From NCBI RefSeq assembly GCF_023100945.1, contig NZ_CP064689.1, positions 5,066,001 through 5,130,000 of the forward strand: a stretch of DNA of 64,000 nucleotides, written 5' to 3'. Within the stretch, counting starts at the first letter, position 1. Each line of letters opens with the position of its first letter. Positions 1-64,000 of the stretch are shown piece after piece. The DNA comes from Bradyrhizobium sp. 200. GTDB taxonomy: Bacteria; Pseudomonadota; Alphaproteobacteria; Rhizobiales; Xanthobacteraceae. A program made the position numbers and the translations under genes. The notes beneath the pieces are model-generated. The model was given only the letters and a program-made list of their open reading frames with translations. It searched no databases and had not been told where the DNA came from.

Positions 1-2
1 CC

Positions 3-581
3 ATCGCCAGGACCTATGTTGGTCTGATTGGCGATCGGCGTTTCGCCATCCCGGCTGCAACCGCGAGCCTGATCATAGGCGGCTTGTTCTCTATGTTTTC
101 GGCTGCACCGCGACTATTCATTGAAGCGCTGCACTTCACGCCGATCCAGCTCGGCCTCTTCTTCGCTGGCACCGTCTTTATCGTATTCGCCGCGGGCATG
201 CTGGCGACGAAATTGGCACCACGCTACGGGCTCGATCGCCCGATCCGGGCAGGACTGTGGGCAACGGCCGCCAGCAGCGTTGCGATCCTGCTCATCTCGA
301 TGATCAGCCCGACTTTCTTGCCGTTTCTGGGCGCGATGTGCGTATTTCTCCTCGGCATGGGCGTTGTCAGTCCACTGGCTACCGCCCGCGCGCTCTCTCC
401 ATTCGGGGAGAAAGCTGGCGCGGCCTCGGCGCTGCTGGGCTTCTGGCAGATGATGAACGCCGCAATCGGCGTATGGCTTGCTGCCACGGTGTCGCATGAA
501 GCAATGTTGGCGCTGGGCGTCGTGCTGAGCGCGTTTTCACTGCTGGCGCTTGGTCTGTACGCGCGGATCCCGAGGTCTTGA
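3..581 (+). CDS. Bcr/CflA-type MFS drug exporter, C-terminal part
   Basis: The frame is open from the left edge, so the start lies outside the window. About 192 residues are visible. They are very hydrophobic and form roughly the last five to six membrane helices of a 12-helix MFS exporter. The segments TYVGLIGDRRF and GLFFAGTVFIVFAAG, together with the spacing of helices, fit the DHA1 Bcr/CflA family of proton-driven drug exporters in the inner membrane. The gene ends 28 bp before the convergent enoyl-CoA hydratase gene, so it is not part of that operon. The substrate cannot be told from the sequence. The family call is fairly firm; the exact subfamily is inferred. Confidence 0.8.
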   Translation: MARTYVGLIGDRRFAIPAATASLIIGGLFSMFSAAPRLFIEALHFTPIQLGLFFAGTVFIVFAAGMLATKLAPRYGLDRPIRAGLWATAASSVAILLISMISPTFLPFLGAMCVFLLGMGVVSPLATARALSPFGEKAGAASALLGFWQMMNAAIGVWLAATVSHEAMLALGVVLSAFSLLALGLYARIPRS

Positions 582-609
582 TTGGCTTTGACACCACATG
601 GGCCACTTG

Positions 610-1386
610 TCAGTCGCTCGTCAGGTTTGTGAAGTCCGGCTTACGCCGCTCGGCAAACGCCGCGAACGCTTCGCGAGCTTCGCCGGTCTGCAACCGCTCG
701 GCAAATAGCGCGCTTTCCCGGTTTATTTGGGCAGCGATCTTGTCCATTTCGCGCATGAGCGCTTTGGTGTGACTGAGAGAGCCCGCGGGCCGTTTGGTCA
801 GGGCTTCGGCAGCCTGCCAAGCCCTGGCGCGCAAGTCGGCGGCCGGCACCACGGCGTTAGCCAGACCGCAGGCCAATGCGGCGGCTGCATCGAGCGGCTC
901 TCCCAACGCAAACATGGCGTATGCGCGGACATGCCCGATGCGGGCGGGCAGCAACCAACTCGAAGCCGCCTCAGGAACCAGCGCCAGATTTACGAATGGT
1001 GTCATCAGCTTCGCCGTGTCGGCAAGAAATACGAGGTCGCTATGCAGCAACATCGTGGTGCCAACGCCTACCGCGTTGCCCTGCACTGCGGCGACGAGTG
1101 GACGGGTGGCCTTACCGAGATTGCGGATGAACCGGAATGCCTGGCTTTCCCCTATATTGCTACCGTTGGCTTGGGCACTGAAATCGGCGATGTCGTTTCC
1201 GGACGTAAAACTGTCGCCATCTCCCTGAAATAGAACGACCCGCACGGCAGGATCTTTCTCTGCGCGCTCCAGCCCATCCGACATGGCGCTGTACATTTCA
1301 TTGCTGAGCGCGTTCTTCTTTTCAGGACGGGCCAGCGTAATCGTCATGATGCCTGCGGTCATTTCAGTTTTCACATGCTGGGTCAT
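610..1386 (-). CDS. enoyl-CoA hydratase/isomerase family protein
   Basis: This 258-residue protein has the length of a single-domain crotonase. The N-terminal pattern ITLARPEKKNALS and the oxyanion-hole region QGNAVGVGTTMLLHSDLVF are typical. One acidic active-site residue is visible in LVPEAASS. The other Glu position of classic hydratases appears to be replaced (TPFVNLAL), which is common in isomerase-like or side-chain-specific members. It would hydrate or isomerise an enoyl-CoA in the cytoplasm. It is the last gene of a minus-strand run with thiolase, acyl-CoA dehydrogenases and SDR, which supports a beta-oxidation-like role. The specific substrate is unknown. Confidence 0.88.
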   Translation of the reverse strand: MTQHVKTEMTAGIMTITLARPEKKNALSNEMYSAMSDGLERAEKDPAVRVVLFQGDGDSFTSGNDIADFSAQANGSNIGESQAFRFIRNLGKATRPLVAAVQGNAVGVGTTMLLHSDLVFLADTAKLMTPFVNLALVPEAASSWLLPARIGHVRAYAMFALGEPLDAAAALACGLANAVVPAADLRARAWQAAEALTKRPAGSLSHTKALMREMDKIAAQINRESALFAERLQTGEAREAFAAFAERRKPDFTNLTSD

Positions 1387-1401
1387 CGATCATTCCTTTA
1401 A

Positions 1402-2055
1402 TCAGGTGCCGTGGAATTCCGGTTTGCTGCTGCCAGGCGGACGCTTCATCTCGAACATGTTCTCCGTCTTGACCTCAAGGTAATCTCCACCACGGCCGGC
1501 GCGCAGTATGGGGCGCGCAAGTGCGGTGTTGTATACACCGTCCTCGATCAAAGACTTGTCGATGTATACTGCGACGACTTCGCCGAGCACGAACCATCCT
1601 TCGACTTTCTCGCCACACGCATTCGTCAACTGAGAGACTTCGGTGACCTTGCATTCCATAGCGGCCCTGCTCTCGCCCACCCGCGGCACCGCTACGTGGC
1701 GCCCCGGGATCGGCGTCAGCCCTGCCGTTTCGAACTCGCTCACACCGTGATCGAGGGGCGCGGCCGTCTTGTTCATGCGCTCGCCCAGATCCATCGTAAC
1801 CAGATTCCAAACAAATTCGCGGGTCTCGCTGACGTTCTTGACGGTGTCCTTCCACGAAATTGAGGAGAACCCGATTATCGGAGGGTCGTAGAGGAACGCA
1901 TTGAAGAAGCTGTATGGAGCGAGGTTCAGTTGACCAGCCGCATTACGTGACGAAATCCAACCAATCGGACGCGGCGCGACAATCGCGTTGAATGGATTAT
2001 GTCGGAGCCCGTGGCCCTTCGAAGGCTCGTAGTAGTGGAAGTCGGCCAGATCCAT
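1402..2055 (-). CDS. flavin-reductase-like (DIM6/NTAB family) protein
   Basis: The protein has 217 residues if started at the ATG at 2055, which is preceded by a strong GGGGAGGGGAG ribosome site; an upstream in-frame start at 2088 is less likely. The segments NPFNAIVAPRPIGWISS and YDPPIIGFSS are characteristic of the FMN-binding split-barrel, flavin-reductase-like family. Members reduce or bind flavin for partner oxygenases, or act as small flavoprotein oxidoreductases. The next gene upstream in the operon is a nitronate-monooxygenase-like flavoprotein. A partnership is possible but not shown by the sequence. Confidence 0.82.
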   Translation of the reverse strand: MDLADFHYYEPSKGHGLRHNPFNAIVAPRPIGWISSRNAAGQLNLAPYSFFNAFLYDPPIIGFSSISWKDTVKNVSETREFVWNLVTMDLGERMNKTAAPLDHGVSEFETAGLTPIPGRHVAVPRVGESRAAMECKVTEVSQLTNACGEKVEGWFVLGEVVAVYIDKSLIEDGVYNTALARPILRAGRGGDYLEVKTENMFEMKRPPGSSKPEFHGT

Positions 2056-2170
2056 AAACTCCCCTCCCCCGAGACTGCCGAAGGCCATCCATTGCTGGTC
2101 AATCGAGCTTCACCATAACAATCACCCCACGCACAACCTTGCGTGGGTATCGCCTCGTTAGAGCATCCGG

Positions 2171-3184
2171 CTACGCGATCGCCCGGGCGGCAGCCGGCCT
2201 TTGCTCGGCGCCATCGAGGAAACCAGTCAGGCGTTGACGGATGATTCGCTCGGCATCCGCCATGATGCGTTCGATCAACTCCTTCACAGTCGGAATGTCG
2301 TTGATGAGTCCAACGACCATGCCGCAGCTCCAGGCGCCCGCGTCCATGTCGCCATCGATCATCACTTTGGGATACACGCCAGCGACCTGCTCGTGGATGT
2401 CGCCAATCTTCAGGTTTGCGCCCTTCTCGCGCTCGATCTCGATCAGCTCGTCGACCCCCTTGTTCTTCAGCACGCGCTCGGTGTTGCGTAGCGCGCGCAT
2501 CACCAGCACGGTGTCGAGTTCGGTCGCCTTGACCAGCGCCTGCTTTACGTTGTCGTGGACCGGCGCTTCCTTGGTGGCGACGAAGCGGGTGCCCATGTTC
2601 ATACCGGCCGCGCCCATCGACAGAGCGGCGACGAGGCTTCGCGCATCCGCCATTCCTCCCGATGCAACGAAGGGGATCTTCAGCTCATCTGCCGCTCGCG
2701 GAAGCAGGATCATGTTCGGGATGTCGTCCTCTCCGGGGTGTCCGCCGCATTCAAAGCCGTCGACGCTGACGGCGTCGCAGCCGATCTTCTCGGCTTTGAG
2801 CGAATGCCGCACCGAAGTACATTTGTGGATTACCTTGATGCCGGCCGCCTTCAGCGCCGGCATGTACTGCTCGGGGCTGCGGCCGGCGGTTTCCACTGCC
2901 TTGACGCCGCCTTCCTTGATAGCGGCGATATATTCCGGATAGGGCGGCGCAGTGAAACTCGGCAGGAAGGTCAGGTTCACGCCGAACGGCTTATCGGTCA
3001 TGTCGCGGCAGCGTGCGATTTCCTTTGCCAACAGTTCCGGCGTCCTTTGGGTCAGGCCGGTTATGATGCCGAGACCGCCGGCGTTGGACACCGCGGCGGC
3101 GAGCTCGGCGAAGCCGACATAATGCATGCCGCCCTGGATGATCGGATGCTTGATACCGAACAGTTCAGTGATCGCTGTCTTCAC
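2171..3184 (-). CDS. nitronate monooxygenase-type NAD(P)H/FMN oxidoreductase
   Basis: This is a 337-residue TIM-barrel flavoprotein of the 2-nitropropane dioxygenase / nitronate monooxygenase superfamily. Diagnostic segments are HPIIQGGMHYVG near the N-terminus, the central VSVDGFECGGHPGE, and the phosphate-binding FVASGGMADARSL followed by GAAGMNMGTRF. The start is a GTG with AGGAGA eight bases upstream. Members oxidise nitronates or reduce quinones and enoyl compounds with FMN. In lipid-type catabolic operons they often have no proven substrate. It lies 21 bp downstream of the thiolase gene and is probably co-transcribed with it. The family is secure; the reaction here is not. Confidence 0.87.
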   Translation of the reverse strand: MKTAITELFGIKHPIIQGGMHYVGFAELAAAVSNAGGLGIITGLTQRTPELLAKEIARCRDMTDKPFGVNLTFLPSFTAPPYPEYIAAIKEGGVKAVETAGRSPEQYMPALKAAGIKVIHKCTSVRHSLKAEKIGCDAVSVDGFECGGHPGEDDIPNMILLPRAADELKIPFVASGGMADARSLVAALSMGAAGMNMGTRFVATKEAPVHDNVKQALVKATELDTVLVMRALRNTERVLKNKGVDELIEIEREKGANLKIGDIHEQVAGVYPKVMIDGDMDAGAWSCGMVVGLINDIPTVKELIERIMADAERIIRQRLTGFLDGAEQRPAAARAIA

Positions 3185-3205
3185 GAGATTCTCCTGCGTT
3201 TCCGA

Positions 3206-4393
3206 TCAATGGACGATTTCAAACAGACCCGCCGCGCCCATGCCGCCGCCGATGCACATTGTCACCACGCCGTATTTCGCTTTGCGCCGCCGGCCCTCGA
3301 TCAGGAGGTGGCCCGTGAGCCGCGCCCCGGTCATGCCGTACGGATGACCGATCGCGATCGAACCGCCATTGACGTTGAGCTTGTTCGGATCAATGCCGAG
3401 CTTGTCGCGGCAATAGATCACCTGCACCGCGTAGGCTTCATTGAGCTCCCAGAGATCAATGTCGTCGATTTTCAGGTTATGGCGCTTGAGGAGCCGCGGG
3501 ATCGCTGCGACCGGGCCTACGCCCATCTCGTCCGGCTCGACGCCGGCGGCAACGAACCCGCGGAAGATGCCAAGCGGCTTGAGCCCCTTCTTTGCCGCGA
3601 TCTTGTCGCTCATGATCACGCAGGCCGAGGCGCCGTCGGAGAGCTGGCTGGCATTGCCCGCACTGATGGTTTTGCCTTCGAACACCGGCTTGATCTTTGC
3701 AAGGCCGTCGCCGGTGGTGTCCGGCCTCGGACCCTCGTCCTTCGACAGCGTCACCTGCTGATAGCTGACCTGCTTGGTATCCTTATTGACCACAGCCATT
3801 GTGGTCGTGATTGGCACGATCTCGTCATTGAAGCGACCGCCCTGCAGCGCTGCACCCACGCGGCGCTGGCACTCGAGGCTGTATTCATCCTGCTTGTCGC
3901 GACCGATCTTGTAACGTTCGGCAACGACCTCGGCGGTTTCCAGCATCGACATGTACATTTCGGGCTTCATCGCCATCAATTCCTCGTCGACGGCGTGGAA
4001 CATGTTCATGTGCTCGTTCTGCACGAGGCTGATCGACTCGATGCCGCCGCCAATCGCGATCTCGACGCCGTCGGATATCACCGAGCGCGCGGCTACCGCA
4101 ATCGCCTGCAGGCCGGAGGCACATTGCCGGTCAATCGTGGTGCCGGCGACAGTCACCGGCAGACCAGCGCGGATCGCACCCTTGCGCGCCACGTTCATCA
4201 CCATGGTGCCCTGCTGCATCGCACAGCCCATCACCACGTCCTCGACCTCGCCGGGCGCGATGCCGGCCCGCCTAACCGCTTCGGCCATTACGTGGCCGGC
4301 CAAGGTCGGGCCCTCGGTGTTGTTGAGGGCGCCGCGATAGGCTTTACCGACACCGGTACGTGCGGTGGAAACGATTACTGCTTCAGTCGTCAT
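3206..4393 (-). CDS. thiolase (acetyl-CoA C-acyltransferase family)
   Basis: This 395-residue protein is a full-length thiolase. The nucleophilic Cys is in DRQCASG (about residue 90), the catalytic His in [11 protein letters not shown] (about 348), and the second Cys in CIGGGMG near the C-terminus. Degradative thiolases release acetyl-CoA (or another acyl-CoA) from a 3-ketoacyl-CoA. GAGGCAAAC precedes the ATG. It sits between two acyl-CoA dehydrogenase genes (upstream) and the flavoprotein genes (downstream) on the same strand, so it supplies the final cleavage step of a CoA-based degradation route. Substrate chain length cannot be read from the sequence. Confidence 0.93.
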
Positions 4394-4407
4394 GTTTGCC
4401 TCTTTGC

Positions 4408-5538
4408 TTAGGCGGCCGCGTCGAGCTGCGCGTAACGCAGCACGTGGAACGCGGGATCGCCGAATTGGATGTTGATGGAGGAGATTCGCTTGAAATAGTG
4501 TCCCACATTGAGCTCGTCGGTCATGCCCATGCCGCCGTGAAGCTGCACAGCCTGGTCGGCGACGAACCTTGCCGCGTAGCCGACCTTCGATTTTGCGCCG
4601 GACGCGAGCCTGGACAGGCCGGGCTCATTGGCTGCCAGGCTCAGGGTGAGATGCTGCATCAGTGAGAGGGCCTCTTGATGCGCAATGAACATGTCGACCA
4701 TGCGGTGCTGCAGCACCTGGAAGCTGCCGAGCGCCGCGCCAAACTGTTTTCGGGTCTTGCTATACTCCAGCGTCGCGGTGTTCAGCTCCCCGATGGCGCC
4801 GACTGTTTCGGCGCACAACGCGGCAATGGCGCGATCGCGGCAAGCCTCCAGCGCGGCGACACCCGCACCCTCCCCGCCGAGCAAGTGGCCCCTTACGCCG
4901 TCCAGGCTGATCTCGCCAGCGCGGCGGCCGTCAATAGTCTTGAAAGTTTGCAGATGCAGATTCGCCGCCTGGCGATCCACGATGAACATGCTGACGCCGT
5001 CGCGGTCGTGCTGGTCCCCCGCGGTGCGTGCGGAAACAATCAGATAATCCGCCCACGGCGCGGCGATCGCCGCGGCCTTCTCGCCAACCAGTATGTAGTC
5101 ATCGCCCTCGCGTCGCGCCGTCGTCGCGACATTGGCTGGATCGAAACGTGACGCTTTCTCGGTCCAGGCAAGCGCCCAGATCGACTTTCCTGCGATGATG
5201 TCGGGAATGAATTCGCTCTTCTCCGCGGGAGACCCCTCGCTTTCGAGCAAGCCCCCGGCGAGCACGATGGTCTCGACGAAGGGTTCGACCACGAGATGGC
5301 GGCCGAACTCGTGCATCACGATCATCGTCGAGAGCGGACCGCCGCCGAGGCCGCCGGCCTCTTCCGAGAATGGCGCGGCAAGCAAACCGAGCTCAGCAAA
5401 GGATGACCACTGTGTCCGGCTCCAGCCTTCGTCGGAGGCAACGATCCCGCGGCGCGCATCGAAATCATACTGGTCGCGGAGCAGACGCTGCACGCTTGAC
5501 CGCAACAATTCCTGCTCTTCAGTGAACTGGATATCCAT
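4408..5538 (-). CDS. acyl-CoA dehydrogenase, smaller/partner subunit type
   Basis: This 376-residue FAD flavoprotein has acyl-CoA dehydrogenase segments [21 protein letters not shown] (N-terminal helix), [22 protein letters not shown] and the C-terminal [20 protein letters not shown]. It lies 21 bp downstream of a second acyl-CoA dehydrogenase gene. Adjacent pairs of this type (for example pimeloyl-CoA and steroid side-chain dehydrogenases) often form hetero-oligomers in which one subunit carries the catalytic base. Pairing is inferred from gene order. It would insert the alpha,beta double bond in the acyl-CoA substrate. Confidence 0.9.
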
Positions 5539-5559
5539 TCGAGGTCCCGCTTTGCTGGT

Positions 5560-6741
5560 TCAAAGGCCAAGTACCGCCTTGGCAATGATGTTGCGCTGGA
5601 TCTCGTTCGATCCGCCGTAAATGCTGAGCTTGCGCGCGTTCAGGTATTTCTCCGACGCGGTATGGCCATAGTCCGGCCCGGGCATGAAGCGGTTGGCGCT
5701 CACCGGCTGCTCACGAAGCGCAAGCCCGTAATTGCCGATCGCACGGTGGGTCAACTCCGTGATGCTCTGGAAGATTTCGGTGCCCCGTATCTTGAACAGG
5801 GATGCCGCGGGACCCGGATCGATACCCCGCGCCATCTGCGCCACCACGCGCAGCTCGGTCGCCTCCAGCGCCAAGACGTCGAGCTCGATGCGGGCGATAT
5901 CCCGCCGGAATTCGAGATGCGCCGGATCATCGACCGGAATCTCAGCCTTCACGATCTTCTTCAGCCGGTCCAGATAGCGCGTGGAGCGGCCGATTCCGGC
6001 CATGCTGGTGCGTTCGTTGCCGAGCAGGAATTTTGCGTAGGTCCAGCCCTTGTTCTCCTCACCGATCAGATTCTCGACGGGCACCCGCACGTCCTCGAGG
6101 AAGACGTCGTTGACCTCGTGGGATCCGTCGATGGTGATGATGGGCCGCACGGTGATGCCGGGCGATTTCATGTCGATCAGCAGGAAGGAGATGCCGGCCT
6201 GGGGCTTTGCCGAAGGGTCGGTCCGCACCAGACAGAAGATCCAGTCGGCATGCTGGGCCAGCGTCGTCCAGGTCTTGTGGCCGTTGACGATGTAGTGATC
6301 GCCGTCCCGCACCGCCTTGGTGCGGACCGAGGCAAGGTCCGAACCGGAGCCCGGCTCCGAATAACCCTGGCACCACCAATCCTCCCCGGAGAGAATTCGC
6401 GGCAAAAACTTCTTCTTCTGCGCGTCGTTGCCGAAGGTGTAGATGACCGGGCCGACCATGGTGACGCTAAACGCCAGCGGCGGCAGCGTTCCGGCGCGCG
6501 ACGTTTCCTGTTCGAAGATGAACCGCTGCGTGACCGACCAGCCGGGGCCGCCATATTCCTTGGGCCAGAGCGGAGCCACCCAACCCTTGTTGTGGAGGAT
6601 GCGGTGCCAGAGCAGCGACTGCTCCTTGGTCAGATCGGTCTCGGGGTTTGGAACGCGCATTTCCTGCGGGTAGTTCTCCGCAATAAAAGCGCGCACTTCG
6701 TCACGAAAAGCGGCATCTTCGCTGGAAAGATTGAGTTCCAT
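5560..6741 (-). CDS. acyl-CoA dehydrogenase, larger partner
   Basis: The protein has 393 residues and all usual acyl-CoA dehydrogenase parts: N-terminal helices, the beta-barrel segment GYSEPGSGSDLASVRTKA with substrate and FAD contacts, HKTWTTLAQHADWIF, and the C-terminal LSIYGGSNEIQRNIIAKAVLG. The QGYSEPGSGSDLAS pattern and overall length match the large subunits of paired dehydrogenases such as PimC-type enzymes. It is 15 bp downstream of the SDR gene and 21 bp upstream of the smaller dehydrogenase, so all are probably one transcript. The role is oxidation of an acyl-CoA, with electrons passed to ETF. The substrate is unknown. Confidence 0.92.
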   Translation of the reverse strand: MELNLSSEDAAFRDEVRAFIAENYPQEMRVPNPETDLTKEQSLLWHRILHNKGWVAPLWPKEYGGPGWSVTQRFIFEQETSRAGTLPPLAFSVTMVGPVIYTFGNDAQKKKFLPRILSGEDWWCQGYSEPGSGSDLASVRTKAVRDGDHYIVNGHKTWTTLAQHADWIFCLVRTDPSAKPQAGISFLLIDMKSPGITVRPIITIDGSHEVNDVFLEDVRVPVENLIGEENKGWTYAKFLLGNERTSMAGIGRSTRYLDRLKKIVKAEIPVDDPAHLEFRRDIARIELDVLALEATELRVVAQMARGIDPGPAASLFKIRGTEIFQSITELTHRAIGNYGLALREQPVSANRFMPGPDYGHTASEKYLNARKLSIYGGSNEIQRNIIAKAVLGL

Positions 6742-6756
6742 CGTGAGAAGCTCCAG

Positions 6757-7494
6757 CTACCACTTCTCGCCGAAGGGACGAATCTCCAGTTCAAAGGTCC
6801 AGGCGCTTTTGGGCTGCTGATAAAGCAGCCAATAGGATTCCGCGACCGAGGACGGCGGCATCAAAGCGTCGGGATCATCCAGCGCATTGGGACCGAGCGC
6901 CTCGATCCGCCGCTGACGCACCCATTCCGTATCAACCCCGGAATCGATGATGAGATGCGCCACGTGAATATTCTTGGGACCCAACTCGCGTGCCGTCGCC
7001 TGTGCTACGGCCCGCAGACCGAACTTGGCGCTGGCGAACGCCGCATAACCCGCCCCACCGCGGAGACTCGCGGTCGCGCCGGTGAAGAAGATGTTGCCCT
7101 TGCCCCGGGGCAGCATCAACCGTGCCGCCTCCCGGCCGGCAAGAAAGCCGGAGTAGCAAGCCATTTCCCAGACCTTGCGGAACACGCGCTCGGTGGTATC
7201 CAGAATTGGAAAATTGACGTTAGCGCCGATGTTGAAGATGCAGACCTCAAGCGGTGCATGCTTGTCGGCATCGTTGAGGAACGAGATGATCTCCTCCTCC
7301 TTGCGCGCATCAAGCGAGCGCGCATGAATTTCGCCGCCGGCCTTCTCGATCTCCTTGACGAGCGGTTCGAGCTTGGCGCCGTTGCGGCGTCCGGCAAACA
7401 CCGTGAAGCCCTCTGAGGCGAACTTCTTGGCGATCTCGCCGCCGATAAAATCACCGGCGCCGATCACGGCCACGGTTGCGTTTCTCTTCTGCAA
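6757..7494 (-). CDS. short-chain dehydrogenase/reductase, atypical active site
   Basis: This 245-residue SDR has a Rossmann nucleotide-binding motif GAGDFIGG near the N-terminus and the NIGAN motif. The active-site block reads FTGATASLRGG...YAAFASAKFGLRA. The usual catalytic YxxxK is FxxxK, because a Phe sits four residues before the Lys. The start is TTG at 7494 with GGGAG upstream. The plus-strand gene at 8469 encodes a close paralogue with the same Phe. It is co-directional with the acyl-CoA dehydrogenase genes. It may act on a hydroxyacyl-CoA or have a non-classical mechanism; either is inference. Confidence 0.88.
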   Translation of the reverse strand: MQKRNATVAVIGAGDFIGGEIAKKFASEGFTVFAGRRNGAKLEPLVKEIEKAGGEIHARSLDARKEEEIISFLNDADKHAPLEVCIFNIGANVNFPILDTTERVFRKVWEMACYSGFLAGREAARLMLPRGKGNIFFTGATASLRGGAGYAAFASAKFGLRAVAQATARELGPKNIHVAHLIIDSGVDTEWVRQRRIEALGPNALDDPDALMPPSSVAESYWLLYQQPKSAWTFELEIRPFGEKW

Positions 7495-7507
7495 GGGAAT
7501 CTCCCGG

Positions 7508-8236
7508 TCAAGTCAAGTGAGTTCGTCGTTGGAATTTCACTGCCTGCCTGGCAGCCGCTCGGTCGCGATGCAAACAGGCCGCGAGCTCATGCTCGCGTAT
7601 CTTGCCGGCTGAGCTTCCCGGCAAGACGTCGACCACGACGATTTTCGGCGGCGGAATATAGGCGGTGAGCCAAGGCTTGATGGAATCCATCAGATCCGTC
7701 ACCTTGACGCGCGCTCCTGGTGAAGGTTGCACGAACGCGACAAGCTCCCCATCACCATTAAGGCCTCGTCCGATGACGGTGGATTGCACATCGTCGTGTG
7801 AACTGAGAATTGCCTCGACCTTGGCTGAGACGGCGCCAATCATTTCTTTGGTACGACCGAGAATGTACAGGCAATCGCCGTCAAAGCGGGCAATGTTGCC
7901 GGTATTGAACCAGCCTTCGCTGTCGATCACTTTGCCTGTCAGCTCGGGAGCGAGATAATAGCCGCGCATCACGTTGCGCCCGCGCACGTGGAGTTCTCCG
8001 ACTTGTTCCTTTGATAGTGGTATGCCGTCGAGTGTTCTGATGCGCCCTTCCACTCCCAGCAGCAACGTGCCAACAACGCCCTGCCCCAGATCGCGGCGGC
8101 CCCAGGACGCCCCGTTCTCGACCAGCGCGATTCGGTCGGGGGCTTCGGCAACCTGTCTTGCCGTTACTTCATGGATCCGGCTCGGCAAGCTGGCAGCAAT
8201 CTCGTCGAGATTGATCGCCTCCGAAAGCTCCGCCAT
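7508..8236 (-). pseudogene. acyl-CoA ligase remnant with large internal deletion
   Basis: This 242-residue frame joins two distant parts of an AMP-forming acyl-CoA ligase. Residues 1-45 look like a ligase N-terminus (ending RIALVENGASW). From about residue 50 the protein jumps to the C-terminal half: GVEGRIRTLDG, VGELHVRGRNVMRGYY, GWFNTGNIARFDGD, LGRTKEMI and a final SSAGKIREHEL with the catalytic Lys region. The ATP-binding core, with its STG/TTG phosphate loop and YGxTE motif, is absent, about 270 residues short of the family. The ATG at 8236 has GGGAGG upstream. The reading frame is intact, so this is an in-frame deletion. Enzyme activity is very unlikely. Confidence 0.8.
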
Positions 8237-8297
8237 GACTGACCTCCCGACCAAGCATGCCAACTTTTGCAACGCGGCACATTCGCCGCTTACCTAA

Positions 8298-8314
8298 CGT
8301 TCTTTTTTAGAACT
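8298..8314. promoter_or_regulatory. 17-bp palindrome, candidate operator site 1
   Basis: The sequence reads CGTTCT-TTTTT-AGAACT, an inverted repeat with one mismatch. Near-copies lie at 11925-11941 and 15974-15990, and sites 1 and 3 are both followed by CGTCAA. This copy is 61 bp upstream of the ligase-remnant/SDR/dehydrogenase operon start and 154 bp upstream of the divergent SDR gene. It probably binds a dimeric regulator; see site 2 for the HxlR link. Confidence 0.65.
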
Positions 8315-8468
8315 CGTCAATCACTAATTCATCATCCCTGTTTCATAGATCTCGAAAGGGGCAATTTGGCTGCCATATTCAACCGCACTTGTTGAAACGT
8401 TCGTTTACAAGGCCTCGTCTCGCCGCTAGGATTAAGGTATCAAATAGGAACTTAATGGGAGAAGCGGG

Positions 8469-9212
8469 ATGGCGGAGCGCCGCGGCGTAGCGATACTTGT
8501 GGGCGCCGGCGACGCCATCGGAGCGGCCGTCGCACGGCGCTTTGCGAAGGGCGGCTATACGGTTTGCATCTGCAGGCGTGATGCGTCCAAGTCGCAGGGG
8601 CTTGTGGGCGAGCTGAGGGCTGCGGGACATAATATTCACGCGTTCAGTGTCGATGCCCGCCAGGAAAAAGAGGTCCAAGGCATATTCGCGCGAATCGAGA
8701 AAGAGTTCGGACCCATCGAGGTCTGCCTCTTCAACGCGGGATCGAACGTCAACAAGCCATTGCTGGAGACTACCGAGAGGCTGTTCTTCAAGGCGTGGGA
8801 ATTGGCCTGCTATGGCGGCTTCCTGGTCGGACGCGAGGCTGCGCGCGTCATGCTACCGCGCGGACACGGCACCATCTTCTTTACGGGTGCGACGGCCAGC
8901 GTGCGTGGCGGCCAGGGGTTTGCGGCATTTTCATCAGCGAAGTTCGGACTTCGAGCAGTGGCCCAGGCGATGGCGCGCGAGCTCGGGCCGAAGAACATTC
9001 ACGTCGTGCATCTCCTGATCGACGCCGGCGTCGACAGTGAGGCCATTCACCAGCGCATGAAGGCAGCAAAAGGAATCGAGGCAAGCGAAACTCCCCCCGA
9101 CAGCCTGACCAAGACATCTTCCATTGCCGAAGCCTACTGGTTCACCCACCAGCAAAGCAGGGATGGCTGGACCCATGAGCTCGATCTCCGCCCCTCTGTG
9201 GAGAAGTGGTGA
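8469..9212 (+). CDS. short-chain dehydrogenase/reductase, paralogue of the 6757 gene
   Basis: This 247-residue SDR starts at an ATG preceded by GGGAGAAGCGGG. The nucleotide motif is GAGDAIGAAVARRF. The active-site block reads FTGATASVRGGQGFAAFSSAK, so Phe again replaces the catalytic Tyr of YxxxK. Identity to the divergent SDR at 6757 is high along the whole length, including the C-terminal end (YWFTHQQ... versus YWLLYQQ... and a shared ending EKW). The two genes look like duplicates on either side of the same regulatory region. The following GST gene starts one base after its stop codon, so the two are translationally close. Confidence 0.88.
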   Translation: MAERRGVAILVGAGDAIGAAVARRFAKGGYTVCICRRDASKSQGLVGELRAAGHNIHAFSVDARQEKEVQGIFARIEKEFGPIEVCLFNAGSNVNKPLLETTERLFFKAWELACYGGFLVGREAARVMLPRGHGTIFFTGATASVRGGQGFAAFSSAKFGLRAVAQAMARELGPKNIHVVHLLIDAGVDSEAIHQRMKAAKGIEASETPPDSLTKTSSIAEAYWFTHQQSRDGWTHELDLRPSVEKW

Positions 9213-9213
9213 C

Positions 9214-9891
9214 ATGAACGCGACGCCAAACCTGACCCTGTGGGGCGTTGGGACAAGCCGCACCATTCGTGCGCACTGGGCCATGCACGAACTTGGTTTA
9301 TCCTACAAGTCCAAGCCAATCGGGCCGCGGACAGGCGAGACCAAAACCGCCGAATACACCAGGCTCAATCCGCGCCAGAAGATTCCCTTGCTGCAGGACG
9401 GCGATTTCTGCATCGGCGAAAGCGCTGCGATCGTCGCCTATCTGTCGCGAACCTATTCGACGCCCGACCGTTCACTGATTCCCGTAACCCAGCGCGAGTT
9501 CGCCGCTTGGCTGGAATGGTGCTTCTTCATCGTGGCCGAACTCGACTCCACCAGCCTCTACGTCATGCGCCGCCATAGCGCAGACGCATTGGGCCACATC
9601 TATGGAGTTGCGCCCGAAGTCGTCGCACAAGCCGGCGAGTATTTTCGGCAACAGTTGCGACACGTTGAGGTGGCGCTGGCAGATGGGCGGACGTTCTTGA
9701 TGGGTGACCAATTTACCAGCGCTGACATTCTGCTCACGACTTGCCTGGATTGGGCCATCGCTTACGGCGTTGGTATTTGCGACAACGCGCAGCCCTATCT
9801 TGAACGTATCCAGAGGCGGGAGGCTTATCGGCGGGCTGTGGCGGCGAATGTCCCGGTGTCACCGATTACCCCGTCCGCGGCGAAGGGCTAA
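9214..9891 (+). CDS. glutathione S-transferase family protein
   Basis: The protein has 225 residues with the start chosen at 9214, directly after the SDR stop; an upstream frame extension overlaps the SDR gene and is less likely. The N-terminal thioredoxin-like domain contains NPRQKIPLLQDGDFCIGESAAIV, with the cis-Pro and the glutathione-binding ES pair. The C-terminal helical domain contains FLMGDQFTSADILLTTCLDWA, the usual N-capping box region. GSTs of this type conjugate or isomerise electrophiles. Being coupled to an SDR inside a catabolic island suggests a detoxification or isomerase step. No substrate can be assigned. Confidence 0.88.
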   Translation: MNATPNLTLWGVGTSRTIRAHWAMHELGLSYKSKPIGPRTGETKTAEYTRLNPRQKIPLLQDGDFCIGESAAIVAYLSRTYSTPDRSLIPVTQREFAAWLEWCFFIVAELDSTSLYVMRRHSADALGHIYGVAPEVVAQAGEYFRQQLRHVEVALADGRTFLMGDQFTSADILLTTCLDWAIAYGVGICDNAQPYLERIQRREAYRRAVAANVPVSPITPSAAKG

Positions 9892-9924
9892 CAGAGGTTA
9901 GCCGGTCGCGAACAGGGCTTCGGT

Positions 9925-11124
9925 TCAGACTGCCACGCGCACGCTGCGTTCGGCGACCATCCTGTCGATGGCGCTATCGTCGTAACCCAGTTCCCGCAAC
10001 ACCTCGCGCGAGTGCTCGCCGACCCGGGGAGCAGGCCCGCCGATCGCGGCCTCATTGATCTCAAAGCGCGCCGCCGGCTTCGGCTGCCGCACCCGCCCGA
10101 CTTTCGGCTGATCGAACTCCGCGATGATATCGCGCGCCACCACCTGTTCATTGTGGATGATTTCGCCCCGGCGCAGGATCGGCGCGCACGGCACGTCGGC
10201 AGCATCGAGTCGCTCCAGCCATTCGGCTGTCGTATGCAGGCCGATGTATTCCGCCATCTTGTTGATGCGGGCCGTGGCGTTGACCGAACGCGCCGATGGC
10301 GTCGCAAAGCGGGGATCCTTGGCAAGCTCGGGATCGCCGGAGGCCCGGCAAAAGCCCTGCCATTCGGAATCCGAAATGGTGCCGGCCGTGATGTAGCCAT
10401 CGCTGGTCTTGAACACGAGATCCGGCCGGTCGTTGGGATCGGCGGCGGTGGCCTCGGCCCCTACCACGGTGTACTGCATCATGCCTTCCGGCCACAGGTA
10501 GGAAATCATCGCATCCAGCATCGCGACCTGAATATGATCGCCCTGCCCGGTTTTCTCGCGGGCGTAGAGCGCCGCCGCCACTGCCTGTGCGGTGAAAACA
10601 GCGGTGGTCTTGTCACAGACGATGGTTCGGATCATCTGCGGACGATTCGTGACCGGCTGCGACTGGATATCGGCGAAGCCCGACAGGCCCTGAATGATCG
10701 GGTCGTAGACGCGCTTCTTTACATACGGGCCGGTATCGCCGACACCGCTGATCGAGACGTAGATCAGGCGCGGATGCCGCTGGCGCAACTCTTCTGCGCC
10801 GAGACCGAGACGGTCCATCGTGCCGGGCCGAAAGTTCTGCACCAGCACATCAGCCTGCGCGACTAGCCTCGCGAGAACCTCGCGGCTGGCCGTGCTTTTG
10901 ACGTCGATCGACAGCGAACGCTTGCCGCGGTTCGACGAAATGAACAGCGCGGAGAATTCGCCGTCCTTGTCGATGGTAGCACGGCTGCGGCGGGTGATGT
11001 CGCCGCCGATCGGCTCGATCTTCAGGACGTCGGCGCCCTGATCCGCCAGAAACATCGTCGCGAAGGGGCCCGACACCACGCCGGTCAGATCGAGGACACG
11101 AACACCGTTGAGCGGACCAGGCAT
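9925..11124 (-). CDS. CaiB/BaiF-type CoA transferase (class III)
   Basis: This 399-residue protein begins MPGPLNGVRVLDLTGVVSGP, the classic start of family III CoA transferases. It continues with GADVLKIEPIGGD and NRGKRSLSIDVKS. The catalytic Asp should be the one in YDPIIQGLSG at about residue 143. These enzymes move CoA between a donor acyl-CoA and a carboxylate. Because the ligase next to the dehydrogenase operon is broken, this enzyme is a possible alternative way to activate the substrate. GGGGAG lies before the ATG. It converges with the GST gene, with 33 bp between them. Confidence 0.92.
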   Translation of the reverse strand: MPGPLNGVRVLDLTGVVSGPFATMFLADQGADVLKIEPIGGDITRRSRATIDKDGEFSALFISSNRGKRSLSIDVKSTASREVLARLVAQADVLVQNFRPGTMDRLGLGAEELRQRHPRLIYVSISGVGDTGPYVKKRVYDPIIQGLSGFADIQSQPVTNRPQMIRTIVCDKTTAVFTAQAVAAALYAREKTGQGDHIQVAMLDAMISYLWPEGMMQYTVVGAEATAADPNDRPDLVFKTSDGYITAGTISDSEWQGFCRASGDPELAKDPRFATPSARSVNATARINKMAEYIGLHTTAEWLERLDAADVPCAPILRRGEIIHNEQVVARDIIAEFDQPKVGRVRQPKPAARFEINEAAIGGPAPRVGEHSREVLRELGYDDSAIDRMVAERSVRVAV

Positions 11125-11219
11125 GGCACTCCCCTGTACTTTGTTATTCTGGGCCCGAGCCGAACTTAGATTGTCGCCCAGCCCTGGATTACCATATTCG
11201 CGGGTCTCGAGGTCCGATC

Positions 11220-11846
11220 TTACGCCGTCTTCGGAACAGGCTGACGGGTCTGTTCGACGATCGACTCCTCGACGTCACGAAGCTGATCCTTGCCGAAGAA
11301 CATTTCCTTTCCAACGAAGAACGTCGGCGAGCCGAATGCTCCCCGGCTGACGGCGTCGTTGGTCAGGTCGATCAGCTTTTTCTTGACGTCGTCTTGCTGC
11401 GCTCGCGCGATCAACCGATCAATATCGATCCCGATAAATGCGCTCCGAAAGATCTCAGGATCATCCATTTTCTTCGGCTCTTCCCACATATGATGATACG
11501 CTGCGCGAAAATAGGTTTCGAACATGCCTTCGAACTGGGCTGCGACGGCGCATCGCATCAGCATCAGTGTATTGACCGGGAAGAACGGATTGGGACGAAA
11601 CTTCGTGACGCTGTGGCGGCGAATGAAGCGCTGGGTCTCTAGCGCCTGGTATTCCGGCTTGTTCTTGATTCCGCGAAGCGAGTCGAAGGGCGACATGTTG
11701 CCCGTCGCCTTGTAGATGCCCCCAAGTAGAACCGGGACGTACTCGAATTTCACGCCGGTACGCCGCTCGATCCCTGGAATGGCTACTTCCGCCAGATAAG
11801 CGTTCGGACTGCCGAAATCGAACTGGAATTCAACCTTCAGGGGCAT
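11220..11846 (-). CDS. DsbA-family / 2-hydroxychromene-2-carboxylate isomerase-like protein
   Basis: The protein has 208 residues. The N-terminal FDFGSPNAYLAEVAIP places a Ser where the kappa-GST / HCCA isomerase branch has its catalytic Ser, instead of a CxxC. The C-terminal RGAFGSPTFFVGKEMFFGKDQL contains the cis-Pro loop and matches the family. HCCA isomerases use glutathione to isomerise aromatic catabolic intermediates. The name is often over-applied, so the reaction is open. GGGAGGAG precedes the ATG. The gene is divergent from the HxlR regulator and shares its palindrome-bearing promoter region (site 2). Confidence 0.85.
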   Translation of the reverse strand: MPLKVEFQFDFGSPNAYLAEVAIPGIERRTGVKFEYVPVLLGGIYKATGNMSPFDSLRGIKNKPEYQALETQRFIRRHSVTKFRPNPFFPVNTLMLMRCAVAAQFEGMFETYFRAAYHHMWEEPKKMDDPEIFRSAFIGIDIDRLIARAQQDDVKKKLIDLTNDAVSRGAFGSPTFFVGKEMFFGKDQLRDVEESIVEQTRQPVPKTA

Positions 11847-11924
11847 GTCGGCTCCTCCCGCGAGTGCATTGGATGATCAGGTTTGGTCTTCGATAGCCGA
11901 AATTCGGCTACCACTCGTCTTTAC

Positions 11925-11941
11925 AGTTCTAAAAACGAACT
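11925..11941. promoter_or_regulatory. 17-bp palindrome, candidate operator site 2
   Basis: AGTTCT-AAAAA-CGAACT is an inverted repeat with one mismatch, and its reverse complement matches sites 1 and 3. It lies 78 bp upstream of the isomerase-like gene and 143 bp upstream of the divergent HxlR regulator gene. Location next to the regulator is what autoregulation would predict. Confidence 0.68.
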
Positions 11942-12084
11942 GTCAAATTTATGCAGATTTGCTGCTTTCACACGGTTCGTAGGGGATTGTTTGGAGCTGA
12001 GTACCTATCTAGAATGGTAGTAAAGCTGAGGTTCCCTGGACGATTTGAGCGGAATCGGGCGCTGGATGACTGGAGAGCAGGAAA

Positions 12085-12600
12085 ATGCGATGGGATGCCC
12101 TTGAAGAAGAGCCGTGTTCGATGGCCCGCACGATCGGCGTAATCGGCGACCGTTGGACCCTTCTTATCCTGCGCGAATGCTTCCTGCGCACGCGCCGCTT
12201 CGAAGGATTTCAGTCCGCGCTTGGGATCACACGGCATTTGCTCGCCGAGCGGCTGAAGAAACTGGTCCGGCAAGGTGTCCTGCGCCGCATTCCCTATCAG
12301 GAGTCGCCCAAGCGGCATGAATACATCCTTACCCAAAAGGGACTCGATCTCTATCCGATCATGATGGCGATTGTGCATTGGGGCGACACCCACATGGTCG
12401 ACGAACGCGGGCGGCCGTTGCTGCACCAGCACCGAAAATGCGGCAAGAACTTTGATCCAGTCATGGTGTGCTCCGAATGCGGCGAGCCCCTTTCGGCCAA
12501 AGAGGTTCATACCCATCCCGGCCCCGGTGCCCGAAGCACAACCCCGGCAACAAAGGGGCCAGAGAAGCCAAGGGCAAAGCCGCGGCGCCAAGCCGCTTGA
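12085..12600 (+). CDS. HxlR-family transcriptional regulator
   Basis: This 171-residue DNA-binding protein has the HxlR winged-helix layout. It starts with CSMARTIGVIGDRWTLLIL, then FEGFQSALGITRHLLAERLKKL (recognition region), LVRQGVLRRIPYQ and RHEYILTQKGLDLYPI. The C-terminal 60 residues include a C-x2-C pair (VCSECGEPL), which could bind metal or sense redox state. HxlR proteins bind short palindromes as dimers. Three similar palindromes in this island (8298, 11925, 15974) are good candidates for its targets. The gene converges with the ligase gene at 12733. Confidence 0.9.
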   Translation: MRWDALEEEPCSMARTIGVIGDRWTLLILRECFLRTRRFEGFQSALGITRHLLAERLKKLVRQGVLRRIPYQESPKRHEYILTQKGLDLYPIMMAIVHWGDTHMVDERGRPLLHQHRKCGKNFDPVMVCSECGEPLSAKEVHTHPGPGARSTTPATKGPEKPRAKPRRQAA

Positions 12601-12732
12601 GGTGGCCGCACACGCCGGGGAATACCTCATCGAAGGCCATGCTCAGCAGTTCACAGTGCAGGGCGATATCTGAAGGCGCCACCTCGCGGACACGAGATGT
12701 CCGGCAACGATCGCGGCCGGCTGAACTCTTCC

Positions 12733-14535
12733 TCAGACCTGGATCACATCTCGACTTGCTTCATTGCAGTAGAGACGTTCGACCTGTCCGGAGCGATGTT
12801 TCAGCACAGCACGTTGATTGACGTAGGCCTTGTCGGTGATTTCTCCTGCCGCCAATGACGGCGGATCCTTCAGCAGGGAGAACGAACAGATTCTTTCGCT
12901 GCTTCCAACCGTTTCATTGTATTCCTGAAAACGATCTTTCAGAAATTGAACCACGAGAGGGTCGCAGGTTAGATCCGCGGCTGGCATCTTCGAAATCCGT
13001 GCCGCCTCGGTAGGATTCAACCAGCAGAGCAGCGCGCATGATTCACGATTTTCTCCCGCAACGACAATGTCCAGCAACACGCCGCGCGCGGCAGCCAAAA
13101 TCGCCGCACGCATATTCCCGATCGAGACCCATGTGCCGTTCGCCAGTTTGAAGTTCTCGGAAATTCTGCCTGTAAAACGCAGCCCAAGCTCCGGCTTCTG
13201 AGGATCCAGAAACGAGACGGTATCGCCGATGCGATAGAACCCTTCCTCATCGAAGGCCTTTTCCGTCAAATCCGGCCTACCGAGATAACCTGGCGTAACA
13301 TTGGGTCCCTTCACCCTTGCCTCGTAAGTATCGGAGACCGGGATCAGTTTTAGCTGCAGACCCGGCGCGGGAAGACCAATCTCTCCCGGCTGATCCGTCG
13401 CCCAGTGGGTCGTACTGATTGTCGGTGCGGTTTCAGTGGTGCCGTAGCCCGACATGACCGGAATTCGCCGGCCGGTGATCGACGATGTCAGCCGATAGAG
13501 TTTTTCAAGCGTGCCCTGCGAGATTGCAGCCCCGGCATAGCTCAATCTGTCCATCCGCCTGAACACGCTGGCGCCAAGATCAACGTCGTTCTCGATCGCG
13601 TCACACAAGAGATTGTAGCCGGCAGGCACGTTGAACATGGCGGTGGGCGAAATCTCCTTCAGATTCGCGATCGTCTTGTGGAAGAGCTGAGGCAGCGGCC
13701 GGCCATCGTCGATATAGAGTGTCCCGCCATTCTTGAGAATGCTGTGAAGAATTACGTTACTGCCCATCGTATGGTGCCAGGGCAGCCACTCGACCTGCAC
13801 CGGCGCGTCCGGAGGAGACACCAGCAGACTGCCCATTTGCAGGGAGCTCGCCATCATGCGGTGGGTATTGAGCACGCCTTTGGGGAAGCCGGTCGAACCG
13901 GACGTGAAGAGAATCTTTGCGACGTCATCGCAAGACACCGCGCGTGATGCACGCTCGAATCCGTCACTCCCAGTTCGGGTAGTCAGGGCAAGGAAAGGCG
14001 ACGTGTCGGGCGCGCCATCGACGCTGATCCAGCTTGCGGCTGCCAGTTCGGGAATAGAGCGGGCCGCAGAAAAGTCGCGTCCGCTTTGAACGAAAACGAA
14101 CTTCGGGCGCAGCGCTTCCGCGATATCCTTGAGACGGGCCAGGCCGCCGGGCATCAGCGTGTAGTTTGGCGATATCGGCGCCAGGATTACCCCTATCGAC
14201 ATCGCGGCAAACGAGATCACCGCGTTCTCAATCGAGTTTCCTGAAAGTATCGCCAGCTTGTCAGCCGGCTTTGCGCCCATATCGACCAGGCTTTGGCCGA
14301 CCGCCTGAACCTGCAACCATGCCTCGCGATAGGTGATCTCGTCCCACCCCCCTTTCGCATTGCGTTGCGCAAGGAAAATTCTATCGGGAACAGAATTTGC
14401 CCAGGTCGGCAGAAAATCGGTGATGCGCCAGTCACAGTTCCCCAACTCAAGGGGCGAGCTCAGCATGAGCGTGCCGTCGGCTCGACGCTCTATGGAAAGC
14501 GCCCTTGGCGCAAACGTCAGTGGCTTCGTCGACAT
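12733..14535 (-). CDS. feruloyl-CoA-synthetase-like acyl/aryl-CoA ligase
   Basis: The protein has 600 residues from the ATG at 14535, which has AGGAGAT upstream. It is a complete AMP-forming ligase with phosphate loop LFTSGSTGFPKG (about residue 215), SGYGTTETAPT (about 367), RIGDTVSFLDP and the C-terminal GEITDKAYVNQRAVLKHR with the catalytic Lys. The overall length, WLPWHHTMGSN and the ending are typical of the feruloyl-CoA synthetase group, which activates hydroxycinnamates and other carboxylates with ATP and CoA. The island lacks the usual ferulate partner genes (hydratase-lyase and vanillin dehydrogenase are not seen). The true substrate may therefore differ. It could replace the broken ligase at 7508. 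Confidence 0.87.
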   Translation of the reverse strand: MSTKPLTFAPRALSIERRADGTLMLSSPLELGNCDWRITDFLPTWANSVPDRIFLAQRNAKGGWDEITYREAWLQVQAVGQSLVDMGAKPADKLAILSGNSIENAVISFAAMSIGVILAPISPNYTLMPGGLARLKDIAEALRPKFVFVQSGRDFSAARSIPELAAASWISVDGAPDTSPFLALTTRTGSDGFERASRAVSCDDVAKILFTSGSTGFPKGVLNTHRMMASSLQMGSLLVSPPDAPVQVEWLPWHHTMGSNVILHSILKNGGTLYIDDGRPLPQLFHKTIANLKEISPTAMFNVPAGYNLLCDAIENDVDLGASVFRRMDRLSYAGAAISQGTLEKLYRLTSSITGRRIPVMSGYGTTETAPTISTTHWATDQPGEIGLPAPGLQLKLIPVSDTYEARVKGPNVTPGYLGRPDLTEKAFDEEGFYRIGDTVSFLDPQKPELGLRFTGRISENFKLANGTWVSIGNMRAAILAAARGVLLDIVVAGENRESCALLCWLNPTEAARISKMPAADLTCDPLVVQFLKDRFQEYNETVGSSERICSFSLLKDPPSLAAGEITDKAYVNQRAVLKHRSGQVERLYCNEASRDVIQV

Positions 14536-14718
14536 CGAATACAATCTCCTGAATTGCTGTGATGGTCCGACGAGCGCGCGAGGCGCGCTTCACCACTCCT
14601 GGTGCCCATCGCTGCTGCGCCAACGCTGCAAGCCGTCAATCAGGCGGCCAGGCCAGACCGGCCGGCAGTTCACACTCAACGCGCGAACTGCCGCGCCCGT
14701 CGCTTCGCCCATGCGAGG

Positions 14719-15918
14719 TCACTCGGACTTGGCGTCCAGCACTTCCCCGAAGGCTTGCCAGCTCGTGCCGCTCCACCGCTGCAATCGCATCTGCGTCCAG
14801 ATCATGTTCTCTGTATCGGTGGTGTTGACCTTGATGCCTGGCAGCGCCGTCGGAACGACGAAGTCCTTCAGGTTCTTGGCCTGTGCAAGAATATTCTTGC
14901 GCGATAGATCATTGCCGCATTGCTTCAGAATCTGCTCGAGCAGGATGCCTTGCTGATAGCCGGTCAGATAACTTCCATTGGTGATGTCGGCGCCCGGCAA
15001 ATATTTGTCGAAAAACACCCTGAAGGCCTGCATGCCCGGGTCATCCTTCCACGCCGAATCCAGAACATCCTTGTTGGTCGTGCCGACGATCACGCCGACC
15101 GATTTGTCGAGACCGGCGGGCGCGAGCGTGCCTCCGACCGAGCCGGAAGGAAAATTAATAATCACGGTCGCCTTCCAGCCGATCACGGAGGCTTGCCGGA
15201 TGGCCTGCGCCGCGAACTTCGGTGTGCCGGCGATCACAAGAGCCTCCGCACCGGAGCTCTTTAGATTGACGACCTGTGAATCAACCGTCGGTTCGGTGAC
15301 CTCATAGGAAGCGCTCACGACCTTCCGCTCGAAATCCTTGCCGAGAAACGCCTTGAAGGCGGCGAGGTAGTCTTTGCCGAGGTCGTCGTTCTGATAGAGG
15401 ATGGCATACTTGGCGTATGGCAGCGCCTTCGTCAGATATTTGGCGTAGATTTTTCCTTCAGTGTCGTAGCTGACAAGACCTGTCGTGGTGAGCGGGTAAT
15501 TAGTGACTTCGGTGAATTTGGATGATCCGCTGATAATCGCGATGCTGGGCACCCCTTTCGACCGCAGGTATTTTGCCGTAGCCGAGATGCCGGGAGTGCC
15601 GAGCTGACCGAACATGAATGATACTTCGTCGCTCTCAACGAGTTTGCGGACGTGCTCCACGGCCTTGGGAGGGTTGTATGCGTCGTCATACGCGATGTAG
15701 CTGATCTTGCGTCCGTTGATGCCGCCGCGGTCGTTGACCGCCTGAATGTAGGCGATAAGTCCCTTCCCTACGAGACCGATCGATGACGCCGGTCCGCTGA
15801 AGGGAAAAACGCCGCCGACCTTAATCTCCGTCGCTGAAATTCCGGGCTCTTCAGCCGCGAATGCCGGGCCGCTTAAAAGCAAAGCCAGAGCGGCCAAGGT
15901 TTTCCATTTCACCAACAT
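14719..15918 (-). CDS. branched-chain-type ABC transporter substrate-binding protein
   Basis: The protein has 399 residues from the ATG at 15918, which follows GGGAGGA. A signal peptide (KTLAALALLLSGPAFA then AEE) sends it to the periplasm. The mature start ISATEIKVGGVFPFSGPAS and GKGLIAYIQAVNDRGGINGRK are typical of the LivJ-like / aromatic-acid-binding group (periplasmic-binding protein type 6). No permease or ATPase genes of this transporter are in the window, so they must lie elsewhere. Candidate operator site 3 is 56 bp upstream of the start, so the protein is probably induced together with the catabolic genes. The ligand is likely the island's carboxylate substrate (inference). Confidence 0.9.
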   Translation of the reverse strand: MLVKWKTLAALALLLSGPAFAAEEPGISATEIKVGGVFPFSGPASSIGLVGKGLIAYIQAVNDRGGINGRKISYIAYDDAYNPPKAVEHVRKLVESDEVSFMFGQLGTPGISATAKYLRSKGVPSIAIISGSSKFTEVTNYPLTTTGLVSYDTEGKIYAKYLTKALPYAKYAILYQNDDLGKDYLAAFKAFLGKDFERKVVSASYEVTEPTVDSQVVNLKSSGAEALVIAGTPKFAAQAIRQASVIGWKATVIINFPSGSVGGTLAPAGLDKSVGVIVGTTNKDVLDSAWKDDPGMQAFRVFFDKYLPGADITNGSYLTGYQQGILLEQILKQCGNDLSRKNILAQAKNLKDFVVPTALPGIKVNTTDTENMIWTQMRLQRWSGTSWQAFGEVLDAKSE

Positions 15919-15973
15919 TGCGCATCCTCCCAAGCGCGCACCCTTCCGGGGTACGTCATCTTCGCAAGCCTAC

Positions 15974-15990
15974 AGTTCTTTTTTAGAACT
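15974..15990. promoter_or_regulatory. 17-bp perfect palindrome, candidate operator site 3
   Basis: AGTTCT-TTTTT-AGAACT is a perfect six-plus-six inverted repeat around a five-T spacer, followed by CGTCAAGCAC (site 1 is followed by CGTCAATCAC). It lies 56 bp upstream of the ABC binding-protein gene. It is the best copy of the three-site motif. Confidence 0.7.
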
Positions 15991-16315
15991 CGTCAAGCAC
16001 TTAGATGATCGTCTGCCGGCCGGCCGGCGACGGGCCTCGCGGCGCTGGCGGAAACATACGAGTTTGACCACTCCAGAAAATCTCTGCCTGGAAGCTGTTG
16101 ACGCGTGGAGAGCCATGCGCGATCGCACATTGAATACCAGCCAGGAGAGTGAGGGGGCGTCCCTTCTTCCAGCCGACGAGACCATTCCATTATTAAACTA
16201 ATGTTGCGCCTCGTCGGGATCAATTCCCGTTCGGATCGGGCGATTCATGGATGTCTTCCAGAACTGACCAAGCGAAGTCAGCGAGCGAGAACCGGCTCGC
16301 CCGACAAACAGAGCC
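15991..16315. other. intergenic stretch without a supportable gene
   Basis: This holds about 325 bp between the ABC binding-protein promoter and the end of the RND pump gene. Short overlapping minus-strand frames exist but show no recognisable domain, no good ribosome site and no hydrophobic pattern. A GCCGGCCGGCCGGC palindromic run lies near 16017. I see no clear terminator with a T-tract. Confidence 0.5.
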
Positions 16316-19300
16316 CTACTCGGCAGCCATTGCTGTTCGCAATTCCGGTTCCTCCGTAGAATCCTCATGGATCTCATCTGCAGTCGGCTTGATCCGAAAC
16401 CACGCGGCATAAAGCGCAGGAAGGAACAGCAGGATCAGCACCGTGCCGATCGCCGTGCCGCCGATCAGCGTATAGGCCATCGATCCCCAGAAGACGGAGT
16501 GCGTGAGAGGGATGAAGGCCAGCACGGCGGCAAGCGCGGTCAGGATCACGGGCCTCGTGCGTTGCACAGTGGCCTCGATGACGGCGTGATAGTCATCAAG
16601 GCCGGCAGCTCGGTTCTCCTTGATTTGTTCGGTCAGGATCAGAGTGTTGCGCATCAGGATGCCCGCCAGTCCTATCAGGCCCAGAATGGCGTTGAATCCG
16701 AAGGGTTGGTTGAAAGCGAGCAACACGGGCACGACGCCGACAAGGCCAAGCGGTGCTGTCAGCATGACCATGGCCATCGTCGAGAAGGATCGCACCTGCA
16801 GCATGATGACAATCAGCATGGCGGCGATCATGGCGGGAAAGACCGTCGCCAACGCGTCGTTGGCCTTGGTTGCCTCCTCGATCGATCCGCCCAATTCGAT
16901 GCGATAGCCGGCTGGAAGGGATGCGATCAGCGGCTGAAGGGCCGTCTTGATCTCCTTGGAAACCTCTGGAGGCTGGGTCGCCTCATTGATATCCGAGCGA
17001 ATGGTGACGACGGGCGTGCGATCGCGGCGCCTCATAATCGGCTCTTCCAGACGGATTTCCGAATGGCCGATCTGGTCGAGCGGAATCGGGCGGCCGTCCC
17101 GGCTCATCAGTGAGAAATCCGCCAGACGCGCCGGATCCAGCCGCTCACCGCCGGCGCTGCGTGCCACGATGGGGACATTGCGGATGTCCTCGCGGACCTG
17201 CGTCACGGGGATGCCAGTAAGAAGGAACTGGAGTTGCCGGCCCACCTCCGCTGGCGAGAGGCCGATCAGGTTCAGTCGGTCCTGATCCGGGATGAAGCGG
17301 AGCACGGGTGTGCGATTGCCCCAATCGCGGTTCGCTTGCCGCACATCGGGAACGCCACGCATGATATCGAGCGCTTTTTCAGAGATAGCGTACAATTGCG
17401 CGGGATCAGGCCCCATGACCCGAAACTCGACTGGGAACGGCGTGTAGGGTCCGAACACAAGCTGGGTGACGCGCACATTGGCCTCAGGTGCAAGCCCCTG
17501 TGACACCGCCTGTCGGAGCCGGTGCTTCAAAGCTTCGCGCGCCTCGGCGTCCGGTGTAAGCACGACGATCTTGGCGAAGGCCGGATCAGGCAGCTCCGGC
17601 GCCATCGCGAAGAAGAATCGGGGCGCGCCCTGACCGACATAGCTCGTGACGATCTTGGCCTCCGCCTGGTGGTTCAGCCAGTGTTCGAGCTTCTCGACGG
17701 TCGCGGTCGTCGTCTCAATGCTGGTGCCTTCCGGCAGGCGAACCTCCACCAGCACTTCGGGGCGGTCGGACGTCGGGAAGAACTGCTGCTTGACGGCGCC
17801 CATGCCGACGACGGAAAGCGCGAAGGCGATCGCGACGATGCCGCTAGTTACGAACTTGTGGCGCACGGCGAAAGTGATGATCCCTCGCAGGCGCCGATAG
17901 TTCGGTGTGCCGTAAATCGCCTGGTGACCGCCTTCGACCGGTTTGATCGCGGGCAGCATCTTGACGCCAAGATAGGGCGTGAAGATCACCGCGACGATCC
18001 AGGAGACGATGAGGGCGAACCCCACGACCCAGAAGATGTTGCCGGCGTATTCGCCGGCCGTCGAGCGCGCGAAGCCCACCGGCAGGAACCCGGCGACCGT
18101 CACGAGCGTGCCCGACAACATCGGCGCCGCCGTGTGGCTCCACGCGTAGGCCGCCGCCTTGATGCGATCCATGCCCTCTTCCATTTTCACCACCATCACC
18201 TCGATGGCGATGATGGCGTCGTCCACGAGAAGACCAAGCGCCAGGATGAGGGCGCCGAGCGTGATGCGGTCGAAGAACCGGCCGGTTTCCAGCATGATGA
18301 GGAACACGACGGCAAGCGTCAGAGGCACGGCAGCCGCCACGACGATGCCGACGCGCCAGCCGAGGCTGAGCAGGCTCACCAGCAGCACCACGCCGAGCGC
18401 CATCGCAAACTTCATCATGAATTCGTCAACCGCCGAGGTGATGTTGACGGCCTGGTCGCTGACCTTGGCCAGAGTCATCCCGAGTGGCAGCGTCCGAGCG
18501 ATAGCTGCGGACCTCTCCTCCAGCGCCTTGCCGAGCGCGAGGCCATCCCAGCCCTCTTGCATAACCGCCGCGAGCATGACGGAGGGCTCACCTTGGTGTC
18601 GGATGAGGTAGGTGGGAGGATCCTCGTAGCCGCGGCGGACTTCGGCGATGTCGGAGAGTTTCAGCGTCCGCCCCGCGGCGACGATCGGCGTGTCGGCGAT
18701 CGCCTGGACGCTGTCATAAGCGCCGTCGACCCGGATGAAGACCTGCGGCCCCTTGGTGTCGATCGAGCCTGCCGGTGTGACGGTGTTCTGCCGCTGCAAG
18801 GCGGCAACGATATCCTGGGCCGACACGCCGAGGGTTGCCAGTTTGGCATAGGAAAACTCGATGAATATCTGTTCGGGACGTTCACCGAGGATGTTGATCT
18901 TCTTGACGCCGGGCACGTGCAGGAGGTCCTGGCGAATAGTCTCGGCCTGCCTGGCGAGCTCCCGCATCGGCATGCCCTTCGCCTTGAGGGCATAGAGGGC
19001 GAAGCTCACGTCGGAATATTCGTCGTTGACGAACGGGCCGAGCACGCCCGTCGGCAGCTTGCGTGCTTCATCCCCAAGCTTCTTGCGGGCCTGGTAGAAC
19101 TCCTCCTGCACGCTCGATGGCGGTGTGCTGTCCTTCAGCGTAACCGTCATATACGCATAACCTGGCCGTGTGGTCGTCTCCACCCGGTCATACCAAGTCA
19201 GCTCCTGAATCCGCTTCTCCAACGGTTCGGCGACCTGGTCCTGCATCTCGCGCGCCGTCGCGCCTGGCCATACCGTCGTGACCGTCAGGGTCTTGATGGT

Positions 19301-19429
19301 GAAGGAAGGGTCCTCCGCCCGCCCGAGCATGAGGAAGGCGTAGGCGCCTGCGGCCGCCAGCAGCACGATGAAGAACAGGGTGACGGCCCGTTCGCGAACG
19401 GCGAGCGCGGAAAGATTGAAATTCATCAT
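16316..19429 (-). CDS. RND efflux pump, inner-membrane transporter (AcrB/MexF-like superfamily)
   Basis: This 1037-residue protein has the full length of a hydrophobe/amphiphile-efflux RND pump. It has an N-terminal membrane helix (LFFIVLLAAAGAYAF), the pore-domain start EDPSFTIKTLTVTTVWPGA, and the proton-relay motif LLVDDAIIAIEVM in TM4 at about residue 404 with its Asp pair. A second set of helices follows at 860-1010. NFNLSALAVRERAVTLFF is typical of the shorter-signature RND pumps paired with single adaptors. It works with the adaptor at 20037 and an outer-membrane channel that is not in this window. The upstream 110 bp contain a scar of a lost adaptor gene. Confidence 0.94.
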   Translation of the reverse strand: MMNFNLSALAVRERAVTLFFIVLLAAAGAYAFLMLGRAEDPSFTIKTLTVTTVWPGATAREMQDQVAEPLEKRIQELTWYDRVETTTRPGYAYMTVTLKDSTPPSSVQEEFYQARKKLGDEARKLPTGVLGPFVNDEYSDVSFALYALKAKGMPMRELARQAETIRQDLLHVPGVKKINILGERPEQIFIEFSYAKLATLGVSAQDIVAALQRQNTVTPAGSIDTKGPQVFIRVDGAYDSVQAIADTPIVAAGRTLKLSDIAEVRRGYEDPPTYLIRHQGEPSVMLAAVMQEGWDGLALGKALEERSAAIARTLPLGMTLAKVSDQAVNITSAVDEFMMKFAMALGVVLLVSLLSLGWRVGIVVAAAVPLTLAVVFLIMLETGRFFDRITLGALILALGLLVDDAIIAIEVMVVKMEEGMDRIKAAAYAWSHTAAPMLSGTLVTVAGFLPVGFARSTAGEYAGNIFWVVGFALIVSWIVAVIFTPYLGVKMLPAIKPVEGGHQAIYGTPNYRRLRGIITFAVRHKFVTSGIVAIAFALSVVGMGAVKQQFFPTSDRPEVLVEVRLPEGTSIETTTATVEKLEHWLNHQAEAKIVTSYVGQGAPRFFFAMAPELPDPAFAKIVVLTPDAEAREALKHRLRQAVSQGLAPEANVRVTQLVFGPYTPFPVEFRVMGPDPAQLYAISEKALDIMRGVPDVRQANRDWGNRTPVLRFIPDQDRLNLIGLSPAEVGRQLQFLLTGIPVTQVREDIRNVPIVARSAGGERLDPARLADFSLMSRDGRPIPLDQIGHSEIRLEEPIMRRRDRTPVVTIRSDINEATQPPEVSKEIKTALQPLIASLPAGYRIELGGSIEEATKANDALATVFPAMIAAMLIVIMLQVRSFSTMAMVMLTAPLGLVGVVPVLLAFNQPFGFNAILGLIGLAGILMRNTLILTEQIKENRAAGLDDYHAVIEATVQRTRPVILTALAAVLAFIPLTHSVFWGSMAYTLIGGTAIGTVLILLFLPALYAAWFRIKPTADEIHEDSTEEPELRTAMAAE

Positions 19430-19445
19430 TTGGCCACTCCTAATC

Positions 19446-19496
19446 CTAGACGTTCGTCCTGGCGCTCGCGCCGTCCTGCAGCAGGTGGGCGCCGAG
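19446..19496 (-). pseudogene. vestige of an RND adaptor C-terminus
   Basis: Read on the minus strand this 51-bp stretch encodes LGAHLLQDGASARTNV followed by TAG. The intact adaptor at 20037 ends LGAHLLQEGARVRTASENKGN. The match is to the last residues of an adaptor, directly upstream of the RND pump, where an adaptor gene normally ends. Just before the match the frame contains a stop codon, so only the tail survives. This is a relic of a second adaptor gene. Confidence 0.7.
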
Positions 19497-19540
19497 TGAA
19501 CCGCGCTTCTAAGGAACGCGCGCCTCTGGCTGCGCGTCCG

Positions 19541-19995
19541 CTAACTTACAATTGGTTCGGCGACAGCTTCTTTGAGGCCCGCTGCCGCTTGGGCGGCAAG
19601 GCCACGGGCCGCTTCCTGTGAATCTTGAAATTCCTCGAGTGCATAAACTCTACCCCACCGCAGGGTGAACACGTGGAGACCGCGGTTGACGTACGACGCG
19701 TCGCCGTGGCGCAGCGTTGCGGTGCCGTCCCACTGGACAAACACGGTGGTATTGGCCAGCCTTTCACCCAGATGTTGTTGACCGTGATATGGAGAGTGGG
19801 CTGGACGCGGCCGAGACGCTCAAACCAGCGGCGCAGGGCTTCTTTGTCGTGGCGCTCACCAGCAAGCGCGTGGGCGCCGGAAACGCGGTGATGGACATGC
19901 GGCGCGACCGCCTTCACCGCTTCATCCCAGCGATGGTTGTTGACGTGGTCGAAGGTCTTTCGGATTTCTTTCTTGACAATGTAGCTGTACAGCAT
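19541..19995 (-). pseudogene. SnoaL/NTF2-like protein gene with a frameshift
   Basis: The ATG at 19995 has GGAGGACGGCAA upstream. The first part (IVKKEIRKTFDHVNNHRWDE ... LHITVNNIWVKGWP) is a normal start of a SnoaL-like, NTF2-fold protein. At about 19750-19756 the frame breaks. The natural continuation (NTTVFVQWDGTATLRHG ... VNRGLHVFTLRWGRVYALEE) is in another frame and runs to the stop at 19541. One base appears to be missing. The intact product would have about 150 residues. The gene sits between an RND adaptor and pump, an unusual place, flanked by vestiges of both. Confidence 0.75.
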
Positions 19996-20016
19996 TTGCC
20001 GTCCTCCGACGGTGAT

Positions 20017-20031
20017 CGCGGAAAGATTGAA
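20017..20031 (-). repeat. 15-bp copy of the RND gene 5' end (rearrangement scar)
   Basis: These 15 bases are identical to 19406-19420, the start of the RND pump coding region. On the minus strand they encode FNLSA just as the pump does, placed right after the adaptor stop codon, where the ancestral pump gene should begin. Together with the adaptor vestige at 19446 this marks the ends of an inserted or recombined segment. Confidence 0.55.
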
Positions 20032-20036
20032 GCTCG

Positions 20037-21146
20037 TTAGTTTCCCTTGTTTTCAGATGCAGTCCTGACGCGAGCGCCCTCCTGGAGAAGGTGAGCGCCG
20101 AGGGCAACAACCGGATCACCAGAGCTCAATCCGGAGATCACGGCGGTTTCGCTGCTCACTCGAACAAGCTTGACGGGCCGAAAGCGTACGGTCGAGGTGG
20201 CGCTATCCAAGACCCACACACCGGTCTTCCGGCCGTCATCGAGCACAGCTCCCAGCGGCACCTGGACTTCCGGCTGACTCGCCTGGCTTGCCAGCCGAAT
20301 GGTTACCGTCGCGCCAAGCGGTGCCGCCGCGGCCTCACCGTCGAGCACATAACGGGCCTCATAGGTACGGGTCTGAGCATCGGCGGAATCCGACAACTGC
20401 CGCAGATGCGCCATATAGCGCAGCCCATCGGCCGCCCCATACACGCTGGCCTCGGCCACGGAGCCGATCGCTGGCCGGATCGTTTCGGGAAGCGCGACCA
20501 CAGCTTCGCGAGGGCCGGCCTTTGCGATCCGAACGACTGTCTGGCCGGCAGAGACGACCTGCCCGGGCTCGCCAAGCGTTTCGACCACCGTTCCGTCCGC
20601 ATCCGCAACCAGGACCGAGTAGGTCGCCTCATTCTCGGCGACCCGCGCATCGGCTTCGGCGGTGGCGAGTTGCGCCTCGGCGGTATCCAACGCGGCCTTC
20701 GCTTGCTCATAGCGCTGTCGGGAAGCCCATCCGTTGCTCACCAACTTGGCGTATCGCTGTTCATCCGCTTCGGTCTGAACGAAAGATGCCCGCGCTGCAG
20801 CAACGGCGTTGCGCTTTGCCGTGACCGCAAGGCGAAGGTCGGTTTCGTCGATCCGCATCAGCGGCTGACCGGCTTTGACCTGCTGACCGGTATTCACAAG
20901 CCGTTCCACGATCTTGCCGGCGACACGAAACCCGAGGTTGCTCTGCACCCTCGCCCCGATGATGCCCGTGAAGCCGCGCTCGGATCCGGTCACTCGCGCT
21001 GCCGTCGCCAGTCTGACGACCGGTGGCTCCTGCCTTGGATCTCCAACGGCAGAGGCTTCTTGGGTGCGAAGTGTGACGAACACAGTTGCCGCTAACGCGG
21101 CGATCAGGACGCCCCCTAACACAATGATAGGTCTTCGCTTTTTCAT
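20037..21146 (-). CDS. RND efflux periplasmic adaptor (membrane fusion protein)
   Basis: The protein has 369 residues from the ATG at 21146, after GAGGAGACGG. An N-terminal signal/anchor (RRPIIVLGGVLIAALAATVFVTL) is followed by the barrel-sandwich entry GIIGARVQSNLGFRVAGKI, a helical hairpin with LRLAVTAKRNAVAAARA, the lipoyl-like exit ADGTVVETLGEPGQVVSAGQ, and C-terminal barrels. It bridges the RND pump and an outer-membrane channel in the periplasm. It is divergent from the TetR regulator across a nested palindrome, so TetR repression is likely. It is the first gene of the minus-strand efflux operon. Confidence 0.93.
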   Translation of the reverse strand: MKKRRPIIVLGGVLIAALAATVFVTLRTQEASAVGDPRQEPPVVRLATAARVTGSERGFTGIIGARVQSNLGFRVAGKIVERLVNTGQQVKAGQPLMRIDETDLRLAVTAKRNAVAAARASFVQTEADEQRYAKLVSNGWASRQRYEQAKAALDTAEAQLATAEADARVAENEATYSVLVADADGTVVETLGEPGQVVSAGQTVVRIAKAGPREAVVALPETIRPAIGSVAEASVYGAADGLRYMAHLRQLSDSADAQTRTYEARYVLDGEAAAAPLGATVTIRLASQASQPEVQVPLGAVLDDGRKTGVWVLDSATSTVRFRPVKLVRVSSETAVISGLSSGDPVVALGAHLLQEGARVRTASENKGN

Positions 21147-21165
21147 GTCCGTCTCCTCAATCAAA

Positions 21166-21218
21166 TTTAGATTGCGTTCGAACTCTATATTTGATATAGA
21201 TTACAACTGCAATCTAAA
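21166..21218. promoter_or_regulatory. 53-bp nested palindrome between efflux operon and tetR
   Basis: Outer arms TTTAGATTGC (21166-21175) and GCAATCTAAA (21209-21218) are perfect 10-bp inverted repeats. Inner arms TCTATAT (21184-21190) and ATATAGA (21194-21200) form another perfect repeat around TTG. Both share the same centre at 21192. GTTCGAAC at 21176-21183 is itself a palindrome. The block ends 15 bp before the TetR start and 19 bp before the adaptor start, as expected of an operator that controls both directions. Confidence 0.7.
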
Positions 21219-21233
21219 AAATGGAGGTCGACA

Positions 21234-21812
21234 ATGCGAGTGAGTCGCATTCAGGCCGCGGAAAACCGCGAAACTGTAATCAATGTGGCAAGTCGCCTTT
21301 TTCGGGCGCGCGGCTTTGATGGCATCGGTCTTAAGGATCTGATGAGTGCTGCCGGCCTGACCCAAGGCGGCTTTTACAAGCAGTTCGCATCAAAGGAGGA
21401 TTTGACGGCACTGGCGTCCAGGCGGGCATTGGAGAGCGCCTCCCGCCGATGGTCGGACGCGGCCGCGGAGAACTCTGATGATCCGCTTGGCGCGGTGGTC
21501 GCGTTCTACCTCAGCGCCGACCATCGCGAAGAAAAGATGGACGGCTGCCCGATCGTGGCGCTCGGCTCAGATGCCGCCAGACAGGGGCCTGACGTGAAAG
21601 CGGCATTCGAAGCGGGGATCAAGGCGCATCTCGAAGTCCTCGGCCGCTTCATTGCCGAGACAGACGGCGAGGAGTCCAAGGGCAAGGCCATGGCCATTCT
21701 TTCGACGATGGTCGGTGCGGTAACGCTATCGCGCGTCGTCAATGACCCTGATCTGGCTCAGGCGTTTCTGGATGCGGCGGTCGAACAGGTTCGCAAACGT
21801 GCCGCCGCTTGA
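21234..21812 (+). CDS. TetR/AcrR-family repressor
   Basis: This 192-residue regulator has the TetR helix-turn-helix at residues 10-55 (FRARGFDGIGLKDLMSAAG then LTQGGFYKQFASKEDL). The GGFYKQFASKEDL segment is typical of the AcrR-type repressors that control efflux genes. The C-terminal two-thirds is helical and ligand-binding, with a conserved DGCPIVALGSD-like segment. GGAGGT lies five bases before the ATG. It is probably a repressor of the divergent RND operon and of the downstream hydrolase and ketosynthase genes. The inducer is unknown. Confidence 0.93.
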   Translation: MRVSRIQAAENRETVINVASRLFRARGFDGIGLKDLMSAAGLTQGGFYKQFASKEDLTALASRRALESASRRWSDAAAENSDDPLGAVVAFYLSADHREEKMDGCPIVALGSDAARQGPDVKAAFEAGIKAHLEVLGRFIAETDGEESKGKAMAILSTMVGAVTLSRVVNDPDLAQAFLDAAVEQVRKRAAA

Positions 21813-21844
21813 AAGATGGCCCCCTTCAGAGCAGGAGAGATCGA

Positions 21845-22696
21845 ATGCTTAGCGTGACAAAAGCCAAACCAAGTTTGCTTAAAATATCGGATACGCTTAG
21901 CCTGCGTTTTCAAAAAATCGGCAGCGGGCCTCCGTTACTTCTCATACATACGATCCGGACGCAGCTCGAATATTTCCGCAATCTGGCGCCCCTCCTCGCG
22001 ACATCGCACACGGTGTACGCCATTGATCTCCCAGGCCACGGACACTCACCAATAGATCCCAGCGCAAGCTTCGACGAACCCTACTTCAGGCAGGCCGTCA
22101 TTCGCTTCATCGAGGAGCTAAACCTCTCGGCCGTCACCGTTGTTGGCGAGTCGATCGGCGGGACATTGGCCCTTACGGTAGCGGCGGCGCTTCCGCAGCG
22201 GATGAAGCGGATCTATGCGATCAACCCCTACGACTACGAGACCCGCTACGGGGACGGTATTCGACGCGGCAACTGGTTCGCGAACTTTATCATCGGAAGT
22301 TTGCAGATCCCGGTACTCGGCGCGATGAATGCATCGCTCGAAAACAAGATGGTTCTCGGCAAGATCATGGGCGGCGGATATCACGACCCGCGCAAACTGC
22401 CGGCCGATTTGCTTGCTGAGTTCGATGAAGTAGCCCACCGCTCGGGATATAAGCGGATGGCGCGCAAGGTGCTGGCGGGCTGGCGATCCTGGAGCAAGGC
22501 ACGCGATTACTATCGGCAGATCTCGGCGCCTGTGACGCTCATTTATGGCGATAGCGATTGGTCTCGGCCAAATGAACGCGAACGCACACGGTCCCTGATT
22601 CCTGCCTCGCAGATGATGACGCTCAAGAAGACCGGCCACTTCTCAGTTGTTGAGAATCCGTCGGAGCTGGCTCGCGTGATAATGGGGACAGAATGA
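21845..22696 (+). CDS. alpha/beta hydrolase
   Basis: The protein has 283 residues from the ATG at 21845, which has GCAGGAGAGA upstream; a start at 21809 overlaps the TetR stop and is less likely. Family marks are the oxyanion region PLLLIHTIRTQ, YAIDLPGHGHS, the nucleophile elbow GESIGG, an acidic residue in YGDSDW and the final His in KKTGHFSVVENP. It lacks a clear signal peptide and is probably cytoplasmic. Being between a TetR gene and a ketosynthase gene, it may hydrolyse an acyl ester or thioester linked to the same stress response. That is inference. Confidence 0.87.
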   Translation: MLSVTKAKPSLLKISDTLSLRFQKIGSGPPLLLIHTIRTQLEYFRNLAPLLATSHTVYAIDLPGHGHSPIDPSASFDEPYFRQAVIRFIEELNLSAVTVVGESIGGTLALTVAAALPQRMKRIYAINPYDYETRYGDGIRRGNWFANFIIGSLQIPVLGAMNASLENKMVLGKIMGGGYHDPRKLPADLLAEFDEVAHRSGYKRMARKVLAGWRSWSKARDYYRQISAPVTLIYGDSDWSRPNERERTRSLIPASQMMTLKKTGHFSVVENPSELARVIMGTE

Positions 22697-22789
22697 CCGC
22701 AATGATTAAACACGGGAGCGCGCAACCCAGCGCTGCGCCCGAGCCGATCGATGAGACGTTCATGAGTAACTCAAGAAGGTAATCTCATT

Positions 22790-24052
22790 ATGCGTCGTGT
22801 CGTCGTTACGGGGTTAGGACTGGTATCACCGCTGGGTTGCGGCAGTGAGTTGGCTTGGTCCCGCCTGCTCGCGGCCCGTTCAGGGCTTACCGCCCTTCCC
22901 GAATGGGCGGCTGCCCTGCCCGCGCGGGTCGCTGGAATCGTGCCGACAAAGGCCGACGATCCGGATGGAGGCTTCGATCCGGATCTGGTCGTTCCTCCCA
23001 AGGATCAGCGGAGGATGGATCGCTTCATCCTGTTCGCACTGGTCGCCACGGCCGAGGCCATTGCACAAGCGGCATGGACTCCTTCCGACGCACACTCGCT
23101 TGAGCGCACGGCGACGGTGATCGCGTCGGGCATCGGAGGCTTTCCGGGAATCGTCGAGGCGGTTCGCACTACGGATCAGCGCGGGATCAGGCGCCTCTCG
23201 CCGTTCACCGTGCCGTCCTTTCTCGCAAATCTTGCGGCCGGTCATATCTCCATCCGCTACGGCTTTAAAGGTCCCATCGGTACGCCGGTCACCGCTTGCG
23301 CCGCGAGCGTGCAGGCGATTGGCGATGCCGCACGCCTCATCCGAACCGGAGAAGCGGACGTTGCGATTTGCGGTGGCTCGGAAGCCTGCATCGATCTCGT
23401 GAGCCTCGGCGGCTTCGCCGCCGCCCGGGCCCTTTCGACGGGCTTCAACGAAACGCCGGCGCGTGCGTCCCGCCCCTTCGACCGCGACCGCGACGGCTTC
23501 GTCATGGGTGAAGGTGCCGGTATCCTCGTCATCGAAGAACTGGAACACGCACTCCGCCGGGGAGCCCAACCGATCGCGGAAATCGCCGGCTATGGCACGA
23601 CTGCTGATGCCTACCACATCACGTCAGGACCCGAGGACGGCGACGGCGCGCGTCGCGCCATGGAAGGCGCCTTGAGGCAGGCCGGCCTCGAGCCCGGTGA
23701 TATCCAGCATCTCAACGCCCATTCCACTTCCACGCCAGTTGGCGACGTTTCCGAACTGGAAGCGATCAAAGCCGTGTTCGGCCGTGACGGAAAAATTGCG
23801 GTGAGCGCCACTAAATCGGCGACCGGTCATCTGCTCGGCGCAGCCGGGGGAGCGGAAGCGATCTTCACGATTCTGGCGCTACGGGACCAGATAACGCCGC
23901 CCACCCTCAATCTCGAAAATGGCGACCCGGCCGCGGAAGGCGTCGACCTCGTCTCCCGTGAGGCCAGGCGCATGACGATGGAGCATGCAATTTCGAATGG
24001 ATTCGGCTTCGGAGGCGTCAACGCAAGCGTTATCTTTCGACGTTGGCAATGA
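22790..24052 (+). CDS. beta-ketoacyl-ACP synthase II (FabF-like)
   Basis: This 420-residue condensing enzyme has the FabF length and catalytic triad: Cys in TPVTACAASVQAIGD (about residue 170), His in LNAHSTSTPVGD (about 310) and His in KSATGHLLGAAGG (about 345). The N-terminus RRVVVTGLGLVSPLG and ending NGFGFGGVNASV are standard. It extends acyl-ACP chains with malonyl-ACP. It is an accessory copy, not beside fabD/fabG/acpP, but downstream of a TetR gene and hydrolase. A role in membrane-lipid adjustment, or in making a small acyl product, is possible. AAGAAGGTAA is the likely ribosome site. Confidence 0.93.
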   Translation: MRRVVVTGLGLVSPLGCGSELAWSRLLAARSGLTALPEWAAALPARVAGIVPTKADDPDGGFDPDLVVPPKDQRRMDRFILFALVATAEAIAQAAWTPSDAHSLERTATVIASGIGGFPGIVEAVRTTDQRGIRRLSPFTVPSFLANLAAGHISIRYGFKGPIGTPVTACAASVQAIGDAARLIRTGEADVAICGGSEACIDLVSLGGFAAARALSTGFNETPARASRPFDRDRDGFVMGEGAGILVIEELEHALRRGAQPIAEIAGYGTTADAYHITSGPEDGDGARRAMEGALRQAGLEPGDIQHLNAHSTSTPVGDVSELEAIKAVFGRDGKIAVSATKSATGHLLGAAGGAEAIFTILALRDQITPPTLNLENGDPAAEGVDLVSREARRMTMEHAISNGFGFGGVNASVIFRRWQ

Positions 24053-24347
24053 AGAGTGCCCGCTCCGCGAATGGCGTCTTTCACCAATGCCGGATAATCA
24101 GGAGAGGCGCACAGACCTTGTGTAGCCTCGCAATTGCCACTGAGCCGACATGGGTGACCCTTGCACCTCGCGCCCACTTTGCCGAATTCGACCAAGCCTC
24201 CGGTTCATCCGAAAGGGTGAAAGAGGTTGAACAGAATCCGGGTTGGTATTCCGGTCAATGTGCTGCGAGACGCCCTCGCGATGACCAGCACGCTCCACGT
24301 GTCAGTTCAGATCACAACGATCACCTGTCGTCGCGAGCCAACTATTG
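24053..24347. other. intergenic stretch without a supportable gene
   Basis: This is about 295 bp between the convergent ketosynthase and LysR genes. Short frames on both strands have no recognisable family or ribosome site. No strong hairpin with a T-tract is visible. Base composition becomes more AT-rich from here to about 28.4 kb, in line with an accessory region. Confidence 0.5.
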
Positions 24348-25229
24348 TTAAGAAAGCCGCAGCGCGTTCGTTAGTGCAGAAAGCGCGGCCGGTTGATGCT
24401 GACGACTGGGGTAATACATGAAGAAGCCAGGAATTGGCGGCGTCCAATCTTCTAACACGCGAATAAGGCGACGCTTCGCGAGATACGCTGCGACTTGCTC
24501 CTCATATGCGAGGCCTAGGCCGGCTCCAGCGAGTGCGGCCTGGATAACCAGATGGGTATCATCGATTATGAGTGGGCCGTTCACGCCGATCGTAACCGCC
24601 TTTCGTCCTTGCTCGAACTCCCACCGATACGGACCGCCCGGAAGACGCAAGCCTATGCATCGATGATCATTTAGATCCTTAGGCTTCCGAGGAATGTTTC
24701 GCGATGCAAAATAACCAGGAGATCCGACCACCGCCAATCGCAGCTCCTTCGTGACCCGCACCGCGATCATGTCCTTTTGAATATACTCGCCGAGTTGAAT
24801 ACCAGCATCGAACTCACCCGCAACGAGGTCTACAGGGCCAGTGACAGTAACAACGTCAAGAACGATGTCGGGGTAGGCCTCTGCGAATGCCGTGAGCCGT
24901 GGCAACAATACCATCACAGCAGCCGAGCGGGACATTACAATACGAAGGCGCCCTGCAGGCCGGTGCCGAACGCTTCGGGCATTGTTGATAGCACGCGCAA
25001 TTTGGTCGAGTGCCGGAGACAATTCTTTCAAAAGAGCGGCCCCTGCGGCGGTTGGCGCGACGCTCTTGGTCGTCCGAGCAAGCAGCTGCAACTCGAGCCG
25101 CTGCTCGAGTCCCCGAATCGTGTGGCTCAGGGCAGACTGAGACACACCAATCTTTGCCGCAGCCCGCGTAAAGCTTCTTTCGCCGGCGACGATCGCAAAC
25201 GTAGCGAGTTCGTTCAATTCGCTTTTCAT
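24348..25229 (-). CDS. LysR-family transcriptional regulator
   Basis: This 293-residue protein has the LysR winged helix at residues 1-65 (NELATFAIVAGERSFTRAA then KIGVSQSALSHTIRGLE) and a periplasmic-binding-like effector domain (DIVLDVVTVTGPVDLVAGEFDAGI). The RTTKSVAPTAAG segment is the usual linker start. A 21-bp palindrome with T-N11-A character lies directly upstream of its ATG. It is divergent from the NTF2-like exported protein gene at 25439, which is the natural candidate target. The effector is unknown. Confidence 0.92.
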   Translation of the reverse strand: MKSELNELATFAIVAGERSFTRAAAKIGVSQSALSHTIRGLEQRLELQLLARTTKSVAPTAAGAALLKELSPALDQIARAINNARSVRHRPAGRLRIVMSRSAAVMVLLPRLTAFAEAYPDIVLDVVTVTGPVDLVAGEFDAGIQLGEYIQKDMIAVRVTKELRLAVVGSPGYFASRNIPRKPKDLNDHRCIGLRLPGGPYRWEFEQGRKAVTIGVNGPLIIDDTHLVIQAALAGAGLGLAYEEQVAAYLAKRRLIRVLEDWTPPIPGFFMYYPSRQHQPAALSALTNALRLS

Positions 25230-25231
25230 GA

Positions 25232-25252
25232 TTTATGAATATTGCTCATAAA
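25232..25252. promoter_or_regulatory. 21-bp palindrome at the LysR start, candidate LysR box
   Basis: TTTATGA-ATATTGC-TCATAAA is a perfect seven-plus-seven inverted repeat and fits the T-N11-A LysR box pattern. It ends two bases before the LysR start codon, where the ribosome site would be, so binding would block LysR expression. It also lies 187 bp from the divergent gene. Confidence 0.6.
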
Positions 25253-25438
25253 CCCATGCTATGCAACCCGACTAGTTTCATAGATCACTTTGTCCTACGT
25301 TTGGCCAACAACGAGAAGGAGCAACTTTCCGCACCTTGTGGCCGGGCTTGACGCTCGGCACGGGAACACTGGGTACCGGGCGACTTCAGTCTTCATCTGA
25401 AGAATGCAACTTAGCTCGTGGACTTTTGGGAGAGCAGA

Positions 25439-25966
25439 ATGTTCAAAATGGATCGACGAGCATTTTTGAGTCGATCTGCCAGCGCAGCTTTTGGAGCTAC
25501 GCTCGTCAGCACTCCTGGTTTGATGGTTGGAGATCGGTCGGTCAGCCATGCGCAGTCTCCTGCCGTTCCAAATAACAACCTCATGGATAACAACCTTATG
25601 GATACCGATGCTCGTGCCTTGCGCGCTCTAGCGCAGACCTATTTCGACGGGGCCTATGAAATGGATGCAGACAAATTTGCTACGATATTTCACCCATCCA
25701 GTTCCGTCACCAAGGTCGGCGACGACGGCAATGTGAGCGTGACGCCAATTGCGACGTGGCTAGCAGCCGTCCGGAACCTGAAAGCTCCGAAACAACAGGG
25801 CCTGGAGCGCAACGATCAGCTCCTATCGATAGACGTTGAAGGAGAGCTCGCACTCGTGAAGTTGAAATTGCAGATTCCGCCACGTTACTTCACCGACATG
25901 TTGTCATGCTTAAAGGTCAACGGAACCTGGAAGATCGCTCAGAAAGTGATGACTTCGAAAACTTGA
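25439..25966 (+). CDS. exported NTF2-like (putative lumazine-binding family) protein
   Basis: The protein has 175 residues from the ATG at 25439, which has GGGAGAGCAGA upstream. The N-terminus MFKMDRRAFLSRSASAAFG carries a twin-arginine pattern followed by a hydrophobic stretch, so Tat export is plausible. After a low-complexity NNNLMDNNLMD stretch comes a small NTF2-like domain (ALAQTYFDGAYEMDADKFATIF ... VNGTWKIAQKVMT). Domains of this type have been named putative lumazine-binding, but a ligand is rarely known. It is transcribed away from the LysR gene and lies 25 bp before the broken MBL-fold gene, so the two may have formed an operon. Confidence 0.75.
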   Translation: MFKMDRRAFLSRSASAAFGATLVSTPGLMVGDRSVSHAQSPAVPNNNLMDNNLMDTDARALRALAQTYFDGAYEMDADKFATIFHPSSSVTKVGDDGNVSVTPIATWLAAVRNLKAPKQQGLERNDQLLSIDVEGELALVKLKLQIPPRYFTDMLSCLKVNGTWKIAQKVMTSKT

Positions 25967-26183
25967 CGGCTTCGGTACCGTTTTTAAAAAAGTGAATCAC
26001 ATGCTTGGCAGGTTGTCCGTGGAAGTTCTCTCACAAAGCGCCAACACCTTGGGCTGCGCTTCGGGATCATGGAGGATCTGGTCACTCTCTGATGGATATG
26101 TCGACCTGCCCGCCGAATCCCTCAAGTATCCTAACAACAAAATATGCAGGCAGACCGCATCGCTTCAGCGGAACGATTCGCTA

Positions 26184-26207
26184 GTGGCTCTGCACAGTGA
26201 TTATGAC
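26184..26207. repeat. IS630 left terminal inverted repeat
   Basis: This 24-bp repeat begins GTGGCTCTGCACAGTG and is the exact reverse complement of 27443-27466. It follows a TA dinucleotide. Confidence 0.93.
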
Positions 26208-26405
26208 GGGTTGCGTTCGGCGATCAGATTAGCTCCGGGAGGAGTTTGGGATCAACAAGGACCTCGATGCTGCGCGGGGTTCTTGGCTGCCTCCTGATGA
26301 GGCCGGCTCGTTCCAGTGTCATCACCATCTGGTGGACCGAAGGAAGGACTCACGCCGGCCATCCGATTCAGTTGTTTGTGCGTGCCTCGAACACGGAGGC
26401 ACGCC

Positions 26406-27449
26406 ATGAATGTACGCTATCGGGTCGACCTCAGCCAAATCGAGCGCACGGAACTCAGGGCGCTGCTCAGCAGCGGCAAGCATGCGTCGCGCAAGCTCAA
26501 GCGAGCACAGATCTTGCTGGCTGCCGATGCCGGTGCCGGCGACGAGGAGATCGCAAGGAGCGTCGGCGTGGGCGGCTCGACCGTGTACCGGATCAAGCGC
26601 CGCTTCGTGGAGGGCAATCTGGAACGGGCGCTGAGCGACGAGCCGCGTCCCGGGGCGGAACGCAAACTCACGGTCAAGGAAGAAGCCCTGCTGGTCGCGA
26701 CGGCCTGCGCCAGTCCCCCGGAAGGCCACGCCCGCTGGACGCTCGATCTGCTGGCAGGTGCGATGGTCAAACTCACCGAACACAAGAGCCTGTCGCACGA
26801 GACCGTTCGGCGGCGCCTGGCCGAAAATGGCCTCAAGCCCTGGCGCAAGGACATGTGGTGCATTCCGCAGGTCGATGGCGAATACGTCGCCCGCATGGAG
26901 GATGTCCTCGACCTCTACGCCGAGGCGCCCGATCCCAAGCGGCCGGTGGTGTGCTTCGACGAAAGCCGTCGCAATGGCACGGTCAATCTCTTTGTCCTCC
27001 TCGACGTGCATCGGCCCTGGCGCAAGGTCAAAGTCACCGAACGGCGAGCGGCGGAAGACTATGCCCGATGCATGCACGACCTCGTCGACATCCATTATCC
27101 CGACGCCGAGATCATCCGGGTCGTTCAAGACAATCTATCGACCCACTCCGCCGGTGCCCTGTATCAGGCGTTCCCGCCCGTCGAAGCCAGGCGGATTTTG
27201 CGACGGCTCGAGTTCCACTACACCCCCAAGCACGCAAGCTGGCTCAACATGGTCGAGATCGAGATCGGCGTCCTGCGCGGCCAGTGCCTGAATCGCAGGA
27301 TCGACAATCCCAAGCGACTGCGCCGCGAAATCGCCGCTTGGGAACGGAAGCGAAATGCTGCCCGCTCCCGCATCAAATGGATGTTCACAACAGACAAGGC
27401 CCGAGCCAAAATGGGCCGCGCCTATCCCGCGACTTCCAAAGAGTCATAA
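26406..27449 (+). CDS. IS630-family transposase with a probable internal deletion
   Basis: The protein has 347 residues from the ATG at 26406 (the frame opens further upstream, but that part is not IS630-like). N-terminal helix-turn-helix elements (EEIARSVGVGGSTVYRIKRRF) are followed by the DDE core: first Asp in VVCFDES, second Asp in VVQDNLSTH, Glu in ASWLNMVEIEI. In relatives I know, about 30 residues (ending YEYRRNG) separate the first DE from RRNGTVNLF. Here they are absent, in frame, so CFDES runs straight into RRNGTVNLF. The deletion is close to the first catalytic Asp and may impair activity. The gene runs into the right inverted repeat. Confidence 0.88.
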   Translation: MNVRYRVDLSQIERTELRALLSSGKHASRKLKRAQILLAADAGAGDEEIARSVGVGGSTVYRIKRRFVEGNLERALSDEPRPGAERKLTVKEEALLVATACASPPEGHARWTLDLLAGAMVKLTEHKSLSHETVRRRLAENGLKPWRKDMWCIPQVDGEYVARMEDVLDLYAEAPDPKRPVVCFDESRRNGTVNLFVLLDVHRPWRKVKVTERRAAEDYARCMHDLVDIHYPDAEIIRVVQDNLSTHSAGALYQAFPPVEARRILRRLEFHYTPKHASWLNMVEIEIGVLRGQCLNRRIDNPKRLRREIAAWERKRNAARSRIKWMFTTDKARAKMGRAYPATSKES

Positions 27450-27466
27450 TCACTGTGCAGAGCCAC
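27443..27466. repeat. IS630 right terminal inverted repeat
   Basis: This is the exact reverse complement of 26184-26207, followed by TA at 27467-27468. It overlaps the last codons of the transposase gene. Confidence 0.93.
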
Positions 27467-28065
27467 TAGTTCAATTGCCGGTCAACTGCTTCCTAATTGA
27501 TGGCTCTGGCATGGACCGCGTTTTGATTGATTGTGGAGCTGGCGGGAGTTGGGACCCGTCCATGGGTCACCTCGTGGAGGCGATGGCGGAGGCAGGCATC
27601 GACACGTCATCGATCACTATGATCGCCCTCACTCATGCCCATGGCGACCACATCAATGGTCTCCTAATGCCTGACGGTCGACGAGCATTTAACGGCCTGA
27701 GGAAGATTGTGATAGGGCAAGACGCCGTTGAGGAATTCCTTGCCGAGCCAGCGCTACTCCTTGCCCCAATTAACGGAGGAGACTGGCTGGCCGGTCATTT
27801 ACTGGCGGTGGCGATACCTGGGCATGCTCGGGGCCATATGGGTTATCTCCTTAACACTGACGAGGACGATGTCCTATTCTGCGGCGATCTTATCCACGTT
27901 CCCGCTGCACAGTTTTCCTGTCCTGAGCTTACCTGGGCCTACGACGATGACGAAGCCACGGCGAGAGCTAGTCGGATCAAGTTGCTCAAAGACACTAGCG
28001 GCCGATCATCAATCTCTGGGAAGGGCCGCTTTGCGCCATGCCCGGACCCTCTACCATCCCGGTAA

Positions 28066-28355
28066 AGAGCGCCGCATTCAGGAGTACACTCGAGTAGATT
28101 GGGCGCTCGGGCCCCCCCACTCGACGTTCTCCACGACCCAACGATCCTCCGACTCCATTAGGCTATCCGGATTTGGGGCCCATTCAGTCAGCCCACCTTA
28201 TTGCCTCCCAGTTCTTCCTTGATATCCAAGTACAATGCCGCTCCAGCAGTAAAAATTGGAAAACCTCGGTCTAATCCGACATGGCCTCACAGAAAATCGA
28301 TATTCTAACCGAGATGCCGCAGGTGTAATTCCAACAAAGTTTCCGCAAATGGCCG
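28066..28355. other. intergenic stretch upstream of the PPTase gene
   Basis: This is about 290 bp, more AT-rich than the flanks, with no supportable gene. It must contain the promoter of the PPTase gene. I could not find a clear Fur, RirA or Irr-type palindrome in it. Confidence 0.45.
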
Positions 28356-29171
28356 ATGGACATGGCGCAATCTGACGACGCTGGAAAGGACAAACTCGCA
28401 ACATCCCTATCTATGGCAAATGCACGAGATACCGTCGCGTGGTCTATCGCTATCCAATGCGAAATTCCGCAAGAAAAATTGGATGTGCGGTGGTTGACCA
28501 ATCCAGGCATCTCACGCCCGATCGAGCAGTTAAGACCGGGGGAGATCGCCTTCTGGCTAGCGGCAGTGCATTCCCCTCATGACCAACGCACCGAAGGACT
28601 CGGCGCGCTCAGCTTCGAGCAGGCTGCCGCGGTGCTCGATGTTGAGGAAGCCAGCCGCCTGGTGCGCTTCCTGCATATTGAGGATCGACACAGCTACCTG
28701 GCGGCGCATGCCAGCGTCCGCCTTCTGCTAGCGAGCATTGTGGGCCAATCAGCCGACACCTTGCGATTCCGACCGTCCACGCACGGCAAGCCGATGCTCG
28801 TCGCTGGCCCGCCCGGCATCGACTTCAACCTGAGCCATGCAAGAGGAGTGGTCGCCGTCGCTGCAGCATATTCGCCGATCGGCGTCGATGTAGAGCCGTT
28901 GCGGGAAATAGCCGATCTGGATTCCGTAAGCGAGATCGTTCTGGCTCGCCAAGAGCAGGAGATCTTGTGGAACGCCCCGCCGGCAGTCCGGTCGCGGCTG
29001 TTTCTTCGCTACTGGACCCTCAAGGAAGCCATACTGAAGGCAGCCGCGCGTGGATTCATGATTCCACCAAATACGGTGATTGTCGACGCAGGCCCGTCAC
29101 CTGCCGTCCTTTCGGTACCAGCAGCGCTCGGAACTGTCTCGCAATGGCGACTTATCGCTTCCGCCGCCTGA
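28356..29171 (+). CDS. Sfp-type 4'-phosphopantetheinyl transferase
   Basis: The 271-residue protein has the two PPTase signatures: GIDFNLSHARGVVAVAAA leading to IGVDVEPL (about residue 177, Mg-binding acidic residues) and RYWTLKEAILKAAARGF (about 219). It transfers phosphopantetheine from CoA to the carrier-domain Ser of the NRPS proteins, and so activates the assembly line. The first ATG (28356) is used here; no strong ribosome site is visible, and an ATG at 28413 is an alternative. Its stop is 3 bp from the stop of the convergent N-monooxygenase gene. Position next to siderophore genes supports a dedicated role. Confidence 0.9.
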   Translation: MDMAQSDDAGKDKLATSLSMANARDTVAWSIAIQCEIPQEKLDVRWLTNPGISRPIEQLRPGEIAFWLAAVHSPHDQRTEGLGALSFEQAAAVLDVEEASRLVRFLHIEDRHSYLAAHASVRLLLASIVGQSADTLRFRPSTHGKPMLVAGPPGIDFNLSHARGVVAVAAAYSPIGVDVEPLREIADLDSVSEIVLARQEQEILWNAPPAVRSRLFLRYWTLKEAILKAAARGFMIPPNTVIVDAGPSPAVLSVPAALGTVSQWRLIASAA

Positions 29172-29174
29172 CGG

Positions 29175-30473
29175 CTAAGCTATGAGTTCGCGGCGCGAAA
29201 TCGTCAAAAGCAGCGATTCGGCGATTTCCTGCGCGCGGGTAGCCAGAACGGAGAGCAACGTGTCACTCAGACCGTGAGACGCCTCGGAGTATCCCTGGAG
29301 ATGGATTTGCGGCCGAAACGCCGGGCTCGTGGCGAGCCTGTAGTTGCGGTCAACACCGTCGTTCTGGATATAGCGCCGTATCGGCTCCAGAAACGCGTGC
29401 GGTGTTTCCCTGTCATAGCCGGTCGCAAGGATAACGGCATCGTAGCAGGAGCGGCGGTCCCGACCGTCGAACTTATCAACCGTTCGGATCTCGATACCCT
29501 CAACGGCCGCGAGCACCTTCGTGATTTCACTGCGCGGATGCAATTCGATGCCTGTCGTGCCGCTGACGCGCTGCTGGTAGAGCAAACGGTACAACTGATC
29601 GAGCAGATCGGAATCGACGACGGCATAGTTGGTATTTCGAAAATTGCGAACGATCGCGTCCCGACGCTCGTCCGGCTGACCGTAGATAAAGTCCGTGTAA
29701 TCCGGATTGAATATCTCGTTGACGAACGGGCTGCTGTCGGACGGCTTCAACGCATGGCCGCGAAAGATCAGGTCAATGTTCGCGTGCGGAAAGCGGTTTC
29801 GAAGATCGACCGTCACCTCAACCGCGCTCTGCCCTCCCCCGATAACGGCCACGCACGCAGCCTTGCCGCCGAGTCCAACGGACTCCACCGTATCGAGGTA
29901 GCGGCTGGAGTGGAACAGTCTGGGATCATCGGCGATTCTCGCGAATACCTGCGGAATATTGGCTCTTCCTCCTGCCGCAACCACCAGATTTTTCGCAAGC
30001 CGCACCGTTTCACCGCCAGCGAGCGTGCATGAATACACCCGCAACGACGTCACCGACTGCCCTGCCGTCACCGGCTCGACGGCGACGACGGTTTCGCCAT
30101 AAGCCGATTGCGGCTTGAACTGAGCTGCCACCCACCGCAGATAGTCGTTGAATTCCATTCTGCTCGGATAGAACGTTCGACAGTTGATGAAATCCTGCAA
30201 ACGGCCGTGCTTGTGCAGATAGTTCACAAAAGTGAACGGGCTGGTTGGATCACGCAACGAAACCAGATCCTTGAGAAATGAGATCTGCATATCGCTGCCC
30301 GGCAGCAGCATGCCGCCGTGCCAGGTAAATTGGCGTTGCCTCTCCACGAAAAGAGGAGCGCATTTCAGACGTGACCTTCTGGCGCACTCGTCCAATGCGA
30401 TTGCAAGAGCAAGATTGGAAGGGCCGAATCCGACGCCGATGACGTCGTGCTCGATCGCAAGCTGATGAGACAT
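29175..30473 (-). CDS. L-ornithine/L-lysine N-monooxygenase (PvdA/IucD family)
   Basis: This 432-residue flavin monooxygenase has the FAD motif GVGFGPSNLALAIAL at residues 13-27, FTWHGGMLLPGSDMQISFLK (a family hallmark), an NADPH motif VIGGGQSAVEV near residue 208 and the VILATGYDRETPH motif near 348. The family hydroxylates the side-chain amine of ornithine or lysine, the first step to hydroxamate iron ligands. Ornithine is favoured by the NRPS context, but sequence alone does not exclude lysine. It starts 22 bp after the acyltransferase gene, so the two are one operon. The hydroxylated amine is then acylated by that neighbour. Confidence 0.93.
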   Translation of the reverse strand: MSHQLAIEHDVIGVGFGPSNLALAIALDECARRSRLKCAPLFVERQRQFTWHGGMLLPGSDMQISFLKDLVSLRDPTSPFTFVNYLHKHGRLQDFINCRTFYPSRMEFNDYLRWVAAQFKPQSAYGETVVAVEPVTAGQSVTSLRVYSCTLAGGETVRLAKNLVVAAGGRANIPQVFARIADDPRLFHSSRYLDTVESVGLGGKAACVAVIGGGQSAVEVTVDLRNRFPHANIDLIFRGHALKPSDSSPFVNEIFNPDYTDFIYGQPDERRDAIVRNFRNTNYAVVDSDLLDQLYRLLYQQRVSGTTGIELHPRSEITKVLAAVEGIEIRTVDKFDGRDRRSCYDAVILATGYDRETPHAFLEPIRRYIQNDGVDRNYRLATSPAFRPQIHLQGYSEASHGLSDTLLSVLATRAQEIAESLLLTISRRELIA

Positions 30474-30495
30474 GAAACGGCGCTCCGTTCGCGCG

Positions 30496-31557
30496 TTAGG
30501 CCATGGTTATCGGGCCGGTCGCCGCCGGTAGCCACAGCCGGTCACCAAAGAAGCGCTCGCGCAGGAGCATGACGAGCGTAGCCCGCTTGTGCGGAAAATC
30601 GAAGTTCTTGATCTTCGCGAATCCCGAGACTTCCAGATTGCGGATCTGCTGAGAATGCGCTGCCGCCGGCTCGCCGACGATTCGCTGCGTTCGACAATCG
30701 TCCAGGAACATGTAGTGCATCAGCGATGGCAACCAGGCACTGATGTAGCGGCGTCCCCGATAGGCATCCTCGCCGACGACAACGTGCCAGCCACGATCGT
30801 AATCGTCGGCATCGTAGAATGGCGCGATGCGATTCTCCTTGGCCCAATAGACTTCGAAGTAGCCAAAGGGCGCGTTACCGAAGCAGCCGATCAGCGGCAG
30901 CATGTGCGGATCCGCCAGAATGGCGGACAGGTACTTCCGGTGCTTATCGAGATCGCCGGCTTCGTTCCAGAAGGCGTCGACGCGAGGATCGTTCATCCAC
31001 CGGTGCAACAGATGCAGATCATCGTTCAGATCGGCAACACGAAACGAGATCACCTCGGCGAGCCAGGGGATGAAGCGGGCATACACCATCCCCGCAGGCT
31101 TTTGCGAACGTCGCGGATGCCGTTTGCCGTCGGTCATGACGTGAAGTTGCGGCAATGGCGGCCGTTCGGCATCGACCAGCCAATTGTCACGGCGCTGCAT
31201 GGTTAGCTCCGGGAGCAGCACGAAGTTGCTTCCGGCCATGACCGCAAGACCATGGTCCAGCAATTGGCGTCCGATGGGTTGCTGGTCGACCGAATCCAGA
31301 AAAAGCCGGTCGAGACCTGGGCGCCATCCGAACATGGCCTCCGCTGCCGCCGAAACGGCTCGTACCGCGAGCCGCGGATCGTCGGGAGCCTCCAGCATCT
31401 TCAGATGATCCAACCCCTCATCGAGACGCAGACGCATCACGGTGGCGTCATCTGCAACCACCCGAATGTCCGCGCCGTCCTGAAGGACCGTCATCGCGGA
31501 ATGAGGCCCGATCGGAAACGCGTGAGGGTCTTTCGCGAAGTTCGAGGCTTTGTTCAT
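30496..31557 (-). CDS. IucB-type N-hydroxy amine acyltransferase (GNAT fold)
   Basis: The protein has 353 residues. The C-terminal half (about 170-340) is the siderophore acetyltransferase domain: FIPWLAEVISFRVADLNDDL, HRWMNDPRVDAFWNEAGD, GYFEVYWAKENRIAPFYDA, DYDRGWHVVVGEDAYRG and RIVGEPAAAHSQQIRNLEVSG. Enzymes such as IucB, RhbD and VbsA acylate the N-hydroxylated amine, which completes the hydroxamate. Because no formyltransferase is seen in the window, the hydroxamates are more likely acetyl or another acyl than formyl. The exact acyl donor cannot be read. The gene lies 229 bp downstream of the exporter. Confidence 0.88.
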   Translation of the reverse strand: MNKASNFAKDPHAFPIGPHSAMTVLQDGADIRVVADDATVMRLRLDEGLDHLKMLEAPDDPRLAVRAVSAAAEAMFGWRPGLDRLFLDSVDQQPIGRQLLDHGLAVMAGSNFVLLPELTMQRRDNWLVDAERPPLPQLHVMTDGKRHPRRSQKPAGMVYARFIPWLAEVISFRVADLNDDLHLLHRWMNDPRVDAFWNEAGDLDKHRKYLSAILADPHMLPLIGCFGNAPFGYFEVYWAKENRIAPFYDADDYDRGWHVVVGEDAYRGRRYISAWLPSLMHYMFLDDCRTQRIVGEPAAAHSQQIRNLEVSGFAKIKNFDFPHKRATLVMLLRERFFGDRLWLPAATGPITMA

Positions 31558-31703
31558 CCGGCACTCGCATTGCAGACGTGACTGTTTGAAACAAGACGCG
31601 ACTTTCGCTCACGCATGCGATGTAAATCACTCGCGTGCAGGATGACAAGGAATGCCAACGCACGCAGTTTAGATTCTTTACAAAACCGTCGAGTGACCAT
31701 CGC

Positions 31704-31738
31704 CGGGACTTCCCATGCCTTATTCAAGGCAAGTCCCG
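31704..31738. terminator. hairpin between exporter and acyltransferase genes
   Basis: CGGGACTT (31704-31711) pairs with AAGTCCCG (31731-31738), and GCCTT (31717-31721) pairs with AAGGC (31726-31730), giving a bulged hairpin with a four-base loop. It lies about 50 bp after the exporter stop. No T-tract follows, so a terminator function is only possible; it may instead be an attenuating or mRNA-end structure. Confidence 0.35.
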
Positions 31739-31785
31739 CCGGCGTCCGAACTTAGATTCAAATTTTTCCGAAAAACAAAATAGGT

Positions 31786-33489
31786 CTAAAGAGAAGCGTT
31801 GGTTGGAACTGATGACCGCTCGATGACGTTATGGTCCCTCGCCTCGCCAGCGACGATCTTGCCGTTCCGAAGGCGCACAAGGTGGTCCGCCGCGCTAAAA
31901 TAACGGTCGTCATGCGAGATCACGATGATCGTCTTGCCCAGGCGCTTCAGGTCAGGCAGCAATTCCGTGTAGAAGATGTGCCGGAACGCCGGATCCTGAT
32001 CGGCCGCCCACTCATCGAACACCAGAACCGGCCGCTCCTCGAGCCAGGCATTCATCAGCGCCAGCCGCTTGCGCTGCCCGGTGGACAGATCCGTCGTTGT
32101 AAACACGCCATTTTCGACCGAAACCTTGTGTGCGACCTCCAATCGCTCAAGGTACCGCTCCGCGATATCGGGCACCATTCCTGCGCCCTGCAGGAGATCT
32201 TCAAACAGATAGTAGTCGGAAAAGATGGTGGTGAAGAGTTGCCGGTAGTCATCGCGCGTTTCCGTTACGACCGACAGCCCATCGCGAAGCACCGTGCCGG
32301 TCTGTGGGGCATAAAGGCCCAGCAGCAGCTTGATGAGCGTGGTTTTTCCGCTGCCATTTTCGCCGACAATGAAAACAATGTCTCCGTGGCGAATATGCAG
32401 GTCAATCGGTCCAAGAACGAAGGGGTTGCTGCCGGACACGGCACGGAACGCGTATGACACCCCACGGAGTTCGATCGACTGGATCCTGGCAGATGCTTCC
32501 GGCGCGGTCGAGGGCGCTGCCAGCAAATCGTGTTCGGGCGTCGAGAACTGTTCCGAGAGCTCGGCGATGCGGCGCATCGCCACCTGTGCGCGGCCGAGTG
32601 CGGGCAAGATGCCTATGACCTGGTCAATGGGACCTCGCATATAGAGCAGCACAAGCACAAAGCCGCTTGAGACCGAGGCAGGACTGTCCGGCCACAGGAA
32701 TGGGCGCAAGGTCAGCGCCACACCGATCACGACGAAGAACAGCATCGTGCCGAAAGCCCGTGCGGTCACGAAGAGATTGATCGACTTGACCTGCACCGTG
32801 CTGATCCGGTCAACGGTACGCTGAAGCTTGTCCACGTACACGCGCTGCCGGCGGATGCGGTTCAGGCGCAATTCCTTCGCACCTTCCGCGATCGCCCGGT
32901 AGTGCTTCTGCAATTCATCTTCCGAGTCGCGGGCGTCATTGAAGCCCCGAACCCCTCGCGTACGCGCATAGGCATGCGCCAGCGAACCCAGGATTATGAC
33001 CAATCCCGTGATCAGGAACAGCGGCCACGACAATACCGCCAGGTAGACCATGCAGCCGAAGGTGATGACGACTGACACGAAGAAGGAGGAGAAGAAGAAC
33101 GCGAAATCGCTGATTGTATCGACGTCCTGCGTGAGAACCGGAATCAGCCGATGCGTCCGATAGATTTCGAGCTGGTCGATCGGCGCCGCCAGAATCTTGG
33201 CAGCGAGGGACTTGCGAAGCTCCGCGATAATCCGCTGTCCGACATAGTTGGCGCTGATATCGGCGCCGATGGAGCCGATCAGGATCAGCAGACAGAGGCC
33301 TGCGAAAGCGAACAGCAGCGTCGCGACGTCGCTTTGCGACGCGTAGAGCCCGCGATTGACGACCGCGAGCAGCCCCGCCACGCTGGCGCCGCCGACAATG
33401 CCGAGAACGATGCCGCCGAGCACGATTGGCCAGTATGGCCGCAGGAGATACAGGATCTGCGCCGTCAGGCCGCGTCGTGGATTCATCAT
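31786..33489 (-). CDS. cyclic-peptide/siderophore exporter, fused ABC permease-ATPase (PvdE-like)
   Basis: The protein has 567 residues from ATG at 33489 (ATGATG pair). An open frame extends to 33681 and an ATG at 33573 is possible; no ribosome site is decisive. Six membrane helices occupy residues 1-330, then an ATPase follows with Walker A GENGSGKTTLIKLLLG (about 375), the signature LSTGQRKRLAL (about 470) and Walker B VLVFDEWAADQDP. LSTGQRKRLAL and DEWAADQDP are hallmarks of the PvdE/SyrD group, which moves peptide siderophores or precursors across the inner membrane. It is divergent from the siderophore-interacting reductase gene. Confidence 0.9.
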   Translation of the reverse strand: MMNPRRGLTAQILYLLRPYWPIVLGGIVLGIVGGASVAGLLAVVNRGLYASQSDVATLLFAFAGLCLLILIGSIGADISANYVGQRIIAELRKSLAAKILAAPIDQLEIYRTHRLIPVLTQDVDTISDFAFFFSSFFVSVVITFGCMVYLAVLSWPLFLITGLVIILGSLAHAYARTRGVRGFNDARDSEDELQKHYRAIAEGAKELRLNRIRRQRVYVDKLQRTVDRISTVQVKSINLFVTARAFGTMLFFVVIGVALTLRPFLWPDSPASVSSGFVLVLLYMRGPIDQVIGILPALGRAQVAMRRIAELSEQFSTPEHDLLAAPSTAPEASARIQSIELRGVSYAFRAVSGSNPFVLGPIDLHIRHGDIVFIVGENGSGKTTLIKLLLGLYAPQTGTVLRDGLSVVTETRDDYRQLFTTIFSDYYLFEDLLQGAGMVPDIAERYLERLEVAHKVSVENGVFTTTDLSTGQRKRLALMNAWLEERPVLVFDEWAADQDPAFRHIFYTELLPDLKRLGKTIIVISHDDRYFSAADHLVRLRNGKIVAGEARDHNVIERSSVPTNASL

Positions 33490-33704
33490 GAGTGCCGCGC
33501 TTGAGTAGAGCTGAAGCGAACCTACACGGCCCGTCGTGATACGAACAGCCTTGCTGGAGTGATGCGAATACATGATGGCAGCATCGCTCTGCCAGGCCTT
33601 ATTTTTCGGCCTTTTTCGATTGATTCTAATTTGCGATCGGCGACGCGCTTTAATAAAATGAGAGTGGTATCGCCTTTGCATCGCAGCCGATGAGCGTGTA
33701 GGAC
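33490..33704. promoter_or_regulatory. divergent promoter region of exporter and reductase genes
   Basis: These 215 bp separate the exporter (minus) and siderophore-interacting reductase (plus) starts. They become AT-rich at about 33600-33655 (TTATTTTTCGGCCTTTTTCG, then ATTCTAATTT). Both directions probably start here. No perfect iron-box palindrome was found by eye. Confidence 0.4.
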
Positions 33705-34865
33705 TTGGATCCAGCCGTGTCGGGCCGCGATATCCAAAAATCGAAGCGCTTGCAGGCCAGCATCGGACAGGCCCGACTGGAGGATGCCCGACTGGAGGAC
33801 GACTTGGATTCGCTGATCTCCGAAACCCGCATTCCGCTTGCCGATGCCGCCGGTCTTGCCGCGCGAATGATCGACCACCTGGCCGAACATGACATCGCCT
33901 TCGAGGACCAGGGCGGCCTGATGGTGGCCAAATTGCCGTTTGGAACCAGTTCGCTCGCCGTCGAGGCCGAGGCGCTCAAGATCCGCGTCGAAGCCTATGA
34001 CAAGGGCAACCTCGAAATGCTGCGCTCGGTCGTAGCATCCCACGTCATCGAGTTCGCCGGTGACGAGGCGCCGACCATCGTTTGGTCCGGCCATGAGTCC
34101 GATGGCGGCACGCTTGCCAATTTCCGTGAAGTGCGGCTGAAGGCAGCCTTCGACCTCACGCCCCGCATGCGCCGGCTGACCTTTACCGGAGACGACATCG
34201 CGCGCTTCGTGAACGACGACGACCTGCATGTCCGCCTGTATTTCCCGCCGGAGGGCCTCGCCAAGCCTGAATGGCCGTGGCCTGCCCCCGACGGGCGCAT
34301 CCTGTGGCCCGAACCCGATCGCAGGCCTCTCACCCGCTACTACACGATCCGTCGCATCGATCTGCAGACCAGCGAGATCGATATCGATTTCGTGGTTCAT
34401 GATCATGCCGGACCCGGCTCGGCGTTCGCCCTCAATGCGCAAGTCGGAGCCATTTGCGGGATGGCCGGTCCGCTCGGGCGAGGCATTCGTTCGGCGCGCT
34501 GGTTTCTCCTCGCCGGCGACGAAACCGCATTGCCCGCAATGGCGCGCATTCTCGAGAAGCTGCCGGCGACGGCAACGGGGGAAGTCTTCATCGAAGTCGC
34601 CGACCGGCTCGAGGAAGTTCCGCTGGTCGCACCCACCGGCATGTCGGTCCGCTGGCTGCACCGCGGCGACCGTCCAGCCGGGACGACGCAGTTGCTGGTC
34701 GATGCCGTCAAGGCCGTGCAGTGGCCTGATCATCGCGAGGTCTTTGCGTGGGTGGCCTGCGAAGCGCAGGCACTCAAGGCGCTGCGAAATCATCTGCGCG
34801 ATGAGCGAAAACTTCCCCGCGAGCAGCACCTTGCAGTCGCGTATTGGAGCCTGCGTCAGCCATGA
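33705..34865 (+). CDS. siderophore-interacting protein (FAD ferric-siderophore reductase) with N-terminal DUF2218-like domain
   Basis: The frame starts at TTG 33705 and has 386 residues. Residues about 37-115 form a small DUF2218-like domain. From about 140 on comes the ferredoxin-reductase-like SIP domain: RRLTFTGDDIARF, RPLTRYYTIRRID (flavin-binding RxYT) and HDHAGPGSAFALNAQVG, then the NAD-binding-like FLLAGDETALPAMARIL and AWVACEAQALKALR. Such proteins reduce ferric siderophore in the cytoplasm to release iron. The gene is 74 bp before fhuC and probably co-transcribed. A 15-bp tandem duplication lies at codons 23-32. Confidence 0.9.
   Translation: MDPAVSGRDIQKSKRLQASIGQARLEDARLEDDLDSLISETRIPLADAAGLAARMIDHLAEHDIAFEDQGGLMVAKLPFGTSSLAVEAEALKIRVEAYDKGNLEMLRSVVASHVIEFAGDEAPTIVWSGHESDGGTLANFREVRLKAAFDLTPRMRRLTFTGDDIARFVNDDDLHVRLYFPPEGLAKPEWPWPAPDGRILWPEPDRRPLTRYYTIRRIDLQTSEIDIDFVVHDHAGPGSAFALNAQVGAICGMAGPLGRGIRSARWFLLAGDETALPAMARILEKLPATATGEVFIEVADRLEEVPLVAPTGMSVRWLHRGDRPAGTTQLLVDAVKAVQWPDHREVFAWVACEAQALKALRNHLRDERKLPREQHLAVAYWSLRQP
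33771..33800 (+). repeat. tandem 15-bp duplication in the reductase gene
   Basis: GCCCGACTGGAGGAT is followed directly by GCCCGACTGGAGGAC, so ARLED is repeated twice. It is in frame and outside the recognisable domains. Confidence 0.85.
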
Positions 34866-34939
34866 CGTCCCGGTGTCCCATACGTGGACCGGCCTGGCTG
34901 CGTTCTCCTTGCACCACATAGTTCCACTAGGCGCTTCCC

Positions 34940-35764
34940 ATGCACGCAGTTCTGCCAACCGAAACCGCTCCGGCGTCGCGCGACGCGGCTACGCCCTTGT
35001 TCGCGCTGGACCAGGTCAGCTTCGCGGTTGCGGGCCGCGCGCTGCTCGAACCCCTGACCTTGACCCTTCCCGCTCGCAGCGTCGTCGGCCTGATCGGACA
35101 CAATGGCTCCGGCAAATCGACCCTGCTGAAGCTGTTGGCGAGGCAGCAGCCAAGTTCCTCCGGCACGATCCGCTTTGAAGGGCGCCCGCTACGGCAATGG
35201 AGCGATCGGGAATACGCCCGCAAGGTGGCCTACCTGCCACAGCAGACGCCCCCGGCCGCAGGCATGCTGGTCAAGGAGCTGGTCGCGCTCGGCCGCTATC
35301 CGTGGCATGGCGCGCTCGGCCGATTTGGCGACACCGACCGTGACAAGGTGGCTGAAGCCATGGCGCTGACCCATATCGAGCCGTTTGCGGATCGGCTGGT
35401 CGATACATTGTCAGGCGGCGAGCGCCAGCGGGTCTGGATCGCCATGCTGGTTGCGCAGGACGCCGAATGCCTGCTGCTCGACGAGCCGATTTCGGCGCTC
35501 GACATCGCCCATCAGATCGAAGTTCTGTCGCTGGTGCAGCAGCTCGCCCGCGAGCGTAACCTCGGCGTCGTCGTCGTTCTCCATGACGTCAACATGGCGG
35601 CCCGCTTCTGCGACGAGATCATCGCCCTGCATTCGGGCAGGCTGATAACCCGCGGCGCGCCTGATCGGATCATGACGCCGGCCGAACTTGAAACCATCTA
35701 CGGCATCCCCATGGGGGTGATGCCGTCTCCAGATCAAAGCCACCTCATCAGCTTTGCGCGATGA
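34940..35764 (+). CDS. fhuC: iron-siderophore ABC transporter ATP-binding protein (FhuC-like)
   Basis: This 274-residue ATPase has Walker A GHNGSGKSTLLKLL (about residue 53), the Q-loop region, signature LSGGERQRVWIAM (about 157) and Walker B CLLLDEPISALD, then the H-loop VLHDVNMAARF. KELVALGRYPWHG is a mark of the FhuC/FepC iron-siderophore group. It drives uptake with the FhuB permease encoded convergently at 35801. The two stops are 36 bp apart, so the transporter parts sit in two transcripts. The ATG at 34940 has only a weak ribosome site (AGGCG). Confidence 0.92.
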   Translation: MHAVLPTETAPASRDAATPLFALDQVSFAVAGRALLEPLTLTLPARSVVGLIGHNGSGKSTLLKLLARQQPSSSGTIRFEGRPLRQWSDREYARKVAYLPQQTPPAAGMLVKELVALGRYPWHGALGRFGDTDRDKVAEAMALTHIEPFADRLVDTLSGGERQRVWIAMLVAQDAECLLLDEPISALDIAHQIEVLSLVQQLARERNLGVVVVLHDVNMAARFCDEIIALHSGRLITRGAPDRIMTPAELETIYGIPMGVMPSPDQSHLISFAR

Positions 35765-35800
35765 CAGAGGGCGAGTCACCCGCCTTTCCATCGCGGCATG

Positions 35801-37807
35801 TCATGTTCGCCGCGGGCGCAACAGCCAAACCAGATAGGGACCAGCGAGCATCATCGCGAAGATGCCGGCCGGCATCTGGAATGGAAATATCACCATCCGC
35901 CCGGCCCAGTCCGCGAACACCATCAGTGTAGCGCCAATCAGCGCGGCCAGCGCCGCCTGATGGAGCGCGCGTTGCGCCCCCATCATCCGCGCCATATGCG
36001 GCGCGATGAAACCGACCAGACTTAGAAGCCCGACCATCAAGGTCGCCGTCGCGGTCAACAACGCGGTCAGCAGCATGATGACAATTCGACTTCTCGCCAT
36101 CGATACGCCCATCGAACGCGACGCCGCCTGACCGAGCGGCAGGATATCGAGCCAGCGCGACAACATCGGCACCAGAGCCAGCAGGAAGACGGCGGCGGCG
36201 GCCAGTATCGCGGCCTCGGTCGGACCGATCTGATAAAGCGATCCCGCCAGCAACGACAGCAGCATGCCGATGCGGGGATCACCGGTCGCAAGCACCATGG
36301 CCATGATCGCGCCGAACGCCGCGCTCATGGCGACACCCGCCAGCAGCACACGCTCCGGACTGAATTCGGACCGCCGGCTGAACAGCAGAACCAGCCCGAG
36401 CACGATGAAGGCTCCGATCCCGGCGCCTGCGATCTGCGCCACGCGCGTGTGGGAAGGCAACACGTACAGAAGAACAAGCACACCCATTGCGGCGCCGTAG
36501 CTGATCCCCATCACCTCTGGAGCCGCCATTGGATTCCCCGTCATGCGTTGCAGCAGCGTGCCGGCCACGGCCAGCGTGGCCCCCGCAGCCAGGGCCGATA
36601 CCACGCGCGGCCAGCGCCATGGCAGAAACTCCTGGATGTCGGCCAGACCGCTCCAGCTCCAGCCCTCTGACCCGACCCCGACGGCAAGCGCGACCCAGAC
36701 CACGAGCAACAGCAAGGCAAGACCAAACAGGATTACCCGCCACGGATGATCAAGACGTGGCGGAACGGATGGCGTGAGGTTCCCCACCGGCGCGGTGGCC
36801 CGTAGCCGCGGTAGCAGCACAAGCAACATCGGCGCGCCGATCAGGGCTGTCGCGGCGCCAGCCGGCATTTCGCGGTAGCCGGGCGGGATCAGCAGTACAA
36901 GCTCATCTGTCAGCCACAGCAATAGCGCGCCGCAAAGTGGTGCCCAAATCAGCCGGTCGCGAAAACGGCGCGCGCCTGACAGCATGACGATGGCCGGCGC
37001 GGAAAGGCCCACAAAGCCCATTACGCCGACCACACTGACGACCGAAGCGCTGAGCGCGATCGCGATGCCAAGCGCACAGACCCGCGCGCCCGTCAATCCG
37101 AGGCCGAGATTGCGCGCGGTCTCGTCATCGAAGCCGAGCAAGGTCAGCGGGCGGACCATCGCCGCGATAAGCACGAAGGAAATGATGAAACGCGGCGCCA
37201 GGAACGCGACGTTGTTCCAGTCCTGCTGATTGAGGAAGCCGGCACCCCAGATGAACAGGCCGATCAGGTATTCATGGTTGATCAAGACCAGGGCCTGGGT
37301 CGTCACGGCGCAGTAGTAGGCGACGATCAGCCCGGCAAGCACAAGCACGACCGGCGATAGCGCACGGCGCCAGGTGAGACCGAACACGCACAGAAACGCA
37401 GCGAATCCGCCTATCAACGCGATCCACTCGCGGCCGAAGGTGAGCAGCGACGGCGCCCACAAGGTGGTCACGGTCAGCGCGAGATAGGCTCCATTCAAGA
37501 CACCAAGGGTGCTCGGTTCAGCAAGCGGATTGCGCAGCACCTGCTGACAGACCGTGCCGGCCAGACCCAGCGCTGCACCAGCCAGCAGCGCCACCGCGAT
37601 GCGCGGAAACACCGTGTAATGCACGAGCATCTGCTGCGTGTCCGTGATCTCGGGCCGCCACAGCACCGGCAACCATGCGGTAGCCGGCAGAAATCCCGAC
37701 AAATGCCGCCACGTCATTGCGGCGGCGGCCGCAAACAGCAAGCCGATCAGCATCGCGGGATGCATCGCGATTCCGGAGCGGACGGGCAGCGCGTCAACCT
37801 TGCTCAT
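35801..37807 (-). CDS. fhuB: iron-hydroxamate ABC permease, fused double-length (FhuB-like)
   Basis: The protein has 668 residues from ATG 37807, preceded by CAGGAAAAC. It contains two tandem FecCD/BtuC-type permease halves (about 1-330 and 340-668) in one chain, as in FhuB. Both halves contain the family pattern NPLAEPSTLGVLNGA and NPMAAPEVMGISYGA, and both have GFVGLSAPAIVM-like and GFIAPHMARMM cytoplasmic loops that contact the ATPase. It overlaps the end of the fhuD gene by 14 bp, so translation is coupled. The fused form points to hydroxamate siderophores, in agreement with the N-monooxygenase. Confidence 0.93.
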   Translation of the reverse strand: MSKVDALPVRSGIAMHPAMLIGLLFAAAAAMTWRHLSGFLPATAWLPVLWRPEITDTQQMLVHYTVFPRIAVALLAGAALGLAGTVCQQVLRNPLAEPSTLGVLNGAYLALTVTTLWAPSLLTFGREWIALIGGFAAFLCVFGLTWRRALSPVVLVLAGLIVAYYCAVTTQALVLINHEYLIGLFIWGAGFLNQQDWNNVAFLAPRFIISFVLIAAMVRPLTLLGFDDETARNLGLGLTGARVCALGIAIALSASVVSVVGVMGFVGLSAPAIVMLSGARRFRDRLIWAPLCGALLLWLTDELVLLIPPGYREMPAGAATALIGAPMLLVLLPRLRATAPVGNLTPSVPPRLDHPWRVILFGLALLLLVVWVALAVGVGSEGWSWSGLADIQEFLPWRWPRVVSALAAGATLAVAGTLLQRMTGNPMAAPEVMGISYGAAMGVLVLLYVLPSHTRVAQIAGAGIGAFIVLGLVLLFSRRSEFSPERVLLAGVAMSAAFGAIMAMVLATGDPRIGMLLSLLAGSLYQIGPTEAAILAAAAVFLLALVPMLSRWLDILPLGQAASRSMGVSMARSRIVIMLLTALLTATATLMVGLLSLVGFIAPHMARMMGAQRALHQAALAALIGATLMVFADWAGRMVIFPFQMPAGIFAMMLAGPYLVWLLRPRRT

Positions 37808-38738
37808 TGTTTTCCTGCGGGAGGCGTTCGGCGAGAAGGCGGGCGAAGCGTTCGGCCGCCGGCACGCCGCCATAGAAAAATTGATTTCCCAGCACCGTCA
37901 GCCGCCCCGAACGGAGGAAAGGAAGGGTGCTCAGTACCGGACTTGCCTTGAGCAGGGCTTCGATATCGGCGACCCGCGAGCTCAACAGAACCAGTCGCGC
38001 GTCGGGCACCGCGGCGAGCACTTCGAGGCCGACGCTGGTGTGTCCCCATGGACCGCTCTGTCCGGTCCAGGCATTCTTCAATCCGAACTGACTGAGCACC
38101 TCCTGATAGAGGCTGTTCGGACCGAATACGAGCGCACGGTTGCGCGCGATCTCGCTGACGAGATAGAGCGGCTTGCTTCCGCGGCCTCGAAGCTGCTCAC
38201 GATAGCCGGCCATGGCGGCATCGAAACGCATCAGATAGGCTTCGCATGCGGCCTGCACGCCGACTCGCTGGGCGAGCTCCGTTGTCGAGCTGCGCGCCGT
38301 CTCCAGGGGATGGCGGCCGGGCTTGAAAATCGTGAAAACCTCGACCGGGGCGATCAGCTTGAGCCGGGGTATCGCGGCAGTGATACTGGGATCGATGATG
38401 ATGATGTCAGGCGCGAAACTCTGCAGCAGCTCGAGGTTCGGCTCCGAACGCAGGCCGATTTCCTGAACGCTTGACGGGACAGCCGGCTCGACGACGAGCC
38501 TGCCGTAGCGCTCGATCTCCGGAACCACCAACGGCACGACCCCGAGCGCCAATAGCGTCTGCGCACAGGCCCAGCCGAGCGCGGCGACGCGCGGCCCGGG
38601 CTGTGACGTGGCGGCTTGCGTTGCGCGCATTGGCCAGTTGCCGAGCAGCACGCCCCCGCCAAGGCTCACGCCTGCGGTGAGAACGGCGCGGCGTGACGGC
38701 CAGCTATCGGCGGGGACGCTGACAGACTTCTTGTTCAT
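37794..38738 (-). CDS. fhuD: iron-hydroxamate periplasmic binding protein (FhuD-like)
   Basis: The protein has 314 residues from ATG 38738. The N-terminus carries a twin-arginine pattern (SRRAVLTAGVSLGGGVLLG), so Tat export is likely. Class III binding-protein features follow: RVAALGWACAQTLLALGVVPL, LRSEPNLELLQSFAPDIIII and the C-terminal GNQFFYGGVPAAERFARLL. It captures ferric hydroxamate in the periplasm and passes it to FhuB. It is 52 bp downstream of an esterase gene and overlaps fhuB, so the uptake genes are at the end of the NRPS operon. A longer frame to 38894 has no good ribosome site. Confidence 0.9.
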   Translation of the reverse strand: MNKKSVSVPADSWPSRRAVLTAGVSLGGGVLLGNWPMRATQAATSQPGPRVAALGWACAQTLLALGVVPLVVPEIERYGRLVVEPAVPSSVQEIGLRSEPNLELLQSFAPDIIIIDPSITAAIPRLKLIAPVEVFTIFKPGRHPLETARSSTTELAQRVGVQAACEAYLMRFDAAMAGYREQLRGRGSKPLYLVSEIARNRALVFGPNSLYQEVLSQFGLKNAWTGQSGPWGHTSVGLEVLAAVPDARLVLLSSRVADIEALLKASPVLSTLPFLRSGRLTVLGNQFFYGGVPAAERFARLLAERLPQENNEQG

Positions 38739-38790
38739 GAAAATCGGCTTAAAAGAGCTCTTGCGGCCAGGGCCAGGGAACAGAAGGCCA

Positions 38791-39798
38791 TTATGACATA
38801 CCTTCAATCGTCGTGTCTTTCCAAGCCCTGCCGCTGGAGGCCCGAAAAGCGTTAGCCAAAGCCTGTCCGATCGCCGCCCGCGCCTCAAGGGCATCGGTCA
38901 CGACATTTCCCATGCGCAGAAACTCATGGATCATGCCCGGATAGATCTGAAGATCGACGGCAACGCCGGCGGCGCGGAGCCGTGCCGCATAGTCGCGCCC
39001 CTCATCCACCAGCGGGTCATATTCGGCAAGCACGACCAGCGCCGGCGGCAGCCCCGAGAGGTCGTGCGCGGCCAATGGCGCAAAGCGCCAATCGTCGCGG
39101 TCGAAATCGTCACGGAGATATTGCCGGAAGAACCAGTCCACGGTGTCCCGCTCCAGCAGAAATCCCGAGCCGTATTGACTGTAGGAATCCGAGGTTTGCC
39201 GCGGGCTCAGGCCTGGGTAGGCGAGAACCTGCAGGACGGGCAAAGGCAAGCTTCTGTCGTCCTTCGCTGCAATCGCAAGAGCTGCGGCAAGCGTTCCGCC
39301 GGCGCTGTCGCCACCGACGGCAACCCGGCCGGCATCCAGCCCGGCCGCTCCGCCCCCGCGACCGATCCAGGCCAGCGCATCGACGGCATCCTCGAATGCC
39401 GTTGGAAATTTATGTTCCGGGGCAAGCCGGTATCCAATCGACAGCACCGCCGCACCGCTGTCGGCGGCGAGACCGCGGCACAAGGGCTGATGCGAATCGA
39501 GGCCTCCGACGACGAAGCCGCCGCCGTGCATGTAAAGGAGGACAGGCATGGGGTTCTGCGCATCCGGCTCCTGCGGAGAGTACAGCCGCGCGGCGATCGC
39601 AGCACCATCGCGCGTCGGCAGAGAGAGCTGGCGTTCAAAAGCGAGTGCCGGGAGATCGACGTCGAGCAGCGGCGAAGATGCATCGAAATCCGCTCGTGCT
39701 TGTGCGGCAGTCAATTGCGGAAACGGAATGCGCACCCCGCTCTCGGTCCCAAGCTGGACCATATCGAGAAGCGCTGCGATATCGGGATCAAGGCTCAT
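38791..39798 (-). CDS. HSL-family alpha/beta hydrolase (esterase)
   Basis: This 335-residue protein of the hormone-sensitive lipase family has oxyanion motif HGGGFVVGG (about residue 91), nucleophile GDSAGG (about 163), acid residue in EYDPLVDEG (about 260) and His in GMIHEFL (about 288). There is no signal peptide, so it acts in the cytoplasm. It is 8 bp downstream of the last NRPS gene and 52 bp upstream of fhuD. It could hydrolyse an ester in the ferri-siderophore to release iron, or trim the product. Neither is shown. The family call is firm, the role is inference. Confidence 0.9.
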   Translation of the reverse strand: MSLDPDIAALLDMVQLGTESGVRIPFPQLTAAQARADFDASSPLLDVDLPALAFERQLSLPTRDGAAIAARLYSPQEPDAQNPMPVLLYMHGGGFVVGGLDSHQPLCRGLAADSGAAVLSIGYRLAPEHKFPTAFEDAVDALAWIGRGGGAAGLDAGRVAVGGDSAGGTLAAALAIAAKDDRSLPLPVLQVLAYPGLSPRQTSDSYSQYGSGFLLERDTVDWFFRQYLRDDFDRDDWRFAPLAAHDLSGLPPALVVLAEYDPLVDEGRDYAARLRAAGVAVDLQIYPGMIHEFLRMGNVVTDALEARAAIGQALANAFRASSGRAWKDTTIEGMS

Positions 39799-39806
39799 GC
39801 GATTGT

Positions 39807-42800
39807 TTACTCCGCCGGTTCCGGAACCTGGTCCTGCGAAGCCGTCGATGTCGCCGCCGGAGCCAGCAGCGCGCAGATCTCGTCGAGAAAGCCGGCATCC
39901 CTTAGAATCGTAAAATGGTTGTCTCCGACAACCCCGCGGTCAACGGCGTCAGGCAGTTGCACTTCCAGCCAATCGCGCTGCGTCAGGCGGCCTGACGTCC
40001 ACCAGCACAACGGAGCCGTCGCCAGGCGCTGTGGCGGAGTTGCGGTCTGCGTCAAAGCTTTCAGGTGCCGCCCGACAGCGAAGGCGCCGGATATGTCGTC
40101 TACGCCGAGCAGGGCATCGTCCGCCGATGCTCGCGGCACCTCTTCCAATGCCGCCGCAACGAGACGCCGGACAATCTCCATTGTCTCCGGCATACCGGCA
40201 CGTTTCACCTGCTCCACGTGCGAACTGATGCGAGCGATCGCAGCCGGCGGAAGGACGGCCGAAAGCAATCCCGCAAGGTCGTCGGTCCAATGGGAGGTGA
40301 CTTCCTGCCGGTTCGATCCGCCGTGCTGCCGCAGCACAAAGCTGTCGACCATGGCGAGACAATCCACGCGTTCGCCGCCTCGTTCGAGCTCGGCCGCAAC
40401 AAGGCTGGCGAGAAGTCCTCCCAGCGACCAGCCGATCAAACTATACGGGCCATGCGGCTGCATCTGCCTGATCTCGCGCGCATAATCGGCCGCCATCGCA
40501 TCGAGCGACCGGTCGCTCCAGGAACCATCGACAAGCATCCTGGACTGCAATCCAACTACCTGCCGGCGCCCGTCGAGGCGGCGCGCCAGCGGCCCATAGT
40601 CGAAAACGGTGCCGAAACCGCCGTGCACGCAGAACACCGGTTGCCTTCCACGGACCGCGGCATTCAGCGGCAACAGCGCGGACGGTGCCGATGCGGTGGT
40701 GGGAGCCCCGGCTCCAGAGTCAGCCAGCAACGCGCGAATCGTCGGCTTTTGCAGGAGATCGCGAAGCTTGATCTCGATGCCGAAAGTCTTGTCCTGCCGG
40801 AGCCGGGCCACGACCTTGAGGCTGAGGATCGAATTGCCGCCGAGTTCGAAGAAATTATCGGTGACGCCGACCTGCGGCAGCTTGAGTATGTCGGCCCACA
40901 GGCGCGCCATCGCGGTCTCCGCAGCGCCTTGCGGCGCGACGAAGATGCGCGCCGCGGTGTCGGGAGCCGGCAGCGCACGGCGGTCGATCTTTCCGCTCGA
41001 CATGACCGGCAGCCGATCAAGCACCATGATCCGCGCCGGGACCATGTAGACGGGCAATGTATGCCTCAGGAAATCGCTCAATCTGTCGACCAGCGCCTCG
41101 GCGGCGGCACCTGATGCGTCCTTTGCCGACTTCGGCGCAACATAGGCGACGAGTTGGCTTCCGGCAGCGCCCGGCAACGCCACTACCGCCGCCTGCTCAA
41201 TCTCCTCGTGACGAACAAGTGAGGTCTGGACCTCGCCAAGCTCGATCCGGAAACCGTTGATCTTGACCTGGTCGTCGCTGCGGCCGAGATACTCGACGGT
41301 ACCGTCCTCGTGCCAACGCGCGAGGTCACCGGTACGGTATAGTCGTCCTCCCGGGGCCGCTGCGAACGGGTCGGGCACGAAACGCTCTGCCGTCATGCCC
41401 GCCTTGCCATGATAGCCGCGCGCCAGGCCAAAACCTCCAAGATAGAGCTCACCGGCGACGCCGGCGGGAGCGATATTAAGCGAGCTATCGAGAATGTAGG
41501 CGCTGCGGTCGCCGACCGGAAAACCGATCGGTGCGTAGGGCGTTTCGCATTCGGACGCACCATCGACCTTCCATACCAGTGGCGTAACCACTGTCTCGGT
41601 CGGGCCGTAACCGTTGATCAGGATACGCGGCTTCAGAACGCGCTTGACCTTGTCGAAGCCCGCCTTCGGCATCGCCTCGCCGCCGAACGAGTATAGTTTG
41701 ACCGGCAGCGGGTTGCCCGCCTGCTCGACCCACTCCGCGACCTGCTGAAGATAGGCGGGCGGCAGGCCGATATGGCTGACACGATGCGCATGCAAAGCTT
41801 CGACTGTTTGCTCCGGCGTCCACAACTCGGCGTCACGCATCAGGAGCCGCGCGCCGTGCGACAGCACCGTCAGCCATCGCTCGTGCGCGCCGTCGAAGGC
41901 CAGCGACAGGAAATGAAGTTCGCACGAGCCCTCGTCGATCTCGTAGAGGCTTCCCGTGACGTGACAATGCATGGCGAGCGGCCCGTGGGCAACGGCCACG
42001 CCTTTTGGCGTCCCTGTCGAACCGGAGGTGTAGATCAAGTAAGCGAGATTGTCTGCGTGCAAGTCCGGTTGCGGCGCATGGCTCGGGCCCGCATTGAAAT
42101 CGAATGTGGAAAGATAGATTCTTTCAACACCATCCAAGCCCTCTTCGAGCTGCCTTGTCAGCAGGAACGAAATCCCGGCATCGCGCATGACAAACGCACG
42201 GCGCTGGGGCGGAAGCTCCGGATCGAGCGGAACGTACGCCCCACCCGCCTTGAGGACGGCAAGCAGCGCGACCATCGTGGCCTCGGTTCGTTCGACCAGA
42301 ACACCGACCCGTTGTTCGGGCCGAAGCCCGCGGGCGATCAGATAATGGGCAAGACGATTGGCCCTGGCGTCGAGCGCTCCGAAGGAAAGCACCTTGTCCC
42401 CGATGGTAAGCGCCGTCCGTTCCGGATGCCTCTTCGCATGAGCGCTTATTGCCTCGTGCACCAGCGGCAACGTGACCGCGGATGTCGCATGACGATTGCA
42501 ATTATCGGCAAGACCGGCGTCGACTGTCGTGACCGGATCGATGCTGCCGAGCAACACCGAAGCGTCCCGCGTCAGTGCAGCAAGCAGTTGCTCGAACTGC
42601 ATCTTGATCTGCTCGGCTTGCGCAGCGGTAAAATGACTTGGCATATAGGTGTATTCGACCTGCAGCGTCTCCTCGACCAGCACCGACAGGTCCATCGGAT
42701 AGTTCGTCACGTCGACATTCTTCAAGTCGCCGAACTGAAGCGATCCGTCACCCCGATGCATGCCGCGTTCGATCGGATAGTTTTCGAATACGATGATGCT

Positions 42801-45800
42801 GTCGAACATCGTCTGACCGGCGCGGCCGGCCCAGCTCTGAATATCGTAGAGCGGTGTGTGCTCGTAGTCCCGGATCGCTGAATTACGATCCTGAAGCGCA
42901 CGCAGCCATTCCCCGATTGTGCCGTCGAACGACGGCGTTTCGATCACCGGCAGCGTGTTGATGAAGAGCCCAAGCATCTGCTGTGATCCGTCGAGGCTCG
43001 CCGGGCGACCAGCCACGGTGACTCCAAAAGTCACGGTCTGCTGGCCGGTATAGCGCTGCAGCAACAACGTCCATACGCTCTGAATGATCGTGTTGATGGT
43101 AATCCGTTCGCGCCGCGCGAAGGCCATCAAATCTGCGGTCGCTGTCTTTTCGAGTCGCGTATAGCAGCGCGCATGGCCGGAAGCCGGATGACGACGAGAA
43201 CCGAAGGCGTCGGCAAGCTGCGTGGGTTGGTCGAAGGACTTGAGTTGTTGACGCCAGAAGCGTTCGGCCGCTTGCGCATCCTGCGCCACCAGCCACGCGA
43301 TATAGTCGCGGTAAGGCGTGGGGTCCACGGCGGGCGATCCGCCGTAGTAACGCTCCAGGACTTCGCCGACAAACCGTGCCGAACTCCATCCGTCCATCAA
43401 GATGTGATGATAGGTCCAGATCAGGCGATAGAGGTTGTCCTCGAGACGCAGCAGCCGAACCCGCTGTAGAGGCGGCGTCGAGAGGTCAAATTCGGCGGCA
43501 CGCTCGCCGGCAAGAGCCGCCGCAATACGTTCGTCGCTAGTGGCTTGCCCGCGCCAGTCCTCCTGCTCGAATGGCGCGGCTGCGTCGCGATAGACGGCCT
43601 GCAGCGGAGATCCGGAAAGCTCACGCCAGAGGAATCCGGTCCGGAGCATCGGATGACGCGCGGTCACCTCGCGCCATGCGGACCGGAAGCGTTCGGCGTC
43701 GAGTCCGCGGATTTCGACACTGACCTGATTGACGTAAACGCCACTGCCGGCATCACGCAGGCTGTGAAACAGCATGCCCTGTTGCATCGGCGACAATGGG
43801 TAGATGTCCTCGACACGGCTCCAGTCGAGACCGAGCTTTTCGAGCTGTTCGCCGGTCAGGCCCGAGAGCGAGCCGCGCACCGGGGTCGGCGTTTCCTTTA
43901 GCGGCCGAACTTGCCCGGATATTGCCGCAAGCGCTTCGATTGTCTGGTGCTGAAAGCAGTCCCGCGGCTCGATCAGCACGCCTTCGCGGCGCGCGCGGCT
44001 CACCATCTGCAGCGAAATGATCGAATCGCCGCCGAGTTCGAAGAAATTGTCGGTGACGCCGATATTGGGCTGGCGCAGCAGGTCGGCCCAGATGGCGGCC
44101 AATGCCGCCTCGACCGGCGTGCGCGGTGTCACATGCGCGGCGACGGCGAGTTGATCCGGCGCCGGCAACGCCTTGCGGTCGATCTTGCCGTTCGGCGTCA
44201 GCGGCAGCCGCTCCAGCACCACGATCCGCGCCGGTACCATGTAGTCCGGCAGCACCGAGGACAGGGCGGTCTTGAGCTGCGGTCCATCCAGCGACGTCTC
44301 GCCGCTGACATAGCCCACGAGTTGACGGCCTGCCCCGGCCTCGCGCGCCACCACCACCGCCGACCGTACGCCGGCCTGCGCCAGCAGCCGCGCCTCGATC
44401 TCGCCAAGCTCGATCCGGAAGCCGCGGATCTTCACCTGGTGATCGGAGCGGCCGATATATTCGATCACGCCGTCGGCGCGCCACCGCGCCACGTCGCCGG
44501 TACGGTACAGCCGCGCGCCTGAGGGGCCGAACGGATCGGGGATGAAGCGTTCCGCCGTCAGCGCGCCGCGTTGCCAATAGCCGCGCGCGAGTCCTGCACC
44601 GCCGATATAAAGCTCGCCGGCAACCCCGACCGGCGCCAGGTTGAGGTCGTTGTCCAGGACGTGCAGCGTGGTGTTGCCGATCGGGCCGCCCAGCACCGGA
44701 CGGTTGTCCTGTGCGTCGAGGCGGTGGCGGGCCGACCACACCGTGGTCTCGGTCGGACCGTACAGGTTCCACACCTCGCCGGCCTGCACCACCAGCCGCC
44801 GCGCCAGATCCGGCGCCAGCGCCTCGCCGCCGCACAGCACGCGGCAGCTTGCCGGAAGCGACGGGCCGTCATGATCAAGCAGCATCCGCCAGGTCGACGG
44901 CGTCGCCTGGATCATGGTCACGCCCTGGGCTGCCACCATCGCCTTGAGCCTGACAGGATCATGTGCCGCCGCACGATCCGCCAGCACCACGCGCGCGCCT
45001 ATGGTGAGTGGTAGCCACAGTTCCAGCACCGCAATGTCGAACGACAGCGAGGTCAGGCCGAGCACCCGATCCTGCGCGCTGAGGCCCGGCCGCTCCGCCA
45101 TCGTCGCCAAGAAGTTCGTCACCGCATCGTGGCGGACCATTACGCCCTTGGGCAGGCCGGTCGAGCCTGAGGTGTAGATCACATAGGCCAGGCTCTCGGG
45201 GTGAATTGTGAGATCGAGGTTGCCAGCATCACGGCCTTCGCCATCCTTCTCGTCGAGCAGCCACGCTTCGGCGCCGGTCTCCTTGAGCACCGGCGCGAAC
45301 TGCTCCAGCAGCGCCGTCTGCGTCAGCACCAGTGCTGCGCCGCTGTCGCGCAGCATGTGGGCAAGTCGCTCCGGCGGGTAATCCGGATCGAGCGGCAGAT
45401 ACGCCCCGCCCGCCTTCAGCACCGCCAGCAACGCGGCCATCATCCCGACGCCGCGCTCCAGCGCCAGCCCCACCACCACGTCCGTCCCGACGCCGTAATC
45501 CCGCAGTCCCCGCGCCAGCACGTTGGCCCGTCCATTCAGCTCGCCGTAGCTCAGCACCACCTCGCCAAACACAAGTGCTATCGCATCCGGAGATTGGCGG
45601 ACCTGATCCTCGAACTGCTCGACAATTCCCAAACGCGGCTCATCGCAACGCGTACTATTCATGCGCGAGAGCAGCGCGTCATCTGCGGGATCGTTCGCCG
45701 CAATCATGCCGACCGGCCGGTCCGCATCGGCGCTCAATGCCTCCAGCAGCCGCACGAAGGTGGACTGCAGCCGCGCCACCTGCGCCTCATCGAAATGCCT

Positions 45801-48800
45801 GCGCTGATAGTTGAACACCAGCCGCAACCGTTCATCGAGACCGACGCTCGCGAACAGGGGATAATTGCTGGTCTCGACGATCCTGGTCTCGCCGACACGG
45901 ATGCGCTGGCTTTTCTCCTTCAACGCGTGGTCGACGGGATAATTCTCGAACACCAGGATACTGTCGAACAGCGGCCGTCCGGGACGTCCCGCCAAGCGCT
46001 GGATTTCATAGAGCGGCGTCCAGCCAAACTCACGCATGGTCAGATTGCGATCCTGCAGCTCACGCAGCCATGCGCCGATTTTCTGCTGCGGACTGGCGCT
46101 GTCGACGACCGGCAAGGTGTTGATGAAGAGGCCCACCATGTCTTCGGAGCCCACAAGTTGCGGTGGCCGGCCCGACACGGTGACGCCGAAGCAGACCGCG
46201 CTCTGCCCGGTATGCTGCCGCAGCATTTGTGCCCATGCAGCCTGCACCAGGGTGTTTAGCGTCACACGCTCGCGCGCCGCGAATTGCTGCAGCCGTCCGG
46301 TCAGCGCCGCGTCCAGTTCCAGCGCCAGCGCGCCGTGACCACACGCTTCCCGGCTCGACCGTTCCACCGAGCCATCCGAGAGGAAGCCCGCCTCGCCTCG
46401 CTCTGCCATCGCCGTGCGCCAGAACGTGGCCGCGGCGTCGCGATCCCTGCTCTGCAGCCAACCGATGTAGTCACGATAGCGCCGCTGCAAGGCAGGCAGC
46501 CGGCCATCGCCGCTGTACTGTAACACTTCGGCGATCAACCGCGCCGAACTCCATCCGTCGAGCAGGATGTGGTGATGGGTCCAGATCAGCCAATGACGAT
46601 CGTCACCCAGACGGATCAGCCGGACCCGTTGCAAGGGCGGCCGCGACAGGTCGAAGCCTTCGACCCGCTCTTGTCGCGAAACCTCCGTCAGGGCAGCATC
46701 CAGTTCGCCCTGCTCCAGCACTGCCGCCCGCGCGCGCCAATCCTCCTCGACGAACGGCACTTCGGCATGGCGATAGACTACCTGTTGCGCCGAACCTGAC
46801 AGGTCGCGCCACACAAACCCGGTCCGCAACACCGCATGACGATCACTGACCGCCTGCCAGGCGTGATGAAGCTTGCCGGCATCAAGGCCGTGTATTTCGG
46901 CGGCGACCTGGTTGACATAAAGTCCGTTCTCGCCGTCGTGCATCGCATGGAACAGCATGCCTTGCTGCATGGGCGACAACGGATAGACATCCTCGATCCG
47001 CCGCCAGTCGAGCTCCAGCCGGTCGAGATCGGTTTGGCCGAGGCCGGACAACACCATGTCCGATGGCGTCACTCCGCATGCACCGCTGGTGCAATGATCG
47101 ACCAGCTCACGCAGCGCCGCCTCATACAATGCGGCCAGCCGGCTGACCGTCTCCCGCCGATAGCGCTTGCGGCCGAAGCCGAACGACAATCGCAACTGAC
47201 CTTCGCGCACCGTGCCGTTGACGCTGAGCCAGCGCCGCAAGGGGCTCGACGCGCTGCGCGATGGGCCCGCGCCTTCCTGCGTCATCGCGAACAATGCCGC
47301 CTCTCCGGCACCGCCGTCGATCTGACCGAGATAGTTGAATGCGATCTTCGGCTCGGTCACGTCCGACAACGCCGCGCGCTGCTCTTCGGAACCTAGATAA
47401 CGCAACACGCCGTAGCCCAGCCCGCGGCCGGGAACGGCACGAAGCTCCTCCTTCACGCTCTTGATCAGTGACGAAGGATCCCGGGATCCGCCCACCAAAC
47501 GCACGGGAAATGTGGTCGTGAACCACCCGACGGTGCGCGAAATGTCGATATCGGCGAACAGGTCCTCGCGGCCGTGGCCTTCCAGCTCGACCAGGACATC
47601 GTCCTGTCCGCTCCATTGCCAGACGGCGCGCGCAAGGGCTGCGAGGAGAACGTCATTTATTTGAGTGCGATAGGCGGAAGGCACGTCCGTCAGCAGGCGC
47701 TGCGTCAATTCTGCGTCGAACGACAGCGCGACTTCATCAGCATCGGCGACATAGTCGATACCGTCGTGATCTTCGTCGCACGGAAGATCAAGACCACCGC
47801 TTCGTTCGGTCCAATAGGGCAGTTCTGCCGCAAGTTCGGACGAAGCTGCATAGGCATGCAGCCGGGCACCCCACAGGGAATAGGCATGGCTCTTCGGCGG
47901 CAGCGCAGCCGTGCCGCCTTGCGCCAACTGGCTGTACGCAGCCGCGATGTCCTCCAGCAGCACCCGCCACGACACGCCGTCGACAACCAGATGATGGATC
48001 ACGATCAGCAAGCGCTGACTGCCATCAGCGACATCGATGCCGACCGCCCGCAGCAGCGGACCGTTGGATAGCGACAGGCTTGCCTGCGCCGATGACGCAA
48101 GCGCAGTGACGGCTTCGCCATCAGCCGCGCTTCGGATCCACAACAGTTCCGCCGCGGCCGGCGCGGCGCCGTGCTCCGCGCGCCAGACGCCGCCCCTCTC
48201 TTCGAAGCGAAGCCGCAATGCGTCGTGATGATCGAGCACGGCCGATATCGCCCGTTCGGTCGTCTGCCAATCAAGCCGGTCTTTCGGCCGCAACAGCACC
48301 GCCTGGTTCCAGTGATCGCGCTCGCTGACATCTTCTGCGAAGAACCGGGTCTGGATCGGCAGCAGGGGATGTAAACCGGACACCAAGCCTTGATCGGCCC
48401 GCGCCCTGTCCTGTTGCTCGGCACGTGCGGCGAGCGCCAGGGCTTCGAGCGTCTGATATTGGAACACATCGCGCGGTTCGATCAGGTAACCGGCGCGACG
48501 GGCCCGGCTCACCATCTGCAACGAGATGATCGAATCGCCGCCGAGTTCGAAGAAGTTGTCGGCAAGGCCGACGACAGGCCGCCCCAGCAGTTCGACCCAG
48601 ATCGCCGCAAGCGCGATTTCGGCGGGCGTGCGCGGCGCCTGGTGCTCGGAGCCGGAATACGTTGCGTGATCCGGCGCCGGCAGCGCACGGCGGTCGACCT
48701 TGCCATTCGGCGCCAGCGGCAGCCGCTCCAGCGGCACGATTCGCGACGGCACCATGTAATCCGGCAGGACAGACGCCAGCGCCGTTCGCAACGCCGTCCC

Positions 48801-51800
48801 GTCAAGCTCAGTCGCACCGCTGACGTATCCAACTAGCTGGCGTCCCGCGCCGACCTCGCGCGCAACCACCACGGCGGAGCGCACGCCGGGCTGTTCAAGC
48901 AACCGCGACTCGATCTCTCCAAGCTCGATGCGGAAACCACGGATCTTGATCTGATGATCGGATCGCCCGACATATTCGACGGCGCCATCCGAGCGCCAGC
49001 GCGCCAGGTCCCCCGTCCGATACAACCGCTCGCCGGGACCGCCAAACGGATCCGGGATGAACCGCTCTGCCGTCAGCCCCTGGCGCTGCCAATAACCGCG
49101 CGCCAACCCGACGCCGCCGATGAACAACTCACCTGTAACTCCGGCTGGAACCATGTTCAGGTCCGCGTCGAGGATACGAATGGCCGTGCCCGGAATCGGT
49201 CGTCCGATCGGCACGCGCGCCGCACCGTCGTCGCGGCAATTCCAGAACGTCGCGTTGATCAACGCCTCGGTCGGGCCATAGCGGTTGTCGAACCGAACGC
49301 TGGGGAAGGCTGCGAGCACGCGCGCCTTCAACTCCGAAGACAATGCTTCACCGCCGGCAAACAGCCGCTTGAGCGTCACGCAGCGTTTCGCCTCCGGCTC
49401 TGCAATAAAATGCTCGAGCATCGGGGGGACGAAATGCAGCGTCGTCACATCATGGGTAACGACCGCATCAATGAGAAGCCGCGGTTCGCGATGCGCGCCC
49501 GGCGCAGCGATTGCAAGGCGAGCGCCGACGGCAAGCGGCCACAGGATTTCCCAGACCGAGACGTCGAAGCTGAACGGCGTTTTTTGCAGCAAGGTCTCGC
49601 CGGCATCGAGGCGATATTCCGCCTGCATCCAGCCGAGCCGTGCGGCCAGCGCGCCATGCGAGCAGGCCACGCCCTTTGGCATGCCCGTCGATCCCGACGT
49701 GTAGATCACATAGGCCAGACTGCCCGGATCAAGCGCGATATCGAGATTGCAGGCCGGCACTCCTGCCTCGGCCTCAGTCTCCACGTCGATGGTCCAGGCT
49801 TCAACTGCCGCTTCCGCGATCACAGGCGCGAGGCGTTCAAGCAGATGACCTTGCGTCAACACCAGCCCGGCTCCGCTGTCGCGCAGCATATGCAGAAGTC
49901 GGCCAGGCGGATAATCCGGATCGAGGGGCAGATAGCCCGCACCGACCTTCAGCACAGCGAGAACACCAGCGATCAGTTCGACGCTGCGCTCTAGCGCGAC
50001 ACCGACCAACTGGTCGTGGCCGATACCGCGATCCCGCAACTGTCGCGCCAGACGATTGGCGCGCGCGTTCAAATCACCGTAGCTGACCTGTTGATCGCCG
50101 AACACCAACGCGATCGAGGACGGCGAACCAACGGCCTGCGCTTCGATCTGTGCGACGATCCCGCCACCAAAATCCGGAATCTTCTCCAGCTCGGGCGCGC
50201 CGCCACTCCAGCGGAGCACCTGCCGGGTCTCATCGACGTCGAGGCCGGTGAGTGCGCCAAGCGGCGCGGCCGCATCCGTCACGATCTGCGCGAGCAGGCG
50301 CGACAGGCAAGCTTGCAGATACTCTATCTGCGCTTCGTCGAACCGGCCGCGGTCATACCGGAAACCGAGATTGATGCCGTCGGGCTTGGCGAATACCGCC
50401 ACCGTCAGCGCATAGTTGGTGATCGAGACCTGCTCGACCCGGCCAAAGCGGGTGCCGCTTTCGTTCTCGCCGCGTAGCGCCTGATCGATCGGATAGTTCT
50501 CGAACACCAAAATGCTGTCGAACAGCGGCCGGCCGGATCGTCCCGCCAGGCGCTGGATCTCGTAGAGCGGCATCCAGCCATGGTCGCGCAAGTCAATGTT
50601 GCGCTCCTGCAGATCGCGGAGCCACGCACCGATTTCGGCCTGCGGGTTTGCCTGATCAACCACCGGCAGGGTGTTGATGAACAGGCCCACCATCTCCTCG
50701 GAACCTGCGATCTCCGCCGGCCTGCCCGATACCGTCGCCCCGAAGCAGACAACGCGCTGCCCGGTATGACGGCGCAACAGTTGCGCCCACGCGCCCTGCA
50801 GCAGCGTGTTCAGCGTTACGCGCTCACGCCTGGCGAACGCCAGCAATCTGGCGGTCAGATCAGAGGTGAGAAGCAGATCCAGCGAACCGTGGCCGGATGC
50901 GCCGGTGCTCGAAGTTCCTCCCAGCGCACCCGCCAGGAAGGTCGGCTCGTCCAGTTCGGCCAACGCCGTACGCCAGAAAGTCGTCGACGCCTCGCGATCC
51001 TGCCCTTGCAGCCAGCCGATGTAATCACGGTAGCGGCCGTGCACGGCCGGCAATCGGCCGCCACGCTCGCGCTGCAGTATCTCCGCAATCAGGCGCGCCG
51101 AACTCCAGCCATCCAGAAGGATATGGTGATGGATCCAGATCAGCCAGTGGCGACCTTCCCCGAGTCGGATCAGCCGGACCCGCTGCAACGGCGCATGCGA
51201 CAGATTGAATCCCTGGGCACGCTCGGCCTGCGCCGCCTGCGCCAGCGCAGCCTCAAGTTCGCCGCGGTCCATTCCGGCTGCCTGCTCGCTCCAGTCTTCT
51301 TCGACGAACGGCAGCGTCACATGACGATACACCACCTGCTGGGCCGAGCCCGACAGTTCGCGCCAGGCGAATCCGGTCCTTAGTACCGCATGCCGGGCGC
51401 TCACTTCCTGCCAGGCTGTGCGCAACCTTCCCGGATCGAGGCCGCGAACTTCCAGGCCGACCTGGTTGACATAATTTCCGCTTTCGCCGTCGCGCAGGGC
51501 ATGGAACAGCATGCCCTGCTGCATCGGCGACAGCGGATAAATGTCCTCGATCTCGCGGCAATCGATCGTTGTGCAGAGAATGTCGAGATCAGCCTGGCTC
51601 AACCGCGAGAGATCAACGTCTGACGGTGTGATCCCGCGGGCGCCGCCGGTGCAGTGATCCACCAGCTCGCGCAAGGCCGCCGCATAGTGCTCCGCGAGAC
51701 GTTCAACCGTCGCGCGCCGGTAGCGCCTGCGACCGAAACTGAAAGACAGCCGCAGCAGGCCATCGCTTACCTGGCCATTGATGCTCAGCCAGCGGCCAAG

Positions 51801-54800
51801 CGGCGCGCTCGCGCTGCGCGTAGCGCCGGCGCTTTCGGGAGCAAGCTTGAACGACGCCCCCTCCCCCAGGCTGGCATCGAATTGGCCGAGATAATTGAAA
51901 ACGATACGCGGCTCGGGAAGTGCAAAGAGCGCTCGGCGCTGCTCTTCGGTGCCGAGATAGCGCAGCGCGCCGTAGCCCAGCCCGCGCGTGGGGATCGCCC
52001 GAAGTTCTTCCTTGACGGCCTTGATCAGCGCGGCATTGTCGCTCGAACCGCCCGGCAAGCGCACGGGGAATGCGGTGGTGAACCAGCCCACGGTGCGTGA
52101 AATTTCGGCGCCGGCGAAAACGTCTTCACGGCCATGGCCTTCGAGCTCGACCAGAACATCGTCAATCCCGCTCCAGCCCGAAACAGCGCGCGACAACGCG
52201 GCCAGCAACAGATCGTTGACCTGGGTTCGGTAGGCGGACGGCGCTTCCTTGAGCAGCCGTGTCGTCAAGCCCGCGTCGAACGTCAGCAGGATTTCCTCGC
52301 CCTCGGCAACCCGATCGACGTCGCCATGATCGTCGTCGCAAGGCAGATCGGCCACCGGCTTGCGTTCGAGCCAATACGGCAGTTCGGCGGCCAGTTCGAA
52401 GCTGCCTGCATGCGCCTTCAAGCGCGCTGCCCAGGACGCATAGGACTGGCTTTTCGGTGCCAGTGCGATCGAGGCCGCGCCCTGCTTCATTTGACCGTAA
52501 GCCGCTGCAAAATCTTCCAGCAGGATCCGCCACGACACGCCGTCGATGACGAGATGATGCACCGATATCAGGAGCCGCTGGCTGCCGTCGGCAAGGTCCA
52601 TTCCGACCACGCGCAACAGCGGTCCGCGCAACGACAGGCTGGCCTGCGCCGTGGACGCCAACGCCGTCACCGCGGCGGCATCGCGGATACCGTTCCGAAT
52701 CCACAATAGTTCAGAGCCCGAGGGCGCGGCGCCATAGGTCGCCCGCCAGGCGCCGTCGACGTCTTCGAAGCGAAGACGCAGCGCATCGTGATGCGCGACG
52801 ACGGCGGCAACCGTGCGCTCCACGATCGTCCAATCCAGCCGCAATTGCGGCATCAACAATACGGCCTGGTTCCAGTGGTGGCGTTCGCCGGCGTCCTCGC
52901 CGAAGAACCGCGCCTGAATCGGCGACAACGGATGCTCGCTGCCCGCCAGATCTTTCTCTGGCTCAGCGACCTGCATCGCCTGTTCCATGCTTGCCGCCAG
53001 CGCCAGCTCCTGCAATGTCTGATGCCGGAACACATCACGCGGTTCGATCAGCACGCCTGCCTGACGGGCGCGACCGACCATCTGCAACGAGATGATCGAA
53101 TCGCCGCCAAGTTCGAAGAAGTTGTCGTCGACACCAATCAGCGTCTGGCCAAGGAGTTCGGCCCAGATCGCGGCAAGTGTCGTCTCCGTCGCGGTACGCG
53201 GCGCGACATGCGCGGCCGTAACGGCGGGCATATCGGGGACCGGCAAGGCCTCGCGATCCACCTTGCCATGCGCGGTGAGCGGCAGGCTTTCAAGTCTCAC
53301 AATACGGGCCGGCACCATGTAGTCCGGCAGCCCGTCCGAGAGCGCGGCGCACATCGCCGTCTCATCGAACGCGCCTTCACCACAGACATAACCGACCAGT
53401 TGGCGGGTTGCCCCGGTGTCGCGAGCAATAACGACCGCCGATTGCACGCCCGGCTGCCGCATCAGCCATGCCTCGATTTCACCGAGCTCGATCCGGAAGC
53501 CGCGGATCTTGACCTGATGATCGGAGCGGCCAACATATTCAACCACGCCATCCGCGCGCCATCGGGCCAGATCGCCGGTACGGTATAACCGCATGCCCGG
53601 CGCGCCAAAGGGATCGGGGATGAATCGCTCCGCCGTCAGCGCGCCACGCCTCCAATAGCCGCGTGCCACCCCTTCGCCACCGATGAACAATTCGCCGGTC
53701 ACGCCGACCGGCGCGACGTTCAGATCGGCATCGAGGACATAGGCGGATCGCCGACCGACGGGGCGACCGATAGGGGCATAATTGCCCTCGATCTCTTCGC
53801 TGGCATCGACTTTCCAGACCAGCGGCGTCACCACGGTTTCGGTCGGGCCGTAACCGTTGATCAACGTTTTGGGCTTGAGCGCGCGCTTGACCTTGTCGAA
53901 CCCGGCCTTCGGCATCGCCTCGCCGCCGAAAGAATAAAGCGAGACCGGCGGTGGATTACCGCGCCACGCCGCAAAGTCGGCGAGCTGTTGCAGGTAAGCG
54001 GGCGGAAAGCCGGCATTGGTGACGCGCTGTTTGCGCATGATGTCGAGCGTCTGCTCGGCCGACCACAAATTCTCATCCCGCATCACGAGCGCGGCGCCGC
54101 AGGTCAGCGCGGTCCAGAGCCGCTCATGCGCACCGTCGAACGTAAAGGAGAGGAAATGCAGTTCGCGGGAGTGCCGGTCCATATCGTACAGTCCGGCGGT
54201 CGCCTCGCAATGCATCGCGAACGGCCCATGCTCGACCGCGACGCCTTTCGGTATTCCGGTCGAGCCCGAAGTGTAGATCACATAGGCGAGGCTTTGCGCC
54301 TCCACGGCGATTGCGGGATCGCTCTCCGGCTCCTGGTCAAGATCAACTGCGTCAAGCGAAACGACTTCGACCCCGGCCTGTTGCGAGGTCAGCGCTGCAC
54401 CTGTGGCGTCCGTCAGCACGAAATGCACGCCGGCGTCGTGCATGGTGCCAAGCTGCCGCTTGACGGGATGCTCGGGATCGAGCGGCAGATAGGCGGCGCC
54501 TGTCTTCAGTACAGCCAGAAAGGCCACCACGAGAGACGGCGAACGTCGCGCCGAGACGCCGACCAGATCGGAACGACCGACACCAAGACGGATCAGCCGA
54601 TGCGCGAGGCGGTTGGCGCGACGGTCAAGCTCGCCATACGAGATGATGTCGTCGCCGAAGACGAGCGCCGGCGCATCGGGCGTTTGCGCGGCCAGTCGGG
54701 CGACCGTTTGGTGCACGGGCGTGAACGGCGACGCCGGTCCGGCGTCAGCTTCGTTCCAGGCCCGTAGTCTGGCCAACTCCTGCCCGGAAAGCAGCGCGAT

Positions 54801-56243
54801 GCCGGCGATGGACTGCGACGAATCCCGAGCCATCGTCTTGAGGATCGTGGTCCAATGCGCCGCAAGGCGTTCGATCGTCGCCGCCTCGAACAAGGTCGTC
54901 GCGTAGGTAAAGATGGCGCGTAGCTCTCCTGACAGTCCCTCTTCGCTGTCGAGCGCCAGATCGAACTTGACGGTGTCGACGTTGGCCTCGATTTTCTCGA
55001 TCTGCAAACCCGTCAGGCCGAGCGAATTTTCCGATACCCGGCGGCGCTGGTGATTGTAGAGAACCTGGAAGAGAGGATTCTGACTCAGACTGCGTTTCGG
55101 CTGCAGTACCTCGAGCAGGCGTTCGAACGGAAGATCCTGATTCTCCTGCGCCTCGATCGTCGCTGCATGGACCGATGCGATGAAGTCCGCGATTGTTGCG
55201 CACCCGTCGAGCTGCGTACGAAGCACCTGGGTGTTGACGAACAGTCCGATCATCCCCCGGGTCTCATCCCGGTGGCGATTGGCGACCGGCACGCCGACGC
55301 CGATATCGGATTGACCGGTGTAGCGATAGAGCAGCAGCTTGAAGCTCGCGAGCAGGACGACGAACAGCGTCGTCTGGTGCTTGCGCGCCAAAGCGCGCAA
55401 GGCATCGGCAAGCGCCGGGTCAAGTTCCATGCGAACCGCAGCGCCGGCGAGGTCGGGAACCGCCGGCCGCGCCCGATCGATGGGAAGCTGCAGCACCGCC
55501 GGATCCTTGAGACGGGTGGTCCAGTAGGCGACTTGCCGCTCGCCGTCGACCGCGCTCATCCAGAGCCGCTGCCATTCCGCATAGTCGGCGTATTCAATAT
55601 CAAGCTCCGGCAGCGCCGGCGGCTTGCCACGCGCGACAGACTCATACAGGCGCCAGAACTCATCGACCAGCACCCCCATCGACCAGCCGTCGGCCACGAT
55701 ATGGTGCAGACTGACCACGACAAACTGGTCGTCTTCTTCCAGCGTCAGCAAAGCGACACGTATGAGCGGGCCGGCCTCAAGATCGAAGGGTTGTGCGGCT
55801 TCCTCCCATGCCAACCGGCGAGCCTGCCCTTCGCCGTCCACTTTGACGTGCCGCAGCTTGACCGGTTGCGGGTCGAGCAGGATCTGCTCGGCTTCCCTGC
55901 CCTCCTGCCGAAACACCGTGCGAAGCGCGCCGTGCCGGATAACCAGCATGTCGAACGCCTGCTGCATCGCATGCACGTCAAGTTTGCCGTGCACCCGCAC
56001 CGTCGCCGAGATGTTGTAGGCGGCGCTGCCGGGATCCATTCGCCACAGGAACCAGAGGCGCGACTGCGCGAAGGAAAGCGGAGCGCGTGCCCGCTGTTGA
56101 CGCGCAATCGGCAGCATCGCCAAATTGACGCCTTTGGCCGCAAGCTGTGTCAGGAACACATGCTGCTTGTTCGCATCGAGGCGCATCAATCGCCTTGAGA
56201 TGTCGCGAAGCTGCTGCTTCTGCGTCGTGGCACTATCACTCAT
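39807..56243 (-). CDS. four-module NRPS with terminal thioesterase (C-A-T-E-C-A-T-E-C-A-T-C-A-T-TE)
   Basis: The protein has 5478 residues from ATG 56243, which overlaps the previous stop as ATGAGTGA. Approximate landmarks are C1 HHIVADGWS 180; A1 YTSGSTG 657; T1 GGDSI 1049; E1 HHLVIDGVSW 1229; C2 HHHILLDGWS 1705; A2 2178; T2 2569; E2 HHLVVDGVSW 2749; C3 HHHILLDGWS 3224; A3 3689; T3 GGDSI 4072; C4 HHILMDGWS 4279; A4 4736; T4 GGNSI 5136; TE GWSLGG 5271 and GDNHF 5443. Ten-residue codes read against GrsA are: A1 and A4 DGEGSGGVTK (resembling basic-residue codes of siderophore synthetases, taken here as hydroxy-ornithine/lysine type); A2 DVWHFGRINK (Ser-like start, otherwise unassigned); A3 DILQCGLVWK (Gly-like). 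The two E domains predict D-residues 1 and 2 of this protein, and DCL-type C domains follow. TE releases the chain by hydrolysis or cyclisation. Confidence 0.94.
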   Translation of the reverse strand: MSDSATTQKQQLRDISRRLMRLDANKQHVFLTQLAAKGVNLAMLPIARQQRARAPLSFAQSRLWFLWRMDPGSAAYNISATVRVHGKLDVHAMQQAFDMLVIRHGALRTVFRQEGREAEQILLDPQPVKLRHVKVDGEGQARRLAWEEAAQPFDLEAGPLIRVALLTLEEDDQFVVVSLHHIVADGWSMGVLVDEFWRLYESVARGKPPALPELDIEYADYAEWQRLWMSAVDGERQVAYWTTRLKDPAVLQLPIDRARPAVPDLAGAAVRMELDPALADALRALARKHQTTLFVVLLASFKLLLYRYTGQSDIGVGVPVANRHRDETRGMIGLFVNTQVLRTQLDGCATIADFIASVHAATIEAQENQDLPFERLLEVLQPKRSLSQNPLFQVLYNHQRRRVSENSLGLTGLQIEKIEANVDTVKFDLALDSEEGLSGELRAIFTYATTLFEAATIERLAAHWTTILKTMARDSSQSIAGIALLSGQELARLRAWNEADAGPASPFTPVHQTVARLAAQTPDAPALVFGDDIISYGELDRRANRLAHRLIRLGVGRSDLVGVSARRSPSLVVAFLAVLKTGAAYLPLDPEHPVKRQLGTMHDAGVHFVLTDATGAALTSQQAGVEVVSLDAVDLDQEPESDPAIAVEAQSLAYVIYTSGSTGIPKGVAVEHGPFAMHCEATAGLYDMDRHSRELHFLSFTFDGAHERLWTALTCGAALVMRDENLWSAEQTLDIMRKQRVTNAGFPPAYLQQLADFAAWRGNPPPVSLYSFGGEAMPKAGFDKVKRALKPKTLINGYGPTETVVTPLVWKVDASEEIEGNYAPIGRPVGRRSAYVLDADLNVAPVGVTGELFIGGEGVARGYWRRGALTAERFIPDPFGAPGMRLYRTGDLARWRADGVVEYVGRSDHQVKIRGFRIELGEIEAWLMRQPGVQSAVVIARDTGATRQLVGYVCGEGAFDETAMCAALSDGLPDYMVPARIVRLESLPLTAHGKVDREALPVPDMPAVTAAHVAPRTATETTLAAIWAELLGQTLIGVDDNFFELGGDSIISLQMVGRARQAGVLIEPRDVFRHQTLQELALAASMEQAMQVAEPEKDLAGSEHPLSPIQARFFGEDAGERHHWNQAVLLMPQLRLDWTIVERTVAAVVAHHDALRLRFEDVDGAWRATYGAAPSGSELLWIRNGIRDAAAVTALASTAQASLSLRGPLLRVVGMDLADGSQRLLISVHHLVIDGVSWRILLEDFAAAYGQMKQGAASIALAPKSQSYASWAARLKAHAGSFELAAELPYWLERKPVADLPCDDDHGDVDRVAEGEEILLTFDAGLTTRLLKEAPSAYRTQVNDLLLAALSRAVSGWSGIDDVLVELEGHGREDVFAGAEISRTVGWFTTAFPVRLPGGSSDNAALIKAVKEELRAIPTRGLGYGALRYLGTEEQRRALFALPEPRIVFNYLGQFDASLGEGASFKLAPESAGATRSASAPLGRWLSINGQVSDGLLRLSFSFGRRRYRRATVERLAEHYAAALRELVDHCTGGARGITPSDVDLSRLSQADLDILCTTIDCREIEDIYPLSPMQQGMLFHALRDGESGNYVNQVGLEVRGLDPGRLRTAWQEVSARHAVLRTGFAWRELSGSAQQVVYRHVTLPFVEEDWSEQAAGMDRGELEAALAQAAQAERAQGFNLSHAPLQRVRLIRLGEGRHWLIWIHHHILLDGWSSARLIAEILQRERGGRLPAVHGRYRDYIGWLQGQDREASTTFWRTALAELDEPTFLAGALGGTSSTGASGHGSLDLLLTSDLTARLLAFARRERVTLNTLLQGAWAQLLRRHTGQRVVCFGATVSGRPAEIAGSEEMVGLFINTLPVVDQANPQAEIGAWLRDLQERNIDLRDHGWMPLYEIQRLAGRSGRPLFDSILVFENYPIDQALRGENESGTRFGRVEQVSITNYALTVAVFAKPDGINLGFRYDRGRFDEAQIEYLQACLSRLLAQIVTDAAAPLGALTGLDVDETRQVLRWSGGAPELEKIPDFGGGIVAQIEAQAVGSPSSIALVFGDQQVSYGDLNARANRLARQLRDRGIGHDQLVGVALERSVELIAGVLAVLKVGAGYLPLDPDYPPGRLLHMLRDSGAGLVLTQGHLLERLAPVIAEAAVEAWTIDVETEAEAGVPACNLDIALDPGSLAYVIYTSGSTGMPKGVACSHGALAARLGWMQAEYRLDAGETLLQKTPFSFDVSVWEILWPLAVGARLAIAAPGAHREPRLLIDAVVTHDVTTLHFVPPMLEHFIAEPEAKRCVTLKRLFAGGEALSSELKARVLAAFPSVRFDNRYGPTEALINATFWNCRDDGAARVPIGRPIPGTAIRILDADLNMVPAGVTGELFIGGVGLARGYWQRQGLTAERFIPDPFGGPGERLYRTGDLARWRSDGAVEYVGRSDHQIKIRGFRIELGEIESRLLEQPGVRSAVVVAREVGAGRQLVGYVSGATELDGTALRTALASVLPDYMVPSRIVPLERLPLAPNGKVDRRALPAPDHATYSGSEHQAPRTPAEIALAAIWVELLGRPVVGLADNFFELGGDSIISLQMVSRARRAGYLIEPRDVFQYQTLEALALAARAEQQDRARADQGLVSGLHPLLPIQTRFFAEDVSERDHWNQAVLLRPKDRLDWQTTERAISAVLDHHDALRLRFEERGGVWRAEHGAAPAAAELLWIRSAADGEAVTALASSAQASLSLSNGPLLRAVGIDVADGSQRLLIVIHHLVVDGVSWRVLLEDIAAAYSQLAQGGTAALPPKSHAYSLWGARLHAYAASSELAAELPYWTERSGGLDLPCDEDHDGIDYVADADEVALSFDAELTQRLLTDVPSAYRTQINDVLLAALARAVWQWSGQDDVLVELEGHGREDLFADIDISRTVGWFTTTFPVRLVGGSRDPSSLIKSVKEELRAVPGRGLGYGVLRYLGSEEQRAALSDVTEPKIAFNYLGQIDGGAGEAALFAMTQEGAGPSRSASSPLRRWLSVNGTVREGQLRLSFGFGRKRYRRETVSRLAALYEAALRELVDHCTSGACGVTPSDMVLSGLGQTDLDRLELDWRRIEDVYPLSPMQQGMLFHAMHDGENGLYVNQVAAEIHGLDAGKLHHAWQAVSDRHAVLRTGFVWRDLSGSAQQVVYRHAEVPFVEEDWRARAAVLEQGELDAALTEVSRQERVEGFDLSRPPLQRVRLIRLGDDRHWLIWTHHHILLDGWSSARLIAEVLQYSGDGRLPALQRRYRDYIGWLQSRDRDAAATFWRTAMAERGEAGFLSDGSVERSSREACGHGALALELDAALTGRLQQFAARERVTLNTLVQAAWAQMLRQHTGQSAVCFGVTVSGRPPQLVGSEDMVGLFINTLPVVDSASPQQKIGAWLRELQDRNLTMREFGWTPLYEIQRLAGRPGRPLFDSILVFENYPVDHALKEKSQRIRVGETRIVETSNYPLFASVGLDERLRLVFNYQRRHFDEAQVARLQSTFVRLLEALSADADRPVGMIAANDPADDALLSRMNSTRCDEPRLGIVEQFEDQVRQSPDAIALVFGEVVLSYGELNGRANVLARGLRDYGVGTDVVVGLALERGVGMMAALLAVLKAGGAYLPLDPDYPPERLAHMLRDSGAALVLTQTALLEQFAPVLKETGAEAWLLDEKDGEGRDAGNLDLTIHPESLAYVIYTSGSTGLPKGVMVRHDAVTNFLATMAERPGLSAQDRVLGLTSLSFDIAVLELWLPLTIGARVVLADRAAAHDPVRLKAMVAAQGVTMIQATPSTWRMLLDHDGPSLPASCRVLCGGEALAPDLARRLVVQAGEVWNLYGPTETTVWSARHRLDAQDNRPVLGGPIGNTTLHVLDNDLNLAPVGVAGELYIGGAGLARGYWQRGALTAERFIPDPFGPSGARLYRTGDVARWRADGVIEYIGRSDHQVKIRGFRIELGEIEARLLAQAGVRSAVVVAREAGAGRQLVGYVSGETSLDGPQLKTALSSVLPDYMVPARIVVLERLPLTPNGKIDRKALPAPDQLAVAAHVTPRTPVEAALAAIWADLLRQPNIGVTDNFFELGGDSIISLQMVSRARREGVLIEPRDCFQHQTIEALAAISGQVRPLKETPTPVRGSLSGLTGEQLEKLGLDWSRVEDIYPLSPMQQGMLFHSLRDAGSGVYVNQVSVEIRGLDAERFRSAWREVTARHPMLRTGFLWRELSGSPLQAVYRDAAAPFEQEDWRGQATSDERIAAALAGERAAEFDLSTPPLQRVRLLRLEDNLYRLIWTYHHILMDGWSSARFVGEVLERYYGGSPAVDPTPYRDYIAWLVAQDAQAAERFWRQQLKSFDQPTQLADAFGSRRHPASGHARCYTRLEKTATADLMAFARRERITINTIIQSVWTLLLQRYTGQQTVTFGVTVAGRPASLDGSQQMLGLFINTLPVIETPSFDGTIGEWLRALQDRNSAIRDYEHTPLYDIQSWAGRAGQTMFDSIIVFENYPIERGMHRGDGSLQFGDLKNVDVTNYPMDLSVLVEETLQVEYTYMPSHFTAAQAEQIKMQFEQLLAALTRDASVLLGSIDPVTTVDAGLADNCNRHATSAVTLPLVHEAISAHAKRHPERTALTIGDKVLSFGALDARANRLAHYLIARGLRPEQRVGVLVERTEATMVALLAVLKAGGAYVPLDPELPPQRRAFVMRDAGISFLLTRQLEEGLDGVERIYLSTFDFNAGPSHAPQPDLHADNLAYLIYTSGSTGTPKGVAVAHGPLAMHCHVTGSLYEIDEGSCELHFLSLAFDGAHERWLTVLSHGARLLMRDAELWTPEQTVEALHAHRVSHIGLPPAYLQQVAEWVEQAGNPLPVKLYSFGGEAMPKAGFDKVKRVLKPRILINGYGPTETVVTPLVWKVDGASECETPYAPIGFPVGDRSAYILDSSLNIAPAGVAGELYLGGFGLARGYHGKAGMTAERFVPDPFAAAPGGRLYRTGDLARWHEDGTVEYLGRSDDQVKINGFRIELGEVQTSLVRHEEIEQAAVVALPGAAGSQLVAYVAPKSAKDASGAAAEALVDRLSDFLRHTLPVYMVPARIMVLDRLPVMSSGKIDRRALPAPDTAARIFVAPQGAAETAMARLWADILKLPQVGVTDNFFELGGNSILSLKVVARLRQDKTFGIEIKLRDLLQKPTIRALLADSGAGAPTTASAPSALLPLNAAVRGRQPVFCVHGGFGTVFDYGPLARRLDGRRQVVGLQSRMLVDGSWSDRSLDAMAADYAREIRQMQPHGPYSLIGWSLGGLLASLVAAELERGGERVDCLAMVDSFVLRQHGGSNRQEVTSHWTDDLAGLLSAVLPPAAIARISSHVEQVKRAGMPETMEIVRRLVAAALEEVPRASADDALLGVDDISGAFAVGRHLKALTQTATPPQRLATAPLCWWTSGRLTQRDWLEVQLPDAVDRGVVGDNHFTILRDAGFLDEICALLAPAATSTASQDQVPEPAE
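44030..45620 (-). repeat. near-identical A-T block, copy in the four-module NRPS
   Basis: This 1.6-kb stretch (module 3 A and T domains) is almost identical at DNA level to 56439-58029 in the two-module NRPS, at a constant offset of 12409 bp. By eye only about ten amino acids differ over some 520. Similarity drops sharply outside the block. Confidence 0.9.
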
Positions 56244-59200
56244 CGGAAAGTTCAATTTCCTTCAACATGTCGAGCATCGCGGCGATGTCGTCGCCGCGCT
56301 TGTCGACCTGAATCTCCGGGGCGAGAGCAGCCGCCATCGTTTCGATGGTCGTCATCTCAAACAGGCGGTTCAGCGGCAGGTCGTGACCGAGATCGCGCTT
56401 GATGCGGCTGACGAGCTGGACGGCGGTGAGAGAGTCCCCGCCGAGTTCGAAGAAATTGTCGGTGACGCCGATATTGGGCTGGCGCAGCAGGTCGGCCCAG
56501 ATGGCGGCCAATGCCGCCTCGACCGGCGTGCGCGGTGTCACATGCTCGGCGCCGGCGAGTTGATCCGGCGCCGGCAACGCCTTGCGGTCGATCTTGCCGT
56601 TCGGCGTCAGCGGCAGCCGCTCCAGCACCACGATCCGCGCCGGCACCATGTAGTCCGGCAGCACCGAGGACAGGGCGGTCTTGATCGCCGGTCCATCCAG
56701 CGACGTCTCGCCGCTGACATAGCCCACGAGCTGACGGCCTGCCCCGGCCTCGCGCGCCACCACCACCGCCGACCGTACGCCGGCCTGCGCCAGCAGCCGC
56801 GCCTCGATCTCGCCAAGCTCGATCCGGAAGCCGCGGATCTTCACCTGATGATCGGAGCGGCCGATATATTCGATCACGCCGTCGGCGCGCCACCGCGCCA
56901 CGTCGCCGGTACGGTACAGCCGCGCGCCTGAGGGGCCGAACGGATCGGGAATGAAGCGCTCCGCCGTCAGCGCGCCGCGTTGCCAATAGCCGCGCGCGAG
57001 TCCTGCACCGCCGACATAAAGCTCGCCGGCAACCCCGACCGGCGCCAGGTTGAGGTCGTTGTCCAGGATGTGCAGCGTGGTGTTGCCGATCGGGCCGCCC
57101 AGCACCGGACGGTTGTCCTGTGCGTCGAGGCGGTGGCGGGCCGACCACACCGTGGTCTCGGTCGGACCGTACAGGTTCCACACCTCGCCGGCCTGCGCCA
57201 CCAGCCGCCGCGCCAGATCCGGCGCCAGCGCCTCGCCGCCGCACAGCACGCGGCAGCTTGCCGGAAGCGACGGGCCGTCATGATCAAGCAGCATCCGCCA
57301 GGTCGACGGCGTCGCCTGGATCATGGTCACGCCCTGGGCTGCCACCATCGCCTTGAGCCTGACAGGATCATGTGCCGCCGCACGATCCGCCAGCACCACG
57401 CGCGCGCCTATGGTGAGTGGTAGCCACAGTTCCAGCACCGCAATGTCGAACGACAGCGAGGTCAGGCCGAGCACCCGATCCTGCGCGCTGAGGCCCGGCC
57501 GCTCCGCCATCGTCGCCAAGAAGTTCGTCACCGCATCGTGGCGGACCATTACGCCCTTGGGCAGGCCGGTCGAGCCTGAGGTGTAGATCACATAGGCCAG
57601 GCTCTCGGGGTGAATTGTGAGATCGAGGTTGCCGGCATCACGGCCTTCGCCATCCTTCTCGTCGAGCAGCCACTCTTCGGCGCCGGTCTCCTTGAGCACC
57701 GGCGCGAACTGCTCCAGCAGCGCCGTCTGCGTCAGCACCAGTGCTGCGCCGCTGTCGCGCAGCATGTGGGCAAGTCGCTCCGGCGGGTAATCCGGATCGA
57801 GCGGCAGATACGCCCCGCCCGCCTTCAGCACCGCCAGCAACGCGACCATCATCCCGACGCCGCGCTCCAGCGCCAGCCCCACCACCACGTCTGTCCCGAC
57901 ACCGTAATCCCGCAGTCCCCGCGCCAGCACGTTGGCCCGTCCATTCAGCTCGCCGTAGCTTAGCGCCTCATCGCCAAACACAAGTGCTATCGCATCCGGA
58001 GATTGGCGGACCTGTTTCTCGAACTGCTCATGGAAACGACGATCTCGTGGATATCGGACATCCGTCCGATTCCACATCTCCAGCAAAAGCTGTCGCTCGT
58101 CGCAAGGCAGAATATCAAGTTGCCGCACTGGAGAGCGTGGCGCACGTTCCAGATTCTCGGCCAATTGCTCGAGCGCACGCTGCATCAACGCGCAAACGCG
58201 ATCGGGCGACAGCGGATGGATCACCTGCGCCGTCACACCCAGCGCCTGACCGTAATCCTCCACCGCCAACATCAGCGGATAGTTGGTGCGCTCTTCGCCG
58301 CCGAGCCACTCGATGCCGTCCACGCCTGCGGTGGGCGCGTCCGCAGACGGGTTGTCCGGCATGGCGTTGTGACGATAGTTCAGGATCGAACTGAACAAGG
58401 GAGCCGGCGCCGCGACGTTGCTGCATCGTTGCGCGAGCGCAAGCGACGCATGTTCATGCGCCATCAGCTCGGCGAGCCGGGCTTGCGCATGACGGACACT
58501 GTCTTCGACCGAGGTGCCATCGAGGTCGAGCCGCAGTGGCAAGGTATTGATGAACAATCCCATGGGACGATCGCCGCCGGCGCCGGCATGCATGCGGCCG
58601 AACAGCACCGTGCCGAACACGACGTGCTCGCGCCCGCTGCTCCGCGCCACCACCTGGCCCCAGGCGAGATGGCAGAGGCTGGCGAGGCTCACGCCCAGGC
58701 GCCGCGCCTGAGCCCGAAGCCGTCCGTTGAGCGATTCCGACAGCGTTCGCCGCGCTTCCGCCACCCCACGGCCGTCGCCGTGCACCCTGTCCAGACCAAA
58801 CGGCGTGGTCGGCTCATCGATATGCGACAGCATGCTTCGGAAGAAGCGTTCATGCTCAGCCGTAGTGTCCGAATCCAGCGTCTGGGCCAAGAGATTGCGG
58901 AACGGATACGGATCCGTCAGCTCATGACCGCGCCCGGACAATATCTTCCGGACTTCATCATGCATCACTTCAAGGGTGGAATGATCCCCGATCAGGTGAT
59001 GCAGCAATACGAGCAGCAGCCAGCGGTCATCCCTGCCGGGATCGCGGGCCACCGCAAATCGCAACAGCGGCGCCTGTCGCAGATCGATCCGATTCCGACG
59101 CGGATCAAAACGCCGCGCAAGCTGTTCATGCACCGGGCTTTCGCGATCCAGTTCGACCTCGGTGACAATCAAGGGAGCGCGTCGCCAGACCACCTGGGCC

Positions 59201-62200
59201 GGGGTGGAAAGACCCTCCCATTCAATGGACGTGCGAAGGATGTCGTGACGATCGATCACCTGCTGGACGGCAGCCAGATAGCGGTCGAGCAAGTCGCGGC
59301 TCGCAAACGCCATTTGGCCGACGAGCAAATAGGGATCGCCTTGCGCCGCCAGCAGGTGGTGAAACAGGATGCCGTCCTGAAGCGGCGACAGTCCGTAAAT
59401 GTCCTGAACGTTGGCAACACCACCGGGAACGCTGGCCACGACGCTATCGATGTCCGATTGCTCCAATCTGATCAACGGCAACATGCCGGGCGTAATCGTG
59501 GTGGCCTGCATCGGGATCAGGTTGGCCGTCACTTCGGCTACATCGCCACCATCAAGGCTTGCGGCGAAATCACTCAACACCGGCTTGGCGAACAGCGTGC
59601 GCACATCCGCGCTGAGCGAATGCCGATGTAGCCGCTCCAGCACGCGGACCGCGAGCAGCGAGTGGCCGCCCAGTTCAAAGAAGTGATCGTTGCGTCCAAT
59701 GCGCTCGACGCCCAGCAGCTCGGCCCAGACCTTCGCAACAGTTTCTTCGCGTTCGCCTTGCAGCGCTTCATAGCCGCGACGCACAAACGCATCGTCCTCA
59801 GGCGCCGGCAGCGCCTTGCGATCGACCTTGCCGTTCGGCGTGAGCGGCAACGCGTCCAGACGCACGAAAGCCGACGGCACCATATGTTCCGGCAAGCAAG
59901 CACGGAGATGGCTGCGCATCGCAGATGCAAACTCGCCGCTGTCAAGCCTGGAGCCGTCATCCTCCTGCGCGGCCGGCACCACATAGGCAACCAGCCGCCG
60001 GTCCCCGCCGTGATCCTGCCGCGCCAACACCACCGCATCGGCCACACCGGCATGCTGGTTCAGTCGAAACTCGATCTCGCCCAATTCGATGCGGAAGCCG
60101 CGGATCTTGACCTGATAGTCATTTCGACCGAGAAACTCGATATTGCCATCCGACAGATAGCGTCCGAGATCGCCGGTGCGATACATCCGCGCGCCTATGT
60201 CGCCATCAAAGGGATCGAACACGAAGCGTTCCGCCGTCAGATCGGTGCGATCGAGATACCCGCGCGCGACCCCTGCCCCGGCGATGTAAATCTCGCCGAT
60301 TGCCCCGAGCGGAACGGGCGCGCCGAATTTGTCCAGCAGATAAATCCGCGTGTTCGGAAGCGGGCGGCCGATCGGAACGATGCCCCCTTCAAAGCCCATC
60401 GGACGCAGCCACGTCGTGGCGCAGACGGTTGTCTCCGTCGGCCCGTAGCCGTTGAAGACGGCTATATTTGAAGGCAGTCCCTTGATAAGTTCGGCCTTGG
60501 GCAACTCGCCGGCAAGGACGAGCACTTGCAGCGATGCAAAACAATCAAGGTCCGTCCGTCCCTGCAGCATGGCCGGCGGCAAGGTCGCATGCGTAATCCG
60601 CTCGCGCGCGAGATAACTCAGCAGCTCCGACGCGTTGCGATGCTCGCGCGGACCCACGAGAAACAATTCGGCTCCCGCACACAGGGCCATGACGATTTCC
60701 CAAGTGCTGGCATCGAAACTGAACGAAGCGAACTGAACGACGCGGCTGCGCGAGGAAACTTCAAACAGCGCTTGCTGGGCCAGCGCCAAATTCACCAGGC
60801 CGCGATGCTCGACTGTCACGCCTTTTGGCGTGCCGGTCGAACCGGATGTGTAGATGATGTAGGCAAGATGACGTGATGTCAGGCCCGCGACGTCAGGGTT
60901 TGACTTCTCCAACCCGGCGATCGTTTCCGCGGTCATCTCCAGATCGACGATCTCGCACGACGTATCTGCGAGCGCCGCGCGTCCGGCACCATCACAAATC
61001 AACAGCTTCGGTTTTGCATCATCGACGATCTGGTGCAGGCGTTCGGTCGGATAGGCAGGATCCAGCGGCAAATAGGCGCCGCCCGCCTTGAGTACGGCCA
61101 AGAGGCTGACGACCATGGCAATACCGCGTTCCAGGCAGATCGCCACGGGCTGATCAGGAACCACGCCCAATCCGATCAGATGGTGAGCGAGCTGATTGGC
61201 CATTACATCGAGTTCGCCATAGCTCAGGCGAAGGTTCTCGTGGACCAATGCAGTGGTATCGGGCGCTTTTCGGACTTGCTCCACGAACAGTTCATGGATG
61301 CAACGTTCCGAGGGGTACGGCGAAGCGGTCTGATTCCAGGTCTTCAGAACGAGTTCTCGTTCCTCGGCATCCACCATATCGAACCGGTCGATGACCCGAT
61401 CCGCGCCGGCGACCATGGCTTGCAGTAGGGTAAGCAGATAGTTCCGATGACGTTTGACAGTTGCTTCGTCAAACAGCGCCGTTGCGTAATTCAAGGTCCC
61501 GACGATGCGGCCGTCGGCCTCGCTCAGGTTGAGCTCGAGATCGAACTTGACCTCGCGAAGGGGGATATCGGCGATCTCGGCCTTGAGGCCAGGCAGTTCG
61601 AATACTGCCGACTCGTTGCTCTGCCAGGCGAACACAACCTGAAACACCGGGGTATGATCGAGACGTCGCGGCGGCTGAATGATCTCGACGAGCTGCTCGA
61701 ACGGTAGATCCTGGTGATCCTGAGCCGCCAGCGCTGCGCCGCGCACGCGGTTGAGCAACTCCGCCATGTCAGGCTCGCCCGACAAATCGACGCGGAGCGC
61801 CAGCATATTGACGAAGAAGCCGACCAGACCTTCAATTTCACGCCGGTTGCGATTGGCTGTCGGCGTACCAATCACGACATCGCTCTGACCGGAAAGCCTC
61901 GACAGCACAGCCGCCCATGCCGCCAGCACCGTCATGAATGCCGTCGTGCGATGCATTTGGCCGAGCCGCTTGATGCCACGAGCTAGCTCGGCGCCGATTT
62001 CGATCGGCAACGATGCGCCGGCGAGCGACCTCATCGGCGCTCGCGGTCGATCGGTCGGCAATTCGAGCAATACCGGCGCGGCTGCCAGCGTCTGCCGCCA
62101 ATGGCCGACCTGCTGCTGCAGCCGTTCTCCCGTAAGCCACTGCCGTTGCCAGGCGGCATAGTCTGGATACTGAATCGTCAGCGGCGGCAGCGGATCGCCC

Positions 62201-62817
62201 TTGCCGGCAATGAAGGCGCGATACAACGCGCCAAGCTCGCGCACGAGAACACCCATCGACCAGCCATCGGAAACAATATGATGCTGGGTGAGCAGGAAAA
62301 GATACTCGCCCTCCTCGAACCGGATGAGGCGCCCGCGGATCAACGGTCCCCGAGAGAGATCGAAGGGCTCATTTGCCTCTTCGCTGCACAAGCGCTCAAG
62401 TATCTGGTCGCGTTCCGGTTCGGCTCGCACATCATGGAGAAGCAAAGGCAGGCCCTGGTCGATGGGCAACAGCTCGACGCAAGGCTGTCCATCGGACATA
62501 CGAAAAACGCTGCGCAGCGCTTCGTGGCGCGCAAACAGCCGGTCAAGACTACGGCGCCAGGCGGTGACGTCGAGACCGCCCGAGAGGCGCAATGCGCCGC
62601 GAATATGATAGTTGGTGCTGGTGCCATCGAGCTGCGACAACAGCCAAAGCCGCCGCTGTGCAAATGACAGGGCAAGGGGCCCGTCGCGCGGCACCGCCGG
62701 TATCGCGGCGAGTTCGTTCCTGTTGGCATTCCGCGCCCGGTCCTTGGCCAGCAGCAGGAGTTTTCTCAACCCTTCTGCATCCAGCTCCCGCAAGTCGCGT
62801 TTCAGTGAATTCGCCAT
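56236..62817 (-). CDS. two-module NRPS (C-A-T-C-A-T)
   Basis: The protein has 2193 residues; the ATG is 3 bp after the preceding NRPS stop. Landmarks are C1 HHIVSDGWS 179; A1 YTSGSTG 655; T1 GGHSL 1052; C2 start YGLSPLQDGILFHH 1140 with HHLIGDHST at 1275; A2 YTSGSTG 1744; T2 GGDSL 2127. The acidic C-terminus (MLDMLKEIELSDE) looks like a docking helix towards the next NRPS. The A1 code read by eye is DAWTVAGVCK, close to Phe-type codes. A2 is DILQCGLVWK, close to Gly codes and the same as A3 of the next protein. C1 is of the ordinary LCL type. C2 has His instead of Gly after the catalytic Asp. No E domain is present. Confidence 0.94.
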   Translation of the reverse strand: MANSLKRDLRELDAEGLRKLLLLAKDRARNANRNELAAIPAVPRDGPLALSFAQRRLWLLSQLDGTSTNYHIRGALRLSGGLDVTAWRRSLDRLFARHEALRSVFRMSDGQPCVELLPIDQGLPLLLHDVRAEPERDQILERLCSEEANEPFDLSRGPLIRGRLIRFEEGEYLFLLTQHHIVSDGWSMGVLVRELGALYRAFIAGKGDPLPPLTIQYPDYAAWQRQWLTGERLQQQVGHWRQTLAAAPVLLELPTDRPRAPMRSLAGASLPIEIGAELARGIKRLGQMHRTTAFMTVLAAWAAVLSRLSGQSDVVIGTPTANRNRREIEGLVGFFVNMLALRVDLSGEPDMAELLNRVRGAALAAQDHQDLPFEQLVEIIQPPRRLDHTPVFQVVFAWQSNESAVFELPGLKAEIADIPLREVKFDLELNLSEADGRIVGTLNYATALFDEATVKRHRNYLLTLLQAMVAGADRVIDRFDMVDAEERELVLKTWNQTASPYPSERCIHELFVEQVRKAPDTTALVHENLRLSYGELDVMANQLAHHLIGLGVVPDQPVAICLERGIAMVVSLLAVLKAGGAYLPLDPAYPTERLHQIVDDAKPKLLICDGAGRAALADTSCEIVDLEMTAETIAGLEKSNPDVAGLTSRHLAYIIYTSGSTGTPKGVTVEHRGLVNLALAQQALFEVSSRSRVVQFASFSFDASTWEIVMALCAGAELFLVGPREHRNASELLSYLARERITHATLPPAMLQGRTDLDCFASLQVLVLAGELPKAELIKGLPSNIAVFNGYGPTETTVCATTWLRPMGFEGGIVPIGRPLPNTRIYLLDKFGAPVPLGAIGEIYIAGAGVARGYLDRTDLTAERFVFDPFDGDIGARMYRTGDLGRYLSDGNIEFLGRNDYQVKIRGFRIELGEIEFRLNQHAGVADAVVLARQDHGGDRRLVAYVVPAAQEDDGSRLDSGEFASAMRSHLRACLPEHMVPSAFVRLDALPLTPNGKVDRKALPAPEDDAFVRRGYEALQGEREETVAKVWAELLGVERIGRNDHFFELGGHSLLAVRVLERLHRHSLSADVRTLFAKPVLSDFAASLDGGDVAEVTANLIPMQATTITPGMLPLIRLEQSDIDSVVASVPGGVANVQDIYGLSPLQDGILFHHLLAAQGDPYLLVGQMAFASRDLLDRYLAAVQQVIDRHDILRTSIEWEGLSTPAQVVWRRAPLIVTEVELDRESPVHEQLARRFDPRRNRIDLRQAPLLRFAVARDPGRDDRWLLLVLLHHLIGDHSTLEVMHDEVRKILSGRGHELTDPYPFRNLLAQTLDSDTTAEHERFFRSMLSHIDEPTTPFGLDRVHGDGRGVAEARRTLSESLNGRLRAQARRLGVSLASLCHLAWGQVVARSSGREHVVFGTVLFGRMHAGAGGDRPMGLFINTLPLRLDLDGTSVEDSVRHAQARLAELMAHEHASLALAQRCSNVAAPAPLFSSILNYRHNAMPDNPSADAPTAGVDGIEWLGGEERTNYPLMLAVEDYGQALGVTAQVIHPLSPDRVCALMQRALEQLAENLERAPRSPVRQLDILPCDERQLLLEMWNRTDVRYPRDRRFHEQFEKQVRQSPDAIALVFGDEALSYGELNGRANVLARGLRDYGVGTDVVVGLALERGVGMMVALLAVLKAGGAYLPLDPDYPPERLAHMLRDSGAALVLTQTALLEQFAPVLKETGAEEWLLDEKDGEGRDAGNLDLTIHPESLAYVIYTSGSTGLPKGVMVRHDAVTNFLATMAERPGLSAQDRVLGLTSLSFDIAVLELWLPLTIGARVVLADRAAAHDPVRLKAMVAAQGVTMIQATPSTWRMLLDHDGPSLPASCRVLCGGEALAPDLARRLVAQAGEVWNLYGPTETTVWSARHRLDAQDNRPVLGGPIGNTTLHILDNDLNLAPVGVAGELYVGGAGLARGYWQRGALTAERFIPDPFGPSGARLYRTGDVARWRADGVIEYIGRSDHQVKIRGFRIELGEIEARLLAQAGVRSAVVVAREAGAGRQLVGYVSGETSLDGPAIKTALSSVLPDYMVPARIVVLERLPLTPNGKIDRKALPAPDQLAGAEHVTPRTPVEAALAAIWADLLRQPNIGVTDNFFELGGDSLTAVQLVSRIKRDLGHDLPLNRLFEMTTIETMAAALAPEIQVDKRGDDIAAMLDMLKEIELSDE
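56439..58029 (-). repeat. near-identical A-T block, copy in the two-module NRPS
   Basis: This is the partner of 44030-45620, covering A2 and T2 of this protein. After the GGDS motif the two copies diverge: this one continues as SLTAVQLVSRIKRD and ends, while the other continues as SIISLQMVSRARRE. The homology break falls inside the carrier-domain motif. Confidence 0.9.
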
Positions 62818-62820
62818 GGT

Positions 62821-63999
62821 TCACAATCCCGACGCGATCAGCTCTTGAAGTTCTTCTGCATCGAACTCCCGCTCGATCAGCCTGATCGAAACGATCCGCG
62901 CGAACTGGGCGAGTTCAGGATGAACGAACAGATCTGAAATCTGAATCGACACGCCGAGCTCCTGCGACACCCGACTGAGCAGCCGCACCGCAAGCAATGA
63001 GTGCCCGCCGAGCTCGAAGAAGTGATCGTTGCGGCCTATGCGATCCACGCCAAGCAATTCGGCCCAGATGTTTGCGAGCGCGATCTCGATTTCGTCCTCG
63101 GGCGCCTCATAGCCGCAACGGGCCAGGGCGTCATCGTGTGGCGGCGGCAACGCCCGTCGATCGATCTTGCCGTTGGGAGTCAGCGGCAATTGTTCGAGCA
63201 CGACGACTGCCGATGGAACCATGTAGTCCGGGAGAGTGGCGGATAACGCTTGACGCAGCGCGAGGCCGTCGAGTGCAGCTTCACCGCTCGCATAGGCAAT
63301 CAACTGACGTCCCGCCTTGGCCTCGCGTGTCACCGCGACGGCGGCGCGCACGCCGCGCTGCTCCAGCAAACGCGCCTCGATCTCTCCCAGTTCGATCCGG
63401 AAACCGCGGATCTTCACCTGATGGTCCGCGCGGCCGACATATTCGATCACGCCGTCCGCCCGCCACCGCGCCAGATCGCCGGTCCGGTAGAGACGTCCGC
63501 CGTCGCCGCCAAACGGATCCGGAATGAAACGTTCCGCCGTCAGTCCGCCGCGTTTCAAATAGCCCCGTGCCAGCCCTATGCCGCCAATGAACAACTCGCC
63601 CGTTACGCCGGCGGGGACCATGTTGAGGTCAGCGTCGAGAATGTAGGCAGACCGGTAACCAACGGGCCGCCCGATCGGCGCGTATTGACCCGGCGTCAAC
63701 GCGGCTTCGTCGACCACCCACGCCGTCGGCGCGATCACCGTCTCGGTCGGCCCATAGGCATTGATCAGAAGATCGACGTTGGCTGCCCGGCGAAACGTCT
63801 TGATTCCGGCATCCGACCAGGCTTCGCCGCCCACGATGCAAACCCGCAGCGAAAGGTTGCGGCCGCTGTGCCGCAACGCTTCGCTCAATTGATCCGCATA
63901 GGCCGGAGGCAGAAAGAGCGTCGTGACCGAATTGCGCTCGATTTCGTTGACGAGGTCGTCGATCAGCAGGCCAGGCCTGGACGGCAGAACAAGCGATCC
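62821..63999 (-). CDS. NRPS, C-terminal A-T part (start outside window)
   Basis: The frame is open to the right edge; 392 residues are visible. They begin inside an A domain (SVTTLFLPPAYADQL), pass INAYGPTETVIAPTAW, YRTGDLARWRADG, VKIRGFRIELGEIEARL and NGKIDRR, then a carrier domain DHFFELGGHSLLAVRLLSR and a short tail EELQELIASGL that may dock to the next NRPS. Code positions visible are 278 F, 299 I, 301 G, 322 A, 330 I, 331 A and 517 K; positions 235, 236 and 239 are outside the window, so no residue is assigned. It is the first NRPS of the line that can be seen. Whether earlier modules or a fatty-acid starter domain exist cannot be judged. Confidence 0.92.
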   Translation of the reverse strand, partial: GSLVLPSRPGLLIDDLVNEIERNSVTTLFLPPAYADQLSEALRHSGRNLSLRVCIVGGEAWSDAGIKTFRRAANVDLLINAYGPTETVIAPTAWVVDEAALTPGQYAPIGRPVGYRSAYILDADLNMVPAGVTGELFIGGIGLARGYLKRGGLTAERFIPDPFGGDGGRLYRTGDLARWRADGVIEYVGRADHQVKIRGFRIELGEIEARLLEQRGVRAAVAVTREAKAGRQLIAYASGEAALDGLALRQALSATLPDYMVPSAVVVLEQLPLTPNGKIDRRALPPPHDDALARCGYEAPEDEIEIALANIWAELLGVDRIGRNDHFFELGGHSLLAVRLLSRVSQELGVSIQISDLFVHPELAQFARIVSIRLIEREFDAEELQELIASGL

Positions 64000-64000
64000 G

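Follow-up and report, generated by a model that had tools for sequence, protein, structure and literature searches.

Which siderophore does the NRPS locus of Bradyrhizobium sp. 200 specify, and what supplies its third bidentate iron ligand? The locus was found in a stretch of 64,000 nucleotides (the window), where the sequence-only reading had described two hydroxamates and had left a third donor to come from outside the visible part or from an unassigned residue. The genes named in that reading, for a PPTase, an N-monooxygenase, a GNAT acyltransferase, an exporter, FhuB/C/D, a SIP-type reductase and the NRPS proteins (two full genes and the end of a third in the window), were all present (Table 1). 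The Bradyrhizobium locus extends beyond the window, the third NRPS gene ending 8.6 kb past its edge, and the gene block of the predicted lipopeptide siderophore pathway was complete once the contig was extended. Gene families for both export and ferric-siderophore uptake were identified in the cluster by profile matches. The true start of the exporter is probably near residue 65 of its longest ORF. The alpha/beta-hydrolase was found in all of 12 relatives at 77-92% identity.

Table 1. Features of the siderophore locus, in window positions or, where marked, extended coordinates. FhuC, the reductase and the PPTase are encoded on the forward strand and the remaining cluster genes on the reverse strand.
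Feature	Position	Strand	Basis
4'-phosphopantetheinyl transferase (PPTase)	28356..29171	+	PF01648 2.1e-13, PF22624 1.8e-10
L-ornithine N5-monooxygenase, PvdA-like	29175..30473	-	PF13434 374 bits
GNAT acyltransferase for hydroxyornithine (relatives SidF, MbtK)	30496..31557	-	PF13523 2.8e-55
Cyclic-peptide (PvdE-like) ABC exporter, longest ORF	31786..33681	-	TIGR01194 685 bits, above cut-off, residues 70-611
Irr/ICE-like box between reductase and exporter genes	33614..33630	.	3 mismatches to presumed consensus
Siderophore-interacting FAD reductase (SIP, with DUF2218)	33705..34865	+	PF04954 1.6e-40, PF08021 6.1e-31
FhuC-like ATPase	34940..35764	+	NF007863 FhuC 405 bits, below cut-off 433
FhuB-like double-length permease	35801..37873	-	PF01032; FhuB model NF007866 725 bits, above cut-off 554
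FhuD-like periplasmic binding protein	37794..38894	-	PF01497; NF007864 220 bits, below cut-off 252
Alpha/beta-hydrolase (Abhydrolase_3), directly after NRPS genes; putative role	38791..39798	-	PF07859 2e-74
NRPS-C, 5482 aa	39807..56255	-	Pfam domains; order with own profiles; codes
Terminal thioesterase domain (NRPS-C)	39810..40700	-	PF00975 7.8e-22
Gly module A7 repeat tract	44023..45620	-	self-blastn, 98.4% identity to 56432-58029
Epimerisation domain after A6	47001..48410	-	HHLVVDGVSW motif and own profile
Epimerisation domain after A5 (hydroxyornithine)	51561..52970	-	HHLVIDGVSW motif and own profile
NRPS-B, 2193 aa, C-A3(Phe)-T-Dual E/C-A4(Gly)-T	56236..62817	-	Pfam; codes
Gly module A4 repeat tract	56432..58029	-	self-blastn
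Dual epimerisation/condensation domain (HHLLAAQGD), predicts D-Phe	58078..59445	-	motif
NRPS-A, C-terminal part in window	62821..64000	-	continues to 72606 (extended coordinates), 3261 aa
Asp beta-hydroxylase, beyond window	72668-73636 (extended coordinates)	-	PF02668
Type II thioesterase, beyond window	73605-74360 (extended coordinates)	-	
MbtH, beyond window	74382-74612 (extended coordinates)	-	
TonB siderophore receptor, beyond window	74996-77470 (extended coordinates)	-	

Judged from its sequence, the cluster very probably encodes a complete pathway for a mixed hydroxamate/beta-hydroxyaspartate lipopeptide siderophore; pathways of this kind are already known. The predicted product is a hexadentate acyl-D-bOHAsp-X-D-Phe-Gly-D-(acyl)OHOrn-D-Ser?-Gly-OHOrn, in which X and the D-Ser are unsure.

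Domain order, domain families, conserved codes and catalytic residues were read directly. NRPS-A, most of which lies beyond the window, has the architecture FAAL-T-C-A1(Asp)-T-E-C-A2(X; DIEFIGAIAK)-T, and NRPS-C reads C-A5(OHOrn)-T-E-C-A6(Ser-like)-T-E-C-A7(Gly)-T-C-A8(OHOrn)-T-TE. Together with NRPS-B they form an acyl-loading FAAL module and eight amino-acid modules. The module order read earlier by eye was right for modules 2-8; it lacked the FAAL and the Asp module outside the window. Residues 1-560 of NRPS-A matched fatty-acid-AMP ligase models (PRK05850 534 bits, FadD32 420 bits), all below the model cut-offs, and FAAL-T-C opened NRPS-A in 13 of 13 clusters read. Eleven Condensation-family domains were found with Pfam, eight in NRPS-B and NRPS-C and three in NRPS-A, and the C-domain types were consistent with the placement of the E domains. 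Dual E/C domains follow a C-A-T module that lacks E and are defined by a second His motif, HH[I/L]xxxxGD, close to their N-terminus (PMC1894796, available excerpt). C4 fits this definition, and its active-site motif reads HHxxxDH instead of HHxxxDG. The motif was present at C4 in 12 of 12 genomes and in none of the 12 at each of ten other C or E domains. This domain predicts D-Phe. The two D-residues marked earlier agree with the E domains after A5 and A6, and D-Phe is a further one. The low-scoring C4 (144.7 bits) was also considered as an interface domain for the hydroxylase; this was rejected because it carries the Dual E/C motif and its module has no other condensation domain.

The A1 code DLTKIGHVGK matched the Asp/Asn code DLTKVGHVGK at nine of ten positions, and its first eight letters are those of two modules assigned to the beta-hydroxylated D-Asp in a Pseudomonas syringae pyoverdine (PMC3207962, available excerpt). 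A5 and A8 share the code DGEGSGGVTK, which appears among codes for modified Orn (PMC12283262). The code of A4 and A7, DILQLGLVWK, matched a Gly code at 8/10 positions and that of A3, DAWTVAGVCK, matched GrsA Phe at 7/10. For A6 the match to a Ser code was only 5/10, and the Ser-like assignment is unsure.

The predicted source of the third bidentate donor was located on extending the contig, outside the visible part as the earlier reading had allowed. An Asp-activating module (A1) and an adjacent stand-alone hydroxylase of the TauD family are both encoded no more than 9.7 kb past the edge of the window, and together they would supply the third bidentate ligand. The Fe site and Arg of the hydroxylase were conserved in 28 of 28 aligned sequences. 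The enzyme is 67% identical to that of Pandoraea aquatica; in a tree covering 27 of 80 loci it fell in an alphaproteobacterial group and the Pandoraea enzyme in a different part. A subtype of stand-alone Asp beta-hydroxylases, TBH_Asp, was reportedly described by Reitz in 2019 and is said to give L-erythro-OHAsp.

Residue X is set by A2, whose code fits an Arg pattern at 7/10 positions. The hydroxyornithine code itself fits that pattern at 6/10, so the Arg fit does not discriminate. The code text DIEFIGAI was in no paper of the open-licence PMC literature. The A2 core was also compared with solved structures, and in a sparse sample of 385 genomes of the class it matched two genomes at 1e-50, both Bradyrhizobium. 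There it came closest to hydroxyornithine domains of the clusters themselves (49 and 51% over 210 residues, genome G000), as would suit a third hydroxyornithine at A2 and a product with three hydroxamates plus beta-hydroxyaspartate. We consider this improbable: the A2 code differs from that of A5 and A8 at six of ten positions, in mid-core (alignment columns 201-300) its identity to the cluster's other A domains does not exceed 35%, and A2 gives way to Gly in all four BTAi1-type clusters and in B. aeschynomenes, with the ligand codes unchanged. Since X is Gly in the BTAi1-type clade, it is not a required ligand. The idea that A2 is a hydroxyornithine core in a Gly scaffold was only partly borne out in the domain comparison, made within G000; the edges were hydroxyornithine-like and the centre was unlike any other cluster domain.

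An Orn N-monooxygenase and an N-acyltransferase are both encoded in the cluster. The best solved relative of the monooxygenase was the L-ornithine 5-monooxygenase 3s5w (447 bits vs 292 bits for the best lysine enzyme), and of the 13 PF13434 matches in the genome it alone was full-length. The acyltransferase matched SidF 7qf6 at 2.7e-52 and MbtK at 1.6e-20. No IucA/IucC match was found in the genome. The NRPS hydroxamate siderophore first proposed is supported. FAAL loading and Phe are also found in non-siderophore lipopeptides. A surfactant or antibiotic with iron genes as chance neighbours is hardly credible, since one block holds two hydroxyornithine codes, the monooxygenase, the acyltransferase, the Asp hydroxylase and a PvdE-type exporter, joined by the TonB receptor in 12 of the 13 clusters read.

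For the mixed siderophore, we infer the chemistry, with its stereochemistry, ligands and acyl groups, and the physiology as follows. The FAAL domain would load a fatty acid onto the line; Asp would then be added, beta-hydroxylated by the stand-alone dioxygenase and epimerised, with X as the next residue. Phe would be added and epimerised by the Dual E/C domain, followed by Gly, N5-acyl-N5-hydroxyornithine (epimerised), the Ser-like residue (epimerised), Gly and the second hydroxyornithine, and the TE would free the finished chain. Fe(III) would be held by six oxygen ligands from two hydroxamates and beta-hydroxyaspartate. The PvdE-type pump may export the siderophore, the TonB receptor and FhuBCD may take the ferric complex in, and the iron may then be released by the SIP reductase, perhaps together with the esterase. 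For a linear BTAi1-type product (X = Gly) with both OHOrn assumed to be acetylated, the calculated [M+H]+ is 1053.51, 1081.54 or 1109.57 with an assumed C10:0, C12:0 or C14:0 tail, the Fe(III) complex being heavier by 52.91 in each case; with Arg assumed at X the values are 1152.59, 1180.62 and 1208.65, and with X = Gly and a terminal cyclic OHOrn they are 993.49, 1021.52 and 1049.55. Epimerisation of an L-erythro residue would give D-threo-OHAsp.

Module order and ligand codes were kept in 13 of 13 clusters read. In all 13, the monooxygenase and the NRPS genes shared one block, in agreement with the single pathway assumed earlier. Of 265 Bradyrhizobium genomes, 42 carried the hydroxylase, and these same 42 carried the acyltransferase. 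Reading frames were intact across the 13 clusters apart from a frame break in C4 of one genome (G233), and C2 of another (G069) showed no HHxxxDG motif. The 54 kb covered for the four BTAi1-type clusters gave no match for FhuB/C/D, the reductase or the PPTase (for FhuC and the exporter, at least 45% identity was counted), and the PPTase was likewise missing from the G025 and G069 cluster regions. The Irr/ICE-like site was at the same place in nine of nine close-clade clusters and in none of the four BTAi1-type clusters, which is weak evidence. Using what we take to be the Irr/ICE consensus, a scan allowing up to 3 mismatches gave 3 sites in the window where 0.29 would be expected; one of the three, at 12008, lies outside the cluster.

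The two Gly modules (A4 and A7) evolve in concert. Two draft assemblies, B. yuanmingense CCBAU 10071 and B. diazoefficiens SZCCT0449, split the cluster at these modules. A shorter cluster that had lost modules 5 and 6 was considered for both and rejected; the T-C-A5-T-E-C-A6-T-E-C stretch was present in each, on a contig of its own (11.7 and 11.0 kb). L153 matched the main piece without mismatch in the Gly-module region at both its ends (163 and 77 bases); L152 matched that region at only one end (685 bases, 95.3%).

A published survey found mbaABCH homologues in 41 of 278 Bradyrhizobium strains and the formyltransferase gene mbaE, called essential, in no Bradyrhizobium genome (PMC12815270, available excerpt). 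It probably read the present cluster as malleobactin genes minus one enzyme. An incomplete or defective malleobactin-type pathway, as suggested there for strains with mbaABCH and without mbaE, would share with malleobactin and ornibactin of Burkholderia the Orn monooxygenase, the NRPS domains and the Asp hydroxylase (59% identity to that of the Burkholderia Ac-20365 locus), as this cluster does. This reading is nevertheless very unlikely: the frames and order described above are conserved, the formyltransferase family was absent among the scanned cluster proteins, and the cluster differs from malleobactin in being FAAL-primed, in its eight modules and in a GNAT acyltransferase that replaces the formyltransferase MbaE.

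Among the matches listed from the open-licence PMC literature, no siderophore product was described for Bradyrhizobium or Nitrobacter, and no report of this product or module order was found, an absence that weighs little. We put forward, at about an even chance of being right as a whole, that about one in six Bradyrhizobium species, and Nitrobacter relatives, have a new lipo-octapeptide family as their main self-made siderophore. It would have been overlooked because drafts split at the two concerted Gly modules and similarity tools call an incomplete malleobactin pathway. Remodelling of a single adenylation domain would have switched its non-ligand residue 2 between Gly and a different residue, probably a basic one, with the iron-binding residues fixed. 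Bradyrhizobium, a main soybean microsymbiont genus, has been called poor in siderophore synthesis; siderophore was detected in one of six strains surveyed, B. yuanmingense, and earlier work cited there gave 1/20 (PMC12815270, available excerpt). A conserved pathway with its hydroxylase and acyltransferase together in 42 of 265 species genomes alters this view and names a specific product to seek, B. yuanmingense included. The cluster further offers an example of NRPS editing in nature, with concerted Gly modules and an altered adenylation domain where iron binding imposes no constraint.

The taiwachelin, cupriachelin, variochelin and serobactin group are lipopeptide siderophores with beta-hydroxyaspartate (PMC10484230, available excerpt), and FAAL entries for taiwachelin, variochelin and serobactin are in a review table (PMC11837247, available excerpt). 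Their residue order and length differ from those of the Bradyrhizobium line. To our knowledge, none of the four contains Phe. The lactuchelins of Pseudomonas lactucae share FAAL-type loading, OHAsp and N-hydroxyornithine (hydroxylase 63% in a P. lactucae locus), but have seven residues and a cyclic depsipeptide core with 3-hydroxybutanoate (PMC12904278, available excerpt). Pandorabactin, from the pan cluster of Pandoraea, likewise has a FAAL-primed NRPS, near-identical hydroxyornithine and Asp codes, MbtH and a hydroxyornithine acyltransferase; its structure was solved from two Pandoraea species other than P. aquatica, in which the cluster is conserved (PMC12144892, available excerpt). Besides the hydroxylase, the pandorabactin-type locus compares with that of Bradyrhizobium at 52% for the Orn monooxygenase and 47% for the type II TE. 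As a control, the P. aquatica locus read FAAL, DGEGSGGMTK, DLTKVGHVGK, which fits the acyl-OHOrn-Asp of pandorabactin. Pandorabactin differs in its six modules, predicted as acyl-OHOrn-Asp-Thr-OHOrn-Ala-Asp without Phe or Gly, and in its ligands, two OHAsp and one hydroxamate (PMC12144892, available excerpt).

The window derives from a single 9.49 Mb contig (bases 5066001-5130000). A stretch of 40 kb was fetched, 30 kb of it past the right window edge, and an exact join to the window was verified. The cluster extended about 13.5 kb beyond the window. Gene content of the window plus extension confirmed the NRPS hydroxamate siderophore locus observed in the sequence-only reading.

Features of the predicted lipopeptide siderophore cluster (ext., window numbering carried past the right edge)
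Feature	Position	Strand	Code or remark
TonB siderophore receptor	74996-77470 ext.	-	TIGR01783, 274 bits, over cut-off
MbtH	74382-74612 ext.	-	
Type II thioesterase	73605-74360 ext.	-	PF00975 on N-terminal piece
TauD-family dioxygenase (hydroxylase)	72668-73636 ext.	-	PF02668, 1.3e-47
NRPS-A	62821-72606 ext.	-	
A1			DLTKIGHVGK
A2	63133-64656 ext.		DIEFIGAIAK; partly within window
A3			DAWTVAGVCK
A4	56432-58029 (tract)		DILQLGLVWK
A5, A8			DGEGSGGVTK
A6			DVWHFGRINK
A7	44023-45620 (tract)		DILQLGLVWK
NRPS-B	56236-62817	-	
NRPS-C	39807-56255	-	
Alpha/beta-hydrolase, FhuD, FhuB		-	in this order, right to left after NRPS-C
FhuC, SIP reductase		+	
Exporter, acyltransferase, ornithine monooxygenase		-	
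PPTase		+	leftmost gene of cluster
Irr/ICE-like sequences	33614-33630, 31668-31684		intergenic; assumed consensus

Pfam found AMP-binding, Condensation and carrier domains in NRPS-A, three of each. The first AMP-binding domain was of the fatty-acyl-AMP ligase (FAAL) type, with scores that did not reach the curated cut-offs of the individual FAAL models. NRPS-B had two modules, and NRPS-C four amino-acid modules, two epimerisation (E) domains and a thioesterase (TE). Judging from the established families, the FAAL module would load a fatty acid and the TE would release the chain as a linear, lactone or cyclic hydroxyornithine (OHOrn) product. More Condensation domains were seen elsewhere in the same genome (contig C1:2140930-2142264 and C1:6688095-6692294; long open frames of 1879 and 2166 aa).

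Substrate codes of the adenylation domains (A1-A8, in chain order) were extracted by alignment to what we take to be the GrsA domain sequence. In A4 and A7, position 331 fell in a gap of this alignment and was taken instead from the GPTE motif, and position 299 was L or V depending on the alignment. A3 equalled the GrsA Phe code at 7/10 positions, and A6 a Ser code at 5/10. Published codes include DLTKVGHVGK for Asp and Asn, DGEGSGGVTK among those for modified Orn, and DILQLGMIWK for Gly (PMC12283262). In a pyoverdine with beta-hydroxylated Asp residues, two D-Asp modules have the signature DLTKIGHV (PMC3207962). As a check against a known structure, a Pandoraea aquatica locus was read as FAAL-T-C-A(DGEGSGGMTK)-T-E-C-A(DLTKVGHVGK)-T. 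This fits the acyl-OHOrn-Asp of pandorabactin, whose structure was solved in two other Pandoraea species and whose cluster is conserved (PMC12144892).

The sequence-only reading had left the third bidentate iron donor open. The stand-alone hydroxylase answers this, as beta-hydroxyaspartate (OHAsp) and two hydroxyornithines would complete a predicted hexadentate ligand set. The H-x-E...H iron site and an Arg were kept in 28/28 aligned hydroxylases (the query and 27 picked from 80 named loci retained from a search with this enzyme). Among the 80, the 18 loci with at least 89% identity were all Bradyrhizobium. The enzyme was 67% identical to its P. aquatica relative; PanH likely forms the L-erythro-3-OH-Asp of pandorabactin, according to its authors (PMC12144892). 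Asp would here be beta-hydroxylated while carrier-bound. The monooxygenase scored highest against an ornithine enzyme (447 bits; best lysine enzyme, 292 bits), and the closest relatives of the acyltransferase were SidF and MbtK. Orn would be N-hydroxylated and acylated prior to loading, as proposed for PanF/PanQ (PMC12144892).

Domain order was identical in 13/13 clusters (that of the window and those of 12 further Bradyrhizobium genomes, each read whole), with the condensation domain C4 in two frames in one of them, G233. This frame break lies within the Dual E/C domain of NRPS-B, in a one-contig genome. The cluster of G163 likewise agreed with the common order, and that of G002 stopped where its contig ends. 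Extra broken A/E/C pieces were seen within NRPS-C of G142 (L139-L142, C1:3080000-3145000), which would reflect either sequencing errors or an internal duplication that has decayed. Across the 13 clusters the A5, A6 and A8 codes were identical, the A1 code varied only by I/V at one position, and A3 was Phe-like throughout, with the variants DAWTVAAVCK (BTAi1-type) and DAWTVGGVCE (G141). At A2 the nine close-clade clusters had DIEFIGAIAK, and the four BTAi1-type clusters a Gly code, DILQLG[LM]VWK. With the ligand residues fixed and residue 2 variable, the pattern argues that residue 2 (X), loaded by A2, is not an iron ligand. DIEFIGAIAK also occupied A2 in six of 26 annotated loci from the 80 (B. 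murdochi, B. lablabi, B. yuanmingense, two Nitrobacter and one Hyphomicrobiales MAG). In genome G000, A2 was closest to the Gly domain A4 in the alignment windows of columns 51-125 (76 and 82%) and to A5/A8 in columns 151-225 and 301-350 (54-63%), and its end resembled A4, A5 and A6. Part of the code lies in columns 201-300, where A2 was at most 35% identical to any other A domain of the cluster. A2 looks remodelled.

E domains were located after A1, A5 and A6. The condensation domains that follow them (C2, C6 and C7) clustered together, separate from C1, C3 and C5. C8, whose preceding residue is achiral Gly, also grouped with C2, C6 and C7. No HHxxxDG motif was found in C2 of G069. C4, downstream of Phe, has HHLLAAQGD; Dual E/C domains, recognised by HH[I/L]xxxxGD near their N-terminus, epimerise the residue that precedes them (PMC1894796). 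This motif was present in C4 of 12/12 genomes and in 0/12 at each of the ten other C/E positions, G233 being excluded because its C4 is split. The predicted chain is acyl-D-OHAsp-X-D-Phe-Gly-D-OHOrn-D-Ser?-Gly-L-OHOrn.

In the window, the A4 and A7 tracts were 98.4% identical across 1598 bases. In 11 of the 12 genomes compared (G233 left out), A4 and A7 of the same genome resembled each other (89-99.7%) more closely than either resembled its orthologue in any of the other genomes (83-91%); the exception was G231 (80.4%, against 83.5 and 81.8%). For A5 and A8, another pair with a shared substrate, there was no such within-genome effect (61-65%). As read from these identities, the A4/A7 pattern is one of concerted evolution, probably by gene conversion. 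A practical effect is that two draft assemblies split the cluster there. In the drafts of B. yuanmingense CCBAU 10071 (G261) and B. diazoefficiens SZCCT0449 (G254) the cluster seems to skip from A4 to the A7/A8 end, but the absent modules were found on separate contigs of 11.0-11.7 kb, so both clusters are split by assembly. The cluster may be truncated in surveys that use draft genomes.

The siderophore would, from the families present, be exported and re-imported via TonB/Fhu uptake, and iron would be freed by reduction, with the esterase possibly helping. Boxes were searched with what we assume to be the Irr/ICE consensus. A box between the reductase and exporter genes was present in 9/9 close-clade and 0/4 BTAi1-type clusters; upstream of the TonB receptor, boxes with 2-3 mismatches were present in 8/9 and 2/4, respectively. 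These boxes are in keeping with iron control. Separately, an RND pump and membrane-fusion protein adjoin a TetR regulator, an alpha/beta-hydrolase and a ketosynthase (window 16316-24052).

A search at E <= 1e-60 recovered the hydroxylase from 45/265 Bradyrhizobium genomes; identity was >=83% in 34 of them (counting the genome of the window), 74-78% in 8 and no more than 48% in 3. The acyltransferase was present in 44/265 (42 at >=63%, 2 at 53-57%). Excluding the three hydroxylase genomes at <=48% and the two acyltransferase genomes at 53-57%, the two sets were identical, 42 genomes each, with both genes on one contig in 35/42 and on different contigs in 7/42. In a record labelled Mycobacterium sp. 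KBS0706, possibly a mislabelled genome, the beginning of a cluster of this type was seen; its hydroxylase is 73% identical, and its layout matches that of Inquilinus.

A published survey reported mbaABCH without mbaE in 41/278 Bradyrhizobium strains and doubted malleobactin production; a siderophore was detected in one of six tested strains, the mbaABCH-bearing B. yuanmingense CCBAU25021 (PMC12815270). Because frequency and gene set are similar, we infer that these mba genes are the present cluster, the genomes of the survey and of this sample being different. B. yuanmingense CCBAU 10071 has the present cluster, in two pieces. A literature search found no product with this module order among the matches listed; the kind of pathway, a FAAL-primed lipopeptide siderophore, is known, and taiwachelin, variochelin and serobactin already belong to it (PMC11837247).
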